From Prevotella sp. (GTDB lineage: Bacteria > Bacteroidota > Bacteroidia > Bacteroidales > Bacteroidaceae): DNA of 64,000 bases. Of this stretch, positions 1 through 64,000 are shown piece after piece. Where the stretch lies: NCBI GenBank assembly GCA_017960525.1, contig JAGCZA010000079.1:1-64000 (forward strand), written 5' to 3'. Numbering within the stretch: position 1 is the first letter of the stretch; each line of letters begins with the position of its first letter. The translations under genes and the position numbers were made by a program. The notes under the pieces are model-generated. The model was not told the DNA's origin. It saw only the letters and a program-made list of their open reading frames with translations, and made no database searches.

Positions 1-705
1 AATAAGGATGTGGTGTTGAATGTCGCTGGGACACTGGAGCAATTGCTCAGCGACGACGAGAAAGGCAGTGTCACGCATCTTACTGTCAGCGGCCCATTGA
101 ACAGCAAGGACATCAGGCTTCTGAGAAAGATGGCAGGGGCAAATGATGAAGGTGTATCAAATGACGGATGGACTGGTGGAGCCTTGCGCGAGTTGAACCT
201 TTCAAATGCCGTAATAGTAAGTGACAAAGAACCCTATCTCACCGAGAAAGCAAGTGGAACATGGCGTCATTCTGAAACATCGTTGTATGGAAGCAAGTCG
301 TCTTTCTATAACTTTGACACTATGGATGAGAAAAAGTGGAGGGAGTTCAAGGGCGAGATTGGAACCAAGCATGAGGGAATGTTCTATACACGTACTGATG
401 ATAACAAATATTGGGTAAGCTATTTCTGTACTAAGAATGTGGTAGGCAAACGCATGTTCAAACAATGTACGTCTCTCTACAGAGTGATTCTTCCTGAAAA
501 GGTGACAAAAATAGACAGTTACGCATTTCTTGACTGCTGGTCGCTGCAGAAAATGCGCATACCTGAGAATGTAAAGGAGACAGGTGAAAAGCCTTTCTGT
601 CGCTGTCTGTCGTTAGAGAGTGTAGAAGCACCTAAAAAGATGGTTTCAACTACGGTAATGTGCGAGGAGTGTTCTCCGGCACTGAAACAAGTGACACGTT
701 ATTGA
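1..705 (+). CDS. LRR (BspA-type) surface protein, C-terminal part
   Basis: The reading frame is open through the left window edge, so this is the last 234 residues of a longer protein. The segment starting AGTLEQLLSDDEK..VTHLTVSGPLN resembles the conserved lead-in of Bacteroidales LRR proteins. It is followed by about three LRR_5-type repeats with the IDSYAF...L..MRIPENV pattern, near residues 150-225. Such proteins are usually exported and act in adhesion or glycan binding, but no function can be read here. There is no KGLYIVNGKKV tail: the protein ends shortly after the last repeat. Family assignment is firm; full architecture is unknown because the N-terminus is missing. Confidence 0.75.
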   Translation, partial: NKDVVLNVAGTLEQLLSDDEKGSVTHLTVSGPLNSKDIRLLRKMAGANDEGVSNDGWTGGALRELNLSNAVIVSDKEPYLTEKASGTWRHSETSLYGSKSSFYNFDTMDEKKWREFKGEIGTKHEGMFYTRTDDNKYWVSYFCTKNVVGKRMFKQCTSLYRVILPEKVTKIDSYAFLDCWSLQKMRIPENVKETGEKPFCRCLSLESVEAPKKMVSTTVMCEECSPALKQVTRY

Positions 706-751
706 TTTGCCTGCAGCCATTTCTTCCAAGACGAAAGAGTGAATGTGATGT

Positions 752-1600
752 CTACTTGTTCAGGATGGTGACATCCATGCGGTTGAAGGGGAACATAAAT
801 CCGCGTGACTTGAGTTGCTGGTAGACGGTCTCGGTGAGATAGAAGTAGACCGTCCAGTAGTCGGCGCTCTTGCACCACGAGCGGGTGTTCACCACCACGC
901 CGCTGTCGCCCAGTTTGCTGAGTCCTATCCAGGGCGCAGCCACTACTGGCGAGTCTGCTACAGGGCCTTGCAGGATGAGTGGGTTCTGCCGCTGAATGTC
1001 GCCGATGGCCTGTTTCACTTCGTCAAGGTCAGAGCCGTAGGCCACTTGGAACTCAATATCCACCCGGCGGTAAGGTTCGGTGCTGTAGTTCTTCATCGAA
1101 CCGGTGCTCAGTCCGCCGTTGGGAATGATGATGGTCTGCGCGTCGGTGGTACGAATGATAGTGTTGAATATCTGTATCTCCTTTACTGTGCCGGCATAGC
1201 CCTGTGCCTCGATGTAGTCGCCCACCTTGAACGGCTTGAAGAGCAGAATCATCACGCCGCCGGCAAAGTTTTGCAATGTGCCGCTCAGTGCCATACCGAT
1301 GGCCATACCTGCCGAGGCGAAGAGGGCGATAAACGATGAGGTCTCAATGCCAAGGATAGAGACGATGACAATGGCGAGCGTGAGCCAGAGCACCACGCTG
1401 ATGATGCTGTCGAGGAAAGAGTAGAGGGTTGGGTCTACCTTGCTGCGCTGCAACATTTTGTTGGCCAGGCGTATGAGCCACTTAATTGCCCAACGGCCAA
1501 TGAGATAGACGATGACGGCCAGCACGGCGTTCTTGCAAAATGTGAGTGCCCATTGCCACAACTGGTCGTATGGCACCGACGATAGTAGTTTTTCCATCAT
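752..1600 (-). CDS. mscS: Small-conductance mechanosensitive channel (MscS family)
   Basis: This 282-aa protein has the compact MscS layout. Three N-terminal membrane segments fall in residues ~20-120. The Gly/Ala-rich pore helix reads MAIGMALSGTLQNFAGGVMILLF, and the β-domain signature KPFKVGDYIEAQGYAGTVKEI follows it directly. The soluble C-terminal vestibule ends in RGFMFPFNRMDVTILNK. The length matches E. coli MscS (286 aa). It would open on hypo-osmotic shock to release solutes across the inner membrane. It is the last gene of a minus-strand run and is separated from the upstream gene by a repeat element. A second, much larger MscS-like channel lies 650 bp upstream. Confidence 0.93.
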   Translation of the reverse strand: MMEKLLSSVPYDQLWQWALTFCKNAVLAVIVYLIGRWAIKWLIRLANKMLQRSKVDPTLYSFLDSIISVVLWLTLAIVIVSILGIETSSFIALFASAGMAIGMALSGTLQNFAGGVMILLFKPFKVGDYIEAQGYAGTVKEIQIFNTIIRTTDAQTIIIPNGGLSTGSMKNYSTEPYRRVDIEFQVAYGSDLDEVKQAIGDIQRQNPLILQGPVADSPVVAAPWIGLSKLGDSGVVVNTRSWCKSADYWTVYFYLTETVYQQLKSRGFMFPFNRMDVTILNK

Positions 1601-1627
1601 TTCACTTGATATTCAGTCTTTATTTAC

Positions 1628-1691
1628 GACAACCTGAACAACTTGGACAACTTTTTGGCGTTGCTATGTTGTTTTTGTTGTCTCAGTTGTC
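1628..1691. repeat. GACAAC inverted-repeat element, copy 1
   Basis: The left arm at 1628-1642 (GACAACCTGAACAAC) pairs imperfectly with the right arm at 1677-1691 (GTTGTCTCAGTTGTC). A second copy with the same arms lies at 7701-7785. This copy overlaps the 3' end of the gene at 1664-2263 and supplies its Thr/Lys-rich tail (TTETTKTT). In both copies the element sits between two head-to-tail minus-strand genes. Confidence 0.7.
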
Positions 1692-2263
1692 TTATTTTCA
1701 ATTTCACTTCCTTTTATTCCCAGCGCGGCCATGAGCGAATAGCCCAGTATTTCTTGGCGGAAATTCCCGCCGGGCATAGGTTGCATGGCGAACATGGTGA
1801 TTCGCTTCTCGTCGTCGGCTTGGCGCAGGGCTTGGCGGATGCGGTCGTAGTTGGCCTCGTCGGGAATGACCATCAGTCGCTTCACATCCTTTTGTTGTAA
1901 GGTCAGTTGCAGGGTGTCGGCGAATAGGCTTTCCTTGGTGGCCAGTCCCTCGGTGGAGACGGCGGTGAAGCAGAACTCACCCAATCGGCCTTGGAAAGCC
2001 TTCCCGTTAAGTTCGTCAGTATAGTTGCCGGGGGCGAAGTTCTCCATCTGTTTCTTGGCCGTATCGTGTATGAGCACCACGGTCGTCTCGTGGCTGCCCT
2101 CGCGCAGTCCGCCGTCTAAGGCGATGCACTCGGCCCACCGCGCCGTGTCTGCCTGAGGAATGCGCCGGCCCAGCATCCGCTCGAAATTCACTATCAGGTT
2201 GAACGCCACGCGGTCAATATAGTCGCCGTCGGCTATGATGACGTTCTCAGTCCAGTTGTCCAT
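1664..2263 (-). CDS. Conserved Bacteroidales hypothetical protein (possibly DUF6621)
   Basis: This is a 199-aa soluble protein with no signal peptide. It opens with NVIIADGDYIDRVAFNLIVNFERMLGRRIP, a conserved start that I recall from a Bacteroidales family of unknown function (possibly DUF6621, from memory only). A central segment, KRLMVIPDEANYDRIRQAL, suggests an α/β fold. The gene begins inside the 3' end of the upstream MscS-like gene (17-nt overlap), so the two are probably translationally coupled. The last ~15 residues (ENKTTETTKTT) come from an intergenic repeat element, so the ancestral protein probably ended near 'ALGIKGSE'. No catalytic motif is recognised. Confidence 0.7.
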   Translation of the reverse strand: MDNWTENVIIADGDYIDRVAFNLIVNFERMLGRRIPQADTARWAECIALDGGLREGSHETTVVLIHDTAKKQMENFAPGNYTDELNGKAFQGRLGEFCFTAVSTEGLATKESLFADTLQLTLQQKDVKRLMVIPDEANYDRIRQALRQADDEKRITMFAMQPMPGGNFRQEILGYSLMAALGIKGSEIENKTTETTKTT

Positions 2264-4631
2264 TGCTATTTACCTTCATATTCTTAATCGTGATGTCGCG
2301 CTGTGGGAACGGAATCTGGATGCCGTTGCTGCGCAGCGTGTCGTATATGCAGCGGGTGACGTCGCTCACCACGTAAATTCTCTTCACAGCGTCAGACCAG
2401 ATGTAGAGTTTGAAGTCTACGCTCGACTCACCCATCTTTGCCACCACCGTCTTCACCTGCTTGCTGCGGTCGGTCCACTTATGGTGCAGGGCAGTCACGG
2501 CCTCCTCGACGAGGGTGCTCACCTGTTGGAGGTTGGAGCCATAGGCCACAGAGAACGGGATGGCCGCCAGGATATAGCCGTGGTTGCGCGTCAGGTTCTT
2601 GTAGTTCTTGGCGAAGAGTTGGCTGTTCTGGAAGGTGATGACCTCGCCGTAGAGCGACTCGATGACCGTCGATGTGTAACTGATGCTGTTCACCTTGCCC
2701 ATCGTGCCGTCCACCTCAATCCAGTCGCCCACCTTGATGCGTCCGGCCATGAGTGTGGCACCGTAGTAGATATTCTCGATGATGTCTTTCGAGGCAAAGC
2801 CGATACCGGTGGAGAGTCCGCCGCTGATGGCCACCAGCCATGCCACGCTGATGTGCAGATAGGCCAGCGATATAAGCAGCCACAGACCCCAGACCAGCAC
2901 TTGAATCACGTTTTTGCCCATCACCTCGCGACTGGCCGCCGTCGAGGCGTCCTGGGTCTGGAAGTGCAAGCGCAACAGTGCGAGCACCGTACTGGAGATG
3001 TAGGCGAAAAAGAACCACAGGCAGACCACCACCGAGAGTTTCACGATGCTCACTTGCAGATTCTCAAGGTTGATGTAGTTCTCGTTGAATTTCTGCCAGC
3101 ACAGGTCGCTCAGGTTGAACACGTCGGCGGCCCAATAGACCGAGAGCATCACTGAGAGCACGCCCGCCACGGGCAGCACCACCTTGTAGACAAAGAGATA
3201 GAGCCAGGAGCGCGTGATATTGGCCTGGCTGTAGCCGTGACGCTCGCCGTAGATTTTCAGGTACTGGCTGACACAGGTGATGGTGAGGATGCACGTGAGT
3301 TGCATAATCCACCAAATCAGTATCTGCACCGCCAACAGCGTGTAGCCCAGCCACGAGCACACTAGCGAAACCAGGAACATTGCCTGCGAGAGCCAGGTAT
3401 AGACCATATCGGAGCGTGGCACGTTCTTGTTGTGCCGCCTGATGACGCTCCACTGCCACAGGGCGCAAACCAGCAGGATTGGCGGAAAGGTGATAGCCAC
3501 CAGTTCGTTGGGGATGAGCACAATACGCAGGGCTATCACCAGAAAGCCCACAAAGAGCAGCGGTGTGTAAATACGGAAGGTACTGCGTATCTGGTCGCCG
3601 CTGACGCGCAGCAGCAGCGATATGAGTATCACGCCCAGCAGCCACGCATACTCGATGAGCAACCCGCTGGCCATAATGAAAAAGTTCTGCTGCAGCGTGG
3701 CCCTAAGTATGCCCAGTATGGCGGCGAAGGTGATGGTGGTGGTGGCCATGATGATGCACGACCGCTTCTTCAGGAATTCCTTGGAGTGGAACCTTTTGGG
3801 CATAAAGCGGAACACGAGCAGGTTGAGCAGCACGGCCACCACAATATAGAACCCAATGATGAGGAAGAGCCGCAATATCACCGCACTGCTCCAGTCCGAA
3901 CTGTTGTTCGTGGGCCGGTACTTGTTGGCAGTCACTTCGGTCGCATCTGCCCATCGTGCGCCAAAGTTGCGCAGCACCGACAGGTAGTTCTCACCGCCGT
4001 TCCGGAAAATGCCCGTCTGTATCTCGTTGTAGCGCTTGTTGGCATAGTCGTTCAGCGCCTTCAGCCGTTGCTCCGTGCTGTCGTAGATGCTCATGTAGCC
4101 ACTCACCTGTTCGCGACCGTCGGACAGCATCTGCCTGATGCTCACGGCCAACTGCATACAGACGGCACGGTCGTTGCGGGCCGAGGCCGAGAGCATCTCG
4201 CCGCGCATAGCCTTCAGGCTTACCATCAGACTGTCGTACTTTGCAATCTCGGCATCGGCGCTGGCAATGAACGACTGGAAAGGCAGTTGCTGGCGCTGGA
4301 ACTCGCGGTACTGCTCGGTGGCTTCGTGGCAGGCGTATGTCAGGTCGAAAACGTAGTTGGGCTGCTGCGAATAGAGCATCAGCGCGTTCTGGCTGCTGCG
4401 CCGCATCGTCTCCTTCAGTTGCTCCACGATGTTCCGTGTCTGTGCCTGGCGCTCGGCGGCCTCGTTCTTCAGCGTCTGTTCATATTCGGTCAGTTCCCAT
4501 CGCAGCACCTCCAGGGTCTGCTCCAGGTTCTTCTCTTTCAGTACGGCGGAGGCTCCCGAAGGCCAGAGCAACAGGCATAGGAGCAAAAGGGTCAGTCGGC
4601 CATTGGCCATAGACCATTGGGCATTGGGCAT
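2247..4631 (-). CDS. Large MscS-like mechanosensitive channel with periplasmic domain
   Basis: This 794-aa protein has a signal peptide (LTLLLLCLLLWPSGASA). A predicted coiled-coil periplasmic region spans residues ~30-240, with about 9-11 membrane segments after it. The C-terminal MscS core contains GLSTGIGFASKDIIENIYYGA and RIKVGDWIEVDGTMGKVNSI. This is the MscK/YbiO/YjeP-like architecture rather than small MscS. The ATG at 4631 lies inside a 7-bp tandem repeat that encodes MPNAQWSMANGR, so the in-frame ATG at 4610 (MANGRLTLLLL) may be the real start. The gene follows rubrerythrin by 18 nt and overlaps the next gene by 17 nt, consistent with one operon. Confidence 0.88.
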   Translation of the reverse strand: MPNAQWSMANGRLTLLLLCLLLWPSGASAVLKEKNLEQTLEVLRWELTEYEQTLKNEAAERQAQTRNIVEQLKETMRRSSQNALMLYSQQPNYVFDLTYACHEATEQYREFQRQQLPFQSFIASADAEIAKYDSLMVSLKAMRGEMLSASARNDRAVCMQLAVSIRQMLSDGREQVSGYMSIYDSTEQRLKALNDYANKRYNEIQTGIFRNGGENYLSVLRNFGARWADATEVTANKYRPTNNSSDWSSAVILRLFLIIGFYIVVAVLLNLLVFRFMPKRFHSKEFLKKRSCIIMATTTITFAAILGILRATLQQNFFIMASGLLIEYAWLLGVILISLLLRVSGDQIRSTFRIYTPLLFVGFLVIALRIVLIPNELVAITFPPILLVCALWQWSVIRRHNKNVPRSDMVYTWLSQAMFLVSLVCSWLGYTLLAVQILIWWIMQLTCILTITCVSQYLKIYGERHGYSQANITRSWLYLFVYKVVLPVAGVLSVMLSVYWAADVFNLSDLCWQKFNENYINLENLQVSIVKLSVVVCLWFFFAYISSTVLALLRLHFQTQDASTAASREVMGKNVIQVLVWGLWLLISLAYLHISVAWLVAISGGLSTGIGFASKDIIENIYYGATLMAGRIKVGDWIEVDGTMGKVNSISYTSTVIESLYGEVITFQNSQLFAKNYKNLTRNHGYILAAIPFSVAYGSNLQQVSTLVEEAVTALHHKWTDRSKQVKTVVAKMGESSVDFKLYIWSDAVKRIYVVSDVTRCIYDTLRSNGIQIPFPQRDITIKNMKVNSNGQLD

Positions 4632-4632
4632 T
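4598..4632. repeat. Heptameric tandem repeat (GGCCATT-type, 5 units)
   Basis: The five 7-bp units are GGCCATT, GGCCATA, GACCATT, GGGCATT and GGGCATT, without interruption. They cover the start-codon region of the minus-strand channel gene and encode its first residues. This is one of eight 7-bp-period loci in the window. Confidence 0.75.
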
Positions 4633-4649
4633 TTCCTGTCTTTGCTGGG

Positions 4650-5192
4650 TTAATAGTTCTCGGCCTTCAGTTGGAAGTAACTTTGGGCGTGGTTGCAGAC
4701 GGGGCACTCGTCTGGAGCCTTCTTGCCGATGACGATGTGGCCGCAGTTGCTGCACTGCCAGATGACGTCGCCCTCGCGTGAGAACACCAGTTCCTTCTTG
4801 ATGTTGTCGAGCAGTTTGCGATAGCGCTCCTCGTGCTCCTTCTCGATGGCTGCCACCATCTCGAACTTCTCGGCAATCTCGTCGAAACCTTCCTCACGTG
4901 CCTCGCGGGCCATACGGGCATACATGTCGGTCCACTCGAAGTTCTCGCCGCCGGCAGCGTCCTCCAGGTTGGTGACGGTGTCGCTCACCTTTCCGCCGTT
5001 AAGGTACTTGTACCAGATTTCGGCGTGCTCCTTCTCGTTGGCAGCCGTCTCTAAGAAGATGTTGCTGATTTGCACATAGCCGTCCTTCTTGGCCTTCGAA
5101 GCGAAGAAAGTGTACTTGTTGCGTGCCTGACTCTCGCCTGCAAATGCTTCCTGCAGGTTCTTCTCTGTCTTTGTTCCTTTTAAGTCTTTCAT
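4650..5192 (-). CDS. rbr: Rubrerythrin
   Basis: This 180-aa rubrerythrin has an N-terminal ferritin-like four-helix diiron domain ([16 protein letters not shown], then [13 protein letters not shown] and IEKEHEERY, with the ExxH ligands). The C-terminal rubredoxin-like [Fe(SCys)4] domain has two CxxC pairs ([10 protein letters not shown] and CPVCNH). It reduces hydrogen peroxide in the cytoplasm of anaerobes. The frame is open further upstream into the asparaginase gene, but the ATG at 5192 starts the conserved [17 protein letters not shown], so I place the start there. It lies 44 nt after ansA. All key ligands appear present. Confidence 0.96.
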
Positions 5193-5236
5193 TTTTTTGT
5201 TTTTTAAGGGTGTTGTTAATTGTTTTGTTATTAAGC

Positions 5237-6268
5237 CTACTGGATTGTGATTTCCCCGCAGATGCTCTGGCGCATAAACTTGCGCACTTGTTCCGGATCG
5301 TCGTATTTGCCTTGCAGATACATCAGTTTGGCCACGGTTGCCTCCACGGTGGCGTCGCAGCCGCTCACCACGCCTGCTTCCTGCAACTGGTAGCCAGTGC
5401 CGTAGCGGCCCATCTCCACGTGCCCTTGCAGGCACTGGCTCACATTGACGATGACCTTGCCGCAGCGTGTGCCCTCGCGCAGAGCACTAAGCAGCCACGG
5501 ACTGTGAGGGGCGTTGCCTGAACCGAAGGTGCGCATCACGATGCTGCGCAGGTTGGGCGTGGCAATGATGTGGCGGATAAGGTCTTCACGCACGCCGGGG
5601 AAGAGCGAGAAGATGATGACATTGGCGTCCAGACGGTATTGTGGCCTCATTACGGCCTTTGCTGCCGGACGGTGTATCAGTTCGTCGTGGTAACTAATTT
5701 CCACGCCGGCATCAGCCAGATGGGGATAGTTGAACGACTCAAAGGCGTTGAACTCGTCGGCGCTCTGCTTGGTGGTGCGGTTGCCGCGCATCAGGTGGCC
5801 ATTGAAATAGATGCACACCTCTGGCACCCGCGCCGTGCCGTCCTGCCGCCGTGCGGCGGCAATCTCTATCGAGGTAATGAGGTTCTCCTTGCCGTCAGTA
5901 CGCAACTGTCCGATAGGCAATTGCGAGCCGGTGAGGATGACGGGCTTGGTCAGATTCTCCAGCATAAACGACAGGGCCGAGGCCGTATAGGCCATCGTGT
6001 CGGTGCCGTGGAGAATGACGAAGCCGTCGTACTGGTCGTAGTGGTCAGCAATGATGTGTACCAGTTCCGTCCACAGGCGCGGTGACATGTCGCTGGAGTC
6101 GATAGGCGGCGAGAACTGGTAGGAGGCAATCTCGGTGGGCACCTCCGACAGTTCAGGCACATGGCACAGCAACTGCTCAAAGTCCAGCGGCTCTAAAGCT
6201 CCCGTGACCGGGTTTCGCTTCATGCCGATGGTGCCTCCCGTGTATATCAGTAGAACGCGTCGTTTCAT
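5237..6268 (-). CDS. ansA: L-asparaginase, type I
   Basis: This 343-aa enzyme hydrolyses L-asparagine to aspartate and ammonia. The N-terminal catalytic threonine motif is YTGGTIGM (residues ~9-16). The second conserved motif is [19 protein letters not shown] (~84-102), and [11 protein letters not shown] follows. There is no signal peptide, which fits the cytoplasmic AnsA type and not the periplasmic high-affinity type II enzyme. It overlaps the 3' end of rlmD by 4 nt (ATGA), so the two are co-translated. Length and motifs are normal for the family. Confidence 0.94.
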
Positions 6269-7689
6269 TCCAGATTCCTTCTGATAAGCAGCACCACGTT
6301 CTCTACGTGGGGCGTATGTGGAAACATATCGACGGGCTGCACCTCGGCCACGAGGTAGTCGCTGTCGAGCACCTGCAGGTCGCGTGCCTGTGTAGCGGGA
6401 TTGCAGCTCACGTAGACGATTCGGCTGGGTGATGCACGCAGGATGGTCTTCACCACGTCGGGGTGCATGCCAGCGCGTGGCGGGTCGGTGATGATGATGT
6501 CAGGTCGTCCGTGTCCGGCAATGAAGTCATCGGTCAGTATGTCCTTCATGTCGCCGGCATAGAACAGCGTGTTCTTGATGCCGTTGATGATGGAATTGAC
6601 CTTGGCGTCTTCAATGGCCTCCGGCACGTATTCGATTCCGATGACCTGGCGTGCTTGTCGTGCCACGAAATTGGCGATGGTGCCCGTTCCAGTATAGAGG
6701 TCGTAGACAGTCTCGCTGCCTGTCAGGCCTGCAAAGTCGCGGGCTACGCTGTAGAGGTGGTAGGCCTGCTCTGTATTCGTCTGATAGAAAGACTTGGGGC
6801 CGACCTTGAATCGGAGGTCTTCCATCAGCTCGAAAATATGATCCTCGCCCTTGAACACCCGTATGTTCTGGTCGCCGATGGTGTCGTTGCACTTCTGGTT
6901 GTCCAAGTACATCAGCGACGTGATTTGCGGGAATTGTTCGGCCACGTACTGTAGCAGTTCTGTGGCTTCGGCCTCGTCGCCAGTCTCGTCGAAATGGAAC
7001 TGGATGATGACCATCCATTCGCCCGACTGCGAGTTGCGGATGATGACGTCGCGCAACAGGCCCTTTTGCGCCCTGAGGTCGAAGAAGCTGATGCCGTGCT
7101 CTATGGCATAGTCGCGGATGGCGTTGCGTATCTCGTTGTGCAGATCGTCCATCAGCCAGCACTTCTCAACGGGTAGGATTTTGTCGAAGGCTCCCGTGAT
7201 GTGGAAGCCCAGCGCATTGCGTTGGAACTCTTGCCCCGAAGCAATTTCTTCGTTGGTCAGATAGCGGCGGTTCGAGGCACCGAAATCCAGCTTGTTGCGG
7301 TATTCCGTGGTCTTGACGCTGCCAAGGATAGGCCGGAATTCCGGCAGCTCCACCTTTCCGATGCGGGTGAGCTGGTCGAACACCTGTTGCTGCTTGAAGC
7401 GCAACTGCTCCTCGTAGGGCAGATTCTGCCATTTGCAGCCGCCGCACACGCCGAAATGCTGGCAGAACGGCACGGCGCGCACCTTGCTCCGCTCGACAAA
7501 CCGCACCACTTCGCCCTCGGCAAAAGAGTTCTTCTTGCGCCGAAGCTGTACATCGCACACATCGCCTGGCACACACCAAGGTACAAACACCACCAGGTCG
7601 TTCCAGTGAAACAGGCATTTTCCCTCGGCGGCTACGGCCTCTATCGTCACGCCCTCAAGCAGGGGCAGTGGTTTCTTGTTTCTTCCCAT
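6265..7689 (-). CDS. rlmD: 23S rRNA (uracil-5-)-methyltransferase RlmD (RumA)
   Basis: This 474-aa protein uses S-adenosylmethionine to methylate a uracil of 23S rRNA (U1939 in E. coli). It has an N-terminal TRAM RNA-binding domain (residues ~1-60). Fe-S cysteines are in CQHFGVCGGCKWQ (~77-89). The SAM-binding motif VYDLYTGTGTIANF lies near 318, with the TDPPRAGMHPDV and catalytic YVSCNPATQARDL motifs near the C-terminus. All residues expected of the RumA/TrmA class are visible. It heads a coupled pair with ansA. The region upstream holds a GACAAC inverted repeat with heptamers in its loop, separating it from the GT2 gene. Confidence 0.93.
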   Translation of the reverse strand: MGRNKKPLPLLEGVTIEAVAAEGKCLFHWNDLVVFVPWCVPGDVCDVQLRRKKNSFAEGEVVRFVERSKVRAVPFCQHFGVCGGCKWQNLPYEEQLRFKQQQVFDQLTRIGKVELPEFRPILGSVKTTEYRNKLDFGASNRRYLTNEEIASGQEFQRNALGFHITGAFDKILPVEKCWLMDDLHNEIRNAIRDYAIEHGISFFDLRAQKGLLRDVIIRNSQSGEWMVIIQFHFDETGDEAEATELLQYVAEQFPQITSLMYLDNQKCNDTIGDQNIRVFKGEDHIFELMEDLRFKVGPKSFYQTNTEQAYHLYSVARDFAGLTGSETVYDLYTGTGTIANFVARQARQVIGIEYVPEAIEDAKVNSIINGIKNTLFYAGDMKDILTDDFIAGHGRPDIIITDPPRAGMHPDVVKTILRASPSRIVYVSCNPATQARDLQVLDSDYLVAEVQPVDMFPHTPHVENVVLLIRRNLE

Positions 7690-7700
7690 TGTAATTTAAC

Positions 7701-7791
7701 GACAACTTGGACAACTCTTGGCCATTATCCATTGACCATTGAGCATTGGACATTGACCATTGTTGTTTTTGTTGTCAGGGTTGTCTTTTTT
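7701..7791. repeat. GACAAC inverted-repeat element, copy 2, with nested heptamers
   Basis: The left arm GACAACTTGGACAAC (7701-7715) pairs with the right arm GTTGTCAGGGTTGTC (7771-7785), followed by six T. The loop holds six 7-bp units at 7722-7763 (CCATTAT, CCATTGA, CCATTGA, GCATTGG, ACATTGA, CCATTGT). The arms match the copy at 1628-1691, and the position between co-directional minus-strand genes is also the same. Confidence 0.7.
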
Positions 7792-7819
7792 CAATTTATC
7801 AGTACGTTTTCTGTTGTAT

Positions 7820-8665
7820 TTACATCAGGTTTTCTGCCGTGTCCTCATAGTGGTCGGTCTTGTGGAAAATGCGTCCCAAACCTTTCCCCTGCACCTTGAT
7901 GCGGTGCCACAGGCTTTGGAGCAGCGAACTTTCGTTCAGGGTGCCGTAGCCGGTGACAGGCCGTGCTTTGCGGTTGTAGAGGAACGCAATCTTTCCGTAT
8001 TTCTTCAGCTCCAGAGCGAGTGAGCCGTCTTCGCCGCGACGGATGTCGGTGCGTATCTTCACCCGTCGGGCCAGGTCGGCACGGAAGGCGAAAGTCATTC
8101 CACGGATGTTCAGCTCAGGGCGCTTGAAGTGTTGCACCCAGAGGAACGTGTCGCGGATGAACTCGAAACAGAACAGCCCAAGGGCGGAATGGTTCTCGTC
8201 GGGGTAGTAGCTCCAGAATGTGCCCACACACGAAACGTCTTCCTGCAAGAGTTTCCCCATCATCAGTTCGACATAGCAAGAGGGATAGAACGTGTCGGCA
8301 TCGATAAAGAAATGGTACTTGCCACGGGCGTGCTCCAGTCCGCACTGGCGGGCGAAGCCAGGACTCTGCTTCGTCTCATTATGATAGGGCAGGCCAAATG
8401 CCTGGTAAACCTGTTCGGTCTCGTCTTTCGAGTTGTTGTTTACGCCCAGTATCTCCATCGGATAACGGCTCTCCAGTTCGCTCAACGACCACAGGCAGGC
8501 GGGCAGACGCTGTGCCTCATTGTAGGCAATCACCACCACCGACACTATCGGCTCCTCGCTTTGCAGGCGGGCCAGCCGCTCACGTGTCGCGGCAATCACG
8601 TCCTTTGGCACTTCGCCAAAGGGACGGCCATAGATGGAGAGATATTTGCTATACCAACTTGCCAT
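7820..8665 (-). CDS. Family 2 glycosyltransferase
   Basis: This 281-aa protein has a GT-A fold. The nucleotide-sugar binding start is VSVVVIAYNEAQRLPACLWSL (residues ~42-62), and the metal-binding DxD motif lies in YHFFIDADTFYP (~122-133). There is no clear transmembrane segment. It probably adds a sugar during glycolipid or envelope polysaccharide synthesis; donor and acceptor cannot be told from sequence. It has its own promoter (box at 8686-8693) divergent from the lipoprotein gene. There is no adjacent polysaccharide cluster, so its pathway stays open. Confidence 0.85.
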   Translation of the reverse strand: MASWYSKYLSIYGRPFGEVPKDVIAATRERLARLQSEEPIVSVVVIAYNEAQRLPACLWSLSELESRYPMEILGVNNNSKDETEQVYQAFGLPYHNETKQSPGFARQCGLEHARGKYHFFIDADTFYPSCYVELMMGKLLQEDVSCVGTFWSYYPDENHSALGLFCFEFIRDTFLWVQHFKRPELNIRGMTFAFRADLARRVKIRTDIRRGEDGSLALELKKYGKIAFLYNRKARPVTGYGTLNESSLLQSLWHRIKVQGKGLGRIFHKTDHYEDTAENLM

Positions 8666-8685
8666 ACAGTTCCCTTACTTTTCTG

Positions 8686-8693
8686 CAAAAGTA
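8686..8693 (-). promoter_or_regulatory. Promoter -7 box for the GT2 gene
   Basis: The minus strand reads TACTTTTG, matching the Bacteroidetes TAnnTTTG box, 21 nt upstream of the start codon. It is back to back with the plus-strand box at 8778-8785. Confidence 0.65.
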
Positions 8694-8777
8694 CGACTTT
8701 TCCGCGAAACAGCCAAATAAAACAGTAACAAATGTGTTTTTCTGGCTGTAAAGGATGCCATATTCGGAAATAATCAG

Positions 8778-8785
8778 TACCTTTG
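8778..8785 (+). promoter_or_regulatory. Promoter -7 box for the lipoprotein gene
   Basis: TACCTTTG followed by CAC is a textbook Bacteroidetes -7 box. Transcription should begin near 8792. This rules out the upstream in-frame ATG at 8755 and supports the start at 8812. Confidence 0.75.
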
Positions 8786-8811
8786 CACGTCGTATGGGAA
8801 AAACGGAATAT

Positions 8812-10128
8812 ATGTCAAAACTGTTATTGTCATCAGCAATGCTTCTTGCGTCGTTGGCAGGTTGTCAAACTCAGAAGTTCGCTGAACACCAGCGATTCGA
8901 CGCGAGCGTCAGGAAGGAACTGCCTTTCCGCGTCGATTCTCTACGCAGGATGGATGGTACGGATATGGCAGCGTATCAGCTTTTCAACCATTATTACATT
9001 CAGACACTTCCTGACGCTGAGATTGGCAAGGACGGGAATCTGTCTGTTTACAAGACTTTTGACTTTAAGGGGGCTACTCTGCAAACCGATGACAAGGTGT
9101 GGCGCAACATCGTTGTCTCGAAGAAGAACCGGCGCGTCATCTGCATCGACCGCTATATGGAAAAAGGGTGCACGCAGGGCTATGTCTATGTGCTGCAAAG
9201 TGAATCGAAGAAATATCCCACCTTCGGACAATACCATTGGGACGTAACCGACCCGCACAACGTCGAGATGCTGGGAGTGACACTCGAACATCTTCGTGGG
9301 CTTACGCTAAGAAGGATGAAGGGAAACGAGTGCTATGCAGCTCCTGCCTCGCAAGATGAATACTGGTCTTTGATGTTCCATGCAGACTCGCTCTTCGAGG
9401 ACGGCCTGTATGGGGAGGCGAAGCAGACGTATGACCTCGCCTTCACCGAAGACCGCTACATCCTGCCGTATCATTTGTCGGAGGTGGCCAGGAAGATGTT
9501 GGGCATAAGGAATGAAGAGGCTGCGCTGGCCTATCTCAACCATCGCGTCAAGATGGAGCCAGACTTCTATGAAGAGCCGGCGTCCTGCCCCTTCCTACAG
9601 TTGCGAGACACCTTTGAACTGCGCCAGCGCACCTGGGATTACGACCTCTCACAGAAACAATTGCTGGAGTGGGTTTTTGAGCGTGACAATCACTATCGAG
9701 TGCTTTGGAGCCAGGCTGCCAACAGACGCTCTGAATCACCGGAGCGCGTAGAGATGCTTGCCAGACTGGCTATGAATACGGACAGCACTAACTTGGAGAT
9801 TGTGACGCAAATTTTGTCAGAAACGGGCTACCCTCGCAAGTCGCGGGTAGGCGATTTCGCGTCGCAGGCCGTTTGGCTGGTCATCCAGCATAGCGGCTTA
9901 GAAGTGCAGAAGCAATACCTTCCGCAACTGGAGGAGGCCGCCCGCAGTGGCGATGTCGCCCCGGCGATGATTGCAGCCTTGAAAGACCGCATTGATGTCC
10001 GTGAGGGCCGTCCTCAGAAATACGGCACACAGATAGGACCTGACGGCAAATTCTGCCCTCTTCTCGATGCCTCGCGTGTAAACGAATGGCGGCAAGAGGT
10101 CGGTCTGCCACCTATCGGGCTGAAATAA
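8812..10128 (+). CDS. Putative lipoprotein of unknown function
   Basis: This 438-aa protein begins with a lipoprotein signal peptide (MSKLLLSSAMLLASLAGC), with the lipidated Cys at residue 18. The mature protein probably sits on the outer membrane. Residues ~200-290 look helical and TPR-like (DSLFEDGLYGEAKQTYDLAF, then EEAALAYLNHRVKMEPDF). The C-terminal part has TPR-like helical character and then GTQIGPDGKFCPL. I do not recognise the family. The start was chosen from the promoter box at 8778-8785 and the lipobox; an ATG at 8794 in the same frame is less likely. It stands alone and is followed by a 349-bp gap with a 22-bp repeat array. Confidence 0.75.
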   Translation: MSKLLLSSAMLLASLAGCQTQKFAEHQRFDASVRKELPFRVDSLRRMDGTDMAAYQLFNHYYIQTLPDAEIGKDGNLSVYKTFDFKGATLQTDDKVWRNIVVSKKNRRVICIDRYMEKGCTQGYVYVLQSESKKYPTFGQYHWDVTDPHNVEMLGVTLEHLRGLTLRRMKGNECYAAPASQDEYWSLMFHADSLFEDGLYGEAKQTYDLAFTEDRYILPYHLSEVARKMLGIRNEEAALAYLNHRVKMEPDFYEEPASCPFLQLRDTFELRQRTWDYDLSQKQLLEWVFERDNHYRVLWSQAANRRSESPERVEMLARLAMNTDSTNLEIVTQILSETGYPRKSRVGDFASQAVWLVIQHSGLEVQKQYLPQLEEAARSGDVAPAMIAALKDRIDVREGRPQKYGTQIGPDGKFCPLLDASRVNEWRQEVGLPPIGLK

Positions 10129-10202
10129 TCCCACATTTTGGTTTCAATTGTTTTCGATAGTTAGAAGTGCTGCCAAAAACACAGCACGGAGGGGGTTCCA
10201 AT

Positions 10203-10261
10203 TTTGGTTCGTCCAAACTACAGGTTTGGTTCGTCCAAACTGGGAGTTTGGTTCGTCCAAA
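10203..10261 (-). repeat. 22-bp semi-palindromic repeat array, locus 1 (3 copies)
   Basis: TTTGGTTCGTCCAAA occurs at 10203-10217, 10225-10239 and 10247-10261, exactly 22 bp apart, with 7-bp spacers CTACAGG and CTGGGAG. It is the reverse complement of the arrays at 29.7, 40.4 and 53.5 kb. The TTCGT reading points toward the SPFH gene, whose promoter box lies 158 bp further on. The rest of the 10129-10477 gap holds only that promoter. Confidence 0.85.
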
Positions 10262-10419
10262 TTTTTGGGCTGGTCTGATACGGCTTTTCTGGATGTTGAG
10301 CCTGGCTTGTCTCAGGGTTGAGGATGCTTGGATTTCAGGAAAGTGTTTAATATCCTTAAAAACTGTGAGGATAGTGTTAAAGATTGTGCGCTTTTCATTG
10401 CCAGATGGAAAATAATCAA

Positions 10420-10427
10420 TATCTTTG
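10420..10427 (+). promoter_or_regulatory. Promoter -7 box for the SPFH operon
   Basis: TATCTTTG followed by CAA matches the Bacteroidetes -7 consensus. It lies ~50 nt upstream of the first ATG of the three-gene operon. Confidence 0.7.
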
Positions 10428-10477
10428 CAATATCAAATTGATATCATACTTTATCAACTCATTAAAACTTAATCGTG

Positions 10478-11443
10478 ATGGAAAACAAGGAGTACACATT
10501 CAATGGAATGGTGATGAACGGCTTCCTGATGCTGTTCGTGAACCTCGCAGTTCTGATTCTCTCAATCGTCGGCGTCATATTCGCCATCATACGACTTGAC
10601 GAAACTAATGGTGACAGCGGAGGCTGGCTGTTGGGTGGCTGCTTATTATTATTGGTGGCAAACATTATTATGTGGTGCGGCCTGATGATGCTGGAACCCA
10701 ACGAAGCCAAGGTGACGACGTGGTTTGGCAAGTACAGTGGCACTTTTGCACGGACGGGTTTTTACTGGATAAATCCGTTTTACGGCACGAAGAAAGTGTC
10801 GCTGCGTGCGCGCAACCTCGATGCAGAACCCATCAAGGTGAACGACAAGACGGGCAATCCTGTGATGATCGGCCTGGTGCTTGTGTGGAAACTGAAGGAC
10901 ACGTACAAGGCCCTGTTTGAGGTCGATTCGCAGACGATGGCGGCTACGCCCAATACGGTTGGCAGCGACACCAAGGGCCTGATGAACGCCCTCGAAAACT
11001 TTGTCCGCGTGCAGAGCGACGCCGCCCTGCGTCAGGTGGCTGGCCAGTATGCCTATGACGACGAGGACAACAGGAACAATGAACCCACGCTGCGCTCGAG
11101 TGCCGAGGAGATAAACGAGCAGTTGGAGCAGAAACTCGACGAGCGGCTGGCGCTGGCAGGCATCGAAGTAGTCGAGGCCCGCATCAACTATCTGGCCTAC
11201 GCGCCTGAGATTGCTGCCGTGATGCTGCGCCGCCAGCAGGCTTCGGCCATCATCACAGCCCGCGAGAAGATTGTGGAAGGTGCCGTCTCGATGGTGAAGA
11301 TGGCTCTTGACAAGCTTTCCTCAGAGAACATCGTCGATCTTGATGACGACAAGAAGGCCGCAATGGTCTCGAACTTGCTGGTGGTGCTCTGTGGCGATGA
11401 CTCTGCCCAGCCGGTGGTGAACACGGGCACGCTGAACCACTAA
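10478..11443 (+). CDS. SPFH/Band 7 (stomatin-like) membrane protein
   Basis: This 321-aa protein has two N-terminal hydrophobic segments (residues ~10-40 and ~52-70). A SPFH/PHB domain follows (NEAKVTTWFGKYSGTF...GFYWINPFYG, ~73-270) with the typical VPVMIGLVLVWKL-like strand. A helical C-terminal stretch reads RRQQASAIITAREKIVEGAVSMV. SPFH proteins oligomerise on membranes and organise microdomains or partner proteases. No NfeD or protease partner is adjacent; instead a small ribbon-helix-helix protein and a DUF1648-like membrane protein follow. The ATG at 10478 is preferred over the GTG one codon earlier. A 22-bp repeat array lies upstream. Confidence 0.88.
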   Translation: MENKEYTFNGMVMNGFLMLFVNLAVLILSIVGVIFAIIRLDETNGDSGGWLLGGCLLLLVANIIMWCGLMMLEPNEAKVTTWFGKYSGTFARTGFYWINPFYGTKKVSLRARNLDAEPIKVNDKTGNPVMIGLVLVWKLKDTYKALFEVDSQTMAATPNTVGSDTKGLMNALENFVRVQSDAALRQVAGQYAYDDEDNRNNEPTLRSSAEEINEQLEQKLDERLALAGIEVVEARINYLAYAPEIAAVMLRRQQASAIITAREKIVEGAVSMVKMALDKLSSENIVDLDDDKKAAMVSNLLVVLCGDDSAQPVVNTGTLNH

Positions 11444-11465
11444 ACAATGCATAATTCATAGATAG

Positions 11466-11657
11466 ATGGCAGAGAAAAGTACCAAGAGCTTTATCCTCCG
11501 CGTCGATGCTGAGACGATGAACGCGATAGAGGCCTGGGCTGCTGACGAATTCCGCAGCACCAACGGCCAGCTGCAGTGGATCATCACCGAGGCCCTGCGC
11601 AAAGCCAAGCGTCTGCCCAAGAAAAAACAGCAAGCACAAAAAACAGATATGGTATGA
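11466..11657 (+). CDS. Arc-type ribbon-helix-helix protein
   Basis: This 63-aa protein has the RHH pattern: a β-strand (KSFILRVDAETMNAI) and two helices (IEAWAADEF, then NGQLQWIITEALRKAKRL), ending in a basic tail (KKKQQAQK). RHH proteins of this size usually bind DNA as dimers through the strand. It lies 22 nt after the SPFH gene and overlaps the next gene by 4 nt. It could be an autoregulator of this operon or, by analogy with Arc-like proteins, act elsewhere; there is no toxin-like partner. Confidence 0.8.
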   Translation: MAEKSTKSFILRVDAETMNAIEAWAADEFRSTNGQLQWIITEALRKAKRLPKKKQQAQKTDMV

Positions 11658-12136
11658 GTAAGGTTAAGCTTAGAAAAGCCCGCACGTCAAAGGACATTAT
11701 CTTCGACAGCGTGTTCCTGGTCTTGACGGCAGCCGTCTGGGGCATCATCGCCTGGCTCATCAGCCGTGCACCGGATGTCGTGCCCACCCACTTCGGCCCG
11801 TCGGGCGATCCCGATGCCTACGGACCGCCTACTGCCATCATCATCCCCAGCGTGATTATGACGGTTGTAGCCCTCGTCTGCGCTTTCAGCATCTACTTTC
11901 CTGGCGGCAGCGTCAATCTGCCCTTTGTCGAAGGACCGGGCAATGAACGCCAGAAGCGGTTGGCCGTAATGCTGATGAGGATTGTCGCACTGATGATGCT
12001 GGTCATTATGCTGTTCATTGCTGTCTACACGCTGGCCCTGAAAGACCACGACAGCATTATGCCGGTTGTGGTTATCGTTGGCGCGATGATTGGCGTTTCG
12101 CTCGTCTTCACCGTCTTGATGTACAGGGCCAGATAG
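11654..12136 (+). CDS. DUF1648-like integral membrane protein
   Basis: This 160-aa protein has four membrane segments (residues ~15-36, ~57-77, ~98-120 and ~132-155). Between the first two is the short motif APDVVPTHFGPSGDPDAYG. That 'P.HF...G.PD.YG' pattern is the hallmark of DUF1648 (SdpI-related) proteins. In Bacillus the related SdpI gives immunity to a killing peptide, but a role here is not implied. The ATG overlaps the stop of the RHH gene (ATGA), and the frame open upstream of it lies within that gene. It ends the operon just before a perfect hairpin. Confidence 0.8.
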   Translation: MSKVKLRKARTSKDIIFDSVFLVLTAAVWGIIAWLISRAPDVVPTHFGPSGDPDAYGPPTAIIIPSVIMTVVALVCAFSIYFPGGSVNLPFVEGPGNERQKRLAVMLMRIVALMMLVIMLFIAVYTLALKDHDSIMPVVVIVGAMIGVSLVFTVLMYRAR

Positions 12137-12147
12137 CGCACCGAAAA

Positions 12148-12184
12148 AGCGGGCAAGGATGAATCACGCTCATCCTTGCCCGCT
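12148..12184. terminator. Bidirectional terminator hairpin
   Basis: A perfect 15-bp inverted repeat (AGCGGGCAAGGATGA / TCATCCTTGCCCGCT) with a 7-nt loop lies between converging genes. On the minus strand the stem is followed by a run of T, so it is a strong intrinsic terminator for uxaC. The plus side lacks a clear T tract. Confidence 0.88.
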
Positions 12185-12211
12185 GTCAGTAAAGCTGTGG
12201 CGGCTGCCGCA

Positions 12212-13618
12212 TCAATAGAACTTGAAGTAGCGGCGGGCGTTGTTGTAGGAGATGTCCTGCACCATTTTGCCCAGCAGTTCGCGGTCGTCGGGCAGCAGGC
12301 CGCGCTCCACGTCGTTGCCCAGGAGGTTGCAGAGGATGCGGCGGAAGTACTCGTGGCGGGGGTAGGAGAGGAACGAGCGGCTGTCGGTGAGCATGCCCAC
12401 GAAGCGCGAGAGCAGTCCGAGCACGGAGAGGGCGTTCATCTGCTTGATCATGCCGTCCATCTGGTCGTTGAACCACCAGCCTGAGCCGAACTGTATTTTT
12501 CCCGGCTCGCCTCCCTGGAAGTTGCCCAGCATGGTGGCGATGACCTCGTTGGCGCAGGGGTTCAGGGTGTAGATGATGGTGCGTGTGAGTTTGCCCTTCA
12601 TGTTCAGTCGGTTGAGGAATTTCGACATGGCCTTGGCTGTGTTGAACTCGCCGATGGAGTCGAAGCCTGTGTCGGGGCCGAGTTGGTTGTACATGAGGGT
12701 GTTGTTGTCGCGGATGGCGCCGTAGTGGAACTGCTGTGTCCAGCCTGCGTCGGCGTCCATTTCGGCCATTACGGTGAGGAAGCAGTTCTTGTACTGGCGT
12801 ATCTCGTTTTGCGAGAGTTGCTGGCCGCGCATGGCTTTCTCGAAGATGGTCTCTATTTGCGAGTCGGTGTACTCCTCGTCGTAGAACTCTTCGATGCCGT
12901 GGTCGCTGAGTTTCGAGCCTTGTGCCTCGAAGAACTCGTGGCGCTTCTTCAGGGCGTCGACCATGTCGGCGAATTTCACGATGTTCGTGTCTGCGGCGCC
13001 GGCGAGTTGCTCGACGTATTTGGCGAAGTCGGGCTTCTCGATGTTCATTGCCTTGTCGGGGCGCCAGGCGGGTATCATCAGGGGGTCGTCCTGTGCCTTG
13101 TGCTTGGCGTATTCGATGTGGTTGTGCAGGTCGTCCACGGGGTCGTCGGTGGTGCAGACGCACTCCACGCGGTAGTGCTTCATCAGTCCGCGTGCCGAGA
13201 ACTCAGGCTTCTGCAGTTTCTCGTTGCACTCGTCGAATATCTCGCGGGCGGTCTTCGGGCTGAGCAGTTTTTCGATGCCGAAGGCGGTCTTCAGTTCCAG
13301 GTGTGTCCAGTGGTAGAGGGGGTTGCGCAGGGTGTAGGGTACGGTTTCTGCCCATTTCTCGAACTTCTCCCAGTCGGTGGTGTCCTTGCCTGTGCAGTAG
13401 CGCTCTTCCACGCCGTTTGTGCGCATGGCGCGCCATTTGTAGTGGTCGCCGCCCAGCCACAACTCTGTTATGCTCTTGAAGCGGTGGTCGTTGGCCACCA
13501 TTTCCGGAATCAGGTGGCAGTGGTAGTCGATGATGGGCATTTTGGCCGCATAGTTGTGGTACAGGTCCTGGGCGACCTCAGTCTCCAGGACGAAGTTTTT
13601 GTCGTTAAATGCTTTCAT
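12212..13618 (-). CDS. uxaC: Glucuronate isomerase
   Basis: This 468-aa cytoplasmic enzyme interconverts D-glucuronate and D-fructuronate (and galacturonate/tagaturonate), the first step of hexuronate breakdown. The metal-binding motif DYHCHLIPEMVA lies near residue 31. CTTDDPVDDLHNH (~160), FGSGWWFNDQ and LSYPRHEYFRRILCNLLG near the end are typical of UxaC. The ATG at 13618 (MKAFNDKNFVLE) gives the usual length; longer in-frame starts would lie upstream of or in the promoter. With kdgK at 32 kb and the α-glucuronidase at 27-29 kb it fits a glucuronoxylan route. uxaB/uxuA steps are not in this window. Confidence 0.96.
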   Translation of the reverse strand: MKAFNDKNFVLETEVAQDLYHNYAAKMPIIDYHCHLIPEMVANDHRFKSITELWLGGDHYKWRAMRTNGVEERYCTGKDTTDWEKFEKWAETVPYTLRNPLYHWTHLELKTAFGIEKLLSPKTAREIFDECNEKLQKPEFSARGLMKHYRVECVCTTDDPVDDLHNHIEYAKHKAQDDPLMIPAWRPDKAMNIEKPDFAKYVEQLAGAADTNIVKFADMVDALKKRHEFFEAQGSKLSDHGIEEFYDEEYTDSQIETIFEKAMRGQQLSQNEIRQYKNCFLTVMAEMDADAGWTQQFHYGAIRDNNTLMYNQLGPDTGFDSIGEFNTAKAMSKFLNRLNMKGKLTRTIIYTLNPCANEVIATMLGNFQGGEPGKIQFGSGWWFNDQMDGMIKQMNALSVLGLLSRFVGMLTDSRSFLSYPRHEYFRRILCNLLGNDVERGLLPDDRELLGKMVQDISYNNARRYFKFY

Positions 13619-13657
13619 AATTGTTTTAGATGGGTTTGAAATAAGTTTTGGTGCCTG

Positions 13658-13665
13658 CAAAGTTA
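13658..13665 (-). promoter_or_regulatory. Promoter -7 box for uxaC
   Basis: TAACTTTG on the minus strand, followed by CAG, lies 39 nt upstream of the uxaC ATG. Confidence 0.7.
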
Positions 13666-13737
13666 CGCATATTTTTCAAAACAGCAAAGTTTTTCCGAAA
13701 AATAGTTCCAATATTTGGCCAGTTCGGGAAAATGTAG

Positions 13738-13745
13738 TATTTTTG
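13738..13745 (+). promoter_or_regulatory. Promoter -7 box for the YfhO gene
   Basis: TATTTTTG followed by CACCCC, with TTTGG at 13714-13718 in the -33 position, lies ~34 nt upstream of the ATG at 13779. Confidence 0.7.
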
Positions 13746-13778
13746 CACCCCACATAATTAATTGTTTAGAAAGTAGTC

Positions 13779-16370
13779 ATGCTGAAACAACTGAAGTCGT
13801 GGCTGCCCGACGTGCTGGCAGTCGTCTTTTTTGCCATACTGGCATTTGCCTATTTCTATCCAGCCGACGTGGAAGACCGCGTGCTGAACCAGGGCGACAT
13901 TTCCGCTGGCATCGGTGCCGGCCAGGAGCAGATTGAGTATATGAACAGGACGGGCGAGCGCACCCGATGGACAAACGCCCTGTTCTCAGGCATGCCCACC
14001 TATCAACTCTCGCCGTCGTACGACAGCACCTCCACGCTCTCGGCTGTCGAGAAAGCCTACCACCTGTGGCTGCCCGACAATGTGTGGTACCTCTTTGTCT
14101 ATCTGCTGGGCTTCTACATCCTGCTGCGCGCTTTCGACTTCCGCCAGCACCTGGCTGCGCTCGGCTCCGTCGTTTGGGCCTTCAGCACCTATTTCCTCAT
14201 CATCATTGCCGCCGGCCACCTGTGGAAAGTGATGGCCCTGGCCTATCTGCCGCCCATGATTGCGGGCGTCGTGCTGGCATACAGGGGGAAATACCTGTGG
14301 GGCCTCGTGGTCACAGCACTCTTCGGGGCGCTGGAGATTCACGCCAACCACGTTCAGATGACCTACTACTACACGTTTGTCATCTTCCTGATGGTCATTG
14401 CCTTTATGGTCGACGCCATCAGGCAGAAACGGTACCAGCATCTGCTGAAAGCCACTCTCGCCTGCATAGCGGGTGCCCTGCTGGCTGTGCTCGTCAATGC
14501 GTCGAACCTCTACCACACTTGGGAATACTCCAAAGAGACGATGAGGGGCAAGAGCGAACTGGTGAAAGAGAACACCAGCAACCAGACGGACAGCGGCCTG
14601 GAGCGCTCATATATTACCGATTATAGTTACGGCATCGGCGAGACTTGGACGCTGCTCATTCCCAACGCAAAAGGCGGCACGTCGATGCATCTGCTGGGCG
14701 AAACTGACGCCGGCAAAAAGGAGGGTACAACCCACTTTATCAATGCCGGAGAGGGGCAGCGCGTGCCTTACGCCTACTTCTTTAATCAAATGCCTCAATA
14801 CTGGGAAAGCAGTATGGAGGAGGGCAGCAACGGCACAATGGGGCCGGTCTACGTGGGAGCCTTCGTGATGATGCTCTTCATTCTCGGCCTGCTCATCGTG
14901 AAAGGACCTATAAAGTGGGCACTCCTCGCCGCAACCATCCTGAGTGTGATGCTGGCCTGGGGCAAGAACTTTATGGGGCTTACCGACCTGTTCATCGACT
15001 TTATGCCGATGTACGCCAAGTTCCGCGCCGTCGAGAGCATCCTCGTCATTGCCGAGTTCTCCATCCCGCTGCTGGCTATGCTGGCACTGCGTCAAGTCGT
15101 TGACCATTCACCATTGACCATTGATCATTCGGCTGCGCGTAGCAATAAAGGCCAATCTTCAATCTTCAATCTTCAATCTTCAATCTACATCGCTTTCGCG
15201 CTCACGGGCGGCATCTGCCTGCTCTTTGCCCTGCTGCCCTCGCTCTTCTTCGATTTTTACACTACTGCCGAATATGCCCAGTTCCACCAGATGCTGCCTG
15301 CCGCCGAAGCCGACGCCTTCCTGAAAAGCCTGGCGGAAGTACGACAGAGCGTGTTCACTTCCGACTGCTGGCGCTCGCTGATTATTATAATAATTGGTAC
15401 ATTTCTCCTCCTGCTCATCTGTCGCGCCAAAAAACAGAAATATGTGCCGGTGCTTGCACTCATCGCCCTGTGCCTTGCAGACCTCTGGATGGTGAACAAG
15501 CGCTACCTGAACGACAGTATGTTCAAGCCCCGAAAGGAAAGACAGCAAATCAGACCGATGACAGAGGCAGACAGGCAAATCCTCGACGATCCGTCGCTCG
15601 ACTATCGCGTGCTCAACCTCAACGGCAACGTGTTCAACGAAAACGAGACTTCCTACTACCATAAGAGCGTGGGAGGCTATCACGCCGCCAAACTCCGCCG
15701 CTATCAAGACCTCATCGAGCACTACATCAGCCGTCAGCAGGGTGAGGCCCGACAGGCCATCAGCACCTATTATGGCGACCTCAGTCAGGTAAACGGCGAT
15801 AGCCTTTGGAACGTTCTCAATATGCTGAACACCAAGTATTTCCTGCTCGTCAACCCGCAGGAGCCGCAAAAGAGTTTCAGCCTGCAGAACCCCTACGCCT
15901 TCGGCAATGCCTGGATGGTGGACGAAGTGCGCTATGTGGCTAACGCCAACGAGGAGATAGACGCTCTGGGCGAACTCGACCTCCGCCGTCTGGCCGTAGC
16001 CGACAAGCAGTTTGAACAGGTGCTGGGGACGTCCGCTCCGCAAGACTCCACTGCCTCAGTCGTTCTCAACGCCTACGAGCCTAACCAGTTGAAATACACC
16101 GTCAACAGCCCGAAGGGTGGGGTGGTTGTGTTCTCCGAAATCTACTATCCCGGATGGGAGGCCACTATCGACGGCCAGCCAGCAACGCTCGGGCGCGCCA
16201 ACTACGTGCTGAGAGCGCTGAAGGTCGCTCCTGGAAAGCACGAGGTGGTGCTCAGTTTCTTCCCCAAGACCATCAGCACGACGGAGAAGATTGCCTACAC
16301 GGCTCTGGCCGTCCTCGGCATCCTGGTGCTTGCCCTGATGGTGTCGCGGCTCCGTCAGCGCAAGGAGTAG
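13779..16370 (+). CDS. YfhO-family polytopic membrane protein
   Basis: This 863-aa protein has about a dozen membrane segments and a large C-terminal extracytoplasmic domain (residues ~590-830). A final membrane helix reads IAYTALAVLGILVLALMV. The N-terminal loop with NQGDISAGIGAGQEQIEYMNRTGE and SGMPTYQLS is typical of Bacteroidetes YfhO/DUF6541-like proteins. These resemble GT-C glycosyltransferases and are thought to transfer sugars from lipid carriers; Bacillus YfhO is implicated in lipoteichoic acid glycosylation. A stretch at residues ~441-470 is encoded by two blocks of 7-bp tandem repeats and appears to be an inserted linker between membrane helices. Confidence 0.88.
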   Translation: MLKQLKSWLPDVLAVVFFAILAFAYFYPADVEDRVLNQGDISAGIGAGQEQIEYMNRTGERTRWTNALFSGMPTYQLSPSYDSTSTLSAVEKAYHLWLPDNVWYLFVYLLGFYILLRAFDFRQHLAALGSVVWAFSTYFLIIIAAGHLWKVMALAYLPPMIAGVVLAYRGKYLWGLVVTALFGALEIHANHVQMTYYYTFVIFLMVIAFMVDAIRQKRYQHLLKATLACIAGALLAVLVNASNLYHTWEYSKETMRGKSELVKENTSNQTDSGLERSYITDYSYGIGETWTLLIPNAKGGTSMHLLGETDAGKKEGTTHFINAGEGQRVPYAYFFNQMPQYWESSMEEGSNGTMGPVYVGAFVMMLFILGLLIVKGPIKWALLAATILSVMLAWGKNFMGLTDLFIDFMPMYAKFRAVESILVIAEFSIPLLAMLALRQVVDHSPLTIDHSAARSNKGQSSIFNLQSSIYIAFALTGGICLLFALLPSLFFDFYTTAEYAQFHQMLPAAEADAFLKSLAEVRQSVFTSDCWRSLIIIIIGTFLLLLICRAKKQKYVPVLALIALCLADLWMVNKRYLNDSMFKPRKERQQIRPMTEADRQILDDPSLDYRVLNLNGNVFNENETSYYHKSVGGYHAAKLRRYQDLIEHYISRQQGEARQAISTYYGDLSQVNGDSLWNVLNMLNTKYFLLVNPQEPQKSFSLQNPYAFGNAWMVDEVRYVANANEEIDALGELDLRRLAVADKQFEQVLGTSAPQDSTASVVLNAYEPNQLKYTVNSPKGGVVVFSEIYYPGWEATIDGQPATLGRANYVLRALKVAPGKHEVVLSFFPKTISTTEKIAYTALAVLGILVLALMVSRLRQRKE
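15100..15127. repeat. Heptameric tandem repeat (TTGACCA-type, 4 units) inside YfhO
   Basis: TTGACCA, TTCACCA, TTGACCA, TTGATCA in frame-neutral tandem, encoding VDHSPLTIDHS. The protein frame stays open. Confidence 0.8.
15153..15186. repeat. Heptameric tandem repeat (CAATCTT-type, 5 units) inside YfhO
   Basis: CAATCTT repeated four times and a partial fifth unit, encoding SSIFNLQSSIY. It lies 25 bp after a different heptamer block, and the two together make an apparent linker. Confidence 0.82.
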
Positions 16371-16448
16371 CACGCTTCAGCAGCCCGCCCCCAAGCGGCT
16401 GTAGCAAATTTTTAGGATGAAAAATTTGGCCATTATCAAATTATTTCA

Positions 16449-16456
16449 TACCTTTG
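16449..16456 (+). promoter_or_regulatory. Promoter -7 box for tRNA-Arg
   Basis: TACCTTTG followed by CACCC, with TTTGG at 16426-16430 in the -33 position, ~40 nt before the mature tRNA. Confidence 0.72.
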
Positions 16457-16497
16457 CACCCGCAATTCAGAAACCCTGTTTTTCTGAACTGCCGTGG

Positions 16498-16571
16498 GGT
16501 TCCGTAGCTCAGCTGGATAGAGCAGCTGCCTTCTAAGCAGCAGGCCTTGGGTTCGAGTCCCAACGGAATCA
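16498..16571 (+). tRNA. tRNA-Arg (anticodon UCU)
   Basis: The 74-nt cloverleaf can be drawn by eye. The acceptor is GGTTCCG paired to CGGAATC with one G-T pair, and the D arm is GCTC/GAGC. The anticodon stem is GCTGC/GCAGC around loop CTTCTAA, with TCT at 16532-16534. The T arm is TTGGG/CCCAA around TTCGAGT, and the discriminator is A. The 3' CCA is not encoded. It decodes AGA and AGG. Confidence 0.96.
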
Positions 16572-16620
16572 CATCCGAAATTGCCAATCTTGTTGATTAT
16601 CAGCAAATTGAAAATTCTCT

Positions 16621-16646
16621 CCGAACCGCGTTGCAGTTCGGTTTTT
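16621..16646 (+). terminator. Intrinsic terminator after tRNA-Arg
   Basis: CCGAAC (16621-16626) pairs with GTTCGG (16636-16641) and is followed by five T. It ends the tRNA transcript just before a new promoter box. Confidence 0.8.
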
Positions 16647-16651
16647 GTTCG

Positions 16652-16659
16652 TAACTTTG
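16652..16659 (+). promoter_or_regulatory. Promoter -7 box for the transposase-like pseudogene
   Basis: TAACTTTG followed by CACC lies directly after the tRNA terminator and ~205 nt before the decayed gene. Confidence 0.55.
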
Positions 16660-16735
16660 CACCTACAGACCATTGATATCATTTGCAGCCAACTTTTCGA
16701 ATAAGACGAAAACAAATATGGATAATAACAATACT

Positions 16736-16837
16736 GACCCCACCCCCAACCCCTCCCCTACAAGGGAGGGAAGCCCCTGTGGATAGGTTGGTGGTGGCAA
16801 TTCCCCTCCCTTCAAGGGGAGGGGAATGGGTGGGGTC
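16736..16837. repeat. C/G-rich inverted repeat (MITE-like)
   Basis: GACCCCACCCCCAACCCCTC... at 16736-16770 is mirrored by ...GGGAGGGGAATGGGTGGGGTC ending at 16837, with an inner CCCTCCCTTCAAGGGGAGGGG hairpin. It lies in the leader between the promoter and the pseudogene. No transposase is encoded inside. Confidence 0.6.
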
Positions 16838-16863
16838 CGTATCCTTTAGTTATCTAGAAGACA

Positions 16864-17745
16864 ATGACTGAGAAAAGTAAATATGTATGGTTCGACTGGG
16901 CCATCAAACTCATCCTTCGCGACAAGGCGAACAAGTAAGTGCTTGATGGACTCATACAGGTGCTCATCAAGGAGCGGGTGACCATTACTGAGATTCTAGA
17001 GAGCGAGAATAATAAGGACAGCCTTGAGAACAAGGGCAACCGCGTGGACGTGAAGGCCAAGACTGAAAAGGGCGAAATCATTATTGTGGAGGTACAGCTG
17101 ACGAAAGAGCGAGACTTCTTCCAGCGCATTATCTTCGGAACGGCAACGGCCATCAACGACTAGATAGGCATCGGCCAGGACTACTATGTCATTAAGATGG
17201 TCTATTCCATCAATATCCTCTACTTCAACTTTGGTTCGGGCGACGACTATGCCTTCCACGGCGTGATTATGTTCCGTGGTATGACCAACAAGGATTCCAA
17301 GCTGAAGCTGAACACCAAGAGCGAAAGGGAGTATATGGATAGTGAGCGCCGGCGTATGACTTCTCCCGAGGAGGTGTTTCAAGAATACTTCCTGCTGATA
17401 GTCGACCGTTTCAACGAGGTGGCCAAGACGCCCATCGAAGAGTGGATGGCCTATCTGAAGGACGGTGCCATCCGCGATGACACCACCACTACCGGTCTTC
17501 AGGAGGCCCGCCGTAAGCTGGAGTATATGAGTATGTCGGATGAAGAGCGACGTGCCTATCGGGAATATATGGTCAGCGTACATGCTGCTCAGGATGCCAT
17601 TGAGACCGCGAAAGTTGATGGCCTCGCCGAGGGTCGCGAAAAGGCAAATCGCCACAATGCTGCTAAGATGAAGGAAAAAGGCATTCCCGATGACGTGATT
17701 GCCGACATCACAGGATTGCCTCTCAACGAGATACAACTATTGTAG
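16864..17745 (+). pseudogene. PD-(D/E)XK nuclease family transposase, two premature stops
   Basis: One frame of 293 codons runs from ATG 16864 to the stop at 17743-17745 but is broken by TAA at 16936-16938 and TAG at 17161-17163. There is no frameshift. The pieces read as one protein: MTEKSKYVWFDWAIKLILRDKANK, then the nuclease core (NRVDVKAKTEKGEIIIVEVQL, with the D...E-x-Q arrangement). INDxIGIGQDYYVIKMVYSINILYF follows, and the C-terminus is the usual GLAEGREKA...GIPDDVIADITGL. This is the Rpn/PDDEXK_2 family common in Bacteroidales. Either decay is recent or one or both stops are read through. A terminator follows at 17786-17814. Confidence 0.85.
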
Positions 17746-17785
17746 TTTCTTCTTTGCACTTTCTCCTCGTTTTAATAAATAATCT

Positions 17786-17814
17786 CCGAATCGTATGGCG
17801 GTTCGGATTTTTTT
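17786..17814 (+). terminator. Intrinsic terminator after the transposase pseudogene
   Basis: CCGAA/TTCGG stem (17786-17790 and 17802-17806) followed by seven T. Confidence 0.75.
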
Positions 17815-17867
17815 ACGTAAAGTGCATTTTTTTAAGACTTTTTCTTTGTCGGTATTAAAATAATTCG

Positions 17868-17875
17868 TATCTTTG
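17868..17875 (+). promoter_or_regulatory. Promoter -7 box for the structured RNA / surface operon
   Basis: TATCTTTG followed by CACCC, with TTTG at 17845-17848 in the -33 position. It starts a transcript of at least ~228 nt ahead of the four-gene operon. Confidence 0.75.
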
Positions 17876-17881
17876 CACCCG

Positions 17882-18109
17882 CAACTATGAGCGGTTGTGG
17901 CCTAAAGGCCGAATCTTCGTGGGAATAAATGAAGCGTTGTGCTTTTGTCTTGTAGTTCGAAACCTAGGAAATTTCAAACACAAACAAGACGGAGTGACAA
18001 TGGCTTACGCGTATAGCGTGGGTCTGTTTGTTATATCTGTATCTTTTTGTGTGGGTTTTCCTAGGACCTCGAACTAGAGATGTGGAGCAAATGCAGTTCC
18101 ACGTTTTTT
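17882..18109 (+). ncRNA. Structured RNA with terminator: 6S-like RNA candidate or attenuating leader
   Basis: From the promoter at 17868-17875 the RNA would start near 17882. Its centre is a long nested stem: TAGTTCGA pairs with TCGAACTA, then CCTAGGAAA with TTTCCTAGG, then CACAAA with TTTGTG. The tip is an ACGC-GTATA-GCGT hairpin. It is followed at 18082-18109 by GTGGA/TCCAC and six T, an intrinsic terminator, 75 nt before the next ATG. A rod with internal bubbles plus own promoter and terminator fits 6S RNA (the Bacteroidales-1 motif has, from memory, been linked to 6S). The alternative is a riboswitch-like leader: an upstream CGTGGGAA segment could pair with the terminator's TTCCACG. No promoter is seen between the terminator and the next gene. 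Confidence 0.5.
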
Positions 18110-18184
18110 CGTGCATATATGGGTCGAAGAAACTGATACAACCTATACATTATTTTATTTATTCACTTAAAAAACAAAATTACT

Positions 18185-21100
18185 ATGAAGAAACCAAGAC
18201 TTCTGCTTGCGCTCTTTGTCGCAAGCATCGGTGCCGTACAGAGTGCATCGGCACGTGTGGCTCCTGAACTGCCTGCAGCGCAAGCTCTTGTGAGCGGGAC
18301 CTCCTACTACCTCTACAATGTGATTGAAGGCAAGTTCGCTTGCCACAGCACCACCAGTACCAGTTATGCTGCTTTAGGCACATACGGTGACAAGGTGATC
18401 ATTACTGCTACAGGTAATGAAGGTGAGTACACCATTCAGTGGGCAAATAACAACTACTATTGGAAAGGATATGACACTTATGTAAATAGTAATAGTGGAA
18501 CAAGTAATTATAACTATTTTACCATTGCAGAGTCAAGCCGAGGCTACACTATTCAGCGTTCATCCCGAAATACCAGTTACTACAAAGCAGATGAGTTTGT
18601 TGGCTTCGATGGAAGTAATGGTGATCGCCTGTCTCCAGCACTTGCAGAGGGCAGCATCCATTGGCAGTTATTCTCTGTGGATGAAGCTGAATACTATATG
18701 GCCAAGCATAAACTTTACACCTATCTTGAGGTGGCCGACCAATATAATTTCTACGTCACGCAGTACGATTTGGTCTACGACAATCCCGCCAGTACTACAG
18801 CTGAATTAGACCTAGCACAGTCCACACTGAAGGAAGCTCTTGACATGTCGCAGAACTATGTGTCACCTTCATGGACGGAATATCCTATCCTGTTCCAGAA
18901 CAATACCGACAACAAATGGACGCTTTACAATTCCAATAAGGCACTTCAGTGGAGTATCCACAAAGATTATAACTCCGCATTAGAGACCACATCTACCTTG
19001 ATGGGTACCGTGAATGTAGATACCGATGCGACGCTCTGCTACACCTACGATGGTGACAGCTACGCTACTATGCGCGTCTATTTGGATGGAGAACTGGTAC
19101 AAATAATTTATCCTAACCAGTCATCAGACGCACGTCGTTATTATATAGAGGTGACGGCTGGAAAACACGACATCACCTGGACTTGCTTGGTAAATGACGC
19201 ACGTACTAATAATACCTCCTACAGCCATTATTATTATCTGAAAGAGATAGGCATTATGAACACTCCGACTATCACACCGGCCACCACCACCGTTGAAGGT
19301 CAGCTTGGTACGGAGGTGCTGAAGCTCGTTGACCCAGTATCGAGTGTGAAGAAAATCATCATCAGCGGTGTCATCGGTGCTGATGACTGGACTACCATCG
19401 GTCTGATGGTGAATGCTTTCAGTATCGATATGTCAGGAGCCACGGCAACTGCCGATATGCCTGCAAGTATGTTTACCAAAACCAAATTCCCATTCCTGCA
19501 TAACGTAAAGCTACCGCAGGGACTGACAGCCATCGGCAATAATGCTTTCAATGGTTCTGACGTTGAGAACGAGATGACTTTCCCAGAGTCGCTCTTAACG
19601 ATTGGCAATAATGCATTTGATGGATCCAAGATAAGGGCTGCCTATATGCAAGAGGGATTGACATCAGTTGGCACTTCTGCTTTCTATAACTGCAAATTCC
19701 TGGAAAACGCTTCTTTCCCTGCATCAGCAGTAACCATACCAGGTTCATGCTTCTCTCATTGTTGCAACTTGCGCACATTCACTATTCCAGAAGGAATTAC
19801 CACAATAGAAGGAAGTGCGTTTTCTGGGTGCTCGCAGTTCAATCCTCGTTTCCCAACAACTTTGGAGCAAATCGAATCTTCTGCTTTCTATAATACTGCT
19901 ACTGACCAACTTGTCATCAGCGAAAATATGACAGTTAATCAAGGTGCATTTAGCTATTGTTCCAATCTGGAATATGCCGAGTGGCCTACATCCTTTTCAA
20001 AGGCAACAAATTATTCTTTTGACAATAGTACTAATGCTATAGTGACCAACTGTCCGAAACTGAAGGATGTTTATCTGAAGTCGCCTACAGTGGTAACCTA
20101 TGACTATCAACGTTTCTTCGATGGTAATACCCTTTCAGAAATTACCCTACACGTGCCAGACTTCTTAGTGAGTGCCTATAAGCTTGACCCCTATTGGTAT
20201 CAGTGCAATGTGGTGGGCTTCAACTCAGCCGACATCAGCGACTGGAATATCACGCAGCCGCTCGTGCTGAATCCTGGCCAGCGCATTGGCGGTACACCCA
20301 ACCTACACTTTAGCGGCAGCAATGCACGCTTAACAGTCAATGGGGACGACACTCAGACCATCAATGACTTGAGCATTGTTTACTGTCCAAAGAGTTATTA
20401 CTATAATGGTTATAGTTATCAGAAAGAGCAGCAGTGGGGTATGATGTTGAGTAACAGCAACCATGTCAGCATTGCCGGTGAGTTGAGTGAGAACATCAAG
20501 ACGAACAGCAACAACTGGTATTTCCTTACCCTGCCATTCGACACAAAGGTGGGAGATATTGTTGCAACAGCAGAGGAAACGGGTGTCAGCACCAGCTATG
20601 CTATTCGCTACTACGATGGATCTACTCGCGCCAGCAATGGTACAGGTAACAATTGGAAGAACTACTCAAAGGATGACATCATTCCAGCTGGAACGGGCTT
20701 TATCTATCAAACTGCCAAGCCAGCCACCTCTAAATTTGTGGCACAGAACAACGCCACAAAGCAGTACATCTTGTCGAACAATGAGTTTGTGAAGTCATTA
20801 GAGGCCAATGCCTCCGACGTGACTGCCAACAAGGGCTGGAACCTCGTGGGCAACCCTTGGCAAACCTATTACAATATCCACAAACTGAACTTTACTGCCC
20901 CTATTACTGTTTGGAACTTGTCAAGCAAGAAGTATGAAGCCTACAGCATCATTGACGATGACTACGCTATCAAGCCCCTTGAGGCCATCTTTGTGCAGTG
21001 CCCGGATGAAATCAACAGCATTTCCTTCCCTATTGATGGCCGCCAACTGACCGATGTAATTGAGAGTCAAAATGCTGCCCGTGTTGCCACTCCAAGCGAG

Positions 21101-21628
21101 CGCAAGTTGATTGATGTTGAATTGAGTAACGACGAAATGAAAGACAAGACCCGCTTCGTGATGAACCCACAAGCCTCGATGGACTATGAATTGAATTGCG
21201 ATGCCTCGAAGTTTATGTCGATGGATGCTGCCGTTCCCCAGATTTGGACTGTTGAGAATGGCATGCAGCTGGCCATCAATGAGCGCCCGTTGGACAACGG
21301 CACCGTACAGATTGGCTTCAAGGTGGCTAAAGGTGGTGACTACACCATTAGTGCTCCCCGCTGTCAGTTCCAGAACATTGTGCTGGTGGATAACGAGACG
21401 GGCATCGAGACCGACTTGAGTAATGGTGGCAGCCATACTTTTACTGCCAATGCAGGCACTAACGACAGCCGCTTCGTGCTTCGTGTGGGTGGCACAGTAG
21501 TTACAAGTGTAAATACAATTGACAATTCACAATTGACAATTGACCATTACTACAACCTGAACGGCCAGCGCATCGTCGCACCGCAGAAGGGTCTCTACAT
21601 CGTGAACGGAAAGAAGGTCATTAAGTAA
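18185..21628 (+). CDS. Exported LRR_5 surface protein with KGLYIVNGKKV tail
   Basis: This 1147-aa protein has a signal peptide (MKKPRLLLALFVASIGAVQSASA). The N-terminal half (~30-230) is a β-rich region reminiscent of carbohydrate-binding folds. A β-sandwich segment occupies ~235-360. Roughly seven LRR_5/BspA repeats (LTAIGNNAFNGS, LTSVGTSAFYNC, ITTIEGSAFSGC) span ~440-640. The tail YYNLNGQRIV..KGLYIVNGKKVIK resembles a short type-A (T9SS-like) sorting signal. The stretch just before it (VNTIDNSQLTIDHYY) comes from a 7-bp tandem repeat. It heads an operon with three further genes, the next one starting 8 nt on. Role in adhesion or glycan binding is inferred only. Confidence 0.83.
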   Translation: MKKPRLLLALFVASIGAVQSASARVAPELPAAQALVSGTSYYLYNVIEGKFACHSTTSTSYAALGTYGDKVIITATGNEGEYTIQWANNNYYWKGYDTYVNSNSGTSNYNYFTIAESSRGYTIQRSSRNTSYYKADEFVGFDGSNGDRLSPALAEGSIHWQLFSVDEAEYYMAKHKLYTYLEVADQYNFYVTQYDLVYDNPASTTAELDLAQSTLKEALDMSQNYVSPSWTEYPILFQNNTDNKWTLYNSNKALQWSIHKDYNSALETTSTLMGTVNVDTDATLCYTYDGDSYATMRVYLDGELVQIIYPNQSSDARRYYIEVTAGKHDITWTCLVNDARTNNTSYSHYYYLKEIGIMNTPTITPATTTVEGQLGTEVLKLVDPVSSVKKIIISGVIGADDWTTIGLMVNAFSIDMSGATATADMPASMFTKTKFPFLHNVKLPQGLTAIGNNAFNGSDVENEMTFPESLLTIGNNAFDGSKIRAAYMQEGLTSVGTSAFYNCKFLENASFPASAVTIPGSCFSHCCNLRTFTIPEGITTIEGSAFSGCSQFNPRFPTTLEQIESSAFYNTATDQLVISENMTVNQGAFSYCSNLEYAEWPTSFSKATNYSFDNSTNAIVTNCPKLKDVYLKSPTVVTYDYQRFFDGNTLSEITLHVPDFLVSAYKLDPYWYQCNVVGFNSADISDWNITQPLVLNPGQRIGGTPNLHFSGSNARLTVNGDDTQTINDLSIVYCPKSYYYNGYSYQKEQQWGMMLSNSNHVSIAGELSENIKTNSNNWYFLTLPFDTKVGDIVATAEETGVSTSYAIRYYDGSTRASNGTGNNWKNYSKDDIIPAGTGFIYQTAKPATSKFVAQNNATKQYILSNNEFVKSLEANASDVTANKGWNLVGNPWQTYYNIHKLNFTAPITVWNLSSKKYEAYSIIDDDYAIKPLEAIFVQCPDEINSISFPIDGRQLTDVIESQNAARVATPSERKLIDVELSNDEMKDKTRFVMNPQASMDYELNCDASKFMSMDAAVPQIWTVENGMQLAINERPLDNGTVQIGFKVAKGGDYTISAPRCQFQNIVLVDNETGIETDLSNGGSHTFTANAGTNDSRFVLRVGGTVVTSVNTIDNSQLTIDHYYNLNGQRIVAPQKGLYIVNGKKVIK
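21516..21550. repeat. Heptameric tandem repeat (CAATTGA-type, 5 units) in the LRR gene
   Basis: CAATTGA, CAATTCA, CAATTGA, CAATTGA, CCATTAC lie exactly between the last β-domain and the C-terminal tail, encoding the linker TIDNSQLTIDHYY. Confidence 0.8.
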
Positions 21629-21636
21629 TAAATGTT

Positions 21637-23163
21637 GTGCGTATGATACGTATAAGATATCTAACTATGCTGGTGCTGCTGTTGGGCAGCATCAGCATCT
21701 GGGCGCAGGATGACACGTTCAATCCTGCCGCCCCGCCAGAGCCTGGCCAGCCGCCGATGAAGCTAAACATCACGGTTAGCCCTGCTGAGGCTGGTTCGGT
21801 GTCTGGCGCAGGCCTCTATGCTGCAGGTACACCCGTCAGTCTGAAAGCTTATGTAAATACTGGATTCAAGTTCGTCAGCTGGACTAACGCTGCAGGCAAT
21901 GTTCTCTCAACATCGTCCAACTTCGTCTATACCAAGGGGGAAGGTCACGAGCGGCTTTGGGCGAACTATGAGTTCGACCCAACAGCACCCGATGAGCCTG
22001 CCGACCCAGCCACAATTATGTACTACCAGCTGCAGTTGAACTGTACTGAGGGTGGCTATGCTTCTGGCGGTGGACGGTATTTGGCTGGTAAGCAGATATC
22101 GCTAAGTGCCAATGCTGAGAGCCAATTCGACTTCGATGGTTGGTATGATGATGCTACTGGAGAGTGCCTTTCAACCCAGACATACTTCTACTATACCACC
22201 ACGGCGAAGCACCGTTCCCTGACTGCCCGTTTCGTGTTCAACCCTGACAGTCCTGCAGAACCTACGGAGCCTGTGGTACGTCGTACAGTAAGGGCCACAG
22301 CCACAGAGGGTGGCACGGTGAACTTTAGCTCGAAGCGCGAACTGCCAGGTACCCGCATTTCGCTGTATGCCAATGCCAATTCTGGCTATGACTTCATAGG
22401 CTGGTTTTTGAACGGAGAACTCTATACTCAATTGTCGAGTATCTCCTATACTGTGACCGAGGCTTACGAACAGAACTTTGAGGCACGCTTCGAGTTTAAC
22501 CCCGTCAGCCCTGATGAACCGAACATGCCCACGACCACACGTCACTCATTTTATTTGCTGAACCGGGTGACGAAGCCTGGTGCCACGGTGAAGTATCCGA
22601 TTTATTTGTCGAGCGTCCGTACACTGAAGGATATGAGCTTCCAACTGGAGTTCCCCGAAGAACTGACACCTGATTTCACGCAAGTGGAAATGTCGGGGAA
22701 GGCAGTAGGCTATTCCCTCTCCTACACGAAGCAAGACGAGAAGAACTACATCTTCACCTTGACGGGCGGAACGGTGCCTGCTGGCAATGCCGCCCTGCTG
22801 GTGTTCACCATCAACGTTGCTCCCGACATCATTACTGCCCTGGACTATCCCGTAAAGATAAACCTTGTGGAGGTGACCGAGGAGGACGAGACCGTGACCA
22901 CCGCCTCGACGCGCAACGGCCGCCTGTCGGTGTACAAGAACGGCGATGCCAACGGCGACGACGTGGTGTCGATAACCGATGCCGTGGCCGTGGTGAACTG
23001 TATTCTGGGCAACCCCTCCGACAACTTCATTGAGGAGGCCGCCAACGTGAACGACGATGAGGGTATTTCTATCGTGGATGTCGTAGGCGTTGTGAACATC
23101 ATCCTGGGTGACAGTAACGGAAGCAGAGCGCAACAAACAGCGAATGGCCCTGACCCTGACTGA
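21637..23163 (+). CDS. Exported InlB-repeat / cohesin-like / dockerin protein
   Basis: This 508-aa protein has a signal peptide ending SISIWAQ. Three InlB-type (Listeria-Bacteroides) repeats span residues ~45-290, each with GTPVSLKAYVNTGFKFVSWTN-like and ARFEFNPxxPxEP spacing. A cohesin-like β-sandwich covers ~300-430 (VKYPIYLSSVRTLKDMSFQLEFPEEL). A type I dockerin with two EF-hand-like loops covers ~435-495 (GDANGDDVVSITDAVAVVN and ANVNDDEGISIVDVVGVVN). No catalytic domain is present. It has no KGLYIVNGKKV tail, unlike both neighbours. The dockerin could dock onto a cohesin; the next gene encodes a cohesin-like domain. It is the second gene of the surface operon. Confidence 0.83.
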   Translation: MRMIRIRYLTMLVLLLGSISIWAQDDTFNPAAPPEPGQPPMKLNITVSPAEAGSVSGAGLYAAGTPVSLKAYVNTGFKFVSWTNAAGNVLSTSSNFVYTKGEGHERLWANYEFDPTAPDEPADPATIMYYQLQLNCTEGGYASGGGRYLAGKQISLSANAESQFDFDGWYDDATGECLSTQTYFYYTTTAKHRSLTARFVFNPDSPAEPTEPVVRRTVRATATEGGTVNFSSKRELPGTRISLYANANSGYDFIGWFLNGELYTQLSSISYTVTEAYEQNFEARFEFNPVSPDEPNMPTTTRHSFYLLNRVTKPGATVKYPIYLSSVRTLKDMSFQLEFPEELTPDFTQVEMSGKAVGYSLSYTKQDEKNYIFTLTGGTVPAGNAALLVFTINVAPDIITALDYPVKINLVEVTEEDETVTTASTRNGRLSVYKNGDANGDDVVSITDAVAVVNCILGNPSDNFIEEAANVNDDEGISIVDVVGVVNIILGDSNGSRAQQTANGPDPD

Positions 23164-23204
23164 CGATTTATTTTTCATTATCACTAAATAAAAAAACAGA
23201 AGAC

Positions 23205-24398
23205 ATGAGAAAGAAAATACTGATGCTGCTGGCACTGTTTGCCGGTGTGGTGACTGCCACCGCCGACAATATGGTGTCGGTGAGCAGTGCCCTCATCCCC
23301 CAGGGAAAGACGGGCAGCTTCAACATCGAGCTGACAAACAGCGACACCTTCGTGGCCTTCCAAATGACGCTCACACTGCCCGAGGGCATCACCTTCGAGT
23401 CGGCCACAAAGGGCAACCGCTATGAGGAGAGCCACAGCATGGGCGTGTCGCAGAACGGGCAGATCGTCACGTTCACCCTCAACTCCGGCACCAACGAGGC
23501 CATCCGCGGCAACAGCGGCGCTCTGATTACCGTCAGCGTCTCTGCCGATGCCGATATTGAGGCAGGCACCAAGCTTACGGCCACGCTGGGCAACATGGAG
23601 TTCGCACGGAAGGACGAAACCTTCATCCGCCCCGATGCCTTCGACTTCGAGATTGAGATTACCGACCGTGTCATCCTCGACGAGAACTCCACCGTAGCCC
23701 CCACGGCGCAGACGGATAAGGTGAATGTGCTGGTGAAGCGCACCATTAAGGCTGGGCAATGGAGCACCATCGTGTTGCCCTTCCAGATGAGCAAGGCAAA
23801 TGCCGAGAAAGCCTTTGGCAGTGACTATCAGCTGGCCGAGTTCGACAGCTTCGACACCGACTACGGCGATGACGAAGAGAACATGACTCCGCTGGGCATC
23901 GTCATCAATCTGAAGGACTACACCATTCCTGCCCGTGGCGGCTGGGCTGCCGGCAAGCCTCTGCTCATCAAGGTGTCGCAGGACATCGAGAGCTTTGAGG
24001 TGGACAATGTGGCGATTAGCAATACGGTTGCCGATGCTGTGAAGAGCGACGAGGTGAACGGCCTCAGCGGCAAGCTGACAGGCTCGTTTGTGAAAACTAC
24101 AATCCCTGCCGACGGTTTGTTTGTCAGTAATAATCAGTTCTGGTACTCATCTGGCAAGACTATGGTGAAAGCTTTCCGTTGTTGGTTCGAGTTAGATGCC
24201 GTGCTTGACAAGGAAACGGAGTTCGCCTCTCGCATAACAATTAATTTCATTGATGATAGCGAGACTACTGGCATTAATGATATTAAGGATGGAAGATTGA
24301 AAAATGATAATTCAGTCTTTAACTTGCAAGGTCACCGCATCAATGGAAATGAGAAGAAAGGACTTTATATCGTGAATGGCAAGAAGGTAATCAAGTAA
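23205..24398 (+). CDS. Exported cohesin-like domain protein with KGLYIVNGKKV tail
   Basis: This 397-aa protein has a signal peptide (MRKKILMLLALFAGVVTATA). A cohesin-like domain occupies residues ~22-150 (VSSALIPQGKTGSFNIELTNSD, FQMTLTLPEGITF, LITVSVSADADIEAGTKLTATLGNMEF). A second β-rich module at ~165-350 (GQWSTIVLPFQMSKANAEKAFG) is seen in many Prevotella surface proteins. The tail FNLQGHRI...KKGLYIVNGKKVIK is the sorting-like tail also found in the LRR protein. Cohesin-like similarity is a fold-level impression; true cohesin binding is unproven. The stop is followed 19 nt later by the small acidic peptide gene. Confidence 0.78.
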   Translation: MRKKILMLLALFAGVVTATADNMVSVSSALIPQGKTGSFNIELTNSDTFVAFQMTLTLPEGITFESATKGNRYEESHSMGVSQNGQIVTFTLNSGTNEAIRGNSGALITVSVSADADIEAGTKLTATLGNMEFARKDETFIRPDAFDFEIEITDRVILDENSTVAPTAQTDKVNVLVKRTIKAGQWSTIVLPFQMSKANAEKAFGSDYQLAEFDSFDTDYGDDEENMTPLGIVINLKDYTIPARGGWAAGKPLLIKVSQDIESFEVDNVAISNTVADAVKSDEVNGLSGKLTGSFVKTTIPADGLFVSNNQFWYSSGKTMVKAFRCWFELDAVLDKETEFASRITINFIDDSETTGINDIKDGRLKNDNSVFNLQGHRINGNEKKGLYIVNGKKVIK

Positions 24399-24417
24399 AG
24401 AAAGGAGGAATGTGACT

Positions 24418-24609
24418 ATGAAGAAGATGTATCTAAAGCCATCTATGGTGGTGATTATTACGGAAATGGCAACGATGATTTGCGGTTCTAAAGACATTAC
24501 CTCAAACAAAGGCATTAACTATGGCGGTGTGGACGAGGAGGGGACGAAAGACCCGTCCTCACGCCGACAGCGTGACTTGTGGGAGGAGGAAGAAGAGAAA
24601 GACTACTAA
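24418..24609 (+). CDS. Small acidic-tailed peptide, family member A (63 aa)
   Basis: The peptide begins MKKMYLKPSMVV, passes an ICGS motif near residue 22, and ends SSRRQRDLWEEEEEKDY. It aligns with the 60-aa peptide at 56132-56314: both have MKxxYxxPS at the start, GS in the middle and SRRQxxLW followed by an acidic run at the end. Both start exactly 19 nt after a gene for a surface protein ending in KGLYIVNGKKVI(I)K, with GGAG 5-9 nt before or near the start. The upstream GTG at 24412 is less likely than this ATG because of the match to member B. No signal peptide or known domain. Function unknown; a secreted or modified peptide precursor is only one possibility. Confidence 0.7.
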   Translation: MKKMYLKPSMVVIITEMATMICGSKDITSNKGINYGGVDEEGTKDPSSRRQRDLWEEEEEKDY

Positions 24610-24640
24610 TCAAGTGGGTATTTTACCGTAGACTGGCAAG

Positions 24641-24677
24641 TGTGCCGCAAGTGTTACAGGGAAATGCTTGCGGCACA
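24641..24677 (+). terminator. Hairpin ending the surface-protein operon
   Basis: Perfect 11-bp stem TGTGCCGCAAG / CTTGCGGCACA with a 15-nt loop, followed by TTTCTT. The T tract is weak, but position after the last gene of the operon supports termination. Confidence 0.65.
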
Positions 24678-24759
24678 TTTCTTGGGCATTTGGTTCAGTC
24701 TGTTTTGAAATAATTAACAACTTTTTTCCTCAAGTTGCGGTTATTCTGAAGAAACTTTG

Positions 24760-24767
24760 TATCTTTG
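24760..24767 (+). promoter_or_regulatory. Promoter -7 box for the aldose epimerase gene
   Basis: TATCTTTG followed by CAACG, 33 nt upstream of the ATG at 24801. Confidence 0.65.
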
Positions 24768-24800
24768 CAACGGAATTGTAGACTTAACTCTTTGAAAACT

Positions 24801-25670
24801 ATGGTAGAAATCAAGAACGACAAGCTCACCGTACAGGTGGCTTCATTGGGAGCCGAGCTCCAGAGTATTAAAGATGCTGACGGCCGCGAGTACCTGTGGC
24901 AGGCTGGTGAGAAATGGCCTCGCCGCTCGCCCATACTCTTCCCCATCGTGTGTAGCGTAAACGACGACACTTTTTTTGTGGACGGCAAGGAATACCATCT
25001 CCCACGTCACGGCTTTGCGCGTGACACCGAATTCAAACTGATTGCGCAGGGTGAGCACAAGGTGACCTTCGCCCTGCATGAGACGGAGGAGACGCTGAAA
25101 GTTTATCCCTATCACTTCAACTTGGCCGTGAGTTATCGCCTGAGCGGCAACAAAATCCACGTCGTCTGGCATGTGGAGAACACCGACACCCGCGACATCC
25201 ATTTTCAGATAGGTGGTCATCCCGCTTTCCTGGCTCCTGGCTGCAAGGAGGACGAGCCGCTGAAGGGTGTCATCGCACTCGACAATAAGCAGCCGTTGAA
25301 GGGCATCAAGAGCTACATCGACGGAACGCACGAGATGACCGAGATAGCGTTGGACGGTATCAAGGACGGTCTCATTGCCTTCGATGACGAGTTCTTTGCC
25401 AACGACTCCGTGAAAATCTTTGATTGTCAGACGCACCAGGCTTGTCTGCTGAATCTTGACGGCTCACCCGCCGTGACGGTGGATTACAAATGTCCCATCA
25501 TCGCTTTTTGGAGTCCCTATCAGAAGCGTGCGCCTTTCGTGTGCATCGAGCCGTGGTATGGTCTTGGCGACCCGCGTGGTTGGAAGGGTGAGTTCAAGGA
25601 CAAGTACTATATGAACCACTTGCAGCCCGGTTCCTCGTTTATGAGCGAGTACACCATCACCATTTCATAG
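24801..25670 (+). CDS. Aldose 1-epimerase family protein
   Basis: This 289-aa soluble protein of the galactose-mutarotase fold starts VEIKNDKLTVQVASLGAELQSIKDADGREYLWQA. It has the active-site pieces PRHGFARDTEF (His, ~75), FQIGGHPAFLAPG (His, ~140) and FVCIEPWYGLGDP (catalytic Glu, ~254). The sequence is of the LacX / YeaD-like subgroup rather than GalM proper, so the substrate may be a hexose or hexose phosphate. No signal peptide is present. The ATG at 24801 follows the promoter box; an in-frame start further upstream would lie in the promoter. It converges with the SGNH gene, and the two are only 24 bp apart. Confidence 0.88.
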   Translation: MVEIKNDKLTVQVASLGAELQSIKDADGREYLWQAGEKWPRRSPILFPIVCSVNDDTFFVDGKEYHLPRHGFARDTEFKLIAQGEHKVTFALHETEETLKVYPYHFNLAVSYRLSGNKIHVVWHVENTDTRDIHFQIGGHPAFLAPGCKEDEPLKGVIALDNKQPLKGIKSYIDGTHEMTEIALDGIKDGLIAFDDEFFANDSVKIFDCQTHQACLLNLDGSPAVTVDYKCPIIAFWSPYQKRAPFVCIEPWYGLGDPRGWKGEFKDKYYMNHLQPGSSFMSEYTITIS

Positions 25671-25694
25671 CTGCTTTAGGTATAGAGAGACAGT

Positions 25695-27101
25695 TTATTC
25701 GTACTGGAGGATAAACTGTTCGGCTACAGGGAGGAAACGGTCGTGACCGCGAGTATTGAGGTGCGCGGTGTCGGTACCCTTTCCTCCCTGAAAGTATATT
25801 TTGCGGAACTGCTCGCTGGTGGCAAAGATGTTGCTGCGGCGGGCGGCGTCGAATACGGGGATGCCGTAGGAGCCGCACACTTCGAGCATGGCATCGACCA
25901 CTTGCTGCCGAGGACTGCCCACAAAGTTCTCGCATGTCCACGGGGTGAAAAAAAAGATACGGGCGTGGGGATATTTCTCGATAAGCCCACGGCACAGGAT
26001 GCCCAGCCGATCCTTGAAAGTGTCGATGCCAATGCTGTCGAGCCGTCCTTGGGAAGCGTCGTTGTGGCCGGCGATGACAATGACATAGTCGAGCGAGTCC
26101 TTCATATCCTGATAGCGGCGGTACATTCCCGTGCCCCATTGCTTCAGGTCGAGGGCGATGCAGTTGCCGTTGCGCCCGTAGTTGAAGTACTTCATCCCGT
26201 GTTTCTGCGCAAACTTGTAGTGCCACGTGTTCTCTATGGGCTCGCGGTGGTTGCGCACGTAACTGTCGCCAATCACGCCTATCTGCTTGCCCTTCAGCGG
26301 GTCGGTGAGGGGTATGCTTTTCACGACGGGCAGGATGGCTTTACCCCAGAACTCGGCCAGACGGCCCGCTCCCTGCTCGTTGGGGTGCAGCCAATACGAC
26401 TTGCCGCGGCTGTCTTTCTCCTCGTTGATGTAGGTCTGCCAATGCTTCTCAAAGAAGTTGTATGCCTCGCTGTCGCCGATGTGGACGTGGCCCGACTTAC
26501 AGTTTTCCACAACCTTTGCGAACATATTGTAGTATTCAGAGAGCAGTTTCAGGCTCTTTTTTGAGGCCACGGAGCCGTTCTTCGTCACATAGTCGGGCGT
26601 GTACCAGATGGGCTTGTTGAGCACCACGTGGGCATCGGGCCATAGCGTGAGCAGCGAGTCGATGAGGGCGCAGAGGTTACTGGCGTAGTCGTCGGGGCTG
26701 GTATGTTTGTTGCGCGGGCGCTCCACGGTGTCGTTGGTGCCCAGCATAATGCTGAAGACGAGCGGCAGGGTGGAGTGGGCTTTCACTAATTCGTGGGTTT
26801 TAGCTACCACGTCGGCGAAATAGGTCTTGTCGCCGGCGGGGACTACGTCTTCGCTACGAGGCAGGAAGTGGTAGGTGGTCTTGCCGCTGCGTCCGCAATT
26901 GCGGAAATAGACGGTGTCGATGCCTTCCTGCGCAGACAGCCATCGTGCGCACTGGGTGGGCGGGGCCGTCTGTTCGCGCTGCTGGTGCAGAGCGCCGTAG
27001 GTGATGCTGTTGCCGATGAACACGATGTTGGCGCTTCGCTGGGCAAAGGTGAATGACAAATGGCAAATGGTAAATGACAGGACTGTCAGCAATCGTTTCA
27101 T
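25695..27101 (-). CDS. Exported tandem SGNH/GDSL esterase
   Basis: This 468-aa protein has a signal peptide (MKRLLTVLSFTICHLSFTFAQ) and two SGNH modules. Module 1 (~22-240) has IVFIGNSITYG (nucleophile Ser block), IMLGTNDT (block III) and WLHPNEQGAG (His block). Module 2 (~245-465) has QIGVIGDSYVRNH, VIAGHNDAS and TAHLNTRGHDRF. Both sets look complete. Such proteins in glycan-utilising Bacteroidales are usually carbohydrate acetylesterases; acetyl groups on glucuronoxylan are a plausible target given the GH115 gene 8 nt upstream. The signal peptide region is encoded by a 7-bp tandem repeat. The ATG at 27101 is preferred over a TTG four codons earlier. Confidence 0.85.
   Translation of the reverse strand: MKRLLTVLSFTICHLSFTFAQRSANIVFIGNSITYGALHQQREQTAPPTQCARWLSAQEGIDTVYFRNCGRSGKTTYHFLPRSEDVVPAGDKTYFADVVAKTHELVKAHSTLPLVFSIMLGTNDTVERPRNKHTSPDDYASNLCALIDSLLTLWPDAHVVLNKPIWYTPDYVTKNGSVASKKSLKLLSEYYNMFAKVVENCKSGHVHIGDSEAYNFFEKHWQTYINEEKDSRGKSYWLHPNEQGAGRLAEFWGKAILPVVKSIPLTDPLKGKQIGVIGDSYVRNHREPIENTWHYKFAQKHGMKYFNYGRNGNCIALDLKQWGTGMYRRYQDMKDSLDYVIVIAGHNDASQGRLDSIGIDTFKDRLGILCRGLIEKYPHARIFFFTPWTCENFVGSPRQQVVDAMLEVCGSYGIPVFDAARRSNIFATSEQFRKIYFQGGKGTDTAHLNTRGHDRFLPVAEQFILQYE
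27048..27075. repeat. Heptameric tandem repeat (GGCAAAT-type, 4 units) in a signal peptide
   Basis: GGTGAAT, GACAAAT, GGCAAAT, GGTAAAT on the plus strand. On the coding (minus) strand it supplies the hydrophobic core FTICHLSFT of the SGNH signal peptide. Confidence 0.72.
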
Positions 27102-27109
27102 ATCTTTAC

Positions 27110-29605
27110 TCAATTTACTACGGGAATGACATAGAATTTGCGTCCGGGTTTGAAGTCAAGCATCCATTGGTCGAAGATGATGTGGTCGTCGAGGGCCTTG
27201 ACTTTGAGCGTGTGCCTGCCCTTTCGCACTTTGACGGGTGTCTGCTTGAGCGCTTGGCCGCGCAGCACGCTCAGTTTCCAGAAGTCGGAGCGGTACTTCT
27301 CTTTCAGCGAAATGACGACGGGCGCCTGGTCGTCGAGCGTTACTTGGTAGCGCAAGTCGCCCTTGTCGTTTGGCTGTGTGGGAATCATAGCGGTGTAGAG
27401 TACGGCGTCGCCCTCCAGTTCACGTGTGAACTCATAAACGACCTCTCCACCCTTGGGTATGCTGACGGCGTTCATCGAGTGGCCCAGCATTTGGATGGCC
27501 TGCACGCCTTCGGTCGCCGACTGGTATCGGCAGGCATTGCGGGCGACAGCATCGGCAGGCAGGGCCGGATGCGACAGATAGTCGCCATAGCCGGGCTGGT
27601 AGTCGGCTGGCGGCAGATAGGGCACCGTCGGTGGATTGAACACCGGCAGGTCGCGTGGCATCATATTCATAATGCCTTTCCACTTGCCGCCGGCCAGGCT
27701 GTCGTTGTAGTAATTGGTGAGTTGCTGAATCTCTCGGTAGGCCTGGATGGCGCGTGCCGACGAGCGCAGCATATAGTCTTCGCGCCCTTCCATCGCCTTG
27801 TCGGTCTGGCCCTGGTACTTCGAGCGGGCCTTCTGTGCCTCCAGCATCTTGACGGCCATAGCGCGGGCGGCCAGCACAGGGTATTTGACGTGGGCGAAGA
27901 AGGCGTCCTTCAACTCCGGGCGGACGAGCCTTTCGGCTTCCTGCACTTCGAGGCAGATGTGGTCGTAGTTGGAGAGATAGCGTTCCAACTCGTTGTCGAA
28001 TTCATTGGTGAATTCGGTATCGATGACGTGCGAGCGGCCTCGCGGATAAGCCTTGCGGTCGGACAGTTCCACTTGCGTCCAGCCCATAAACTCCGGCTTG
28101 CGGATGCCGCAGAGGCGGTAGAGTTCCTTCATCGCGGGGAAGAGTCTTTTGCCGGCCTCGCTGCCAAACTGCGTGCAGAGCCAGTTGGCCAAATGGCGGT
28201 CGATGGTCTGCGGTTGGACGCTATTGATATTCCAGGCCATATCGAGGAACAGTTCCAAGTCGTAGGCGGCGACCTTCGGGTCGTGCACATTGACAATCCA
28301 GAGTTTTCGGCAATTATGGTCGTAGGCGGCCTTCATTTCGGAGTAGATGAGTCCTGGCTGCGTTGTCGTCAGCCACATATAGTCGTGCGGGCGGCCCCAG
28401 TAGGAGAGGTGATAGTAGACGCCGCCCCCACCGCTGCGCTTCTGCTGCTCCTCGTCGCTGAGTCGGGTCATATAGCCATAATTGTCGTCGCACCACATCA
28501 GCGTCACGTCGTCGGGCACGCGCAGGCCGCTCTCCAGAATCTCCAGTACCTCCTTGTAGGGGATGAAGACCTGTGGCACCCGCTCCACGTCCTTGCTGTA
28601 GTACTTGCGGATGAGTTCGCGCTGGTCGTCAATTACCTGCTGCAGGCCGTTCAGTTTCTCCTCCTTGGTCTTCACGCCTTCCATCGAGCCGTCGTGTATG
28701 CCGCGCATACCGATGGTGAAGAACTCCTCGCTGCCCTTCACTTGCTGCAGGCGCTCTATCCAGTACTGCTGCACCTGTTCGCGGTTGGTGATGTAGTTGT
28801 ACGGGCCACGTGCATCGTGGTCCCACTCGGCCACATTGTTCCTCAGAAGCGGCTCGCAATGGCTGGTGCCGATGAGTATGCCGCACGAGTCGGCCATCTC
28901 CTTGTTGCCCTTGATGGTGAAGAAGCCTGGCGTGCCCGTATGCATACCCGGCCAGATGGCGTTGGCACGCAGACGGAGGAGCAACTGGAACACAGCCTTG
29001 TAGGTTTTGGGTCCCATCGCCCCAAATTGGTTGGTCTTCTCGTAGTGCTTCCAGGCCCAGTTGCGCAGCGACCAGTCCTCGTCGTTGATAAAGATGCCGC
29101 GATAGGCCACCGACGGCGACTGCAGGGTGGTGTTGGCATCGTTGAAAACGAGACGCGCCTTGCGCTCTGGCCTCACATCGCCCCACCACACCCAGGGGGA
29201 CACGCCTGCCTGTCGGCTCAACTCCAGGATGCCGTAGGCGCAGCCGCGCCCGTTGCTGCCGACGACCAAGACTGACGACCTGCCCACGCCCACGTAGAAA
29301 GCGTCGTGGCGGCCCGCAATGCTGTCGATGGGAACACCTAGTTTGCGCAGTTTGCCGACAGCCCCTTTGTTCGTGTCCAACTGGTATATCTGGATGGTGC
29401 CGTCCTTTCGGCTGACGGCCCGCTGGCCCGTCACCAACTGCATATCGCCGGCAAACATATCGAGGGCGATGGTCACCACAGGTGATGACTTGCCCTGCAC
29501 CTGATAGGAAACAGGACGGACGCCGTCGAACCATACCACTTCAGCACCATTGGCCAGGCTGCCTAAGGACAGCAGGGCCAAAAGGAGGATACAGATTTTT
29601 TTCAT
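27110..29605 (-). CDS. Exported GH115 xylan α-glucuronidase
   Basis: This 831-aa protein has a signal peptide (MKKICILLLALLSLGSLANG). The sequence is typical of GH115: an N-terminal domain to ~165, then a barrel domain with YRGIFINDEDWSLRNWAWKHYE, LRANAIWPGMHTGTPGFF, ILIGTSHCEPLLRNN and the TLMWCDDNYGYMTRLS region. LWIVNVHDPKVAAYDLELFLDMAWN and a C-terminal β-domain follow. GH115 enzymes remove (4-O-methyl-)glucuronic acid side chains from xylan. The released acid would feed UxaC and then KdgK, both in this window. It is followed 8 nt later by the tandem esterase gene. A 22-bp repeat array lies 52 bp upstream of its ATG; no clear TAnnTTTG box is seen between them. Confidence 0.93.
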   Translation of the reverse strand: MKKICILLLALLSLGSLANGAEVVWFDGVRPVSYQVQGKSSPVVTIALDMFAGDMQLVTGQRAVSRKDGTIQIYQLDTNKGAVGKLRKLGVPIDSIAGRHDAFYVGVGRSSVLVVGSNGRGCAYGILELSRQAGVSPWVWWGDVRPERKARLVFNDANTTLQSPSVAYRGIFINDEDWSLRNWAWKHYEKTNQFGAMGPKTYKAVFQLLLRLRANAIWPGMHTGTPGFFTIKGNKEMADSCGILIGTSHCEPLLRNNVAEWDHDARGPYNYITNREQVQQYWIERLQQVKGSEEFFTIGMRGIHDGSMEGVKTKEEKLNGLQQVIDDQRELIRKYYSKDVERVPQVFIPYKEVLEILESGLRVPDDVTLMWCDDNYGYMTRLSDEEQQKRSGGGGVYYHLSYWGRPHDYMWLTTTQPGLIYSEMKAAYDHNCRKLWIVNVHDPKVAAYDLELFLDMAWNINSVQPQTIDRHLANWLCTQFGSEAGKRLFPAMKELYRLCGIRKPEFMGWTQVELSDRKAYPRGRSHVIDTEFTNEFDNELERYLSNYDHICLEVQEAERLVRPELKDAFFAHVKYPVLAARAMAVKMLEAQKARSKYQGQTDKAMEGREDYMLRSSARAIQAYREIQQLTNYYNDSLAGGKWKGIMNMMPRDLPVFNPPTVPYLPPADYQPGYGDYLSHPALPADAVARNACRYQSATEGVQAIQMLGHSMNAVSIPKGGEVVYEFTRELEGDAVLYTAMIPTQPNDKGDLRYQVTLDDQAPVVISLKEKYRSDFWKLSVLRGQALKQTPVKVRKGRHTLKVKALDDHIIFDQWMLDFKPGRKFYVIPVVN

Positions 29606-29656
29606 TCTAAGTTATGGTTAGCAGATATCATTATACTCTAATTTGGGTGTCAAAAG

Positions 29657-29737
29657 TTTGGACGAACCAAACTCCTACTTTGGACGAACCAAACTCCCAG
29701 TTTGGACGAACCAAACTCCCAGTTTAGACGAACCAAA
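29657..29737 (+). repeat. 22-bp semi-palindromic repeat array, locus 2 (4 copies)
   Basis: TTTGGACGAACCAAA at 29657, 29679 and 29701, and TTTAGACGAACCAAA at 29723, all exactly 22 bp apart, with spacers CTCCTAC, CTCCCAG and CTCCCAG. It fills the gap between the GH3 stop and the GH115 start. Read in the TTCGT sense it points to GH115. Confidence 0.88.
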
Positions 29738-29751
29738 CTTTCAGGTGCATT

Positions 29752-32124
29752 TTACTGTCGCAGCAAGTGCAGCTTGTGCTGTGGTGCCATCGCGTTGTGG
29801 ACGGTCTCTGACAGTTCAGCCAGTTTGGCGGTGGCGCTGAGACGGATGTCGGAAACGTTGGCACCCACGTGGAACGTGTAGTTGCCCGGCTCCACCAGCC
29901 AGCGGCTGTTGGCCTCGTCTAACGATGCCATAAGGCGCTTCTCGATGTTCATAGTCAGCGTCTGGCTCTCGCCGGGCTGCAACTCACGGGTCTTGGCAAA
30001 TGCTTTCAGCTCCTTTCGGGGTTTCTCAATTTGGCCCTTGGGTGCGGCTACATAGACCTGGGCCACCTCCTTGCCGGGCATCGTGCCCGTGTTTCTGACG
30101 GTCACTTGCAGCTCAATGCTTTCGTCTTTCAGCTTCTTAATCTTTAAGTTCTCATAGCCGAAGGTGGTGTAGCCCAAGCCGAAACCGAAAGGATAGGCCA
30201 CGTTGCGCTGGAACGTGTCGAAATAGCGGTAGCCCACGTAGATGTCCTCCTCGTGGTTGGTGTAGTCCACGAACTTCTTGGGCGAACCCATATTGGTGTA
30301 GGTGTACATATCGTAGCCCAATGGGAAATTCTGTGTCGACGGGTGGTCGGTGGCGGCAATAGGCCACGTCATCGTAAGATGTCCGCTGGGGTATGCCTTG
30401 CCCGTGAGCACGTCGGCCACTGCGTTTCCGCCCTCCATACCGGGCTGCCAGGCCACGAGGATGGCGTCGGCACGGTCGCGCCACGAGGCCGTCTCCATCA
30501 CCGAGCCGCTGTTGATGATGACGATGACGGGCTTGCCGGCTGCGTGGAACTGGTCGCTGACGCGGAATATCATGTCCTTCTCCAAGTTGCTCAGGTTGAA
30601 CTCGCCCTCAATCTGGCGGTCGATGCCCTCGCCGGCCTGCCGCCCGATGGTGATGATGGCTGCATCGGCCTCGCGCAGTTCGTGGGCCACGCAGCGGTCG
30701 GTAATCTCGATTTCGTCGAGCTTGGGCTGCCCTTGGTCCAGAAACCACATCATCGGGTTCTTGTCGGCCTTCAGCTTCGCCTTGGCATATTTCACGTAGT
30801 TCTGGTAAATCTCGGTGAGCAGGGGCGTGGTGCTGATGCCGCTGTTCTTCAGACCTTGCACCATATCGACCACGTAGGGCACATTGACACAGCCCGACCC
30901 CAGACCGCCGGAGAAGAAATCATAGCTGTTCACGCCAAACAGGGCCACTCTCTTCAGGTCGCGGATGGGCAGCGTGGGCGCAGCTGTTTTTGATTTGTTC
31001 AAGGTGGTTTCCGAGTTCTTCAGCAGCACCATACCCTCGGTGGAGCTTTGGCGGGTGATGGCGGCATGGGCCTTCAGGTCGGGCTTGTTCGAGAACTTAT
31101 AGCCACGGAAGCGTGGCGTCTTCACAATGTATTCCAGTATACGGCGCACGTTGCGGTCCACGTCCTTGATGTCTAAGCGCCCTTGGTTCACGTCGTCCAC
31201 GATGTCCTTGACCTGTGCAGGATAGCCCGGCATCATCAGGTCGTTGCCGGCCTGCACCTCCTGGCGTGTGGGCAGTTGCGGGCGCTTGCCTATCCAGTCG
31301 GTCATCACGATGCCGTTGAAGCCCCACTCGTCGCGCAGAATGTCGGTGAGCAAGTCCTTGTTGCCCTGGGCGTAAACGCCGTTGATGACGTTGTACGACG
31401 ACATCAGCGTCCAAGGTTTTGACTGCCGTACCATAATTTCAAAGCCGCGCAGGTACAGCTCGCGCAGGGCCCGCTGGCTGACGCGCTCGTCCACACGGGT
31501 GCGGTCGCCCTCTTGCGAGTTAACGGCAAAATGCTTGGCCGACACGCCCACGCCCTGGCTTTGGATGCCCTGCGTCACAGCGGCACCAATGAATCCCGTG
31601 ACAACAGGATCTTCGGAATAGTACTCAAAGTTGCGGCCGCAGAGTGGATTGCGGTGCAGGTTCATACCCGGACCGAGAATGACGTCGCAGCCATACTCCA
31701 GCGTCTCATTGCCGATGGCTTCGCCCACTTGGCGCACCAGCTCGGTGTTCCATGTGCTCGCCAGGCAAGTGCCTACGGGGAAGCCCGTGGCGGCATAGCT
31801 GTTGGGGTCGTTGTCGCGCTTGGCATCGATGTGCACGCCGGCGGGGCCGTCGCAGAGCACGGTGGCGGGGATGCCCAGCCGCTCGATGGCCACGGTGATG
31901 CCAGCAGCACCGGCCACAAGCTTCTTCTGATGGCCCATCATAGCACCGGAGCCGGAGAAGTCGTTGTGGCCGCCTCCAACCAGTAGCTGCGCCTTCTCTT
32001 CAAGGGTCATCGCTTTAATCACTTCATCGATGTTGTCGGCACGCAATTTCGGAGTCTGTTGTGCCATGGCTGCAGTAGCCATTAGAGTCATCGCCATAGG
32101 GAAAAGAATCGTTTTGAGTTTCAT
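29752..32124 (-). CDS. Exported GH3 β-glucosidase / β-xylosidase
   Basis: This 790-aa protein has a signal peptide (MKLKTILFPMAMTLMATAAMAQ). The GH3 N-terminal barrel (~30-350) includes LCDGPAGVHID, GVSAKHFAVNSQE and the nucleophile motif GIVMTDWIG. The (α/β)6 sandwich (~390-650) contains GRQAGEGIDR, and a C-terminal fibronectin-III-like domain ends at ~790 (VRNTGTMPGKEVAQVYVA). It hydrolyses terminal β-linked glucose or xylose from oligosaccharides; specificity cannot be set by eye. The ATG at 32124 (MKLKTIL) is chosen over one three codons upstream. It is divergent from kdgK with its own promoter, and followed by a 22-bp array and GH115. Confidence 0.92.
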   Translation of the reverse strand: MKLKTILFPMAMTLMATAAMAQQTPKLRADNIDEVIKAMTLEEKAQLLVGGGHNDFSGSGAMMGHQKKLVAGAAGITVAIERLGIPATVLCDGPAGVHIDAKRDNDPNSYAATGFPVGTCLASTWNTELVRQVGEAIGNETLEYGCDVILGPGMNLHRNPLCGRNFEYYSEDPVVTGFIGAAVTQGIQSQGVGVSAKHFAVNSQEGDRTRVDERVSQRALRELYLRGFEIMVRQSKPWTLMSSYNVINGVYAQGNKDLLTDILRDEWGFNGIVMTDWIGKRPQLPTRQEVQAGNDLMMPGYPAQVKDIVDDVNQGRLDIKDVDRNVRRILEYIVKTPRFRGYKFSNKPDLKAHAAITRQSSTEGMVLLKNSETTLNKSKTAAPTLPIRDLKRVALFGVNSYDFFSGGLGSGCVNVPYVVDMVQGLKNSGISTTPLLTEIYQNYVKYAKAKLKADKNPMMWFLDQGQPKLDEIEITDRCVAHELREADAAIITIGRQAGEGIDRQIEGEFNLSNLEKDMIFRVSDQFHAAGKPVIVIINSGSVMETASWRDRADAILVAWQPGMEGGNAVADVLTGKAYPSGHLTMTWPIAATDHPSTQNFPLGYDMYTYTNMGSPKKFVDYTNHEEDIYVGYRYFDTFQRNVAYPFGFGLGYTTFGYENLKIKKLKDESIELQVTVRNTGTMPGKEVAQVYVAAPKGQIEKPRKELKAFAKTRELQPGESQTLTMNIEKRLMASLDEANSRWLVEPGNYTFHVGANVSDIRLSATAKLAELSETVHNAMAPQHKLHLLRQ

Positions 32125-32152
32125 AGGTAGCAATAGTTTGGTTTCTTATTTG

Positions 32153-32160
32153 CAAAGGTA
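32153..32160 (-). promoter_or_regulatory. Promoter -7 box for the GH3 gene
   Basis: TACCTTTG on the minus strand, followed by CAAA, 28 nt upstream of the ATG. Confidence 0.7.
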
Positions 32161-32236
32161 ATTATTTTAAGGGAACTTACATTGCCGCTTAACAATCTTT
32201 AACCGCCATAGCAACAGGCATAATGATAATAATGAG

Positions 32237-32244
32237 TAATTTTG
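32237..32244 (+). promoter_or_regulatory. Promoter -7 box for kdgK
   Basis: TAATTTTG followed by CAGG, 27 nt upstream of the kdgK ATG. It overlaps an in-frame TTG at 32242, which therefore cannot be the start. Confidence 0.68.
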
Positions 32245-32271
32245 CAGGACTTTAGCAGAAAGAGAACGACT

Positions 32272-33324
32272 ATGACACAAACTAAGACTAGAATTGTCAC
32301 TTTCGGAGAACTGCTGTTGCGCTTCTCCAAGGAAGACCACCAGCGGCTGTCGCAGGGCCGCTACTTCACCAGTCTCTACGGCGGCAGCGAGGCCAATGTG
32401 GCCGTTTCGTTGGCCACGCTTGGCGACGAGGTGGCCTACGTCACCCGGCTGCCTGAAACGCCCGTGGGCCATGCAGGTGCACAGAACCTGATGCAGTTGG
32501 GCGTAGACCTGCGTGACACCCTCTTTGGCGGCACCCGCATTGGTACTTACTATCTGGAACCAGCCGCAGGCATGCGCTCGTCGAAGGTCATCTACGACCG
32601 CGCCGGCTCGGCCTATTCGGAACTGAAGCCTGGGATGATTCCCTGGCGCGAAGTGCTCAAGGATGCCAGCGTGCTCCACGTGTCGGGCATTACGACGGCC
32701 ATCACGCAAAATGCTGCCGATGCCACCTTTGAGGCAATGGATATTGCCGATGAACTGGGCGTGAAGGTCTCCTTCGACATAAATTACCGCAAGAACCTGT
32801 GGCGCTACGGCGCAGAACCACGTGAGACGATAGGGCGTATGCTCTCCCGTTGTGACCTGATGTTTGGCGACGCCATCGAGTTCGAATGGCTCTGCCAGCG
32901 CAAACAGCCTCCCTTTACTGCCACCGACACCAGTTTTGAGATGCAGATGGACGAGTATCAGGAGTGGTTTGAGCAGTTGCACGAACAGTATCCCCGCTGC
33001 CAGCGCTGGCTGATGGGTATGCGTAATATGGTGGCTTCGAGCCGCCATCTGCTGACTGCCCTGCTTTACACCAACGTCGGAGAATGGAAGACGGCCAACG
33101 GCTACCAATTGCTGAAGGGCTGCATCCACGACATTAATGGCGTGGTAGATGCTTCCGGCGTGGGCGATGCCTTTATGGCCGGTATGCTCCACGAAGCAGG
33201 CCAGCCGGGAGCCACTGAGCAGCGGATTCTGGACTATGCCCTGGCTGCCGCCGCCCTGAAGAACACCATCGTGGGCGACTTCAATCTGGCTACAGACGAG
33301 GAAATACAATCAATAATAGAATAA
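32272..33324 (+). CDS. kdgK: 2-dehydro-3-deoxygluconokinase (KDG kinase, PfkB family)
   Basis: This 350-aa sugar kinase phosphorylates KDG to KDPG in uronate catabolism. The substrate-binding PfkB motif is SLYGGSEANVAVSLATLGDEV (~35-55). NYRKNLWR (~172) is typical of KDG kinases. The C-terminal PfkB motif reads DASGVGDAFMAGML, with the catalytic Asp in GVGD; the more usual form is DTTGAGD, so Ala-Ser and Val are mild changes. The start at 32272 follows the promoter box. It is followed by leuB after 9 nt and is divergent from GH3. Together with uxaC and GH115 it supports glucuronate use. Confidence 0.9.
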   Translation: MTQTKTRIVTFGELLLRFSKEDHQRLSQGRYFTSLYGGSEANVAVSLATLGDEVAYVTRLPETPVGHAGAQNLMQLGVDLRDTLFGGTRIGTYYLEPAAGMRSSKVIYDRAGSAYSELKPGMIPWREVLKDASVLHVSGITTAITQNAADATFEAMDIADELGVKVSFDINYRKNLWRYGAEPRETIGRMLSRCDLMFGDAIEFEWLCQRKQPPFTATDTSFEMQMDEYQEWFEQLHEQYPRCQRWLMGMRNMVASSRHLLTALLYTNVGEWKTANGYQLLKGCIHDINGVVDASGVGDAFMAGMLHEAGQPGATEQRILDYALAAAALKNTIVGDFNLATDEEIQSIIE

Positions 33325-33333
33325 GCAAGCACT

Positions 33334-34398
33334 ATGAAACTAAGAATTGCCGTCCTTCCGGGCGACGGTATAGGTCCGGAGATAATGAGAGAGGGCGTGG
33401 CCGTGATGAAGGCCATTGCCAGCAAGTTCAACCACGAGTTCGACTTCGAGGAGGCCATCTGCGGCGCCCACGCTATCGATGCTGTGGGCGACCCGTATCC
33501 TGCTGCCACTCACGAGGTGTGTATGAAGGCCGACGCGGTGCTCTTCGCCGCCGTGGGCGATTTGCGCTTCGACAACAACCCCACCGCCAAGGTGCGGCCT
33601 GAAACGGGGCTGCTGGCTATGCGCAAGCAGTTGGGCCTTTTTGCCAACATCAGGCCCGTGGCTACTTTCCCCTGTCTGCTCCACAAGTCGCCGTTGAAGG
33701 ACGAACTGCTGCGCGGGGCCGACTTTGTGGTGATTCGTGAATTGACGGGCGGTATGTATTTCGGTGAGAAATACCAAGACAACGACCGTGCCTACGACAC
33801 AGACCTCTATACGCGCCCGGAGATAGAGCGCATCCTGAAGGTGGCTTTCGAGATGGCTATGGGCCGACGGGGCCACCTGACCGTGGTGGACAAGGCCAAC
33901 GTGCTGGCCAGCAGCCGCCTGTGGCGACAGATTGCCAAGGAGATGGAGCCGCTCTACCCGCAGGTGCACACCGACTATATGTTCATAGACAATGCCTCGA
34001 TGCGCGTGCTCACCGAGCCGACCTTCTTCGATGTCATCGTGACGGAGAACACCTTCGGCGACATACTCACCGACGAGACGTCGTGCATCACCGGCTCTAT
34101 GGGCCTGCAGCCGTCGGCTTCGCTGGGCGAGCACACGCCGCTCTTCGAGCCGGTGCACGGTTCGTGGCCGCAGGCAGCCGGGCAGAACCTGGCCAACCCG
34201 CTGGCACAGATACTCTCGGCGGCTATGCTTTTGGAGCACTTCGGCCTGAAGACGGAGGGCGCTCTGGTGCGTGAGGCCGTGAACGCCTCGCTCGATGCCA
34301 ATGTGCGCACGCCGGAGATTCAGGTGGAAGGCGGCGCCAAGTATGGCACACGGGAAGTGGGCCAATGGATAGTGGACTATATTGAGAAGAGCAAATGA
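33334..34398 (+). CDS. leuB: 3-isopropylmalate dehydrogenase
   Basis: This 354-aa NAD-dependent decarboxylating dehydrogenase of leucine synthesis starts [14 protein letters not shown]. It has the substrate-binding [22 protein letters not shown], the IPMDH signature [15 protein letters not shown], the metal-site [13 protein letters not shown] and the nucleotide-binding [12 protein letters not shown]...[19 protein letters not shown]. The HGSWPQA form is usual for Bacteroidetes LeuB. It lies between a uronate kinase and a TPR gene, with no other leu genes nearby. An alternative D-malate/tartrate-type dehydrogenase role cannot be ruled out but the motif match favours LeuB. Confidence 0.92.
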
Positions 34399-35087
34399 TG
34401 AACCGTCTTTTGCACATACTGGTGGCGGGCCTTTGTGCCGCCACCATTTCTTTGCACTCGTATGCACAGCCGTCGGCAAACACTTTCTGGCGTGACTCCT
34501 TGGAAACACTCAACAAGGCCATCCGCCAGAACCCTCGTTCAGTAGACTTGCGCCTGCGGAAGGCGGCGGTGAACATCGAACTGAACCAATGGGAATATGC
34601 TGTCGAGGAATATGGCCGTGTGTTGCAATTGGAGCCAGGGAACCTGAGTGCACTCTACTTCCGGGCCTATGCCAACAGCCATTTGCGGCACTACGACCTG
34701 GCCCGTGCCGACTATGAGGCCATCGTGGCGAGGGTGCCCCGCCATTTTGAGGCTATGCTGGGCTTGGCATTGGTGAAGCGCAAGCAGGGGCGGCATACGG
34801 ATGCCCTCGACGGGCTGAACACGCTGGTGGAACTGTTCCCTGATTCGGCCTTGGCCTATGCCTCACGTGCCAGTATGGAGACGGAGATGAAACGCTTCGA
34901 GCCGGCGCTCTTCGACTGGGACGAGGCTTTGCGACTGAGACCTGGCAATGTTGAGTTCCTTGTGTCGAAGGCCGACGTGCTGCTCAGTATGGGGCGCAAG
35001 AAAGAGGCCCGCCGCGTGCTGCAGCAGGCCATAGATGGGGGCACTCCGCCGTCGGCCCTCAAAGAATGGCTCGACCGGTGCAAATAA
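34395..35087 (+). CDS. Exported TPR protein
   Basis: This 230-aa protein has a signal peptide ending SLHSYAQ. About five tetratricopeptide repeats span residues ~35-225 ([66 protein letters not shown]). It probably acts as a periplasmic protein-interaction scaffold; no partner is evident. The start ATG overlaps the leuB stop by 4 nt. It converges closely with the deoxynucleoside kinase operon, with 6 bp between stops and no obvious terminator. Confidence 0.85.
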
Positions 35088-35093
35088 AATAAG

Positions 35094-35714
35094 TTATTCC
35101 ATTGGGAACAGACCGTAGAGTTTGGCGTCAATCATGTCGGTGACCTGCTTGAAGTGCTCTGGGTTTTCACCAAACTTGCACGTATCGCCGTCGATGATGA
35201 TGAGTTGGCCTTTGTAAGAGGAAATCCAGTCGTCGTAGCGGCGGCTCAGACCCTCCAGATAGTCCAGGCGCATAGTCTGCTCGTATTCGCGACCGCGCTT
35301 CTGTATCTGTGCCACCAGTGTGGGGATGGAGGCACGAATGTAAATCATCAGGTCGGGCAGTTTGACGAGCGACATCATCAGGTTGAACAGGTCCTGGTAG
35401 TTGCTGAAGTCGCGGTCGCTCATCATTCCCTGTCCGTGCAGGTTGGGCGCGAAGATACAGGCATCCTCGAAAATGGTGCGGTCCTGGATGATGGTTTCCT
35501 TGCACTTCGAGATTTCCACCACCTCCTTGAATCGCTTGTTCAGGAAATAGATCTGAAGGTTGAACGACCACCGCTTCATGTCGGCATAGAAGTCGGCCAG
35601 GTAGGGATTGTTGTCTACGGGTTCGAAGCGTGGCGTCCAGCCGTATCGGTGTGCCAGCATCCGTGTGAGGGTGGTTTTGCCACTGCCAATGTTTCCTGCT
35701 ACTGCGATGTGCAT
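35094..35714 (-). CDS. Deoxynucleoside kinase (dAK/dGK type), copy 2
   Basis: This 206-aa cytoplasmic kinase has P-loop GNIGSGKTTLTRML (residues ~7-20). ERS/DR-type motif IIQDRTIFED (~75-84) and LID-like KRGREYEQTMRLDYLEGL (~139-156) follow. It phosphorylates deoxynucleosides for salvage. It is about half identical to the neighbour at 35743-36363, which it follows by 28 nt, so the pair is a tandem duplication. In other bacteria such pairs divide purine substrates (dAdo/dCyd versus dGuo). The substrate cannot be assigned here. It is the last gene of the rmlA operon. Confidence 0.9.
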   Translation of the reverse strand: MHIAVAGNIGSGKTTLTRMLAHRYGWTPRFEPVDNNPYLADFYADMKRWSFNLQIYFLNKRFKEVVEISKCKETIIQDRTIFEDACIFAPNLHGQGMMSDRDFSNYQDLFNLMMSLVKLPDLMIYIRASIPTLVAQIQKRGREYEQTMRLDYLEGLSRRYDDWISSYKGQLIIIDGDTCKFGENPEHFKQVTDMIDAKLYGLFPME

Positions 35715-35742
35715 ATATCTTATGGGGGTAGTTAATGGTGTG

Positions 35743-36363
35743 TTAGTTGCTAAAGAGTCCGAAGAGCGTCTGGTCGATGCGGTCCACTATCTTGGCAAAG
35801 TCGCGGGGATTGTGGAGGAAGTCGAGCGGGTCTTTGTCCACCACCATGACTCGCCCCTTGTAGTCGTTGTAGATGAAGTCGTCGTAGCGGCGGTTCAGGT
35901 TCTCCAGATACTCCAGTTGTATGGTCTGCTCGTAGTCGCGCCCACGTTTCTGGATGTTGCCCACAAGGTGAGGAACGGAGGCGCGGAGGTAAATCATCAG
36001 GTCGGGCAGGCGCACAACCGACATCATCTGCTCGAACAACTCCATATAGGTGTCGTAGTCGCGGTCGGAGAGGTTGCCCATGTCCTTGTTGTTCCTCATA
36101 AAGACATAGACGCCCTCAAAGATGGTGCGGTCCTGCACCACGGTGTGTGCGGACTGGGCTATCTCCAGCAGGTCACGGAAACGCTCTTTGAGGAAATAGA
36201 CCTCCAGATTAAACGACCATCGGTGAATGTCGCGGTAATAGTCTTCCAGGTACGGATTGTCGGCAACGGCTTCGTTTCTTGCCTCCCATCCGTAGTGCTT
36301 TGCAAGCATGCGTGTGAGTGTTGACTTCCCGCTGCCTATGTTTCCTGCAATGGCTATATACAC
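35743..36363 (-). CDS. Deoxynucleoside kinase (dAK/dGK type), copy 1
   Basis: This 206-aa paralogue of the next gene has P-loop GNIGSGKSTLTRML, VVQDRTIFEGVYVF (~74-87) and KRGRDYEQTIQLEYLENL (~139-156). All residues expected for nucleotide binding and deoxynucleoside phosphorylation are present. The start codon appears to be GTG at 36363, giving the conserved IAIAGNIGSG N-terminus. It follows the HAD gene by 13 nt. Confidence 0.9.
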   Translation of the reverse strand: MYIAIAGNIGSGKSTLTRMLAKHYGWEARNEAVADNPYLEDYYRDIHRWSFNLEVYFLKERFRDLLEIAQSAHTVVQDRTIFEGVYVFMRNNKDMGNLSDRDYDTYMELFEQMMSVVRLPDLMIYLRASVPHLVGNIQKRGRDYEQTIQLEYLENLNRRYDDFIYNDYKGRVMVVDKDPLDFLHNPRDFAKIVDRIDQTLFGLFSN

Positions 36364-36376
36364 ACTTCGATTCTTT

Positions 36377-36820
36377 TTAGAATTTCCACCAGGGCTTTTT
36401 CTTGGGATGCACCTCCTCGTAGGGTGCCATTGTGGCGTTCTTGATTTCCTCGTTGACGATGTCGTCCCACTTCTTGTGGCGTGAAATCATACGGTAGATA
36501 GTTCCCCAGTCGGGCAGCCCGCCGATATTACGGTCGTCGATGAAATAGTCGATGGAGTTCAGCTTACGGGTGAAGTGCGGGTTGTTCTTCATAGTTTCCT
36601 CTGGGTAGTCGCGGTTCACAGCGTAGAATTCCACTCCGCGCTGTCGGCACCACTCCAGGGCTTCGTCGAGCAGTTTGCCCTCGCGGACCGTCCACAAGAT
36701 AAGCTTGTGGTGGTCCTTGATGAGCATCTTCAGCGTGTCGGTAGCAAATGGCCGCTCCTCTCCTATTTCAGGATATCGGTGCTCCACTATTGTGCCATCG
36801 AAGTCTACTGCTATTGTCAT
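36377..36820 (-). CDS. HAD-superfamily small hydrolase
   Basis: This 147-aa protein has the HAD motif I at its very N-terminus (IAVDFDGTIVEHRYP), motif II-like ILWTVREGKLL (~41) and motif III/IV region SIDYFIDDRNIGGLPDWGTIY (~88-108). It has no cap domain, so it belongs to the small C0-type hydrolases related to BT0820-like proteins of Bacteroides. The substrate is unknown. It overlaps the wzc-like gene by 4 nt and is in the same operon as rmlA and the deoxynucleoside kinases, so a phospho-sugar or nucleotide substrate is possible. Confidence 0.85.
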   Translation of the reverse strand: MTIAVDFDGTIVEHRYPEIGEERPFATDTLKMLIKDHHKLILWTVREGKLLDEALEWCRQRGVEFYAVNRDYPEETMKNNPHFTRKLNSIDYFIDDRNIGGLPDWGTIYRMISRHKKWDDIVNEEIKNATMAPYEEVHPKKKPWWKF

Positions 36821-39372
36821 TTCTTAATCGTGTTATCGTCCTTATTGCCGTAGTGGCTCTCGGCATAGTTGCCATACGAGCCGTAGTTTCCATAGTTGCC
36901 GTATCGTCCGTATCGTCCGTATCGTCCGTACTTGCCGTATCGTCCGTAGCCGTAGTAGTAGCCGTACTTCTTCTTCGACATATCTATGCCGTTGATGACT
37001 ATGCACATATTCGGCATCTTATTCTGGGCGTGCAGTTCGTTGATGAGGTTGAACGAATCTTTCGGCGTGTAGTCGGCACGGCATACGAAGACTGAAACGT
37101 CAGTATGTTTGCCGATGGCGAGCGTGTCGGTGACGAGACCTACAGGAGCAGTATCGAGGATGATGTAGTCGTACTGCTGGCGCAACATATCGATGATGTC
37201 CTTCAGGTTCTGACGTGCCAGCAACTCGGCGGGGTTGGGAGGCGTGGGGCCAGCCAAGAGGAGGTCAAGGTTCGTGCTGACGCCTGACGGTTTGATTTGC
37301 GACTTCAGGTCGGCCTCCGTTACCTTATCCTTTGTGAGGAGCACGGAAATACCAGCCGAGCGGTCGGTAATCTGGAACAGGCGTCCGAGGGCCGGCTTGC
37401 GGATGTCGAGACCGAGGAGGATGACCTTCTTGCCCAGGAAGGCGAAACTGGCGGCCAGGTTGGCGGCGTTGAACGTCTTACCCTCGCCCGATGTCGATGA
37501 GGTGAAGAGGATCACCTTGTCGTCCTCCTTCATCATAAACTGAATGTTCGTGCGCATCGAGCGGAATATTTCGTCAATCTGGTTATTCTTATTCTCCTTC
37601 ACCACAATGCCAGCGGCGTTCTTTGCCTCTTCGTTGGCTACGGCCACGTCGGCCACGATGGGCAGGGTGGTGAGCTTGGTCACATCTTCGTGTCCCTCAA
37701 TCTTGTAGCGGAGCAGACTAATGATGTAGGCTATGAGCAGCGGCAGGCCGAAGCCCAGCACGATGGCGGCCAGCAGGATGATGCTGTTTTTGGGACTCAC
37801 CTTTCCACCATAGACGGGGTCGTCGATGAGGCGGCCCTTGTCGGCGGTGGCGGCCAGCGAGATACTGTTCTCCTCACGCTTCTGCAGAAGCATCAGGTAG
37901 AGGCCTGACTTCACCTCCTGCTGACGTCCAATCTGGGTCAGAATACGCTCCTGTTCAGGTGTGCTGGCCACTCGGCTCTGGAACTCATTGTACTGCTTTT
38001 CCACGCCTTGGCGCGAAATGTCAGCGGTGCGGCGTGCCTGTTTGAGGGCCTCACGGATACTGCTTTCCAACTGGTCGAGCATATTGGTCTGAGCCATCAC
38101 CAGCGGCGATGTCTCTGAGGCGGCTGCCAGCAGGCGGTTGCGCTCCAGCACGGTTTTGTTGTACGATGCGATGAGCGAAGACGATGCGGCATCGCTCAGA
38201 CCCACGTTGGAGGGGATGATCTGGTAGCGGTTTGCCGGGTCGTCAATGTGCTTGCGTAGTTCGTCGAGAATCTGAAGTTGGGTGGTGGCGTTCACCAACT
38301 GGGAATAGTACTGGTTGGCCTGCGTCATCGTCTGTGTAGCATCCAGCCTGAGCTGTGTCAGGTTGTTGTTGCGCTTGTACGACTCCAGTTCGCTTTCGGT
38401 GGCTCCCAGTTCGGCGTTGATTTTCTCCAGACGTGAGTTGATGAACTCCTCGGTCTTGTAGGCAATCTCGTTCTTGTCGGCGTTGGCCTGACGGTTATAG
38501 ACGATAGCCAGCTGCTTCAGGTAGTCGTAGGCACGTTCTGCGTTGAAGTCTTTGAGGGAGAGTTCGGCGATGCTGGTGAGCTTCGACGTTGGGGCCACGG
38601 AGAGCGAGGCTGCATAGCCTGAAGCCACATATTCCGGCGACCTGAATGTTACGTAGTATGCCCAACTACGGTCTGCCTCCGGTTCCTCCTCCATATTCGA
38701 CTTGTTGCTGGTCATAATACCCTTCAGCTTGAGCCTTTCGCGTTCTGGCAGCACATTCTTAGTGAAGGTAAGCGTGCCGTAAGGTGTCTCTAAGGCTGCG
38801 GGCAGCGTGGTGAAATTGCCTGTGAATCTGCCGTTTATTTCTTCCACCTTGTAGTTTTCACCGTCCTTGGTGACCAGGATGGTGAACGACGAGCGTGTGG
38901 CATCGAGGATGTCGAGGTGCTCCTTGTCTATGTCGACGTTGATGGGCTGCGTCTTGTAGGTAAGCACCTTTTTGATACGTCCTTTCGCACGGTACTCGGT
39001 GTAGAGCTTCAGGTCCTTGACGGCCTCAATTGCAAGGAGTTTCGACTGCAGAATCTCCACCTCGTTTTCGATACCGGCCGAGTTGGTCATGAATCCGAAG
39101 TCCTGCATGTTTGCCAACATTTGGTTGGCGGAACGGCGGTTGTTCTGCTCGTCCTTGATAAGCATCTTAGCCGACACTTGATAGACTGGCGACGTGTATC
39201 TGAGGTAAAGGAGTGCACCGCAGACAAAGATGAACATTGAGAGGGCGAACCACTGCCAGTTGAGGATGAACAGGGCGAAGATGGTCTTTATGTCGAACGA
39301 CGACTCTTGCTCCTGCCTCATCTTGAGTTCGGCATTTTCAGCCTCCAGGTCAAATTTCTTGTTGTTTTCCAT
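36817..39372 (-). CDS. Wzc-type polysaccharide export tyrosine autokinase
   Basis: This 851-aa inner-membrane protein has a membrane helix at ~30-52, a Wzz periplasmic domain, a coiled coil (~290-480) and a second helix (~540-560, preceded by VSPKN). The C-terminal BY-kinase domain has Walker A SSTSGEGKTFNAANLA (~608-623), A' LLGLDIRKPALGRLF and Walker B YDYIILDTAPVG. The C-terminal tail is an extreme Tyr cluster: about 15 Tyr in the last ~50 residues, as YGR/YGN/YGK/YGS triplets encoded by 9-bp DNA repeats. Wzc proteins control chain length and export of capsular or exopolysaccharide through phosphorylation of this tail. No Wza or Wzy genes are in the window. Confidence 0.92.
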   Translation of the reverse strand: MENNKKFDLEAENAELKMRQEQESSFDIKTIFALFILNWQWFALSMFIFVCGALLYLRYTSPVYQVSAKMLIKDEQNNRRSANQMLANMQDFGFMTNSAGIENEVEILQSKLLAIEAVKDLKLYTEYRAKGRIKKVLTYKTQPINVDIDKEHLDILDATRSSFTILVTKDGENYKVEEINGRFTGNFTTLPAALETPYGTLTFTKNVLPERERLKLKGIMTSNKSNMEEEPEADRSWAYYVTFRSPEYVASGYAASLSVAPTSKLTSIAELSLKDFNAERAYDYLKQLAIVYNRQANADKNEIAYKTEEFINSRLEKINAELGATESELESYKRNNNLTQLRLDATQTMTQANQYYSQLVNATTQLQILDELRKHIDDPANRYQIIPSNVGLSDAASSSLIASYNKTVLERNRLLAAASETSPLVMAQTNMLDQLESSIREALKQARRTADISRQGVEKQYNEFQSRVASTPEQERILTQIGRQQEVKSGLYLMLLQKREENSISLAATADKGRLIDDPVYGGKVSPKNSIILLAAIVLGFGLPLLIAYIISLLRYKIEGHEDVTKLTTLPIVADVAVANEEAKNAAGIVVKENKNNQIDEIFRSMRTNIQFMMKEDDKVILFTSSTSGEGKTFNAANLAASFAFLGKKVILLGLDIRKPALGRLFQITDRSAGISVLLTKDKVTEADLKSQIKPSGVSTNLDLLLAGPTPPNPAELLARQNLKDIIDMLRQQYDYIILDTAPVGLVTDTLAIGKHTDVSVFVCRADYTPKDSFNLINELHAQNKMPNMCIVINGIDMSKKKYGYYYGYGRYGKYGRYGRYGRYGNYGNYGSYGNYAESHYGNKDDNTIKK
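36847..36972. repeat. 9-bp tandem repeats encoding the Tyr-rich tail of Wzc
   Basis: Units of the GTATCGTCC type, each coding for Y-G-R/N/K/S on the minus strand, with three perfect copies at 36901-36927 and one at 36937-36945. Perfect copies suggest recent expansion or slippage. Confidence 0.75.
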
Positions 39373-39424
39373 ATTTTTTATTTTTTGTATTTTATGTTAA
39401 AAATTGATGTATATCTTGGCAATT

Positions 39425-40303
39425 TCACTTTCCCTCCGCCAACTGCATAAGGTACTGGCCGTAGTCGTTTTTCAGCATAGGCTGGGCCAGTTTGGCCAAC
39501 TGCTCGGCGTCTATCCAGCCGCGCTTGAAGGCAATCTCCTCAAGGCAGGCCACTTTCAGGCCCTGGCGTTTCTCGATGACTTCGATGAAGGTCGAGGCCT
39601 CGGCCAGCGAGTCGTGGGTGCCAGTATCGAGCCAGGCAAAACCGCGCTGCAATGTCTGGACCTTCAGCCGCTGCTGAGCCAGATATTCCTGGTTCACGGT
39701 CGTAATCTCCAGTTCGCCGCGGGCGCTGGGCTTGATGTGCTTGGCTATCTCCACCACGCTGTTTGGGTAGAAGTAGAGGCCCACGACGGCGTAGTTCGAC
39801 TTGGGTTTGGCGGGCTTCTCCTCAATGGAGAGGCAGTTGCCCTGCGCGTCGAACTCGGCCACGCCGTAGCGCTCCGGGTCGTTCACGTAGTAGCCGAAAA
39901 CGGTGGCCTGGCCGTGCTTCTCGGCGTTTTCCACGCTCTGCTTGAGCAGTCCGCTGAAGCCTGAGCCGTAGAAAATGTTGTCGCCCAGGACGAGGCAGGC
40001 GCAGTCGTCACCGATGAATTTCTCGCCGATGATGAAGGCCTGTGCCAGACCGTCGGGCGAGGGCTGCTCGGCATACTCGAAGTGCACGCCCAACTCGCTG
40101 CCGTCGCCCAGCAGACGGCGGAATCCCGGCAGGTCAAACGGGGTTGAGATGACCAGGATATCGCGAATGCCAGCCAGCATCAGAGCCGATATGGGATAAT
40201 AAATCATCGGCTTGTCAAAAATGGGAATCAGTTGTTTGCTGATGCCTTTCGTAATAGGGTAGAGGCGTGTGCCGCTTCCACCAGCCAAAACGATACCTTT
40301 CAT
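39425..40303 (-). CDS. rmlA: Glucose-1-phosphate thymidylyltransferase
   Basis: This 292-aa cytoplasmic enzyme makes dTDP-glucose, the entry to dTDP-rhamnose and other deoxysugars for surface glycans. The nucleotide-binding [32 protein letters not shown] (two blocks, ~8-39), [13 protein letters not shown] (~106) and the sugar-binding [19 protein letters not shown] (~163) are all canonical. Length is normal. It is the first gene of a minus-strand operon with wzc and others. The rest of the rml pathway (rmlBCD) is not in this window. A 22-bp repeat array lies 78 bp upstream of its promoter box. Confidence 0.96.
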
Positions 40304-40336
40304 GAAAAAAATTTATAACGTTATAATTTGCGGGTG

Positions 40337-40344
40337 CAAAGGTA
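40337..40344 (-). promoter_or_regulatory. Promoter for rmlA operon (-7 box)
   Basis: TACCTTTG on the minus strand, followed by CACCC, with TTTGG at 40364-40368 in the -33 position. It lies 34 nt upstream of the rmlA ATG. Confidence 0.75.
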
Positions 40345-40421
40345 ATAAAATCTGAATAAACAGCCAAATCTTTTACGATTATTTTATCTTTATGTGGAAA
40401 TGCGTCAATTCGCCCTCTGAG

Positions 40422-40480
40422 TTTGGACGAACCAAAGTCATAGTTTGGACGAACCAAACTCCCAGTTTGGACGAACCAAA
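40422..40480 (+). repeat. 22-bp semi-palindromic repeat array, locus 3 (3 copies)
   Basis: TTTGGACGAACCAAA at 40422, 40444 and 40466, exactly 22 bp apart, with spacers GTCATAG and CTCCCAG. It lies in a divergent intergenic region between the promoters of rmlA and the REC-REC-PPDK_N gene; the TTCGT reading points to rmlA. Its place between two divergent promoters argues against it being a terminator of either gene. Confidence 0.88.
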
Positions 40481-40547
40481 TTTATGCGTTGTTCTAGGCA
40501 GGGTCAAAAAAAGGGGCGCGGGGTTTGGCGGTTCCGATTTATTTTCG

Positions 40548-40555
40548 TAATTTTG
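40548..40555 (+). promoter_or_regulatory. Promoter -7 box for the REC-REC-PPDK_N gene
   Basis: TAATTTTG followed by CCG, 32 nt upstream of the ATG at 40588. Any start upstream of it can be excluded. Confidence 0.65.
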
Positions 40556-40587
40556 CCGACCAAACGAGATACGCACAAACACCGATT

Positions 40588-43581
40588 ATGGAAGAAGAAG
40601 TCAAGATACCGCAGGAGTTCAACACCTTTTATTTAAAAGATGTGTCGTTTGTCAACCTGATGACGCGCCGCATCTTTAATGTGCTGATAGTGGCCAACCC
40701 CTACGACGCCTTCATGCTGGAGGACGACGGGCGCGTGGACGAGAAAATCTTCGATGAATACACCGAGTTGGGCATGCGCTACCCGCCCACCTTCACCCAG
40801 GTATCAACCACCGACGAGGCCGAGCGCGTGCTTGGCACCACCAACATCGACCTGGTCATCTGTATGCCCGGTACGGCTGACAACGATGCCTTCACCGTGG
40901 CCCGCGAGGTGAAGCAGATACGCCCCGACGTGCCCTGTGTGGTGCTCACGCCCTTTTCCCACGGCATCACCAAGCGCATGCAGGACGAGGATATGTCTAT
41001 CTTTGACTACATCTTCTGCTGGCTGGGCAACACCAACCTCATCCTGTCTATCATCAAACTGATTGAGGACAAGATGAACATTGAGCACGACATTGCCGAG
41101 GCCGGTGTGCAGATGATTCTGCTCGTCGAGGACAACATCCGCTTCTACTCCTCCGTGCTGCCCAACCTCTACAACTACATTCTGGCACAGAGCAAGCGCT
41201 TCTCGACCGAGGCCCTGAACCCCCACGCCGCCGCACAACGCAAGCGCGGACGCCCCAAGGTGGTGCTGGCCACCAACTACGAGGAGGCGATGCAAATCTA
41301 CGAGAAATACCACAATAACACGCTGGGCATCATCAGCGACACCCGCTTCCCCCTGAGCGCCCCGCAGGGCAGGCTCCGCCAGATGGAGGAGGGCGACGCC
41401 GAGGCGGGCCTGAAACTTCTGAAGGAAATCCGCCACCGCGACGAGTATGTGCCGCTCATCCTGCAGAGTTCGGAGTCGGAGAACCGCGAGAAGGCCGAGG
41501 CCGAGGGCTTCCACTTCGTCGACAAGAACTCGAAGAAGATGAACGTGGACCTGCGCCATTTGCTGGAAGAGCACATGGGCTTCGGCGACTTCATCTTCCG
41601 CGACCCCGTCACCCGCGAGGAGGTGGCCCGCGTGTCGAGCCTGAAGGAGTTGCAGGACAATATCTTTAACATCCCCCACGACTCGCTCATGCGCCACCTG
41701 CGCCGCAACCACATGAGCCGCTGGCTCACGGCGCGCGCCATTTTCCCCGTGTCGGCCTTCCTGAAACAGGTCACCTGGCACAAACTGCCCGACGTGGACG
41801 CCCATCGCAAAATCATCTTCGAGGCCATTGTACAGTACCGTCGGCTGAAGAATATCGGTATTGTGGCCGTCTTCGACCGCCTGAAGTTCGACCGCTACGC
41901 CCACTTCGCCCGCATCGGCGAGGGTTCGCTGGGCGGCAAGGGGCGCGGCCTGGCCTTCCTCGACAACATCATCAAGCGCCACCGGGAACTGAACCAATTC
42001 CCCAACGCCACCGTGCAGATTCCCAAGACCGTGGTGCTTTGTACCGACTTCTTCGACCAGTTTATGGACGACAATAACCTGTGGTCGATAGCCCTCTCCG
42101 ATGCCCCCGACGAGGTCATCCTGCAACATTTCCTCAAAGCCCAGCTGCCCGACGCGCTGATTGCCGACTTTTTTACCTTCTTCGACGCCGTGAAGAGTCC
42201 CATTGCCGTGCGCTCGTCCTCGTTGCTCGAAGACAGCCACTACCAGCCTTTCGCCGGCATTTACTCGACGTATATGATTCCCTACTTGGACGACCAGTAC
42301 GAGATGCTGCGTATGCTCGCCTGCGCCATCAAGAGCGTCTATGCCTCGGTTTACTATCGCGACTCGAAGGCCTATATGACCGCTACGCAGAACGTCATCG
42401 ACCAGGAGAAGATGGCCGTCATTTTGCAGGAAGTGGTGGGCCAGCGCTATGGCGACCTCTACTATCCCACGTTCTCTGGCGTGTTGCGCTCGCTCAACTA
42501 TTATCCCATCGGCGACGAGACCGCCGAAGAGGGCATCGCCTCGTTAGCGCTGGGCTTGGGCAAATACATTGTCGACGGCGGTCAGACCCTCCGCGTCAGC
42601 CCCTACCACCCCCATCAGGTGCTCCAGATGAGCGAAATGGAAACGGCCCTGACCGAGACGCAGACGCGCTTCTACGCCCTGGATATGAGCCACGTGGGCG
42701 ATGACTTCCAAGTGGATGACGGCTTCAACATCAAGAACTTGCGGGTGAAACAGGCCGACAAGGACGGTTCGCTCAACTATATCGCCTCAACCTACGACCC
42801 TGCCGACGGTATCATCCGCGACGGCATCTACGAGGGCGGCCGAAAAGTCATTTCCTTCAGCGGCGTGCTCCAGCACGGTGTCTTCCCCCTGCCGGAACTG
42901 CTGCAATTGTCGCAGAAGTACGGGGCAGAGGAGATGCGCCGACCGGTCGAGATAGAACTGGCCTGCAACTTGAACGGCACCAGCGGCGACCTTTATCTCC
43001 TCCAGATTCGCCCCATCGTGGACTCCAAGCAGGTGCTCGACGAGGACTTGCAGAAGATTCCCGACGACGACTGCCTGTTGCGCTCACACAACAGTCTGGG
43101 CCACGGTATCTCGGAGGATGTGGTCGATGTGGTGTACGTGAAGACCGACGACAGCTTCACCGCCGCCAACAATCCCACCATCGCCACGGAGATAGAGCAG
43201 CTGAACCGCAAGTTCCTGGCCGAGGACAAGAACTACATCCTCATCGGGCCGGGGCGCTGGGGCTCCAGCGACTACTGGCTGGGCATCCCCGTGAAGTGGC
43301 CACACATCAGTGCCGCCCGCGTCATCGTAGAAGTGGGGCTGAAGAACTACCACGTGGACCCCTCGCAGGGCACCCATTTCTTCCAGAACCTCACGTCGTT
43401 TGGCGTGGGCTACTTCACCATCAACACCTACACCGGCGACGGCGTGTTCCAGAAAGAGATACTCGACGCCATGCCCGCCGTCGAGGAGACGGCACACGTG
43501 CGCCACGTGCGCTTCGACCATCCCCTGAAAGTGATGATGGACGGCAAGAAGCAGGAAAGTGTGATTGTCTTGTCACCATAA
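40588..43581 (+). CDS. REC-REC-PPDK_N: PEP/pyruvate-binding domain fused to receiver domains
   Basis: This 997-aa cytoplasmic protein has an N-terminal degenerate receiver-like domain (~30-150, VLIVANPYDAFMLED, DLVICMPG). A second receiver follows (~155-330) with the acidic pair (ILLVEDNIRFYSS), phospho-acceptor (GIISDTRFPLS) and conserved Lys (FHFVDKNSKK). The PEP synthase/PPDK N-terminal ATP-grasp domain spans ~430-990 (GEGSLGGKGRGLAFL, SPIAVRSSSLLEDSHYQPFAGIYSTY, ELACNLNGTSGDLYLLQIRPIV). The phosphohistidine and PEP-binding catalytic domains of a full PEP synthase are absent. It is conserved in Bacteroidetes, but its reaction is not known to me. It looks like a phospho-regulated ATP-dependent enzyme or sensor. 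The ATG at 40588 follows the promoter box. Confidence 0.85.
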   Translation: MEEEVKIPQEFNTFYLKDVSFVNLMTRRIFNVLIVANPYDAFMLEDDGRVDEKIFDEYTELGMRYPPTFTQVSTTDEAERVLGTTNIDLVICMPGTADNDAFTVAREVKQIRPDVPCVVLTPFSHGITKRMQDEDMSIFDYIFCWLGNTNLILSIIKLIEDKMNIEHDIAEAGVQMILLVEDNIRFYSSVLPNLYNYILAQSKRFSTEALNPHAAAQRKRGRPKVVLATNYEEAMQIYEKYHNNTLGIISDTRFPLSAPQGRLRQMEEGDAEAGLKLLKEIRHRDEYVPLILQSSESENREKAEAEGFHFVDKNSKKMNVDLRHLLEEHMGFGDFIFRDPVTREEVARVSSLKELQDNIFNIPHDSLMRHLRRNHMSRWLTARAIFPVSAFLKQVTWHKLPDVDAHRKIIFEAIVQYRRLKNIGIVAVFDRLKFDRYAHFARIGEGSLGGKGRGLAFLDNIIKRHRELNQFPNATVQIPKTVVLCTDFFDQFMDDNNLWSIALSDAPDEVILQHFLKAQLPDALIADFFTFFDAVKSPIAVRSSSLLEDSHYQPFAGIYSTYMIPYLDDQYEMLRMLACAIKSVYASVYYRDSKAYMTATQNVIDQEKMAVILQEVVGQRYGDLYYPTFSGVLRSLNYYPIGDETAEEGIASLALGLGKYIVDGGQTLRVSPYHPHQVLQMSEMETALTETQTRFYALDMSHVGDDFQVDDGFNIKNLRVKQADKDGSLNYIASTYDPADGIIRDGIYEGGRKVISFSGVLQHGVFPLPELLQLSQKYGAEEMRRPVEIELACNLNGTSGDLYLLQIRPIVDSKQVLDEDLQKIPDDDCLLRSHNSLGHGISEDVVDVVYVKTDDSFTAANNPTIATEIEQLNRKFLAEDKNYILIGPGRWGSSDYWLGIPVKWPHISAARVIVEVGLKNYHVDPSQGTHFFQNLTSFGVGYFTINTYTGDGVFQKEILDAMPAVEETAHVRHVRFDHPLKVMMDGKKQESVIVLSP

Positions 43582-43640
43582 TCTTACAAATAGGCAACAC
43601 ATTCTGCACATTTTACAAGGGCGGAATGGGGGAAAATGAC

Positions 43641-43648
43641 TAATTTTG
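43641..43648 (+). promoter_or_regulatory. Promoter -7 box for the FadL-like gene
   Basis: TAATTTTG followed by CAAG, 31 nt upstream of the ATG at 43680. Confidence 0.68.
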
Positions 43649-43679
43649 CAAGCGATTTGCAAACATATAATTTAATTAC

Positions 43680-45089
43680 ATGAAACGAACCATTAAACTA
43701 GCCATGCGGCTCGCCCTTTGCGGCTGCATTTTCCCTGTGGCTGCCTCTGCCGGCGGCCTGATGACCAACACCAACTATCACATTGCTTTCGACCGCATGT
43801 TCGCACGCGGTGCCACTACCGAAATCGACGCTGCCTTCAGCAATCCCGCAGGTCTCGTCTGGGGCCATGAGGGCTTCCAGATGTCGCTCAACTTCCAGAA
43901 ACCTTGGCAGAACCGCGACATAGAGTTTAATAACACTAAGTATGAAGGCGTAGCATCGGCCCCCATCGTGCCAGCCCTCTTCGCTTCCTACAAGAAAGAC
44001 CGGCTTGCCCTCTCCGCTATGATAGGCATCGTGGGTAGCGGCGGCTTCGTGAAGTACGACGACGGTGTGCCTATGTTCAATGTGCTGCTTACCAAGACCA
44101 TTAGTGATTTGACGGGTGGTCTGTCCTCTGTCACAGGAGGGGCTATTCCACCCGTCACACCAGACCAGTACACCATTGACTCCGAGATGAAGGGTAAACA
44201 GTATATCTATGGCGGACAACTCAACTTTGCCTATAAGATTGTCGATTGCCTGTCGGCTGCCGTTGGCGTGCGTGCCAACTACTACGACGGCTACTATCGC
44301 GGACACGTCATTGCCAATCGTGGTACAAATGTGACACTTGCCAAACTTTTGCTCGACGTTGACCAGAAAGGCTGGGGCTTCACCCCACTCGTCAGCCTCA
44401 ACTATCATCAAGGCCCCCTCACCCTGTCGGCCCGCTATGAGTTCCGCACCAAGGTGAACCCCAAGAACGATACAAACATTCTGGAGACGGGCCTCAATAC
44501 AGACGAAATGATTACGAAGCCATTGACACAACTGGTGCAGGCTGGTGCCATCACTATTGACCAGGCTGGTCTCATAGTCAGCGGCATCCAGGAGAAGATG
44601 GGCGGTGGTCTGAGTGCCTATACCGCTCCATACGAGGATGGTGCCCGCACCCGCTACGATATGCCTGCATTGCTCTCTGTTGCTGCCGGTTACGAGTTCA
44701 CCCCGAAACTCAGGGCCGCCCTTGAGTACCATTTCTTCGACGACAAAAACGCCAAAATGGGGGGCGATCGCCAGAAGGAGCTGACCCACGGCACCCACGA
44801 GTTCCTTGCCGGTGTGGAATACGACATCAACGAGAAGTTCACCGTCAGTTGCGGCGGCCAGCGTACTGACTACGGCCTTAGTGACGGCTACCAGCAGAAC
44901 ACGTCGTTTGCCTGCGATAGTTACAGCGTCGGCCTCGGTGGTGCCTGGAACATCAACGAGAATATGCGTCTCAACGTCAGTTACTTCTGTTCACTCTACA
45001 GCGACTACGAGAAGCAGGCGTCTTACGGCATCGAAACCTACAGCCGCACCAACCACGTCATCGGTCTGGGCTTTGACTACAAGTTCTGA
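43680..45089 (+). CDS. FadL/OmpP1/TodX-family outer-membrane channel
   Basis: This 469-aa protein has a signal peptide (ending FPVAASAG). It then shows the FadL-type N-terminal plug pattern with ARGATTEIDAAFSNPAGLVWGHEGFQ (~40-65, the NPAG motif), many alternating β-strands, and a C-terminal aromatic strand (VIGLGFDYKF) expected for BAM insertion. FadL proteins take up long-chain fatty acids or aromatic hydrophobic compounds across the outer membrane. The substrate here is unknown. It is monocistronic, with a promoter upstream and a strong terminator downstream. Confidence 0.88.
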   Translation: MKRTIKLAMRLALCGCIFPVAASAGGLMTNTNYHIAFDRMFARGATTEIDAAFSNPAGLVWGHEGFQMSLNFQKPWQNRDIEFNNTKYEGVASAPIVPALFASYKKDRLALSAMIGIVGSGGFVKYDDGVPMFNVLLTKTISDLTGGLSSVTGGAIPPVTPDQYTIDSEMKGKQYIYGGQLNFAYKIVDCLSAAVGVRANYYDGYYRGHVIANRGTNVTLAKLLLDVDQKGWGFTPLVSLNYHQGPLTLSARYEFRTKVNPKNDTNILETGLNTDEMITKPLTQLVQAGAITIDQAGLIVSGIQEKMGGGLSAYTAPYEDGARTRYDMPALLSVAAGYEFTPKLRAALEYHFFDDKNAKMGGDRQKELTHGTHEFLAGVEYDINEKFTVSCGGQRTDYGLSDGYQQNTSFACDSYSVGLGGAWNINENMRLNVSYFCSLYSDYEKQASYGIETYSRTNHVIGLGFDYKF

Positions 45090-45110
45090 ACCATAAGTGC
45101 CAACTAAAAT

Positions 45111-45146
45111 GGCCTGCGTCAAGTTTCGCTTGCGCAGGCCGTTTTT
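45111..45146. terminator. Bidirectional intrinsic terminator
   Basis: GGCCTGCGTCAAG / CTTGCGCAGGCC stem with TTTCG loop and one bulge, followed by five T on the plus strand and an A/T-rich run on the other side. It lies between the converging FadL-like and ackA genes. Confidence 0.88.
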
Positions 45147-45162
45147 GGTTACTGAGAGTTGT

Positions 45163-46353
45163 TTACAGGAGGTTCATCGTGTCGGTGGCAATCATCAGTT
45201 CCTCGTCGGTGGGGATGACGACGACCTTTACACGGGAGTCGTCGGCCGAGATGATGGCCTCTTCGCCGCGCACCTTGTTCTTCTCCTCGTCGAACTTCAC
45301 GCCGAGGAACTCCAAGCCCTTGCAGACCTCCGAGCGCATACTGACCTGGTTCTCGCCCACACCGGCGGTGAAGACAATGACATCCAGCCCGCCCATTGCG
45401 GCGGCGTATGCACCGATGTACTTCTTGATGCGGTAGAAGTACATATCCTGGGCCAACTTGGCACGCTCGTCGCCGCTCTTGGCGGCATTCTCCACGTCGC
45501 GCATGTCACTGCTGCCGCCGGTCAGTCCGGCCACGCCGCTCTTCTTGTTCAGCAGGTTGCTCATGCCGTCGGCGTCGAGGCCCAGCTTCTTCTCGATGAA
45601 CGTCACGGCACCGCCGTCGATGTCGCCGGCGCGGGTGCCCATCACAAGACCCTCCAGCGGAGTGAGGCCCATCGACGTGTCAATGCACTTGCCATCGACC
45701 ACGGCAGCAATCGAGCCGCCATTGCCCACGTGGCAGGTCACCATCTTGGTGCCCTCGGCGGGGATGCCCAGAAACTCGCAGGCACGGGCACTAACGTAGC
45801 GGTGGCTGGTGCCGTGGAAGCCGTAGCGGCGGATGCCGTATTTCTCATAGAGTTCGTAAGGAATGGCGTACATATATGCTTTCGGCGGCATAGTCTGGTG
45901 GAAAGCGGTGTCGAAGACGCCCACCTGGGGCAGGCCTGGCATCAGTTCCTTCACGGCGTTCACACCCTTCAGGTTGGCGGGATTGTGCAGGGGAGCCAGT
46001 TCGGAGCATTTCTCAAACTCCTTCAGCACCTCGTCGGTCAGGATGACGCTCTTGTTGAATTTCTCGCCGCCGTGCACCATGCGGTGGCCCACGGCATCAA
46101 TCTCGTTGAGACTCTTGATGACACCAATCTCAGGATCGGTCAACAAGGAGAAAATGAACTTCACGCCCTCAGTATGCTCAGGGATGTCGTGCATAATCTG
46201 CTTCTTCTCGCCGTTGGCCAGTTTCACCTTCACGAAGGCACCGTCGAGGCCAACACGCTCGGCACCACCACTTGTCATCACACTCTTGTCGTCCATGTTA
46301 TACAGTGCATACTTGATGGACGAACTACCACAATTTAAAACTAAAATCTTCAT
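45163..46353 (-). CDS. ackA: Acetate kinase
   Basis: This 396-aa cytoplasmic enzyme makes ATP and acetate from acetyl phosphate. It has the N-terminal acetokinase motif ILVLNCGSSSIKYALY (~3-18), the second motif HRMVHGGEKF (~90, RxVHGG), FDTAFHQTMP (~147), the phosphate-binding CHVGNGGSIAAV (~207) and FTAGVGENQ (~325). Length is normal. It follows pta by 6 nt, so the two form the usual fermentative acetate operon, which in Bacteroidales supplies ATP at the end of sugar fermentation. Confidence 0.97.
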   Translation of the reverse strand: MKILVLNCGSSSIKYALYNMDDKSVMTSGGAERVGLDGAFVKVKLANGEKKQIMHDIPEHTEGVKFIFSLLTDPEIGVIKSLNEIDAVGHRMVHGGEKFNKSVILTDEVLKEFEKCSELAPLHNPANLKGVNAVKELMPGLPQVGVFDTAFHQTMPPKAYMYAIPYELYEKYGIRRYGFHGTSHRYVSARACEFLGIPAEGTKMVTCHVGNGGSIAAVVDGKCIDTSMGLTPLEGLVMGTRAGDIDGGAVTFIEKKLGLDADGMSNLLNKKSGVAGLTGGSSDMRDVENAAKSGDERAKLAQDMYFYRIKKYIGAYAAAMGGLDVIVFTAGVGENQVSMRSEVCKGLEFLGVKFDEEKNKVRGEEAIISADDSRVKVVVIPTDEELMIATDTMNLL

Positions 46354-46359
46354 AATTCC

Positions 46360-47370
46360 TTACTTTTTTGCGTCCATAGCCTGGCACGCAGTGATTGCTA
46401 CTAAGTAATAGATGTCCTCGATGGAGCATCCGCGTGAGAGGTCGTTCACGGGACGGGCAATGCCTTGCAGGATTGGGCCGATGGCGGTGGCTCCTGCCAG
46501 ACGCTGCACCAGCTTGTAGGCGATGTTGCCCACTTCGAGGCATGGCATAACCAGCACGTTGGCCTTTCCGGCGATGTCGCTGCCAGGAGCCTTCTTTGCA
46601 CCCACGCTGGGTACGAGGGCAGCATCGGCCTGCAACTCACCGTCAATCTTAAGGGTCGGGTCAAGCTCCTTGGCCAGCTTGGTGGCCTCCACCACTTTGT
46701 CGACCACCTCGTGAGAGGCACTTCCCTTTGTCGAGAACGACAGCATGGCCACACGAGGCTCTGCAAAGCCGGCCACACTCTTGGCAGTCTGTGCCGTGCA
46801 TACGGCAATCTGGCTGAGTTGGTTGGCATCGGGCATCGGCGTCACGGCCACGTCACCCACAACGAGCACGCCGTTCTCACCAAATTCTGGCTTCTTTGTA
46901 ATCATCAGCATGGCACCGCTCACGCAGGTGATGCCGGGGGCGCACTTGATGATTTGCAGGGCGGGGCGCAGGGTCTCGCCAGTTGTCGACAGGGCACCGG
47001 AGATTTGGCCGTCGGCTCCCTCGGTCTTGATAATCATACAGCCTAAGTAGAGCGGGTCTTTCACCAGTTCGCGGGCCTTCTCGATGGTCATTCCCTTCTT
47101 CTCGCGCAACTTTGTCAGCAACTGTGCCATCTCCTCCGAGTGTTCGTAGTTCAGCGGGTCGATGAGAGTGGCCTTGCCAATGTTCTTGAGTCCCTTCTCG
47201 GTGGCCAGAGCATGCACCTTGTCAGGATTGCCGATGAGGATGAGGTCTGCAATGTCGTCGGCCAGCACGCGGTCGGCGGCACAGAGCGTGCGCTCCTCCT
47301 CTGCTTCGGGGAGTACGATGCGCTGCTTGTTGCTCTTAGCACGCGCAATAATCTGTTCAATGAGTCCCAT
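46360..47370 (-). CDS. pta: Phosphate acetyltransferase
   Basis: This 336-aa enzyme is the short Pta type without the N-terminal regulatory domain of the long E. coli form. Recognisable parts are MGLIEQIIARAKSNKQRIVLPEAEEERTL, ADLILIGNP (~39), TEGADGQISGALSTTGETLRPALQII (~117) and LVMPCLEVGNIAYKLVQRLAGA (~272), all typical of the catalytic domain. It converts acetyl-CoA and phosphate to acetyl phosphate for AckA. It has its own promoter (47435-47442). Confidence 0.97.
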   Translation of the reverse strand: MGLIEQIIARAKSNKQRIVLPEAEEERTLCAADRVLADDIADLILIGNPDKVHALATEKGLKNIGKATLIDPLNYEHSEEMAQLLTKLREKKGMTIEKARELVKDPLYLGCMIIKTEGADGQISGALSTTGETLRPALQIIKCAPGITCVSGAMLMITKKPEFGENGVLVVGDVAVTPMPDANQLSQIAVCTAQTAKSVAGFAEPRVAMLSFSTKGSASHEVVDKVVEATKLAKELDPTLKIDGELQADAALVPSVGAKKAPGSDIAGKANVLVMPCLEVGNIAYKLVQRLAGATAIGPILQGIARPVNDLSRGCSIEDIYYLVAITACQAMDAKK

Positions 47371-47434
47371 AATTGTTAAGAATTAGTTTGTTATTATTGG
47401 TATAGTATTATGATAATTTCCTGCTTGCAGGCTG

Positions 47435-47442
47435 CAAAGGTA
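47435..47442 (-). promoter_or_regulatory. Promoter -7 box for pta-ackA
   Basis: TACCTTTG on the minus strand, followed by CAGCC, ~65 nt upstream of the pta ATG. Confidence 0.7.
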
Positions 47443-47538
47443 ACAAAAATTTCCGTAACACCCTCATGGAAAAATGATAAATATAATGTAAAAGCGCAAT
47501 TTTTCCTTTATTTTTCATTTAGTATCGTCACTTTTTCG

Positions 47539-47546
47539 TAACTTTG
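47539..47546 (+). promoter_or_regulatory. Promoter -7 box for purN-recN
   Basis: TAACTTTG followed by CACCC, 27 nt upstream of ATG 47574. It overlaps the in-frame TTG at 47544 and so excludes that longer start. Confidence 0.7.
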
Positions 47547-47573
47547 CACCCTAATTTTTCATATAAAAGAGGA

Positions 47574-48152
47574 ATGAAACAAATAAAGATGGCAATCTTC
47601 GTGTCGGGCGGTGGTACCAATTGCGAGAACATCATCCGCTATTTCAGCGGCTCGTCCCAAGTGAACTGCGCCCTGGTGGTGAGCAACCGTGCCGATGCCT
47701 TCGCCTTGGAGCGTGCCAAGCGTCTGGGCGTGCCTACTGCTGTGGTGACCAAGACCGAACTGCAGGAACCCCAGAATGTGCTGCCGCTGCTGGAGCAGTA
47801 TGGCGTGAACTTCATTGTGCTGGCTGGATTCCTGCCGCTCATCCCCGACTATCTCATCGATGCCTTTCCGCGCCGTATCATCAATCTCCATCCGGCCTTG
47901 CTGCCCCGCCACGGCGGGAAAGGCATGTGGGGGCATCATGTCCACGAGGCTGTAAAGGCCGCTGGCGACACCGAGACGGGTATGACTGTTCACTATGTCA
48001 CCCCTGTGTGCGATGGTGGCGACATCATTGCGCAGTTCAGCGTGCCGTTGCTGCCCACTGACACCGTCGACGATATTGCCGAGAAAGAACACCAACTGGA
48101 GATGGCCCATTTCCCGAAAGTGATAGAACAAGTGGTGAACCAATTGGATTAG
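47574..48152 (+). CDS. purN: Phosphoribosylglycinamide formyltransferase
   Basis: This 192-aa enzyme of purine synthesis transfers the formyl group of 10-formyl-THF to GAR. It has MAIFVSGGGTNCENII (GAR site, ~6-21), LAGFLPLIPDYLID (~83), the catalytic Asn-His block INLHPALLPRHGGKGMWG (~101-118) and VTPVCDGGDIIAQ with the catalytic Asp (~144). It has the short-form length usual in Bacteroidetes. recN starts 6 nt after its stop, so the two are probably co-transcribed. Confidence 0.95.
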   Translation: MKQIKMAIFVSGGGTNCENIIRYFSGSSQVNCALVVSNRADAFALERAKRLGVPTAVVTKTELQEPQNVLPLLEQYGVNFIVLAGFLPLIPDYLIDAFPRRIINLHPALLPRHGGKGMWGHHVHEAVKAAGDTETGMTVHYVTPVCDGGDIIAQFSVPLLPTDTVDDIAEKEHQLEMAHFPKVIEQVVNQLD

Positions 48153-48158
48153 AAGATT

Positions 48159-51100
48159 ATGCTGAAACAACTATATATCAAGAACTACGCGCTGATTGAC
48201 GAGTTGAATATGGCTTTCAATAGCGGATTCTCAGTAGTGACCGGCGAGACAGGAGCAGGAAAGAGCATCATTCTGGGAGCCATAGGTCTGCTGTTGGGAC
48301 AGCGGGCGGACAGTAAGACTGTCAAGATGGGTGCTGCCAAGTGTGTCATTGAGGCGCATTTCGACTTGTCGCGCTACGGTATGGAGGATTTCTTCGAGCA
48401 GAACGACATCGAATACGACGCTGCCGACACCATCGTCCGACGCGAACTGACGGCTACGGGCAAGAGCCGCGCTTTCATCAACGATACGCCTGCCCCGCTG
48501 ACCCTCCTCAAGGAGTTGGGTGAGCGGCTGGTGGATGTTCACTCACAGCACCAGAATCTGTTGCTGGGCAAGCAGGACTTCCAGTTGAACGTGGTAGACA
48601 TCATCGCCGATGATGGTAACGAGTTGGAGGCCTATCGCCAGGCATATACCAGTTACCAGGACACTCGCCAGCGACTGGAGACCCTGAAGGCCGACATTGA
48701 GCGGGGGCGGCAGAACGCCGACTTCCTCCAGTTCCAGACCACCGAACTGGCCGATGCCAACCTGACCGACGGCGAGCAGGAAGAACTGGAGCAGCGCAGC
48801 GACACGATGGCCCATGCCGAGGACATCAAGCGAGCACTCTACCAGACTGACGACATCTTGACGGGCGACGACACGGGTGTGGTGCCCCGTCTGCGCACCG
48901 CCGCCGCACAACTCAGGAGCATTGAGCGCGTACTGCCCGATGCCAAGGAGTTGGCCGAAAGGCTGGAGAGTTGCCACATAGAACTGAAGGATGTGGCTGC
49001 CGAGGTGAGCCATCGTCTGGAAGATATCGACTTCGACCCAGCGGAGCAGGAAACGGTGAACAACCGTCTGGACCGCATCTACGAACTTGAGAAGAAATAC
49101 CGTGCCGACAGCGTGTCGCAATTGCTCGACATCCTGGCGGACCTGCAGCGCCAGTTGTCTGCCATCGAGAACAGCGATGAGACCCTTGCCGAGTTGCAGC
49201 AACAGTTGGACAGCGAGGAACGCCTGTGCCGTGAGCGGGCCGAAGTGCTCACCAAGAAGCGACAGGCTGCTGCCAAGGAGATTGAGCGGCAGATGGGCGA
49301 CCGTCTGGTCACGCTGGGGATGCCCAACGTGCGCTTCCAAACTGCCATCACGCAGGAGACACTTTCGCGTAATGGCCAGGACAAGGTGTCGTTTCTCTTC
49401 AGCGCCAACACGTCGACGCCCCTGCAACCCGTGTCGCAGGTGGCCTCTGGTGGTGAGATTGCCCGTGTGATGCTGGCCCTGAAGGTAATGATTAGCGGAG
49501 CCGTGAAACTGCCAACAATTATCTTCGACGAGATTGACACCGGCGTGAGCGGCAAGACGGCTGAGCAGATGGCACGTATGATGGACGAGATGGGCCGCCA
49601 CGACCGCCAGGTCATCAGCATCACCCATCTGCCACAGATAGCCGCCGTGGGAAAGACCCACTACAAGGTCTTCAAGGAAGAGACCGCACAGGGCACCGTC
49701 AGCCGAATGGTGATGCTCAACGACAAGGAGCGTGTGCACGAAATTGCCCAGATGCTAAGCGGCAGCAGCGTCACCGATGCCGCCATCCAGAACGCCCGCG
49801 CCTTGCTGCGCCCATTGCTCACCTGTCTCTTTGTGCTGCTTTCGTTTGCTGCGGCAGCCACAGCCAGCGCCCAGTCCTGGGTGAAGAAAGCGTCGAAGGC
49901 TGTGTTCACCCTGAAGACCTTCGACGATAGCGGCACGCTCTTGGGCAGTGCTACCGGCATTTTCGTGGGCAATGGTGGCGAGGCCATCAGCAGTTATGCC
50001 CCCTTCAAGGGCGCCTCACGTGCCGTGGTCATCGATGCCTCCGGCAAGGAGGCCGAGGTGGACTGCATCCTTGGAGCCAACGAGACCTACGACGTGGCCA
50101 AGTTCCGAGTGAAACTGAACAAGACGGTTCCCGTCTCTCTGGCCCCCGCCAAGCAAGAGGCCGGCCAGCAAGTGTGGCTGCTGCCCTATATGCAGACCAA
50201 AAACATCAAACAGGGCACCATCCGCAAGGCGGAGACCTTCAACCAGTACTATGGCTACTATACCGTGGCCACCAGACCGACGTTGCCAACCGTAGGCACA
50301 CCCCTGATGAACGAGGCTGGCGAGGCCGTCGGACTGATGCAACAGCCCAATCAGCAGAGCGATACGCTGGTTTATGCCGTGAGTACGTGCTTTGCCGACA
50401 GCCTTACCGTCACGGGGCTGAGCATCAACGACCCTGTGCTGCGTGCCATCCACATCAGGAAGGCATTGCCCACCGACATCAACCAGGCCCTGCTGACACT
50501 TTACGTAGGCTCGGCGCAAATGGACTCCGCTGCCTACGCCTCGCTGGTGAACCAGTTCATCGAACAGTTCCCGCAAAGTTCCGACGGCTATGTCTATCGT
50601 GCACAGTTGGCCGCCAATGGTGGCGACTATGCCGCTGCCGACCGCAGTATGGCTGAAGCCCTGAAGACGGGCGACAAGACTGACGAGACCCACTTCAGTT
50701 ACTCGCAACTGATTTACCAGAAAGTGCTTATGCGACCGCAGGACGACTATGCGACGTGGACGCTCGACAAGGCTCTCGACGAGGCAGTCGAGGCTTATCG
50801 GGTGAACGAACTGCCCGCCTACCGCCACCAGCAGGCCACCGTGCTCTTTGCACAGAAGAACTATGCTGAGGCCGCCAAGGTCTATGAAGAGTTGTTCGTG
50901 TCGCCGTTGCGCTCGCCCGACCTTTTCTACGAGGCATCGCGCTGTCAGGTGATGATGGGCGACACCGCCCGCCAACTGGCTTTGCTCGACAGTTGCGTGG
51001 CTCAGTTCAACAAGCCCTACCTGAAGGAGGCTGCACCCTATGTGCTGGCCCGTGCACAGGCACGTATGGTGGCAGGGCACAACCGCGAAGCCGTGACCGA

Positions 51101-51479
51101 CCTAAACGACTATGAGCAGTTGATGGTGGCACAGGTGAACGACCAGTTCTACTATCTCCGCTTCCAGGCTGACGTGGCAGGGCGGCTCTTCCAGCAGGCC
51201 CTTAACGACATCAGGAAAGCCATCGAAATCAATCCCCAAAGCGACCTCTATTATGCCGAGAAGGCATCGTTGGAGGTGCGCGTGGGACTTTACGACGAGG
51301 CGATGGCCACCGCACAGGAGTGCATCCGCGTGGCTCCAGACCATAGCGACGGCTACCTCTTCCTGGGCCTGGCCCAGTGCTTGAAGGGCCAGAAGGCTGA
51401 GGGTGTGAAGAATCTGCGGAAGGCTGGTGAGATGGGCGACCCTCAGGCTGAGGGACTCATCGAGAAATATTCAAAATAG
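48159..51479 (+). CDS. recN: RecN DNA-repair ATPase fused in frame to exported pseudo-protease/TPR protein
   Basis: A single 1106-codon frame. Residues 1-~551 are a complete RecN, an SMC-like repair ATPase: Walker A GETGAGKS (29-36), coiled coil, the ASGGEIARVML signature (~429) and Walker B TIIFDEIDTGVSG (~453). It ends at the normal RecN terminus, AIQNARALL. It then runs without a stop into RPLLTCLFVLLSFAAAATASAQ, which looks like a complete signal peptide. After this comes a trypsin-like fold (~573-780) and at least six TPR-like repeats (~790-1100). No stop or ATG separates the halves. Either a deletion fused two genes, or the second half is also started internally (TTG at 49803). An exported domain fused behind a cytoplasmic repair protein is hard to reconcile with function. 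Confidence 0.85.
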   Translation: MLKQLYIKNYALIDELNMAFNSGFSVVTGETGAGKSIILGAIGLLLGQRADSKTVKMGAAKCVIEAHFDLSRYGMEDFFEQNDIEYDAADTIVRRELTATGKSRAFINDTPAPLTLLKELGERLVDVHSQHQNLLLGKQDFQLNVVDIIADDGNELEAYRQAYTSYQDTRQRLETLKADIERGRQNADFLQFQTTELADANLTDGEQEELEQRSDTMAHAEDIKRALYQTDDILTGDDTGVVPRLRTAAAQLRSIERVLPDAKELAERLESCHIELKDVAAEVSHRLEDIDFDPAEQETVNNRLDRIYELEKKYRADSVSQLLDILADLQRQLSAIENSDETLAELQQQLDSEERLCRERAEVLTKKRQAAAKEIERQMGDRLVTLGMPNVRFQTAITQETLSRNGQDKVSFLFSANTSTPLQPVSQVASGGEIARVMLALKVMISGAVKLPTIIFDEIDTGVSGKTAEQMARMMDEMGRHDRQVISITHLPQIAAVGKTHYKVFKEETAQGTVSRMVMLNDKERVHEIAQMLSGSSVTDAAIQNARALLRPLLTCLFVLLSFAAAATASAQSWVKKASKAVFTLKTFDDSGTLLGSATGIFVGNGGEAISSYAPFKGASRAVVIDASGKEAEVDCILGANETYDVAKFRVKLNKTVPVSLAPAKQEAGQQVWLLPYMQTKNIKQGTIRKAETFNQYYGYYTVATRPTLPTVGTPLMNEAGEAVGLMQQPNQQSDTLVYAVSTCFADSLTVTGLSINDPVLRAIHIRKALPTDINQALLTLYVGSAQMDSAAYASLVNQFIEQFPQSSDGYVYRAQLAANGGDYAAADRSMAEALKTGDKTDETHFSYSQLIYQKVLMRPQDDYATWTLDKALDEAVEAYRVNELPAYRHQQATVLFAQKNYAEAAKVYEELFVSPLRSPDLFYEASRCQVMMGDTARQLALLDSCVAQFNKPYLKEAAPYVLARAQARMVAGHNREAVTDLNDYEQLMVAQVNDQFYYLRFQADVAGRLFQQALNDIRKAIEINPQSDLYYAEKASLEVRVGLYDEAMATAQECIRVAPDHSDGYLFLGLAQCLKGQKAEGVKNLRKAGEMGDPQAEGLIEKYSK
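49803..51479 (+). CDS. Possible separately translated pseudo-trypsin/TPR exported protein
   Basis: Starting at the in-frame TTG codon 49803, this would be a 558-aa exported protein: signal peptide LRPLLTCLFVLLSFAAAATASAQ, a trypsin-like domain and C-terminal TPRs. In the protease-like region the usual catalytic residues seem altered. The His-containing strand reads AISSYAPFKGA without His, and the Ser motif GNSGGP is replaced by VGTPLMNE; the Asp block (YDVAKFRV) is kept. It is therefore probably a non-catalytic, periplasmic or surface scaffold. Separate translation is inferred only from the signal peptide in the middle of the fused frame. Confidence 0.4.
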   Translation: MLRPLLTCLFVLLSFAAAATASAQSWVKKASKAVFTLKTFDDSGTLLGSATGIFVGNGGEAISSYAPFKGASRAVVIDASGKEAEVDCILGANETYDVAKFRVKLNKTVPVSLAPAKQEAGQQVWLLPYMQTKNIKQGTIRKAETFNQYYGYYTVATRPTLPTVGTPLMNEAGEAVGLMQQPNQQSDTLVYAVSTCFADSLTVTGLSINDPVLRAIHIRKALPTDINQALLTLYVGSAQMDSAAYASLVNQFIEQFPQSSDGYVYRAQLAANGGDYAAADRSMAEALKTGDKTDETHFSYSQLIYQKVLMRPQDDYATWTLDKALDEAVEAYRVNELPAYRHQQATVLFAQKNYAEAAKVYEELFVSPLRSPDLFYEASRCQVMMGDTARQLALLDSCVAQFNKPYLKEAAPYVLARAQARMVAGHNREAVTDLNDYEQLMVAQVNDQFYYLRFQADVAGRLFQQALNDIRKAIEINPQSDLYYAEKASLEVRVGLYDEAMATAQECIRVAPDHSDGYLFLGLAQCLKGQKAEGVKNLRKAGEMGDPQAEGLIEKYSK

Positions 51480-51497
51480 ACCGTCTGTCCGCCTGTT

Positions 51498-51555
51498 AAT
51501 GGTATGAAGGGAAAAAAGATTTAGATGACTTATTTCCCTTCATACCATTTTTTCA
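51498..51555 (+). terminator. Terminator whose 3' arm is the end of the GH2 coding sequence
   Basis: AATGGTATGAAGGGAAA (51498-51514) pairs perfectly over 17 bp with TTTCCCTTCATACCATT (51533-51549), then six T. The right arm is the coding end (KWYEGK and stop) of the converging GH2 gene. Confidence 0.8.
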
Positions 51556-53344
51556 TAATGTAGAAGGCCTTCTTCTTTTCGCCCTTGTCGGAGTAGAGAC
51601 CCTTGCGGTTGTAGTAGTCCTGGATGCCGTCAAGCACGCGGCGGGGCGAGCGGAAGTCCTTCAGCACCCAAGGCGTGGTGCCGGCCAGACCCTCTATCTT
51701 GTCGAGCATAGCGGTGTTCTGGATATAAAGATTCTCTTGGAACTCCTCTGTCCAGCGCTGGTTTTTCTCGCCGTGCAGGCCGAACTTGGCTCCTCCGCCG
51801 AACTCGCTCACAATGACGGGCTTGTCGTAGGGCACCTCCCACGTCATCTTAGGCGCGTCGTTCACGTCGCGGTACCAGCCCACATACTGGTTGAAACTGA
51901 CCACATCAACGTGCTCGTGCATATTGTCCTGCAAGCGGTTCACGTAGTTCGACGCGCCTGTCACCTCCATTGCCATTGATATGAGGCGGGTGTTGTCGAG
52001 TGTGCGGGCATACTGCGCCAGCGACCCTAAGAACTTGTCGCGCTCGGCGGAGTGGGGCGTCTCGTTGGCAATGCTCCAGATGATGATATTGGCGCGGTTC
52101 TGGTCGCGGCGAATCATATCGGTCAGTTGTCGGCGGGCGTTCTGGAACGTTTTCTCGTTCTTCCACGAAATGGTCCAGTAGACAGGGATTTCCGACCAGA
52201 CGAGCATACCCATCCGCTCGGCCTCTCGGATGGCATATTCGTTGTGCGGATAGTGTGCCAGCCGCACGAAGTTGCAATTCATCTCCTTGGCCCACGTCAG
52301 CAGCGTGTGGGCCGTCTCCGTGTTGTTGGCGCGGCCACCGCCGTTGGGAGCCTCCTCGTGGATGCTGACGCCCCTAAGGAAGATAGGCTTGCCGTTGAGC
52401 AGAATCTGCTTGCCGCGGGCCTCAATGGTGCGGAAACCGATTTCGTCGCGCAGCGTGTCGCCGTCGAGGACAAGTTCGACCTTGTAGAGTTTCGGATTTT
52501 CCGGCGACCAGAGGGTGAGCATCTTCTGTTTTACGAAGAAACTGGAGCCGATGCAACCTTCGGCATCGGTGGTAAATGTCTGTTTCACTTTCAGTTCCGG
52601 GATGTTCAGTTGCACCTGCCGTCCGGCCTCTTTCGCGTTCAGGTTCAACGCGAGGTCAATCTTGTTCATTCCCTTTTTCCCCACCTCCTTGCTCAGGGTA
52701 AGCGCGTAATTTTCAATATAAGTGGTGGGCACCTGAATGAGCATCACGTCGCGGGTGATGCCGCCATAGTTCCACCAGTCGAAGATTTGCGTGGGCACAT
52801 TGTCGGCGTGGCGCTTGTTGTCCACCTTCACGATGACCACATTCTCTCCTTCGCGCAAGAGGTCGGTCACGTCGGCGTTGAACGGCGTAAAACCTCCCAC
52901 GTGCTGCATCACCTTCTCGCCGTTCACATAGACGATGGCCTCATAGTTCACGGCACCGAAGTAGAGCAGCGTGCGGCGGTCGTTGCTCTTCCTGAAGTTG
53001 AACGACCGCTTGAACCACACCGTCCCTTCGTAGAAAAAGAGCCGTTGGTCCTGCGTGTTCCAGTCGCCCGGGATTTGCACCGTGGCCGCCTTGTCGAAGT
53101 CGTACTCGATCAGGTCTTCAGGCCGTTGCGGCTTGGCATTGCGGAAGAACCCCCACCGCGTGGGGTTCATACGGTAGTCGTAGTAGCCCTCCTCCTGCAC
53201 GTCCACGATGTAGTGCCACGGGCCGTTGAGCGACACGGTTTGGCGGTTCAACACATTGCCCACCAAGGGCACTTCGGCGGCCTGTGCCGTCAGCCCCATC
53301 AGGGCCAAAGTCAGCAGCGCAACTGTCAGTCTGATTCTTTTCAT
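51530..53344 (-). CDS. Exported GH2 β-galactosidase / β-glucuronidase-like enzyme
   Basis: This 604-aa protein has a signal peptide (MKRIRLTVALLTLALMGLTAQA). The sugar-binding domain is at ~30-200 (DWNTQDQRLFFYEGTVWFKRSF), the Ig-like domain at ~205-300, and the barrel at ~310-600. The barrel has RGVSIHEEAPNGGGR, acid/base Glu in IIIWSIANETPHS (~430) and nucleophile Glu in KPVIVSEFGGGAKFG (~520). The single-Ig compact length is like β-glucuronidases and short β-galactosidases; substrate is unclear. It has its own promoter and a 22-bp array ~90 bp upstream of that. Its 3' end doubles as a terminator arm for the facing gene. Confidence 0.9.
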   Translation of the reverse strand: MKRIRLTVALLTLALMGLTAQAAEVPLVGNVLNRQTVSLNGPWHYIVDVQEEGYYDYRMNPTRWGFFRNAKPQRPEDLIEYDFDKAATVQIPGDWNTQDQRLFFYEGTVWFKRSFNFRKSNDRRTLLYFGAVNYEAIVYVNGEKVMQHVGGFTPFNADVTDLLREGENVVIVKVDNKRHADNVPTQIFDWWNYGGITRDVMLIQVPTTYIENYALTLSKEVGKKGMNKIDLALNLNAKEAGRQVQLNIPELKVKQTFTTDAEGCIGSSFFVKQKMLTLWSPENPKLYKVELVLDGDTLRDEIGFRTIEARGKQILLNGKPIFLRGVSIHEEAPNGGGRANNTETAHTLLTWAKEMNCNFVRLAHYPHNEYAIREAERMGMLVWSEIPVYWTISWKNEKTFQNARRQLTDMIRRDQNRANIIIWSIANETPHSAERDKFLGSLAQYARTLDNTRLISMAMEVTGASNYVNRLQDNMHEHVDVVSFNQYVGWYRDVNDAPKMTWEVPYDKPVIVSEFGGGAKFGLHGEKNQRWTEEFQENLYIQNTAMLDKIEGLAGTTPWVLKDFRSPRRVLDGIQDYYNRKGLYSDKGEKKKAFYIMKKWYEGK

Positions 53345-53381
53345 AAGGCTGTCACAAAGTTTTCATTGTCAATCTCGCTTG

Positions 53382-53389
53382 CAAAGTTA
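53382..53389 (-). promoter_or_regulatory. Promoter -7 box for the GH2 gene
   Basis: TAACTTTG on the minus strand, followed by CAAG, ~37 nt upstream of the GH2 ATG. Confidence 0.68.
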
Positions 53390-53479
53390 AGCAATAATCC
53401 TGTCATCCGCAAGTTTTCAGCCCCTTTTCTTCAACATTTCCCCTTCCTCCCTTCCGGAAGCCAAAAACCGGCCCAAAAA

Positions 53480-53538
53480 TCTGGACGAACCAAACTCATA
53501 GTTTGGACGAACCAAACCAGGAGTTTGGACGAACCAAA
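53480..53538 (+). repeat. 22-bp semi-palindromic repeat array, locus 4 (3 copies)
   Basis: TCTGGACGAACCAAA at 53480, then TTTGGACGAACCAAA at 53502 and 53524, exactly 22 bp apart, with spacers CTCATAG and CCAGGAG. It lies in a 587-bp divergent gap; the TTCGT reading points to the GH2 gene. Confidence 0.87.
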
Positions 53539-53562
53539 ATTTTTCGGGAAAAAGGTTAGTGC

Positions 53563-53593
53563 ACTAAGCGATTTTTTGCAAAAAACGCTTAGT
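53563..53593. repeat. Palindromic hairpin in a divergent promoter region
   Basis: ACTAAGCG / CGCTTAGT arms enclose TTTTTTGCAAAAAA, itself a palindrome. It lies 24 bp from the 22-bp array and ~175 bp upstream of the plus-strand promoter. It could be an operator or a terminator of a short antisense RNA. The remaining part of 53594-53744 shows nothing I recognise. Confidence 0.55.
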
Positions 53594-53768
53594 CGGGTAA
53601 ACGTTTTCTCTGTTCGACGGAACAGGGGGAACAGGTGGCTGCTTATTATGTAAATTACGATAATTTCTTTCATTTGCTCAGAAGTGCTGAGTCGTTGCGC
53701 GGAATAGTGGTGAAGTTAAAAAATGCGATTTTTTCCCCTTTTCCTTTGGCAGTTATCAGATTTATGCC

Positions 53769-53776
53769 TACCTTTG
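53769..53776 (+). promoter_or_regulatory. Promoter and long leader for the second surface-protein gene
   Basis: TACCTTTG followed by CACCCC, with TTTGG at 53745-53749 in the -33 position. The leader is ~150 nt, with hairpins CTAC/GTAG and AGACG-GCAT-CGTCT at about 53801-53875, and no T run. Confidence 0.68.
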
Positions 53777-53931
53777 CACCCCAGTTAGGCCTGAGTCCCC
53801 TACTGCCCCCGTAGCGACGGAGGCAAGCAAAAGAGGAGGAAATCGCGGCCAGCCAAGACGGCATCGTCTGGAAAGAAGACAGATATACAATACATTTTTT
53901 ATTAACTCACTAATTTATTAACAAAACAAAA

Positions 53932-56112
53932 ATGAAAACAAAACTACTAATGAAATCTCTCCTCGTAGCAGCAGGACTGTGCGTAGGGATGAATGATGCG
54001 TGTGCAGCCGTGGGTGATGTTCACGTAATTTATTCTCGCAATGCTTCTTCATGGGTCGCTGGCGACATCGGTTCCGGTAATGACAAGTGGACAAGTAGCA
54101 GATCTATCGATAGTAACAATGGACTGCATATAGTATCACTTGATAATGCAAATACCCTTCAAGTTAAGACCAGAGGAAAAACAACTTGCACAGGAGGACT
54201 GACATTGGGAAGTCATTATGATTACTCAATTGTCACTATTGATGCCATATGGAATACTGGTGGATTTGAATCCGCATCGTGGCAAGATTGCTCAACTTTT
54301 ACTTATGGTGATTTTACTGTAACTGTTATGACGTATTCCAATTCTGATTCATATACAGCAAGGTATACATTAAATGGCAGCGAGACTTCAATTACAGGGA
54401 TGAAACCTGCAACAGATTATGCGATTCATTTGGTGGTCAATTCATTAAATGGAGCAATAGAGGAACTTACTATTAAAACAACAGATGTGGCCCCTGTCAC
54501 GAAATTATCTATTAGCAGTAGTGATTCTAAGTCTTTTGCAGAAGGTGTCGATTATTCCAAAGTAATTATTGGTACAACACACAATGCGAACTCTTCGAAC
54601 TCATGGGCATACTTGAAGAGCATTACCGTTTCAGAGGAAGAACAAGATGTGCCAAGGGCTAATGTTACGTTCAAATATGCTGATACAAGCAATAACTCTT
54701 TATCAGACTATCAAGAAGATCAGGTTATGGCGGATGTCGCACAGGGCGCAACTATCTCTGCTCTTATAGCACCACCTTATACCAACACATTCTTCAATGG
54801 CACCAGCAACAAGTATGTCTATGCTGGTGAATACGAAGTGACTGGCGATTACACAACTGTACAGGCAGGAGGAAATACTATCACCCTTAAGTTTACAGAC
54901 TACCCAGCAACAACTTATACCGTAATGGCTCAGTCAGAGGGCGTAGATATCACCCCTGTTGCTTCTGGTACGGCTTTCTTAGATGGCAGCACTACTGCAT
55001 ATTATAGTAAGTATTTTGAAAAGAGTAGTCAGTGGTATGAAACCTCAGCTCCTTATGGAGTTACCATCAATAACGCGAAACATACTGTTGATTACATCTC
55101 TATTGATGAGATTGACTACTTCTATGAAATCGAAAACATGAATTATTCTAAGAATTGGAGTACAAGTGCAGATGGAACTAATTATTCTAATGGGTCTGGA
55201 AAAGGTATGGCCGCTAGTGCAAACTGCTACGCAAAGACGGTGGTTAATGGTGGCGTGTATACAGTCATTATTAAGGGTATTTCACGTAGAAGTGGTTCAA
55301 CAAATGTCGCTGTAGCGTATCGCACTCCAGCTGGTACGATTGTAGAGACTGGAAAGACTTTGTCATGGACTAATACTGGGACTGAAGCCGTTTCTATGGA
55401 AGTAACAGGTGCAATGATTCCCGCAGGTTGTGCCATTGCATTGGTTGAGAAAAATGGGTCCAACCAAGTTACATACATGGACTACGTCACACTAAAAAAG
55501 ACAGGCGAATACAACCATACCGTTCCTGTGGAAATGGGAGCTAACGGTTATGCTACATTTGCTAGTGTGTTTGTCCTTGACTTGACTAATCTGCCTACAG
55601 GTCTGAAAGCTTATACTGCTTCGTTGAGTGGTAATAAGCTGTCGTTCAATGCCAAAGATGATGCCTCTGTTACTGCTGGCACTGGCCTGTTGTTGAAGGG
55701 TGATGCAGGTGAGACCTATGAGATTCCTGTTGCTGCTACAGGTGCTGCCGTTGAAGGCAATGCCCTGACTGGCGTTACCGCTGCCACAGACTTGAAGAGT
55801 GACGCTGCTGGTAATTACATTTTCGTAATGAAGAAAGCTACTGCTGCCAGCGATGCCCTGACATTCCTGCCGCTTACAACCGAGAGTGATGTGACCGTTC
55901 CTGCCGGCAAGGCATACGTGAGCGTTGCTGCTTCCGCATTTGAATCAGCATCTCGTGCCCTTACGATCTCGTTTGGTGACGAGGCTACAGGCATATCCTC
56001 TATGAAAGTATCTCAGAGCACAGAAGAGGTCTACGACTTGCAGGGCCGCCGTGTGGCTCAGCCCACAAAGGGTCTCTACATCGTGAATGGTAAAAAGGTA
56101 ATCATTAAGTAA
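53932..56112 (+). CDS. Exported surface protein with KGLYIVNGKKV tail
   Basis: This 726-aa protein has a signal peptide (MKTKLLMKSLLVAAGLCVGMNDACA). It is β-rich throughout and low in Cys, with a lectin/laminin-G-like feel at ~30-235 (GLTLGSHYDYSIVTIDAIW...). The C-terminal module at ~515-690 (VEMGANGYATFASVFVLDLT, GLLLKGDAGETYEIPV) is common in Prevotella surface proteins. The tail EVYDLQGRRV..KGLYIVNGKKVIIK resembles a short type-A sorting signal. I do not recognise a catalytic domain. It is AT-richer than its neighbours in the first 500 codons. It is followed 19 nt later by the 60-aa acidic peptide gene. Confidence 0.78.
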   Translation: MKTKLLMKSLLVAAGLCVGMNDACAAVGDVHVIYSRNASSWVAGDIGSGNDKWTSSRSIDSNNGLHIVSLDNANTLQVKTRGKTTCTGGLTLGSHYDYSIVTIDAIWNTGGFESASWQDCSTFTYGDFTVTVMTYSNSDSYTARYTLNGSETSITGMKPATDYAIHLVVNSLNGAIEELTIKTTDVAPVTKLSISSSDSKSFAEGVDYSKVIIGTTHNANSSNSWAYLKSITVSEEEQDVPRANVTFKYADTSNNSLSDYQEDQVMADVAQGATISALIAPPYTNTFFNGTSNKYVYAGEYEVTGDYTTVQAGGNTITLKFTDYPATTYTVMAQSEGVDITPVASGTAFLDGSTTAYYSKYFEKSSQWYETSAPYGVTINNAKHTVDYISIDEIDYFYEIENMNYSKNWSTSADGTNYSNGSGKGMAASANCYAKTVVNGGVYTVIIKGISRRSGSTNVAVAYRTPAGTIVETGKTLSWTNTGTEAVSMEVTGAMIPAGCAIALVEKNGSNQVTYMDYVTLKKTGEYNHTVPVEMGANGYATFASVFVLDLTNLPTGLKAYTASLSGNKLSFNAKDDASVTAGTGLLLKGDAGETYEIPVAATGAAVEGNALTGVTAATDLKSDAAGNYIFVMKKATAASDALTFLPLTTESDVTVPAGKAYVSVAASAFESASRALTISFGDEATGISSMKVSQSTEEVYDLQGRRVAQPTKGLYIVNGKKVIIK

Positions 56113-56131
56113 AGAAAAGGAGAAAACGAAA

Positions 56132-56314
56132 ATGAAAAATATATATATTGCACCAAGCTTGGATATTGTAGAGGTTAAAGTGAAGGCTTCGCTCCTTGCT
56201 GGCTCAGACCCCAATACACAGACTTTGTCTGTCACCGAAGGGAATATTAGCGATGGCAGTCAAATCGGTTCCCGTCGCCAGAGCAGCCTCTGGGACGACG
56301 ACGAGGAGGAATAA
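56132..56314 (+). CDS. Small acidic-tailed peptide, family member B (60 aa)
   Basis: The sequence starts MKNIYIAPSLDIVEVKVKAS, has LLAGSDP at ~21-27 and ends GSRRQSSLWDDDEEE. It matches member A (24418-24609) at both ends and in spacing to the upstream surface-protein gene (19 nt, with AAAGGAG or AAAAGGAG before the start). The amphipathic 'xVEVKVxxxLLAGS' part looks like a short strand or leader followed by a Gly/Ser region. No known domain. It could be a co-secreted accessory, a sorting partner or a precursor peptide. Confidence 0.7.
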   Translation: MKNIYIAPSLDIVEVKVKASLLAGSDPNTQTLSVTEGNISDGSQIGSRRQSSLWDDDEEE

Positions 56315-56351
56315 GTTTAAGTTCCGCAAGTAATGGAAACACTCAGCCGCA

Positions 56352-56525
56352 AAGCCCTGAAGGGGCTTCAAGACTACAGGCAGGGGTGCAAACCCCTGCT
56401 ATGGGCGGCGCGTTGAAAAAAAGCCCTGAAGGGGCGGCAGAAGCGGTGGTGAGTACCAACCTTCATCTGTCACCCCTTTGGGGTTTTGCTTATACGCCAC
56501 AGTTTACAGGGGTTTTCACCCCTGT
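56352..56525. repeat. Cluster of GGGG/CCCC-stem hairpins
   Basis: AAGCCC/GGGCTT (56352-56368), GCAGGGGT/ACCCCTGC (56380-56399), another AGCCCTGAAGGGGC near 56418, CACCCC/GGGG near 56471, and ACAGGGGT/ACCCCTGT (56506-56525). A 67-codon frame here (56386-56589) is not credible as a gene. Confidence 0.6.
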
Positions 56526-56591
56526 CTGTGGTCTGTTCAGGCCTTCAGCCTTATTGTCTGTGCTATATGGTCCAAAGCCTACAGAATAAGC

Positions 56592-56738
56592 CCTAAAGCC
56601 TGAGACCTAAAGTCTAAAGTCCAAAGTCTAAGGTCTAAAGTCCAAAGTCTATAGTCTGAAGTCTAAAGTCCAAAGTCCAAAGTCTATAGTCTGAAGTCTA
56701 AAGTCCAAAGTCTGAGGTCAAAAGCCTTTAGTCTGAAA
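56592..56738. repeat. Heptameric tandem repeat, 21 units (TCTAAAG/TCCAAAG)
   Basis: About 21 consecutive 7-bp units, e.g. CCTAAAG, TCTAAAG, TCCAAAG, TCTATAG, TCTGAAG, TCTAAAG, TCCAAAG, with no indels to 56738. A larger composite unit (TCTATAG TCTGAAG TCTAAAG TCCAAAG) appears twice. Confidence 0.9.
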
Positions 56739-56881
56739 ACTCATTGGCCGTCGCTGCCGTGAAAGCGGCTGGTGGCAGCCTTTGTTTGGGGGCGGTGAAG
56801 TCCGTGAGGACGCGCCGCCACCGCCTTTGTCACGCAGAATAGACGGCCTTTTTGTCGCTATAATGGCTTATGGGGCAAAAT

Positions 56882-56931
56882 TGCACTACTTTAGTGCAAA
56901 AAAGCTTAATTTCCTGCACTACTTTAGTGCA
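56882..56931 (+). promoter_or_regulatory. Twin palindromic operators upstream of the AAA ATPase
   Basis: TGCACTACTTTAGTGCA occurs twice, at 56882-56898 and 56915-56931, 33 bp apart (about three helical turns). The arms TGCACTA/TAGTGCA are perfect. The second copy covers the -33 zone of the promoter at 56939-56946, so a repressor would block it. The stretch 56739-56850 also holds short G/C-rich hairpins of unknown role. Confidence 0.72.
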
Positions 56932-56938
56932 ATTTTGC

Positions 56939-56946
56939 TATCTTTG
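56939..56946 (+). promoter_or_regulatory. Promoter -7 box for the AAA ATPase gene
   Basis: TATCTTTG followed by CACCC, 26 nt upstream of ATG 56973. Confidence 0.75.
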
Positions 56947-56972
56947 CACCCAAATTGTTAATACAGCTTGTT

Positions 56973-58145
56973 ATGGATATTCAGATTACGGCCTATATGG
57001 AAGGCCAGTTGGAGCAGACGCCATCATCATTCCATCGCTATATGTATGATCGAGTCAGCTGGGACGCACGGATGTTTGGCATTGTAGGTCCGAGGGGCGT
57101 TGGCAAGTCAACCATGATCTTACAGTACATCAAGGAACATCGCGCTAACCGCCGTATGTTGTATGTCTCGGCCGACCATGTCTATTTCACGACCAACACG
57201 CTCATAGAGACCGCCGACGAGTTTGCCAAGGAGGGTGGCGAGCAGCTGTTTGTCGACGAGATACACAAATATGAGCACTGGTCGCGGGAGCTGAAACAGA
57301 TATACGACACTCATCCCGACCTGAAGGTGATGTTTACTGGTTCGTCGGTGCTCGACATCTACAAGGGTGCCGCTGACTTGAGCCGTCGTGCTGCCGTTTT
57401 CCTGATGCAGGGGCTTTCGTTCAGGGAGTTCCTCCTGTTGTTCAAGGGGATAGAGGTGCCGGTCTATACCTTGGAAGAGATTTTGGCGAACCGTGCACGT
57501 ATTCCCGGAGTGCTGCATCCCTTGCCGCTGCTGCACGAATTTCTGCAGAGGGGCTACTACCCGTTTGCGTCGGACGTGAACTATGATATGGAGCTGCGTC
57601 AAGTCATCAACCAGACGATGGAGGTGGACATCCCGCAATATGCCAATATGAGCGCATCGACAGGCCGCAAACTGAAAAAGCTGCTGACCGTCATTGCCCA
57701 GAGCGTGCCGTTCAAGCCTGTGATGGACTCTTTGGCAGCCGTCATCGGTGTCAGTCGCAACGTGCTGCCCGACTATTTCCTCTATATGGAGAGGGCGGGA
57801 ATGATAGGCCAGTTGCGCGATGATACGGGTGGCATACGCGGAATAGGGAAGGTGGAGAAAGTGTATCTCGACAACACCAGCCTGGCCTATTTATTGGGCG
57901 GCACGGCAACCGATATAGGCAATATACGCGAGACATTCTTCTATAACCAGATGCGTGTGGACCACGATGTCATCAGTTCGCGCATCAGTGACTTCGAGAT
58001 TGGCGACAGGACCTTTGAAGTGGGAGGCAGGAAGAAAGGAAAGAAGCAGATTGCCAATGCCCGCGAGGGATACATCGTGAAGGACGATATAGAATTTGGG
58101 GCTGGCAACACCATTCCCCTTTGGGCCTTCGGTCTGCTCTATTAA
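56973..58145 (+). CDS. AAA-family ATP-binding protein (AAA_14 / DUF4143-like)
   Basis: This 390-aa soluble protein has Walker A GPRGVGKST (39-47), Walker B QLFVDEIHKYEHW (~93), sensor motif VMFTGSSVLDIYKG (~119) and the arginine-containing SRRAAVFLMQGLSFREFL. The C-terminal part (~210-390) carries winged-helix-like and DUF4143-like features (SRNVLPDYFLYMERAGMIGQL, KVYLDNTSLAYLLGG, ETFFYNQMR). It lacks the final nuclease-type motif seen in some relatives (ends DIEFGAGNTIPLWAFGLLY). The family is widespread in Bacteroidetes, usually in many copies behind paired TGCACTA...TAGTGCA palindromes; a defence or stress role is possible but unproven. The ATG at 56973 follows the promoter. Confidence 0.85.
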   Translation: MDIQITAYMEGQLEQTPSSFHRYMYDRVSWDARMFGIVGPRGVGKSTMILQYIKEHRANRRMLYVSADHVYFTTNTLIETADEFAKEGGEQLFVDEIHKYEHWSRELKQIYDTHPDLKVMFTGSSVLDIYKGAADLSRRAAVFLMQGLSFREFLLLFKGIEVPVYTLEEILANRARIPGVLHPLPLLHEFLQRGYYPFASDVNYDMELRQVINQTMEVDIPQYANMSASTGRKLKKLLTVIAQSVPFKPVMDSLAAVIGVSRNVLPDYFLYMERAGMIGQLRDDTGGIRGIGKVEKVYLDNTSLAYLLGGTATDIGNIRETFFYNQMRVDHDVISSRISDFEIGDRTFEVGGRKKGKKQIANAREGYIVKDDIEFGAGNTIPLWAFGLLY

Positions 58146-58251
58146 AAGCAGTCAAAGGACGGGGACTTCCTCTGTCCGCAGGCAAGTGTAGCCTTTAGGG
58201 GTGAATTACGTTAATTCTCCATAAATCGGTTGGTAATTCAGCTATTTTTAT

Positions 58252-58259
58252 TATCTTTG
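58252..58259 (+). promoter_or_regulatory. Promoter -7 box for the GH13 operon
   Basis: TATCTTTG followed by CCGCC, 31 nt upstream of the GH13 ATG; TTGG near 58230 may be the -33 element. Confidence 0.7.
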
Positions 58260-58290
58260 CCGCCAGAACCAAAGAATCACACTTCAGATT

Positions 58291-60225
58291 ATGAAAACAT
58301 TACTTACCTTAATTTGCTTGCTACTGAGCATCAATTCTATGAAAGCAACAACCCCTGCTGCCGCAGCCAAAGGCGCAAAGGCTAAAGTGACCGTCGACAG
58401 AATAGACCCCACCGACTGGTATGTTGGGATGAAGAACCCCAAACTGCAGTTGATGGTCTATGGCCCGAACATCCGCGACGTGGAGAGCGTGACTACCGAC
58501 TATCCCGGCGTCGTCATCGACGAACTGGTACGGCTCGACTCGCCCAACTACTTGCTGGTCTACCTCGACATCAGACAGGCGCAGCCCGGCACCGTGACGC
58601 TCTGCTTCAAGTCGGGGAAAAAGAAGATGTATCGTCCTTACGAGTTGAAGGCCCGGAAAATGAAGGGAAGTGAGCGCAAGGGCTTCGATATCAGCGACGT
58701 GCTCTATCTGCTTATGCCCGACCGCTTTGCCTCCGGCCGCCAGGACAACGACCAGATTGCCGGCCTGCGCACCTATACCAACGACCGCACGCAGCCGTCG
58801 TTGCGCCACGGAGGCGATATGGAGGGTATCCGCCAGCACCTTGACTATTTCACCGATTTGGGCGTGACGGCCCTGTGGTTTACGCCCGTGCTGGAGAATA
58901 ACTCCCCCGATAACAACGAGTTCTCCACCTATCACGGCTATGCCACCACCGACTACTATCGCGTGGACCCGCGATTCGGCTCCAACGATGAATACCGCCA
59001 GTTGATTGACGAGTGCCACAAAAAGGGCCTGAAGGTGGTGATGGATATGATTTTCAACCATTGCGGCTTCGAGCACCCTTGGGTGGCCGATATGCCGTCG
59101 AAGGACTGGCTCAACCTGCCCGAATGGCTCACCGAGTCGAAGGGCACGAGCAATCCTGAGGGCACCAGTTATCTGGGCACCAGCTACAAGCTGACCTCTG
59201 TGCTCGACCCCTACGCCTCGAAGGTTGACCTGCGCGAGACCACCGAGGGGTGGTTTGTGCCCACCATGCCCGACCTGAACCAGAGGAACCCGCACTTGAT
59301 GCGCTATCTCATACAGAACAGCATCTGGTGGATAGAGACGGCAGGCATCGACGGCATCCGCATGGACACCTACCCCTACGCCTTCCGCGAGCCGATGGCA
59401 CAGTGGATGAAGGAACTGGACGAGGAGTACCCCAACTTCAACACCGTGGGCGAGACGTGGGTGACCGAGCCGCCCTACACCGCCGCCTGGCAGAAGGACT
59501 CGAAGCTGACCGACCAGAACAGCTATTTGAAGACGGTGATGGACTTCTCGTTCTTCGATAAGTTGGCGAAGGCCAAGAACGAGGAGACCGACGGATGGTT
59601 CGATGGCCTGAACAGACTCTACAACTCGTTCTGCTACGACTTCCTCTATCCCAACCCGTCGTCGGTGCTGGCCTTCATCGAGAACCACGACACCGACCGT
59701 TTCTTGGGCAACGGGCGCGACTCGCTGAAGGTGAAGCAGGCCCTGGCTATGCTGCTTACTGTCCGCCGCATCCCACAACTTTACTATGGCACGGAGATTA
59801 TGATGAACGGCACCAAGGAGAAGACCGATGGCGACGTACGGAAGGACTTCCCCGGCGGCTTCCCCGGCGATACCCATAATGCTTTCACCCGCGAGGGGCG
59901 CACCCCGCAGGAGCAGCAGATGTTCGGTTGGCTCTCGCGGCTGCTCCATTGGCGCAAGGGCAACGCCGTCATTACCAAGGGTAGTATGACGCAGTTCTGT
60001 CCCTACAACGGCATCTATGTATTCGCCCGCCGTTGGCAGAAGAATACTGTGCTCACCATTCTCAACGGCACGTCGAAGCCCGCCACCTTTGAAGTGGCCC
60101 GCTATGCCGAGGTCATTGGCAATGCCGCTCGTGTGCGCGACGTTCTCACAGGCCGCTACTACGACCTCTCTGGCAATCTGGAACTGAAGCCCCGCCAGAG
60201 CCTTGTGCTGGAGTTTGCCAACTGA
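58291..60225 (+). CDS. Exported GH13 neopullulanase / cyclomaltodextrinase (SusA-like)
   Basis: This 644-aa protein has a signal peptide (MKTLLTLICLLLSINSMKA). An N-terminal cyclomaltodextrinase-type Ig domain covers ~35-125, and the GH13 barrel has all four regions: DMIFNHCGFEH (~252), GIDGIRMDTYPYA with the nucleophile Asp (~353), NTVGETWV with the acid/base Glu (~386) and FIENHDTDRFLG (~465). A C-terminal β-domain ends the protein. It cuts α-1,4 links of maltooligosaccharides or pullulan in the periplasm. It resembles SusA, but no susCD pair is here; downstream are DUF2851 and others. Confidence 0.92.
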   Translation: MKTLLTLICLLLSINSMKATTPAAAAKGAKAKVTVDRIDPTDWYVGMKNPKLQLMVYGPNIRDVESVTTDYPGVVIDELVRLDSPNYLLVYLDIRQAQPGTVTLCFKSGKKKMYRPYELKARKMKGSERKGFDISDVLYLLMPDRFASGRQDNDQIAGLRTYTNDRTQPSLRHGGDMEGIRQHLDYFTDLGVTALWFTPVLENNSPDNNEFSTYHGYATTDYYRVDPRFGSNDEYRQLIDECHKKGLKVVMDMIFNHCGFEHPWVADMPSKDWLNLPEWLTESKGTSNPEGTSYLGTSYKLTSVLDPYASKVDLRETTEGWFVPTMPDLNQRNPHLMRYLIQNSIWWIETAGIDGIRMDTYPYAFREPMAQWMKELDEEYPNFNTVGETWVTEPPYTAAWQKDSKLTDQNSYLKTVMDFSFFDKLAKAKNEETDGWFDGLNRLYNSFCYDFLYPNPSSVLAFIENHDTDRFLGNGRDSLKVKQALAMLLTVRRIPQLYYGTEIMMNGTKEKTDGDVRKDFPGGFPGDTHNAFTREGRTPQEQQMFGWLSRLLHWRKGNAVITKGSMTQFCPYNGIYVFARRWQKNTVLTILNGTSKPATFEVARYAEVIGNAARVRDVLTGRYYDLSGNLELKPRQSLVLEFAN

Positions 60226-60238
60226 ATCACGGCGAACA

Positions 60239-61537
60239 ATGGAACAACTGTTGCACTACGTCTGGAAGCACAGGCTCTTGCCGCTGGGGGAACTACAGAC
60301 CACCGACGGAAAGACGGTAGAGGTGATAGACCCCGGACTGCACAACCGTAACGCCGGCCCCGACTTCTTCAACGCGAAGGTGAAGATTGGCGGCACGCTC
60401 TGGGTGGGCAACGTGGAGATTCACCAGCGCTCTGCCGACTGGTATGCCCACGGCCACGACCGTGACCCGCGCTACAACAACGTGGTGCTGCACGTGACGG
60501 GCAATGCCGATACCGATGTGCTCGCCGAAGACGGCCACTGGCTGCCACAAATGGAACTGGAGATCCCTGCCTATCTGACGCAAAACTACGAGGAACTGTT
60601 GCGTGCCGACCAGTACCCTCCTTGCTACAAAGTCATCCCCGACCTGTCGCCGCTGGTGATTCACTCGTGGATGGCCGCCCTGCAGACGGAGCGCCTGGAG
60701 CAGAAGACGGAGGCCATTCGCCACAGGGCGGAGCAGTCAGGCGGCTCGTGGGAGGACGCCTATTTCCAGACATTGGCACGCAACTACGGCTTTGGCATCA
60801 ATGGCGATGCTTTCGAGCAATGGGCGCAACGAGTGCCCCTGAGTGCTGTTGGCAAACACCGCGACAACCTTTTCCAGGTTGAGGCCCTCTTTATGGGGCA
60901 GGCCGGACTGCTGGAGCCGCAGAGCATTCCCTTGCGCTATCAGGATTCTGCCCAGCAGGAAGGCTATTTCCCAAAACTACGCAATGAGTATCTCTATTTG
61001 TCCCACAAGTTTTCGCTCCAGCCGATGGACTATAGGCTGTGGCGTTTCCTGCGCCTGCGACCCCAAAACTTCCCCCACATACGCCTCTCGCAACTGGCCA
61101 CCCTTTACCACAGCCGCCAGGCCGGACTGAGCAATCTGCTGGAGTGCGAGACGGTGGCGGCGTTGCGAAAACTGTTCTCCACCCAGGTAACGCCCTATTG
61201 GCAGACGCATTTCGTGTTTGGGGCAGAGAGTGAACTGAATACCAAGCAGATTTCTGCAGCCTCGAAAGACCTGCTCATCATTAATACTGCCATACCTATT
61301 CTCTTTGCCGTGGGTCGCCATCGCCAGAAAGAGGAACTGTGCGACCGTGCTTTCGACTTGCTGGAGCAGTTGAAGGCCGAGCGTAACCATATCGTGGAGA
61401 TGTGGCGGGCGTGCGGGTTGGATGTGAAGAATGCCGGCGACAGCCAGGCCCTTATCCAGTTGAAGCGCGAGTACTGCGACCGCAAGGACTGTCTGCGCTG
61501 CCGCATCGGCTATGAGTATTTGCGCGCTGCGCGCTAA
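60239..61537 (+). CDS. DUF2851 family protein
   Basis: This 432-aa soluble protein starts MEQLLHYVWKHRLLPLGEL and contains VIDPGLHNRNAGPDFFNAKVKIGGTLWVGNVEIH (two blocks, ~29-62), a Bacteroidetes signature of DUF2851. The 'GPDF..A.V...W.GNVEIH' part looks like a PD-(D/E)XK-type nuclease core (D, then E-I-H). The C-terminus has a four-Cys cluster (CDRKDCLRCRIGYEYL) that could bind a metal. Its role is unknown. The ATG is at 60239, 13 nt after the GH13 stop; the longer frame opens inside GH13 and is not preferred. Confidence 0.85.
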   Translation: MEQLLHYVWKHRLLPLGELQTTDGKTVEVIDPGLHNRNAGPDFFNAKVKIGGTLWVGNVEIHQRSADWYAHGHDRDPRYNNVVLHVTGNADTDVLAEDGHWLPQMELEIPAYLTQNYEELLRADQYPPCYKVIPDLSPLVIHSWMAALQTERLEQKTEAIRHRAEQSGGSWEDAYFQTLARNYGFGINGDAFEQWAQRVPLSAVGKHRDNLFQVEALFMGQAGLLEPQSIPLRYQDSAQQEGYFPKLRNEYLYLSHKFSLQPMDYRLWRFLRLRPQNFPHIRLSQLATLYHSRQAGLSNLLECETVAALRKLFSTQVTPYWQTHFVFGAESELNTKQISAASKDLLIINTAIPILFAVGRHRQKEELCDRAFDLLEQLKAERNHIVEMWRACGLDVKNAGDSQALIQLKREYCDRKDCLRCRIGYEYLRAAR

Positions 61538-61542
61538 TGAAG

Positions 61543-61590
61543 AGTGTATAGTGATGAGTGAATAGAGTATAGTGAATAGTAATAGTGAAG
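61543..61590. repeat. Heptameric tandem repeat (AGTGAAT-type, ~7 units)
   Basis: AGTGTAT, AGTGATG, AGTGAAT, AGAGTAT, AGTGAAT, AGTAAT (one base short), AGTGAAG. It lies between DUF2851 and the thioesterase gene and would add MNSNSEE to the latter if an upstream GTG were used. Confidence 0.75.
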
Positions 61591-61592
61591 AA

Positions 61593-62012
61593 ATGAAATA
61601 CCACTTTGAAACCCGTATGGAAGTGCGCGACTATGAATGTGATATTGAGGGCATCGTGAACAATGCCCAATACATCCATTACTGCGAGCACACCCGCCAC
61701 CTCTTCCTCAAGGAATGTGGCCTCAGTTTTGCCGATATGCACCGCAAGGGCGTCGATGCCGTGGTGGCCCGTATGCAACTGCAATACAAGTCGCCCCTGC
61801 GCCCCGACGATGAGTTCATCTCGCGGCTGCGCCTCACCAAGGAGGGCATCAAGTACGTGTTCCACCAGGACTTGTATCGTGCCAGCGACGAAGCCATCTG
61901 CTTCCGAGGCAAGATTGAACTGGTCTGTCTGGTTAATGGCCGTCTGGGTCAGAGCGAGGACTACGACCGCGCTTTCGCCAAGTTCATCGAAAAATCATCT
62001 GAGGGAGAATGA
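61593..62012 (+). CDS. Hotdog-fold acyl-CoA thioesterase (YbgC-like)
   Basis: This 139-aa protein has the 4-hydroxybenzoyl-CoA thioesterase/YbgC pattern. An N-terminal strand (HFETRMEVRDYECDIEGIVNNAQYIHYCEHTR in pieces) carries the catalytic Asp/Glu region. Then follow LFLKECGLSFADMHRKG (~44) and the SPLRPDDEFISRLRL strand. It hydrolyses acyl-CoA or acyl-ACP; exact substrate unknown. The conserved start MKYHFETRM fits ATG 61593; an earlier GTG at 61572 would add only repeat-derived residues. It overlaps the next gene by 4 nt. Confidence 0.87.
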   Translation: MKYHFETRMEVRDYECDIEGIVNNAQYIHYCEHTRHLFLKECGLSFADMHRKGVDAVVARMQLQYKSPLRPDDEFISRLRLTKEGIKYVFHQDLYRASDEAICFRGKIELVCLVNGRLGQSEDYDRAFAKFIEKSSEGE

Positions 62013-62476
62013 GGAAACTAAAACTGTTGTCGGCCTTTGGACTGTTGCTTGCGGGTGGCTTGCTCTATCTGCTCTTCCGCCCCCGCACGCTGTTGCTTTT
62101 CTGTGTGGCTGATGCGATGGGGGCGGCCCAAGTCGTAGACAACTGGCGCACGGCAACGGCGGCGTGGCACCTGCCAGCCTTTATGGTCAACAACCTGCCT
62201 GGCGGTCTCTGGGCAGCCAGTTATATGCTGATTGTCGACACGCTGCTTGTTGGGAAACCTTGGCGGGCACGTCTGGCGGCGGTCAGTGTGATACCGCTGA
62301 CGGGCGTGGCCTCAGAACTGCTTCAGGCCCTGCACCTGCTGCCCGGCACACCCGACCTGGCTGATGCCGTCTGCTATTTGGCCCCTCTCTTACTTTATCT
62401 GAGCAATCATCAAACAATCATCAATAGACTATGGGAAACTTTTTCACAAACAAGCAACTCACCATCATTATCGTAG
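62009..62476 (+). CDS. Small membrane protein, VanZ-like
   Basis: This 155-aa protein has about four hydrophobic segments (~6-24, ~28-45, ~60-80, ~88-130). 'LPAFMVNNLPGGLWAASYMLIVDTL' and 'SELLQALHLLPGTPDLADAVCYLAPLLLYL' give the DxxxN..G / E.LQ...PG..D..D pattern of VanZ-like proteins (E/L-Q-x-...-G-x-x-D-x-x-D). Function unknown. It starts in the stop of the thioesterase gene and overlaps the CbxX-like gene by 46 nt in another frame. Confidence 0.65.
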   Translation: MRKLKLLSAFGLLLAGGLLYLLFRPRTLLLFCVADAMGAAQVVDNWRTATAAWHLPAFMVNNLPGGLWAASYMLIVDTLLVGKPWRARLAAVSVIPLTGVASELLQALHLLPGTPDLADAVCYLAPLLLYLSNHQTIINRLWETFSQTSNSPSLS

Positions 62477-63480
62477 CGGTGGCGGCAGCATTTATCGTTA
62501 TGGGAATACTGACGATGGTGGCCGTCTCCACCTCGGACGACAACAACGACACCGACTACACCAACCGACCGCGTCAGGAGAGAACCGCTGACAACGACTA
62601 TAACTTTGACATCAAGTCGGAGGGTGTCGACGACGAAGAAAAGACTGACAGTGTGGTCGTCAATGAGCCGATAGAGGACGACCCATACGCGGAATTGGAC
62701 GAGTTGATTGGCTTGGAGTCGGTCAAGGAGGAAGTGCGCACGCTGGCCAACTACGTGAAAGTGCAGAAGATGCGTGAGGAGAAGGGACTCAAGAATCCCA
62801 AACTCTCTTACCACCTTGTGTTCACGGGCAGTCCTGGCACGGGCAAGACCACCGTGGCCCGCATTGTGGCCCGCATCTACAAAGACCTGGGCATCCTGAA
62901 GAAAGGGCATCTGGTGGAGACCGACCGCTCCGGTCTCATCGGACAGTATGTGGGGCAGACAGCGCCGAGGGTGAACGCCATCTGCGACTCGGCCCTCAAC
63001 GGCGTGCTCTTCATCGACGAGGCCTACGCCCTGACCAACGGCGGCAAGCAGGACTATGGCGACGAGGCTATCGCCACGCTGCTCAAGCGTATGGAGGACG
63101 ACCGCGACCGGCTGGTGGTCATCGTGGCAGGCTATACCGACGAGATGAAGCAATTTATCCAAGCCAATCCCGGCTTGCAGTCGCGCTTCAACCGCTACAT
63201 CAATTTCCCCGACTACAGTAGCGCTGAACTCTACGACATCTTCCTGATGTACCTGCGCAAGAACGAGTATTCCATCAGCACCGAGGCTGCCGACTACCTG
63301 AAGAAGCGGCTGGAGTACGTCGTGAACAACAAAGACCGTAACTTTGGCAACGCCCGCTACGTGCGTAATGTTTTCGAGAAAGCCATCCAGTGCCAGGCCA
63401 ACCGCCTGTCGAAAGAGACACCGAAGACCACCGAGGAACTGACGCAACTGAAACTGGCCGACATCAAGCAGGCACTATGA
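62431..63480 (+). CDS. Membrane-anchored CbxX/SpoVK-like AAA+ ATPase
   Basis: This 349-aa protein has one N-terminal membrane helix (residues ~9-32), a charged Asp/Asn-rich linker (~34-85) and a CbxX/CfqX-type AAA+ domain (~88-349). The domain has Walker A TGSPGTGKTTVARIV (~129-143), Walker B GVLFIDEAYALTNGG (~190), sensor/arginine finger ...GLQSRFNRYINFPDYS (~247) and a C-terminal lid (KNEYSISTEAADYL). CbxX proteins are Rubisco activases in autotrophs; this relative is instead found in heterotrophs and ESX-type machineries, and the target here is unknown. The start overlaps the preceding gene by 46 nt. It overlaps dprA by 4 nt. Confidence 0.88.
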   Translation: MGNFFTNKQLTIIIVAVAAAFIVMGILTMVAVSTSDDNNDTDYTNRPRQERTADNDYNFDIKSEGVDDEEKTDSVVVNEPIEDDPYAELDELIGLESVKEEVRTLANYVKVQKMREEKGLKNPKLSYHLVFTGSPGTGKTTVARIVARIYKDLGILKKGHLVETDRSGLIGQYVGQTAPRVNAICDSALNGVLFIDEAYALTNGGKQDYGDEAIATLLKRMEDDRDRLVVIVAGYTDEMKQFIQANPGLQSRFNRYINFPDYSSAELYDIFLMYLRKNEYSISTEAADYLKKRLEYVVNNKDRNFGNARYVRNVFEKAIQCQANRLSKETPKTTEELTQLKLADIKQAL

Positions 63481-64000
63481 TTGGAAACGAACAGGAGATT
63501 CTCTATGCCATTGCGCTGACCCGACTCTCGTGGTCGAATATGGCCACCACACTCTTCCTCTTCCAGCAATTGGGTGGGGCAAAGGCCGTCTACGACCATC
63601 GCAACGACATTAGGGACGTGCTGCCCGAATGTAGCAGCCGTCTGGCAGAGGCGCTGCGCGACTGGCAGGAGCCGCTGGCACGTGCCGAGCGGGAACTGGC
63701 CTTTATGGAGAAGCACAGCATACAGGCGCTGTGCCTTGGCGACGACCGCTATCCGCAACGGCTGGCCAACTGTCCTGATGCCCCTGTCGTGCTCTACTAT
63801 ATGGGCACGGCTGACCTGAACCAGCGGCGCGTCATCGACATTGTGGGCACACGCCATTGTACTTCCTATGGCGCCGACCTCATACGTCGCTTTATGGCCG
63901 ACCTTCGGGAACTGTGCCCGGAAGTGCTTGTCGTCAGCGGCTTGGCATACGGCGTCGACATCTGCGCCCACCGCAACGCTCTTCAGAACGGCTACGAGAC
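63477..64000 (+). CDS. dprA: DNA-processing protein DprA, N-terminal part
   Basis: The first ~174 codons run off the right edge. The start ATG at 63477 overlaps the CbxX stop (ATGA). The sequence IGNEQEILYAIALTRL... is followed by a SAM-like helical region (~10-80), then the Rossmann fold of DprA: ALCLGDDRYPQRLANCPDAPVVLYYMG (two blocks, ~82-108), VIDIVGTRHCTSYGADLIRRF (~117) and VVSGLAYGVDICAHRNAL (~148). GTR replaces the usual GSR in the 'VG(S/T)R' motif, as in many Bacteroidetes. DprA loads RecA onto single-stranded DNA during transformation. The C-terminal part is outside the window. Confidence 0.93.
   Translation, partial: MIGNEQEILYAIALTRLSWSNMATTLFLFQQLGGAKAVYDHRNDIRDVLPECSSRLAEALRDWQEPLARAERELAFMEKHSIQALCLGDDRYPQRLANCPDAPVVLYYMGTADLNQRRVIDIVGTRHCTSYGADLIRRFMADLRELCPEVLVVSGLAYGVDICAHRNALQNGYE

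Follow-up and report, generated by a model that had tools for sequence, protein, structure and literature searches.

Intergenic arrays of short palindromes at a 22-bp pitch in a Prevotella genome and its relatives, a candidate REP-like element

The window, namely the whole stretch of 64,000 nt from a Prevotella genome that was analysed here, harbors four arrays of the short palindromic unit TTTGGACGAACCAAA, all of which were placed in intergenic gaps by our own gene calls (Table 1). With up to three mismatches allowed, the unit was matched 14 times in the window against 1.61 expected and a maximum of 7 across 100 shuffles; thirteen of these matches fall inside the four arrays, and the fourteenth, at 13647 with three mismatches, is solitary and outside any array. 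The original prediction of thirteen intergenic copies was confirmed by pattern search, as was its period of 22 bp, which was observed in 9/9 start-to-start steps. Its description of one repeated 15-bp sequence holds for eleven exact copies, while the two others, which it left unmentioned, carry one change each, namely the fourth unit of the second array (start 29723, TTTAGACGAACCAAA) and the first unit of the last array (start 53480, TCTGGACGAACCAAA). The GH3 gene ends 14 bp from the second array, and the gap of the third array is occupied by different arrays in the sister species. In agreement with the same prediction, the motif TAnnTTTG, which we take to be the Bacteroidota promoter motif, was seen by eye between array and gene at three of the four arrays.

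Table 1. Positions and genomic context of the four palindrome arrays in the window
Feature	Position	Strand	Context
Array, 3 units, period 22	10203..10261	-	Gap between DUF6624 gene (+) and SPFH/Band 7 gene (+)
Array, 4 units, period 22	29657..29737	+	146-bp gap between GH3 gene (-) and GH115 gene (-)
Array, 3 units, period 22	40422..40480	+	Divergent gap between rmlA-type nucleotidyltransferase (-) and PPDK_N-domain gene (+)
Array, 3 units, period 22	53480..53538	+	Divergent gap, 135 bp upstream of GH2 gene (-)

Across the source genome (G000; G382 denotes a sister species and other G numbers related genomes), 427 copies of TTTGGACGAACCAAA with at most one mismatch were found and none of a reversed control pattern, and exact adjacent unit pairs numbered 156, against 0 in 60 further genomes from its taxonomic family; by comparison, the four window arrays are members of a single genome-wide family. 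A 413-kb sample of G000 contained 24 arrays and 69 units with at most one mismatch by hand count, in contigs picked for holding arrays, so that the unit density exceeds the genome average. In 22 of the 24 arrays every unit has the same orientation. The 15-bp cores are nearly constant and the 7-bp linkers vary (33 types among 65 listed, leaving out L197, L207, L209 and L210, which are mostly N), a pattern in which the cores could be selected binding sites. Unit variants that break pairs, such as TTAGG and AAAGG, recur in these arrays, and the eight bases preceding the 24 arrays are A-rich and the eight following them T-rich (86/192 each). The hand count assigned 6 arrays to divergent, 1 to convergent and 16 to tandem gaps, a second detector gave 8 divergent and 1 convergent among 23 arrays, and this distribution is near base content. 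Genes were called by a simple custom script on sampled stretches of genomes rather than entire genomes, the array detector discards runs with a period of 11 or less, and the array counts leave out L220, L224 and L228 (short or mostly N).

The sister species was found to use other letters. TTTGGACGAACCAAA occurs 50 times in 413 kb of G000 versus 0 in 400 kb of G382, whereas AGATAA-N7-TTATCT occurs 0 times in the G000 sample and 90 times in G382 (45 places, since both strands were counted), where arrays of this family have three units in 14/14 cases. At C10:50079 the array lies within an 85-bp gap of G000 and is absent from the orthologous 12-bp gap of G382, at C10:35879 it lies within a 111-bp gap and is absent from the orthologous 56-bp gap, and two G382 arrays represent the converse case, with an empty site in G000. 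The C10:50079 gap holds three TGTACA-N7-TGTACA units in G097 and three TACACACGGTGTGTA-type units in G379, that is, unrelated palindrome triplets in three species. Comparison shows that a given intergenic place carries an array in one sister species and lacks it in another; these sisters share ~80-88% DNA identity and are compared here as species, not as strains within one species. No exact insertion junction was readable.

In G382, the array is embedded in a repeat of ~150 bp whose flanks and unit order are conserved; of 148 candidates, 40 were scored, representing 40 distinct places, and 30 were read. By eye, 5 of the 13 arrays for which both flanks are complete lack the shared flanks. The repeat is ragged on its right side (query ends 134-183), and the first and last units are inverted relative to each other in most of the 30 triplets read. 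Since entire triplets with position-specific units recur, the triplet is the copied unit in this species. No target-site duplication was detected in 30 G382 and 24 G000 elements, true flank pairs being no more alike than swapped ones, with power limited by unclear ends; no clear terminal inverted repeats were seen by eye at the outer ends of the G382 flank consensus, and no autonomous copy was found among the 40 of 148 candidates scored.

The same geometry extends through the genus. Among intergenic arrays of three units in ten genus genomes, 64 have a period of 22 and 10 a period of 21, while every other period from 16 to 35 yielded at most 4 arrays and three shuffled sets yielded 1 altogether; the outgroup samples were small. 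Coding DNA (1.40 Mb) gave 1 array at period 22 and 2 at period 21. Arrays were also seen in Xylanibacter brevis ATCC 19188, a relative that can be cultivated. Two or more of the three units had 5/7 pairs in 78% of the 74 arrays versus 25% of 4,000 random windows; a loose palindrome score was failed by 22% of the 74 arrays, and a strict one was passed by 1 of 23 G000 arrays. These samples indicate that pitch and, usually, dyad symmetry persist across the genus and that the letters do not, and related species carry private families of the same geometry. Because arrays of unrelated sequence peak at these two periods, the suggestion that 22 bp represents two helical turns gains weight. Runs of the same shape with completely different letters in relatives point to a DNA element that spreads and not to a gene switch.

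An unlikely alternative is that the arrays are species-specific operators, at which a dimeric regulator or nucleoid protein of fast-changing specificity would occupy three to four phased sites and silence or insulate nearby genes. The dyads, the same-face pitch and the variable linkers match cooperative dimer binding, as does the contrast between near-constant cores and varying linkers. However, the original prediction that the TTTGGTTCGTCCAAA strand faces the start of the next gene stands only in the window's two tandem gaps, since in its two divergent gaps the "next gene" is a matter of choice. A hand count over the 16 tandem gaps of the 413-kb sample gave 6 in which this strand faces that start, 8 in which it faces away and 2 that are mixed. 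The 38 array-neighbour proteins scanned, a subset of the array-adjacent genes, have mixed functions and none in common, arrays are found in narrow gaps between genes of one strand (C10:50079 is an example), and replacement between sister species is complete in the compared samples. Consistent placement or orientation at promoters of related genes was therefore absent from these gaps and proteins, and a regulator array directed at the gene that follows finds no support. Two kinds of observation that the original prediction had named as speaking against itself were encountered in part, namely approximately random orientation and a sister species lacking arrays at two orthologous gaps. Among 137 array-adjacent proteins compared, the largest group had 13 members, most of which have a GLYIVNGKK-like tail at the C terminus or internal repeats in common, and included no mobile gene. 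It is quite improbable that the arrays are transcribed hairpins, spread by selection, which end or stabilise messages as bidirectional terminators or 3'-end protectors. Array RNA does fold better than its shuffles (z of -4.8, -4.5, -2.0 and -6.1 for the TTTGGTTCGT strand of the window arrays, and -8.6, -12.7 and -6.8 in G382, G379 and G097), and the A-rich and T-rich borders of the G000 arrays are in keeping with such a role; the divergent arrays counted by both detectors and the recurrent pair-breaking variants argue against it. In addition, no Rfam family scored above threshold at the arrays: the window gave one tRNA, and 12 G382 loci with one window stretch gave only tRNA and unrelated families below threshold.

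Least probable of the alternatives is that the arrays are REPINs of the classical RAYT system, which a Y1 transposase moves in the form of single-stranded hairpins, although they are intergenic, species-specific, hairpin-forming and free of detected target duplication. PF01797 (RAYT) was matched in 8/12 genomes (5/5 of a first set and 3/7 of a second, the latter with five matches in G016, G097 and G519), but G379, G265, G345 and G516 have 21-22 bp arrays and no match. Seven RAYT loci from five genomes were read: a three-unit 22-bp array lies ~180 bp from the gene at L114 (G116), a two-unit repeat at 22 bp occurs at L113 (G128), and the other five have no array. The main array family of the genome was beside the gene at 0/7 loci, and the single RAYT loci of G000 and G382 have no array within 1.5 kb, the latter sitting by eye among ordinary GTAGGGGC-type repeats. 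The constant GTAG/CGTC end tag is also missing, and units are co-oriented in most G000 arrays. With an array near 1/7 loci and four array-bearing genomes without PF01797, a consistent RAYT partner was rejected.

Other partners fared no better. In G000 one array extends into the 3' end of an Xer-type gene, so relatives of this gene were examined in 8 genomes. Among the 8 loci that matched best (L263-L270), three (G000, G097, G128) have a 22-bp array, of a different family each time, and five have none. With 22-bp arrays at 5 of all 18 Xer-type loci and a 21-bp match at 1, no consistent link to a tyrosine recombinase emerged. Viral contigs gave 0 matches for the source-genome or sister pattern, and BLAST with the low-complexity filter on left 72,556 plasmid records without a match and gave two weak matches in phage records (E 4); with records close to the source genome possibly absent from all of these sets, a phage or plasmid origin was rejected. 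Among the RAYT, tyrosine recombinase and array-adjacent proteins examined, no mobilising gene was found.

Among known systems, the arrays are close to REP sequences, short noncoding palindromes of the GTAG and CGTC families with hundreds of species-specific intergenic copies, as portrayed in PMC3733652. The arrays share the high intergenic copy number, species-specific families and lack of coding content; unlike REPs, they have single units of 15-19 bp (below the REP definition of 20-40 bp), a fixed 22-bp pitch with 3-4 units, no consistent RAYT neighbour and occurrences in divergent gaps, and neither units nor the listed linkers bear a constant tag, CGTC occurring only inside the G000 core. 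In PMC3116915, REPINs are inverted doublets tied to RAYTs, and tandem REP arrays are spaced differently (72 and 112 bp in one type). Like REPINs, the arrays are dispersed, non-autonomous, hairpin-forming units larger than one palindrome and copied whole, yet they are phased dyad triplets, mostly co-oriented in G000. The G382 version resembles a MITE in its length and conserved flanks; MITEs are marked by target-site duplication, which was not detected here, and by terminal inverted repeats shared with a transposon, of which no clear example was seen by eye. Plasmid iterons, boxes within an origin that adjoin the gene for a replication initiator, resemble the arrays in having boxes of 15-19 bp at ~22 bp on one DNA face; the arrays differ in being numerous and chromosomal, with mostly dyad units, no plasmid match at the sensitivity used and no replication domain in any of the 38 scanned proteins. 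An intrinsic terminator would account for the T-rich border but not for divergent gaps (6/24 G000 arrays), and CRISPR arrays have long repeats and unique spacers of similar length, in contrast with short cores and recurring linkers. The original prediction knew of no named element of such form and none was found here either; no published account of palindrome arrays phased at 22 bp in the Prevotella group was met in a search that lay mostly outside subscription papers.

Of the three options first proposed (a regulator-binding array, a silencer or a REP-like element), the last is favoured. We consider it probable, at roughly 0.6, that the arrays constitute a dispersed, non-autonomous REP-like element, usually of three to four short dyads (15-19 bp) that are spaced two helical turns apart (22 bp, or in some cases 21 bp). 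A putative trans-acting enzyme or DNA-binding protein would recognise each dyad as a dimer on one DNA face or, alternatively, as a hairpin in single strands, and would spread the arrays; these would settle in gaps owing to selection against insertion into genes, and effects on neighbouring genes would be a by-product. A bolder proposal, which we hold tentatively and at less than even odds, is that an undescribed machine in Prevotella-type bacteria lays down or spreads dyad triplets by a two-helical-turn ruler, its sequence preference being replaced wholesale between sisters while the geometry is inherited, which would amount to a second, RAYT-independent origin of REP-like repeats.

The class is defined by geometry, namely at least three units at 21-22 bp, and sequence searches miss it because each species uses its own letters. 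The arrays offer a concrete test of how REP-like repeats originate in genomes without a detectable RAYT, and they affect how promoters, operons and the DNA between genes are interpreted in a major group of gut and rumen bacteria.

The arrays noted in the window were recovered as described, with TTTGGACGAACCAAA or its complement occurring 13 times (11 of them exact) and placed within each array 22 bp from start to start. Across the 3.97-Mb draft genome, in which the window covers bases 1-64000 of contig 13, 427 copies were found at no more than one mismatch, and the reversed control pattern gave none in the same search; from the 2.9 such units per array in a 413-kb sample, about 150 arrays are estimated to exist. 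This sample (six contigs, with up to 5 mismatches allowed in outer units) contained 24 arrays, comprising one of two units, fourteen of three, eight of four and one of five. The usual unit is TTTGG-ACGAA-CCAAA, while the variants TTAGG..., AAAGG... and TTTGCTCCGTCCAAA recur, and the units are co-oriented in 22 of the 24 arrays and mixed in register in the other two. The linkers, taken from the 65 pairs listed out of 156 perfect adjacent ones, fall into 33 types, where the first base is C in 56, the second T in 49, the sixth A in 61 and the seventh G in 48, the middle three being variable and several linkers occurring in both orientations. The 8 bases before an array are A-rich (86/192) and the 8 after it T-rich (86/192).

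Coordinates of the arrays and other repeats (Cn:position, contig and position in the present genome; L, extracted stretch)
Location	Feature	Details
Window 10203	Array start	3 units; RNA folding z -4.8; single nested hairpin predicted
Window 29657	Array start	4 units; z -4.5; single nested hairpin predicted
Window 40422	Array start	3 units; z -2.0; two hairpins predicted
Window 53480	Array start	3 units; z -6.1; single nested hairpin predicted
C13:68909	Array	Mixed orientation
C6:61522	Array	Mixed orientation
C10:50079	Array	85-bp gap
C10:35879	Array	111-bp gap
C10:61560-61581 (L056 1560-1581; also L263)	Unit at end of Xer-type recombinase gene	
Window 56875-56938	Inverted repeat GCAAAATTGCACTACTTTAGTGCAAAAAA	29-nt arms, 6-nt loop
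Window 56552-56733	Heptamer run	TAAAGTC/CAAAGTC/TATAGTC
Window 7718-7761	Similar heptamer run	
Window 15100-15129	Similar heptamer run	
Window 21587-21632	Repeated coding end	
Window 24357-24402	Repeated coding end	
Window 56068-56113	Repeated coding end	
L093 14200-14520	AATTACG arrays	Sister species
L099 18560-18760	AATTACG arrays	Sister species
L114 1950-2240	Array near PF01797 gene	Relative G116
L185 ~3150-3350	Composite array	
L186 ~1720-1920	Composite array	

The geometry recurs within the genus. When three-unit arrays of any sequence were sought in ten genomes (1.60 Mb including 187.7 kb of gaps, simple repeats left out), 64 had a period of 22 bp and 10 of 21 bp, every other period from 16 to 35 giving at most four, and three shuffled sets yielded one array in total. 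At least one such array occurs in nine of the ten genomes, with none in the 47 kb sampled from G264. With the present genome and its sister species removed, the remaining eight gave 29 arrays at 21-22 bp versus 6 over 18 other periods; coding DNA (1.40 Mb) held one array at 22 bp and two at 21 bp. Of the 74 arrays, 78% had at least two of three units reaching 5/7 complementary pairs, versus 25% of 4,000 random windows, and for 6/7 pairs the shares were 32% versus 2%; 22% of the arrays fail as dyads even at the looser setting, and the strict score was reached by only one of 23 arrays of the present genome. Heptamer runs in the window, in the longest of which the copies align when shifted by 14 and 21, may share the two-turn pitch and were excluded from these counts as simple repeats. 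A KGLYIVNGKKVI-like repeated coding end, probably a shared sorting tail, lies at the C-termini of several window genes.

In a search of 398 genus genomes, the present one included, the PPDK_N protein of the window was matched best by that of the sister species, G382 (94% protein identity), whose DNA is 80-88% identical over syntenic stretches, one reaching 95%. TTTGG-N5-CCAAA is absent from 400 kb of its genome, which carries a family of its own, AGATAA-N7-TTATCT, itself absent from 413 kb of the present genome. All 14 arrays found of the sister family have three units; in 30 triplets read, AGATAAGTGCCACTTATCT stood first in 21, AGATAAGTGCCTTTTATCT second in 26 and AGATAAGTGGCACTTATCT last in 27. 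The triplet is embedded in a ~150-bp repeat, sharp at its left end and ragged at its right, for which the 40 scored among 148 candidates lay in 40 distinct places; by eye, its flanks were present in 8 and absent in 5 of a separate 13 arrays with full flanks. The AATTACG arrays of this species (21 bp) lie between degenerate 22-bp GTTTTTGCTCCGGGG-type repeats, partly inverted, as if arrays inserted beside older arrays.

Comparison of the same gaps shows that arrays are present, absent or replaced between species. Upstream of the window's PPDK_N gene, clear arrays were seen in only two of 29 relatives, the stretch being coding and the gap thus not comparable in several: two arrays are present in the sister species, one of AATTACGTCGTAATT with a period of 21 bp and one of the TTTTGCTCCGGGG type with a period of 22 bp, and G128 has AACGGAGCCTCCGTT and AATGGAGCCTCCATT units with both arms altered together. 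For the C10:50079 gap, the gene was well matched in 4 of 18 relatives searched; the gap is 12 bp in the sister species and contains no array of such kind in G103. In the other two it is occupied by triplets with a 22-bp period, built of TGTACA-N7-TGTACA units in G097 and of ATACACACGGTGTGTA-type units in G379. The C10:35879 array is missing from the sister species (56 bp), and two sister arrays occupy 229- and 284-bp gaps where the counterpart genes of the present genome overlap or lie 8 bp apart. Flank comparison of 30 sister and 24 own elements gave no sign of target duplication; the intergenic DNA has diverged too far for exact junctions to be placed.

All 24 sampled arrays lie in or at gaps, two touching a gene end by the script's gene calls. 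Hand counting gave 16 tandem, 6 divergent, 1 convergent and 1 contig-end positions, and a de novo detector, whose set of 23 includes one array from another family, gave 13, 8, 1 and 1; the spread of arrays is near the base content of these gap types (26.5, 11.1, 1.4 and 2.8 kb). In the Xer-type recombinase gene, a unit supplies the last codons and the stop codon falls inside the linker; the sister gene has a different end without an array. An array of regulator-binding sites remains a rival explanation. The original prediction that one strand is aimed at the next gene start was not borne out in the 413-kb sample, its 16 tandem gaps giving 6 toward, 8 away and 2 mixed. The 38 flanking or nearby proteins scanned do not make up a regulon; their functions are mixed, including glycoside hydrolases, SusD, fasciclin, SufB/D, Dxr, IPP transferase, cytidylate kinase, nucleotidyltransferases, a Xer-type integrase and unknowns. 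A transcribed terminator likewise remains a rival: array RNA folds better than shuffles in the window and in relatives (z -8.6 in G382, -12.7 in G379 and -6.8 in G097), with a single nested hairpin predicted in G382 and G379 and two hairpins in G097. In G379, one linker is the exact reverse complement of the other in 2 of 4 arrays and close to it in the remaining 2, so the triplet there is one long palindrome. The triplet of the present genome is not, and the common trait is therefore the single unit rather than a long hairpin, which speaks for each unit being recognised on its own, either in duplex DNA by a dimer or as a small hairpin.

A RAYT-type transposase was sought through PF01797, which matched in 8 of 12 genomes and not in four array-bearing ones (G379, G265, G345 and G516). 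At none of seven PF01797 loci read in five genomes was the genome's main array family found. At one, in G116, a TTTTAAAGTCTAAAAG-type 22-bp array lies ~180 bp from the gene with TCTAGGGGCTGG-type repeats nearby, both types recurring elsewhere in that genome (L128, L129). This case tells against complete separation of arrays and RAYT; it speaks for such an enzyme, and the four genomes speak against it. In the sister species, a RAYT-type Y1_Tnp gene (L117) sits, by eye, amid ordinary TGTAGGGGCAGGCCC-type repeats. Set against the published accounts of REPs (PMC3733652) and REPINs (PMC3116915), the arrays would work like these elements, but the tag test failed for them and a consistent RAYT link is absent; they are therefore filed under the REP-like kind and not as a REP.

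Beyond the genus, other genera of the family had 5 such three-unit arrays in 320 kb (3/17 loci), other families of the class one in 164 kb (9 loci) and other classes none in 140 kb (7 loci). No copy of the exact pair of the present genome turned up in 60 further genomes of the family. TTTGG-N5-CCAAA occurring twice was found in 2 of the 149 remaining genomes of the genus and in 0 of 117 other phylum genomes. It was also found in 10 stretches when 84,980 species were scanned, a set from which the present genome may be missing; none of these has the ACGAA centre. Genome G067 of the genus agrees in both position and sequence with contig 68 of RUG12526, an uncultured Prevotellaceae genome, by which the genus would be Prevotella in the wide sense. 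Among the ten stretches, three-unit arrays were present in Xylanibacter brevis and in four from uncultured Prevotellaceae or Bacteroidales, one Acidaminococcaceae stretch was a 21-bp tandem repeat, and Prevotella ihumii and two Clostridia stretches had two units only, which may be chance. Composites of two different 22-bp arrays in one register, TTTGGCCCGTCCAAA then AGCACGCCCGTGCT, were seen in two uncultured Prevotellaceae genomes, in apparently different gene settings.

We propose that the arrays are dispersed non-autonomous elements, each unit of which would be recognised separately by a putative trans-acting enzyme, the elements being copied as arrays; the enzyme and the copying act are what we infer. 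Common to the arrays are the two-turn pitch and, usually, the dyad, the geometry staying constant.
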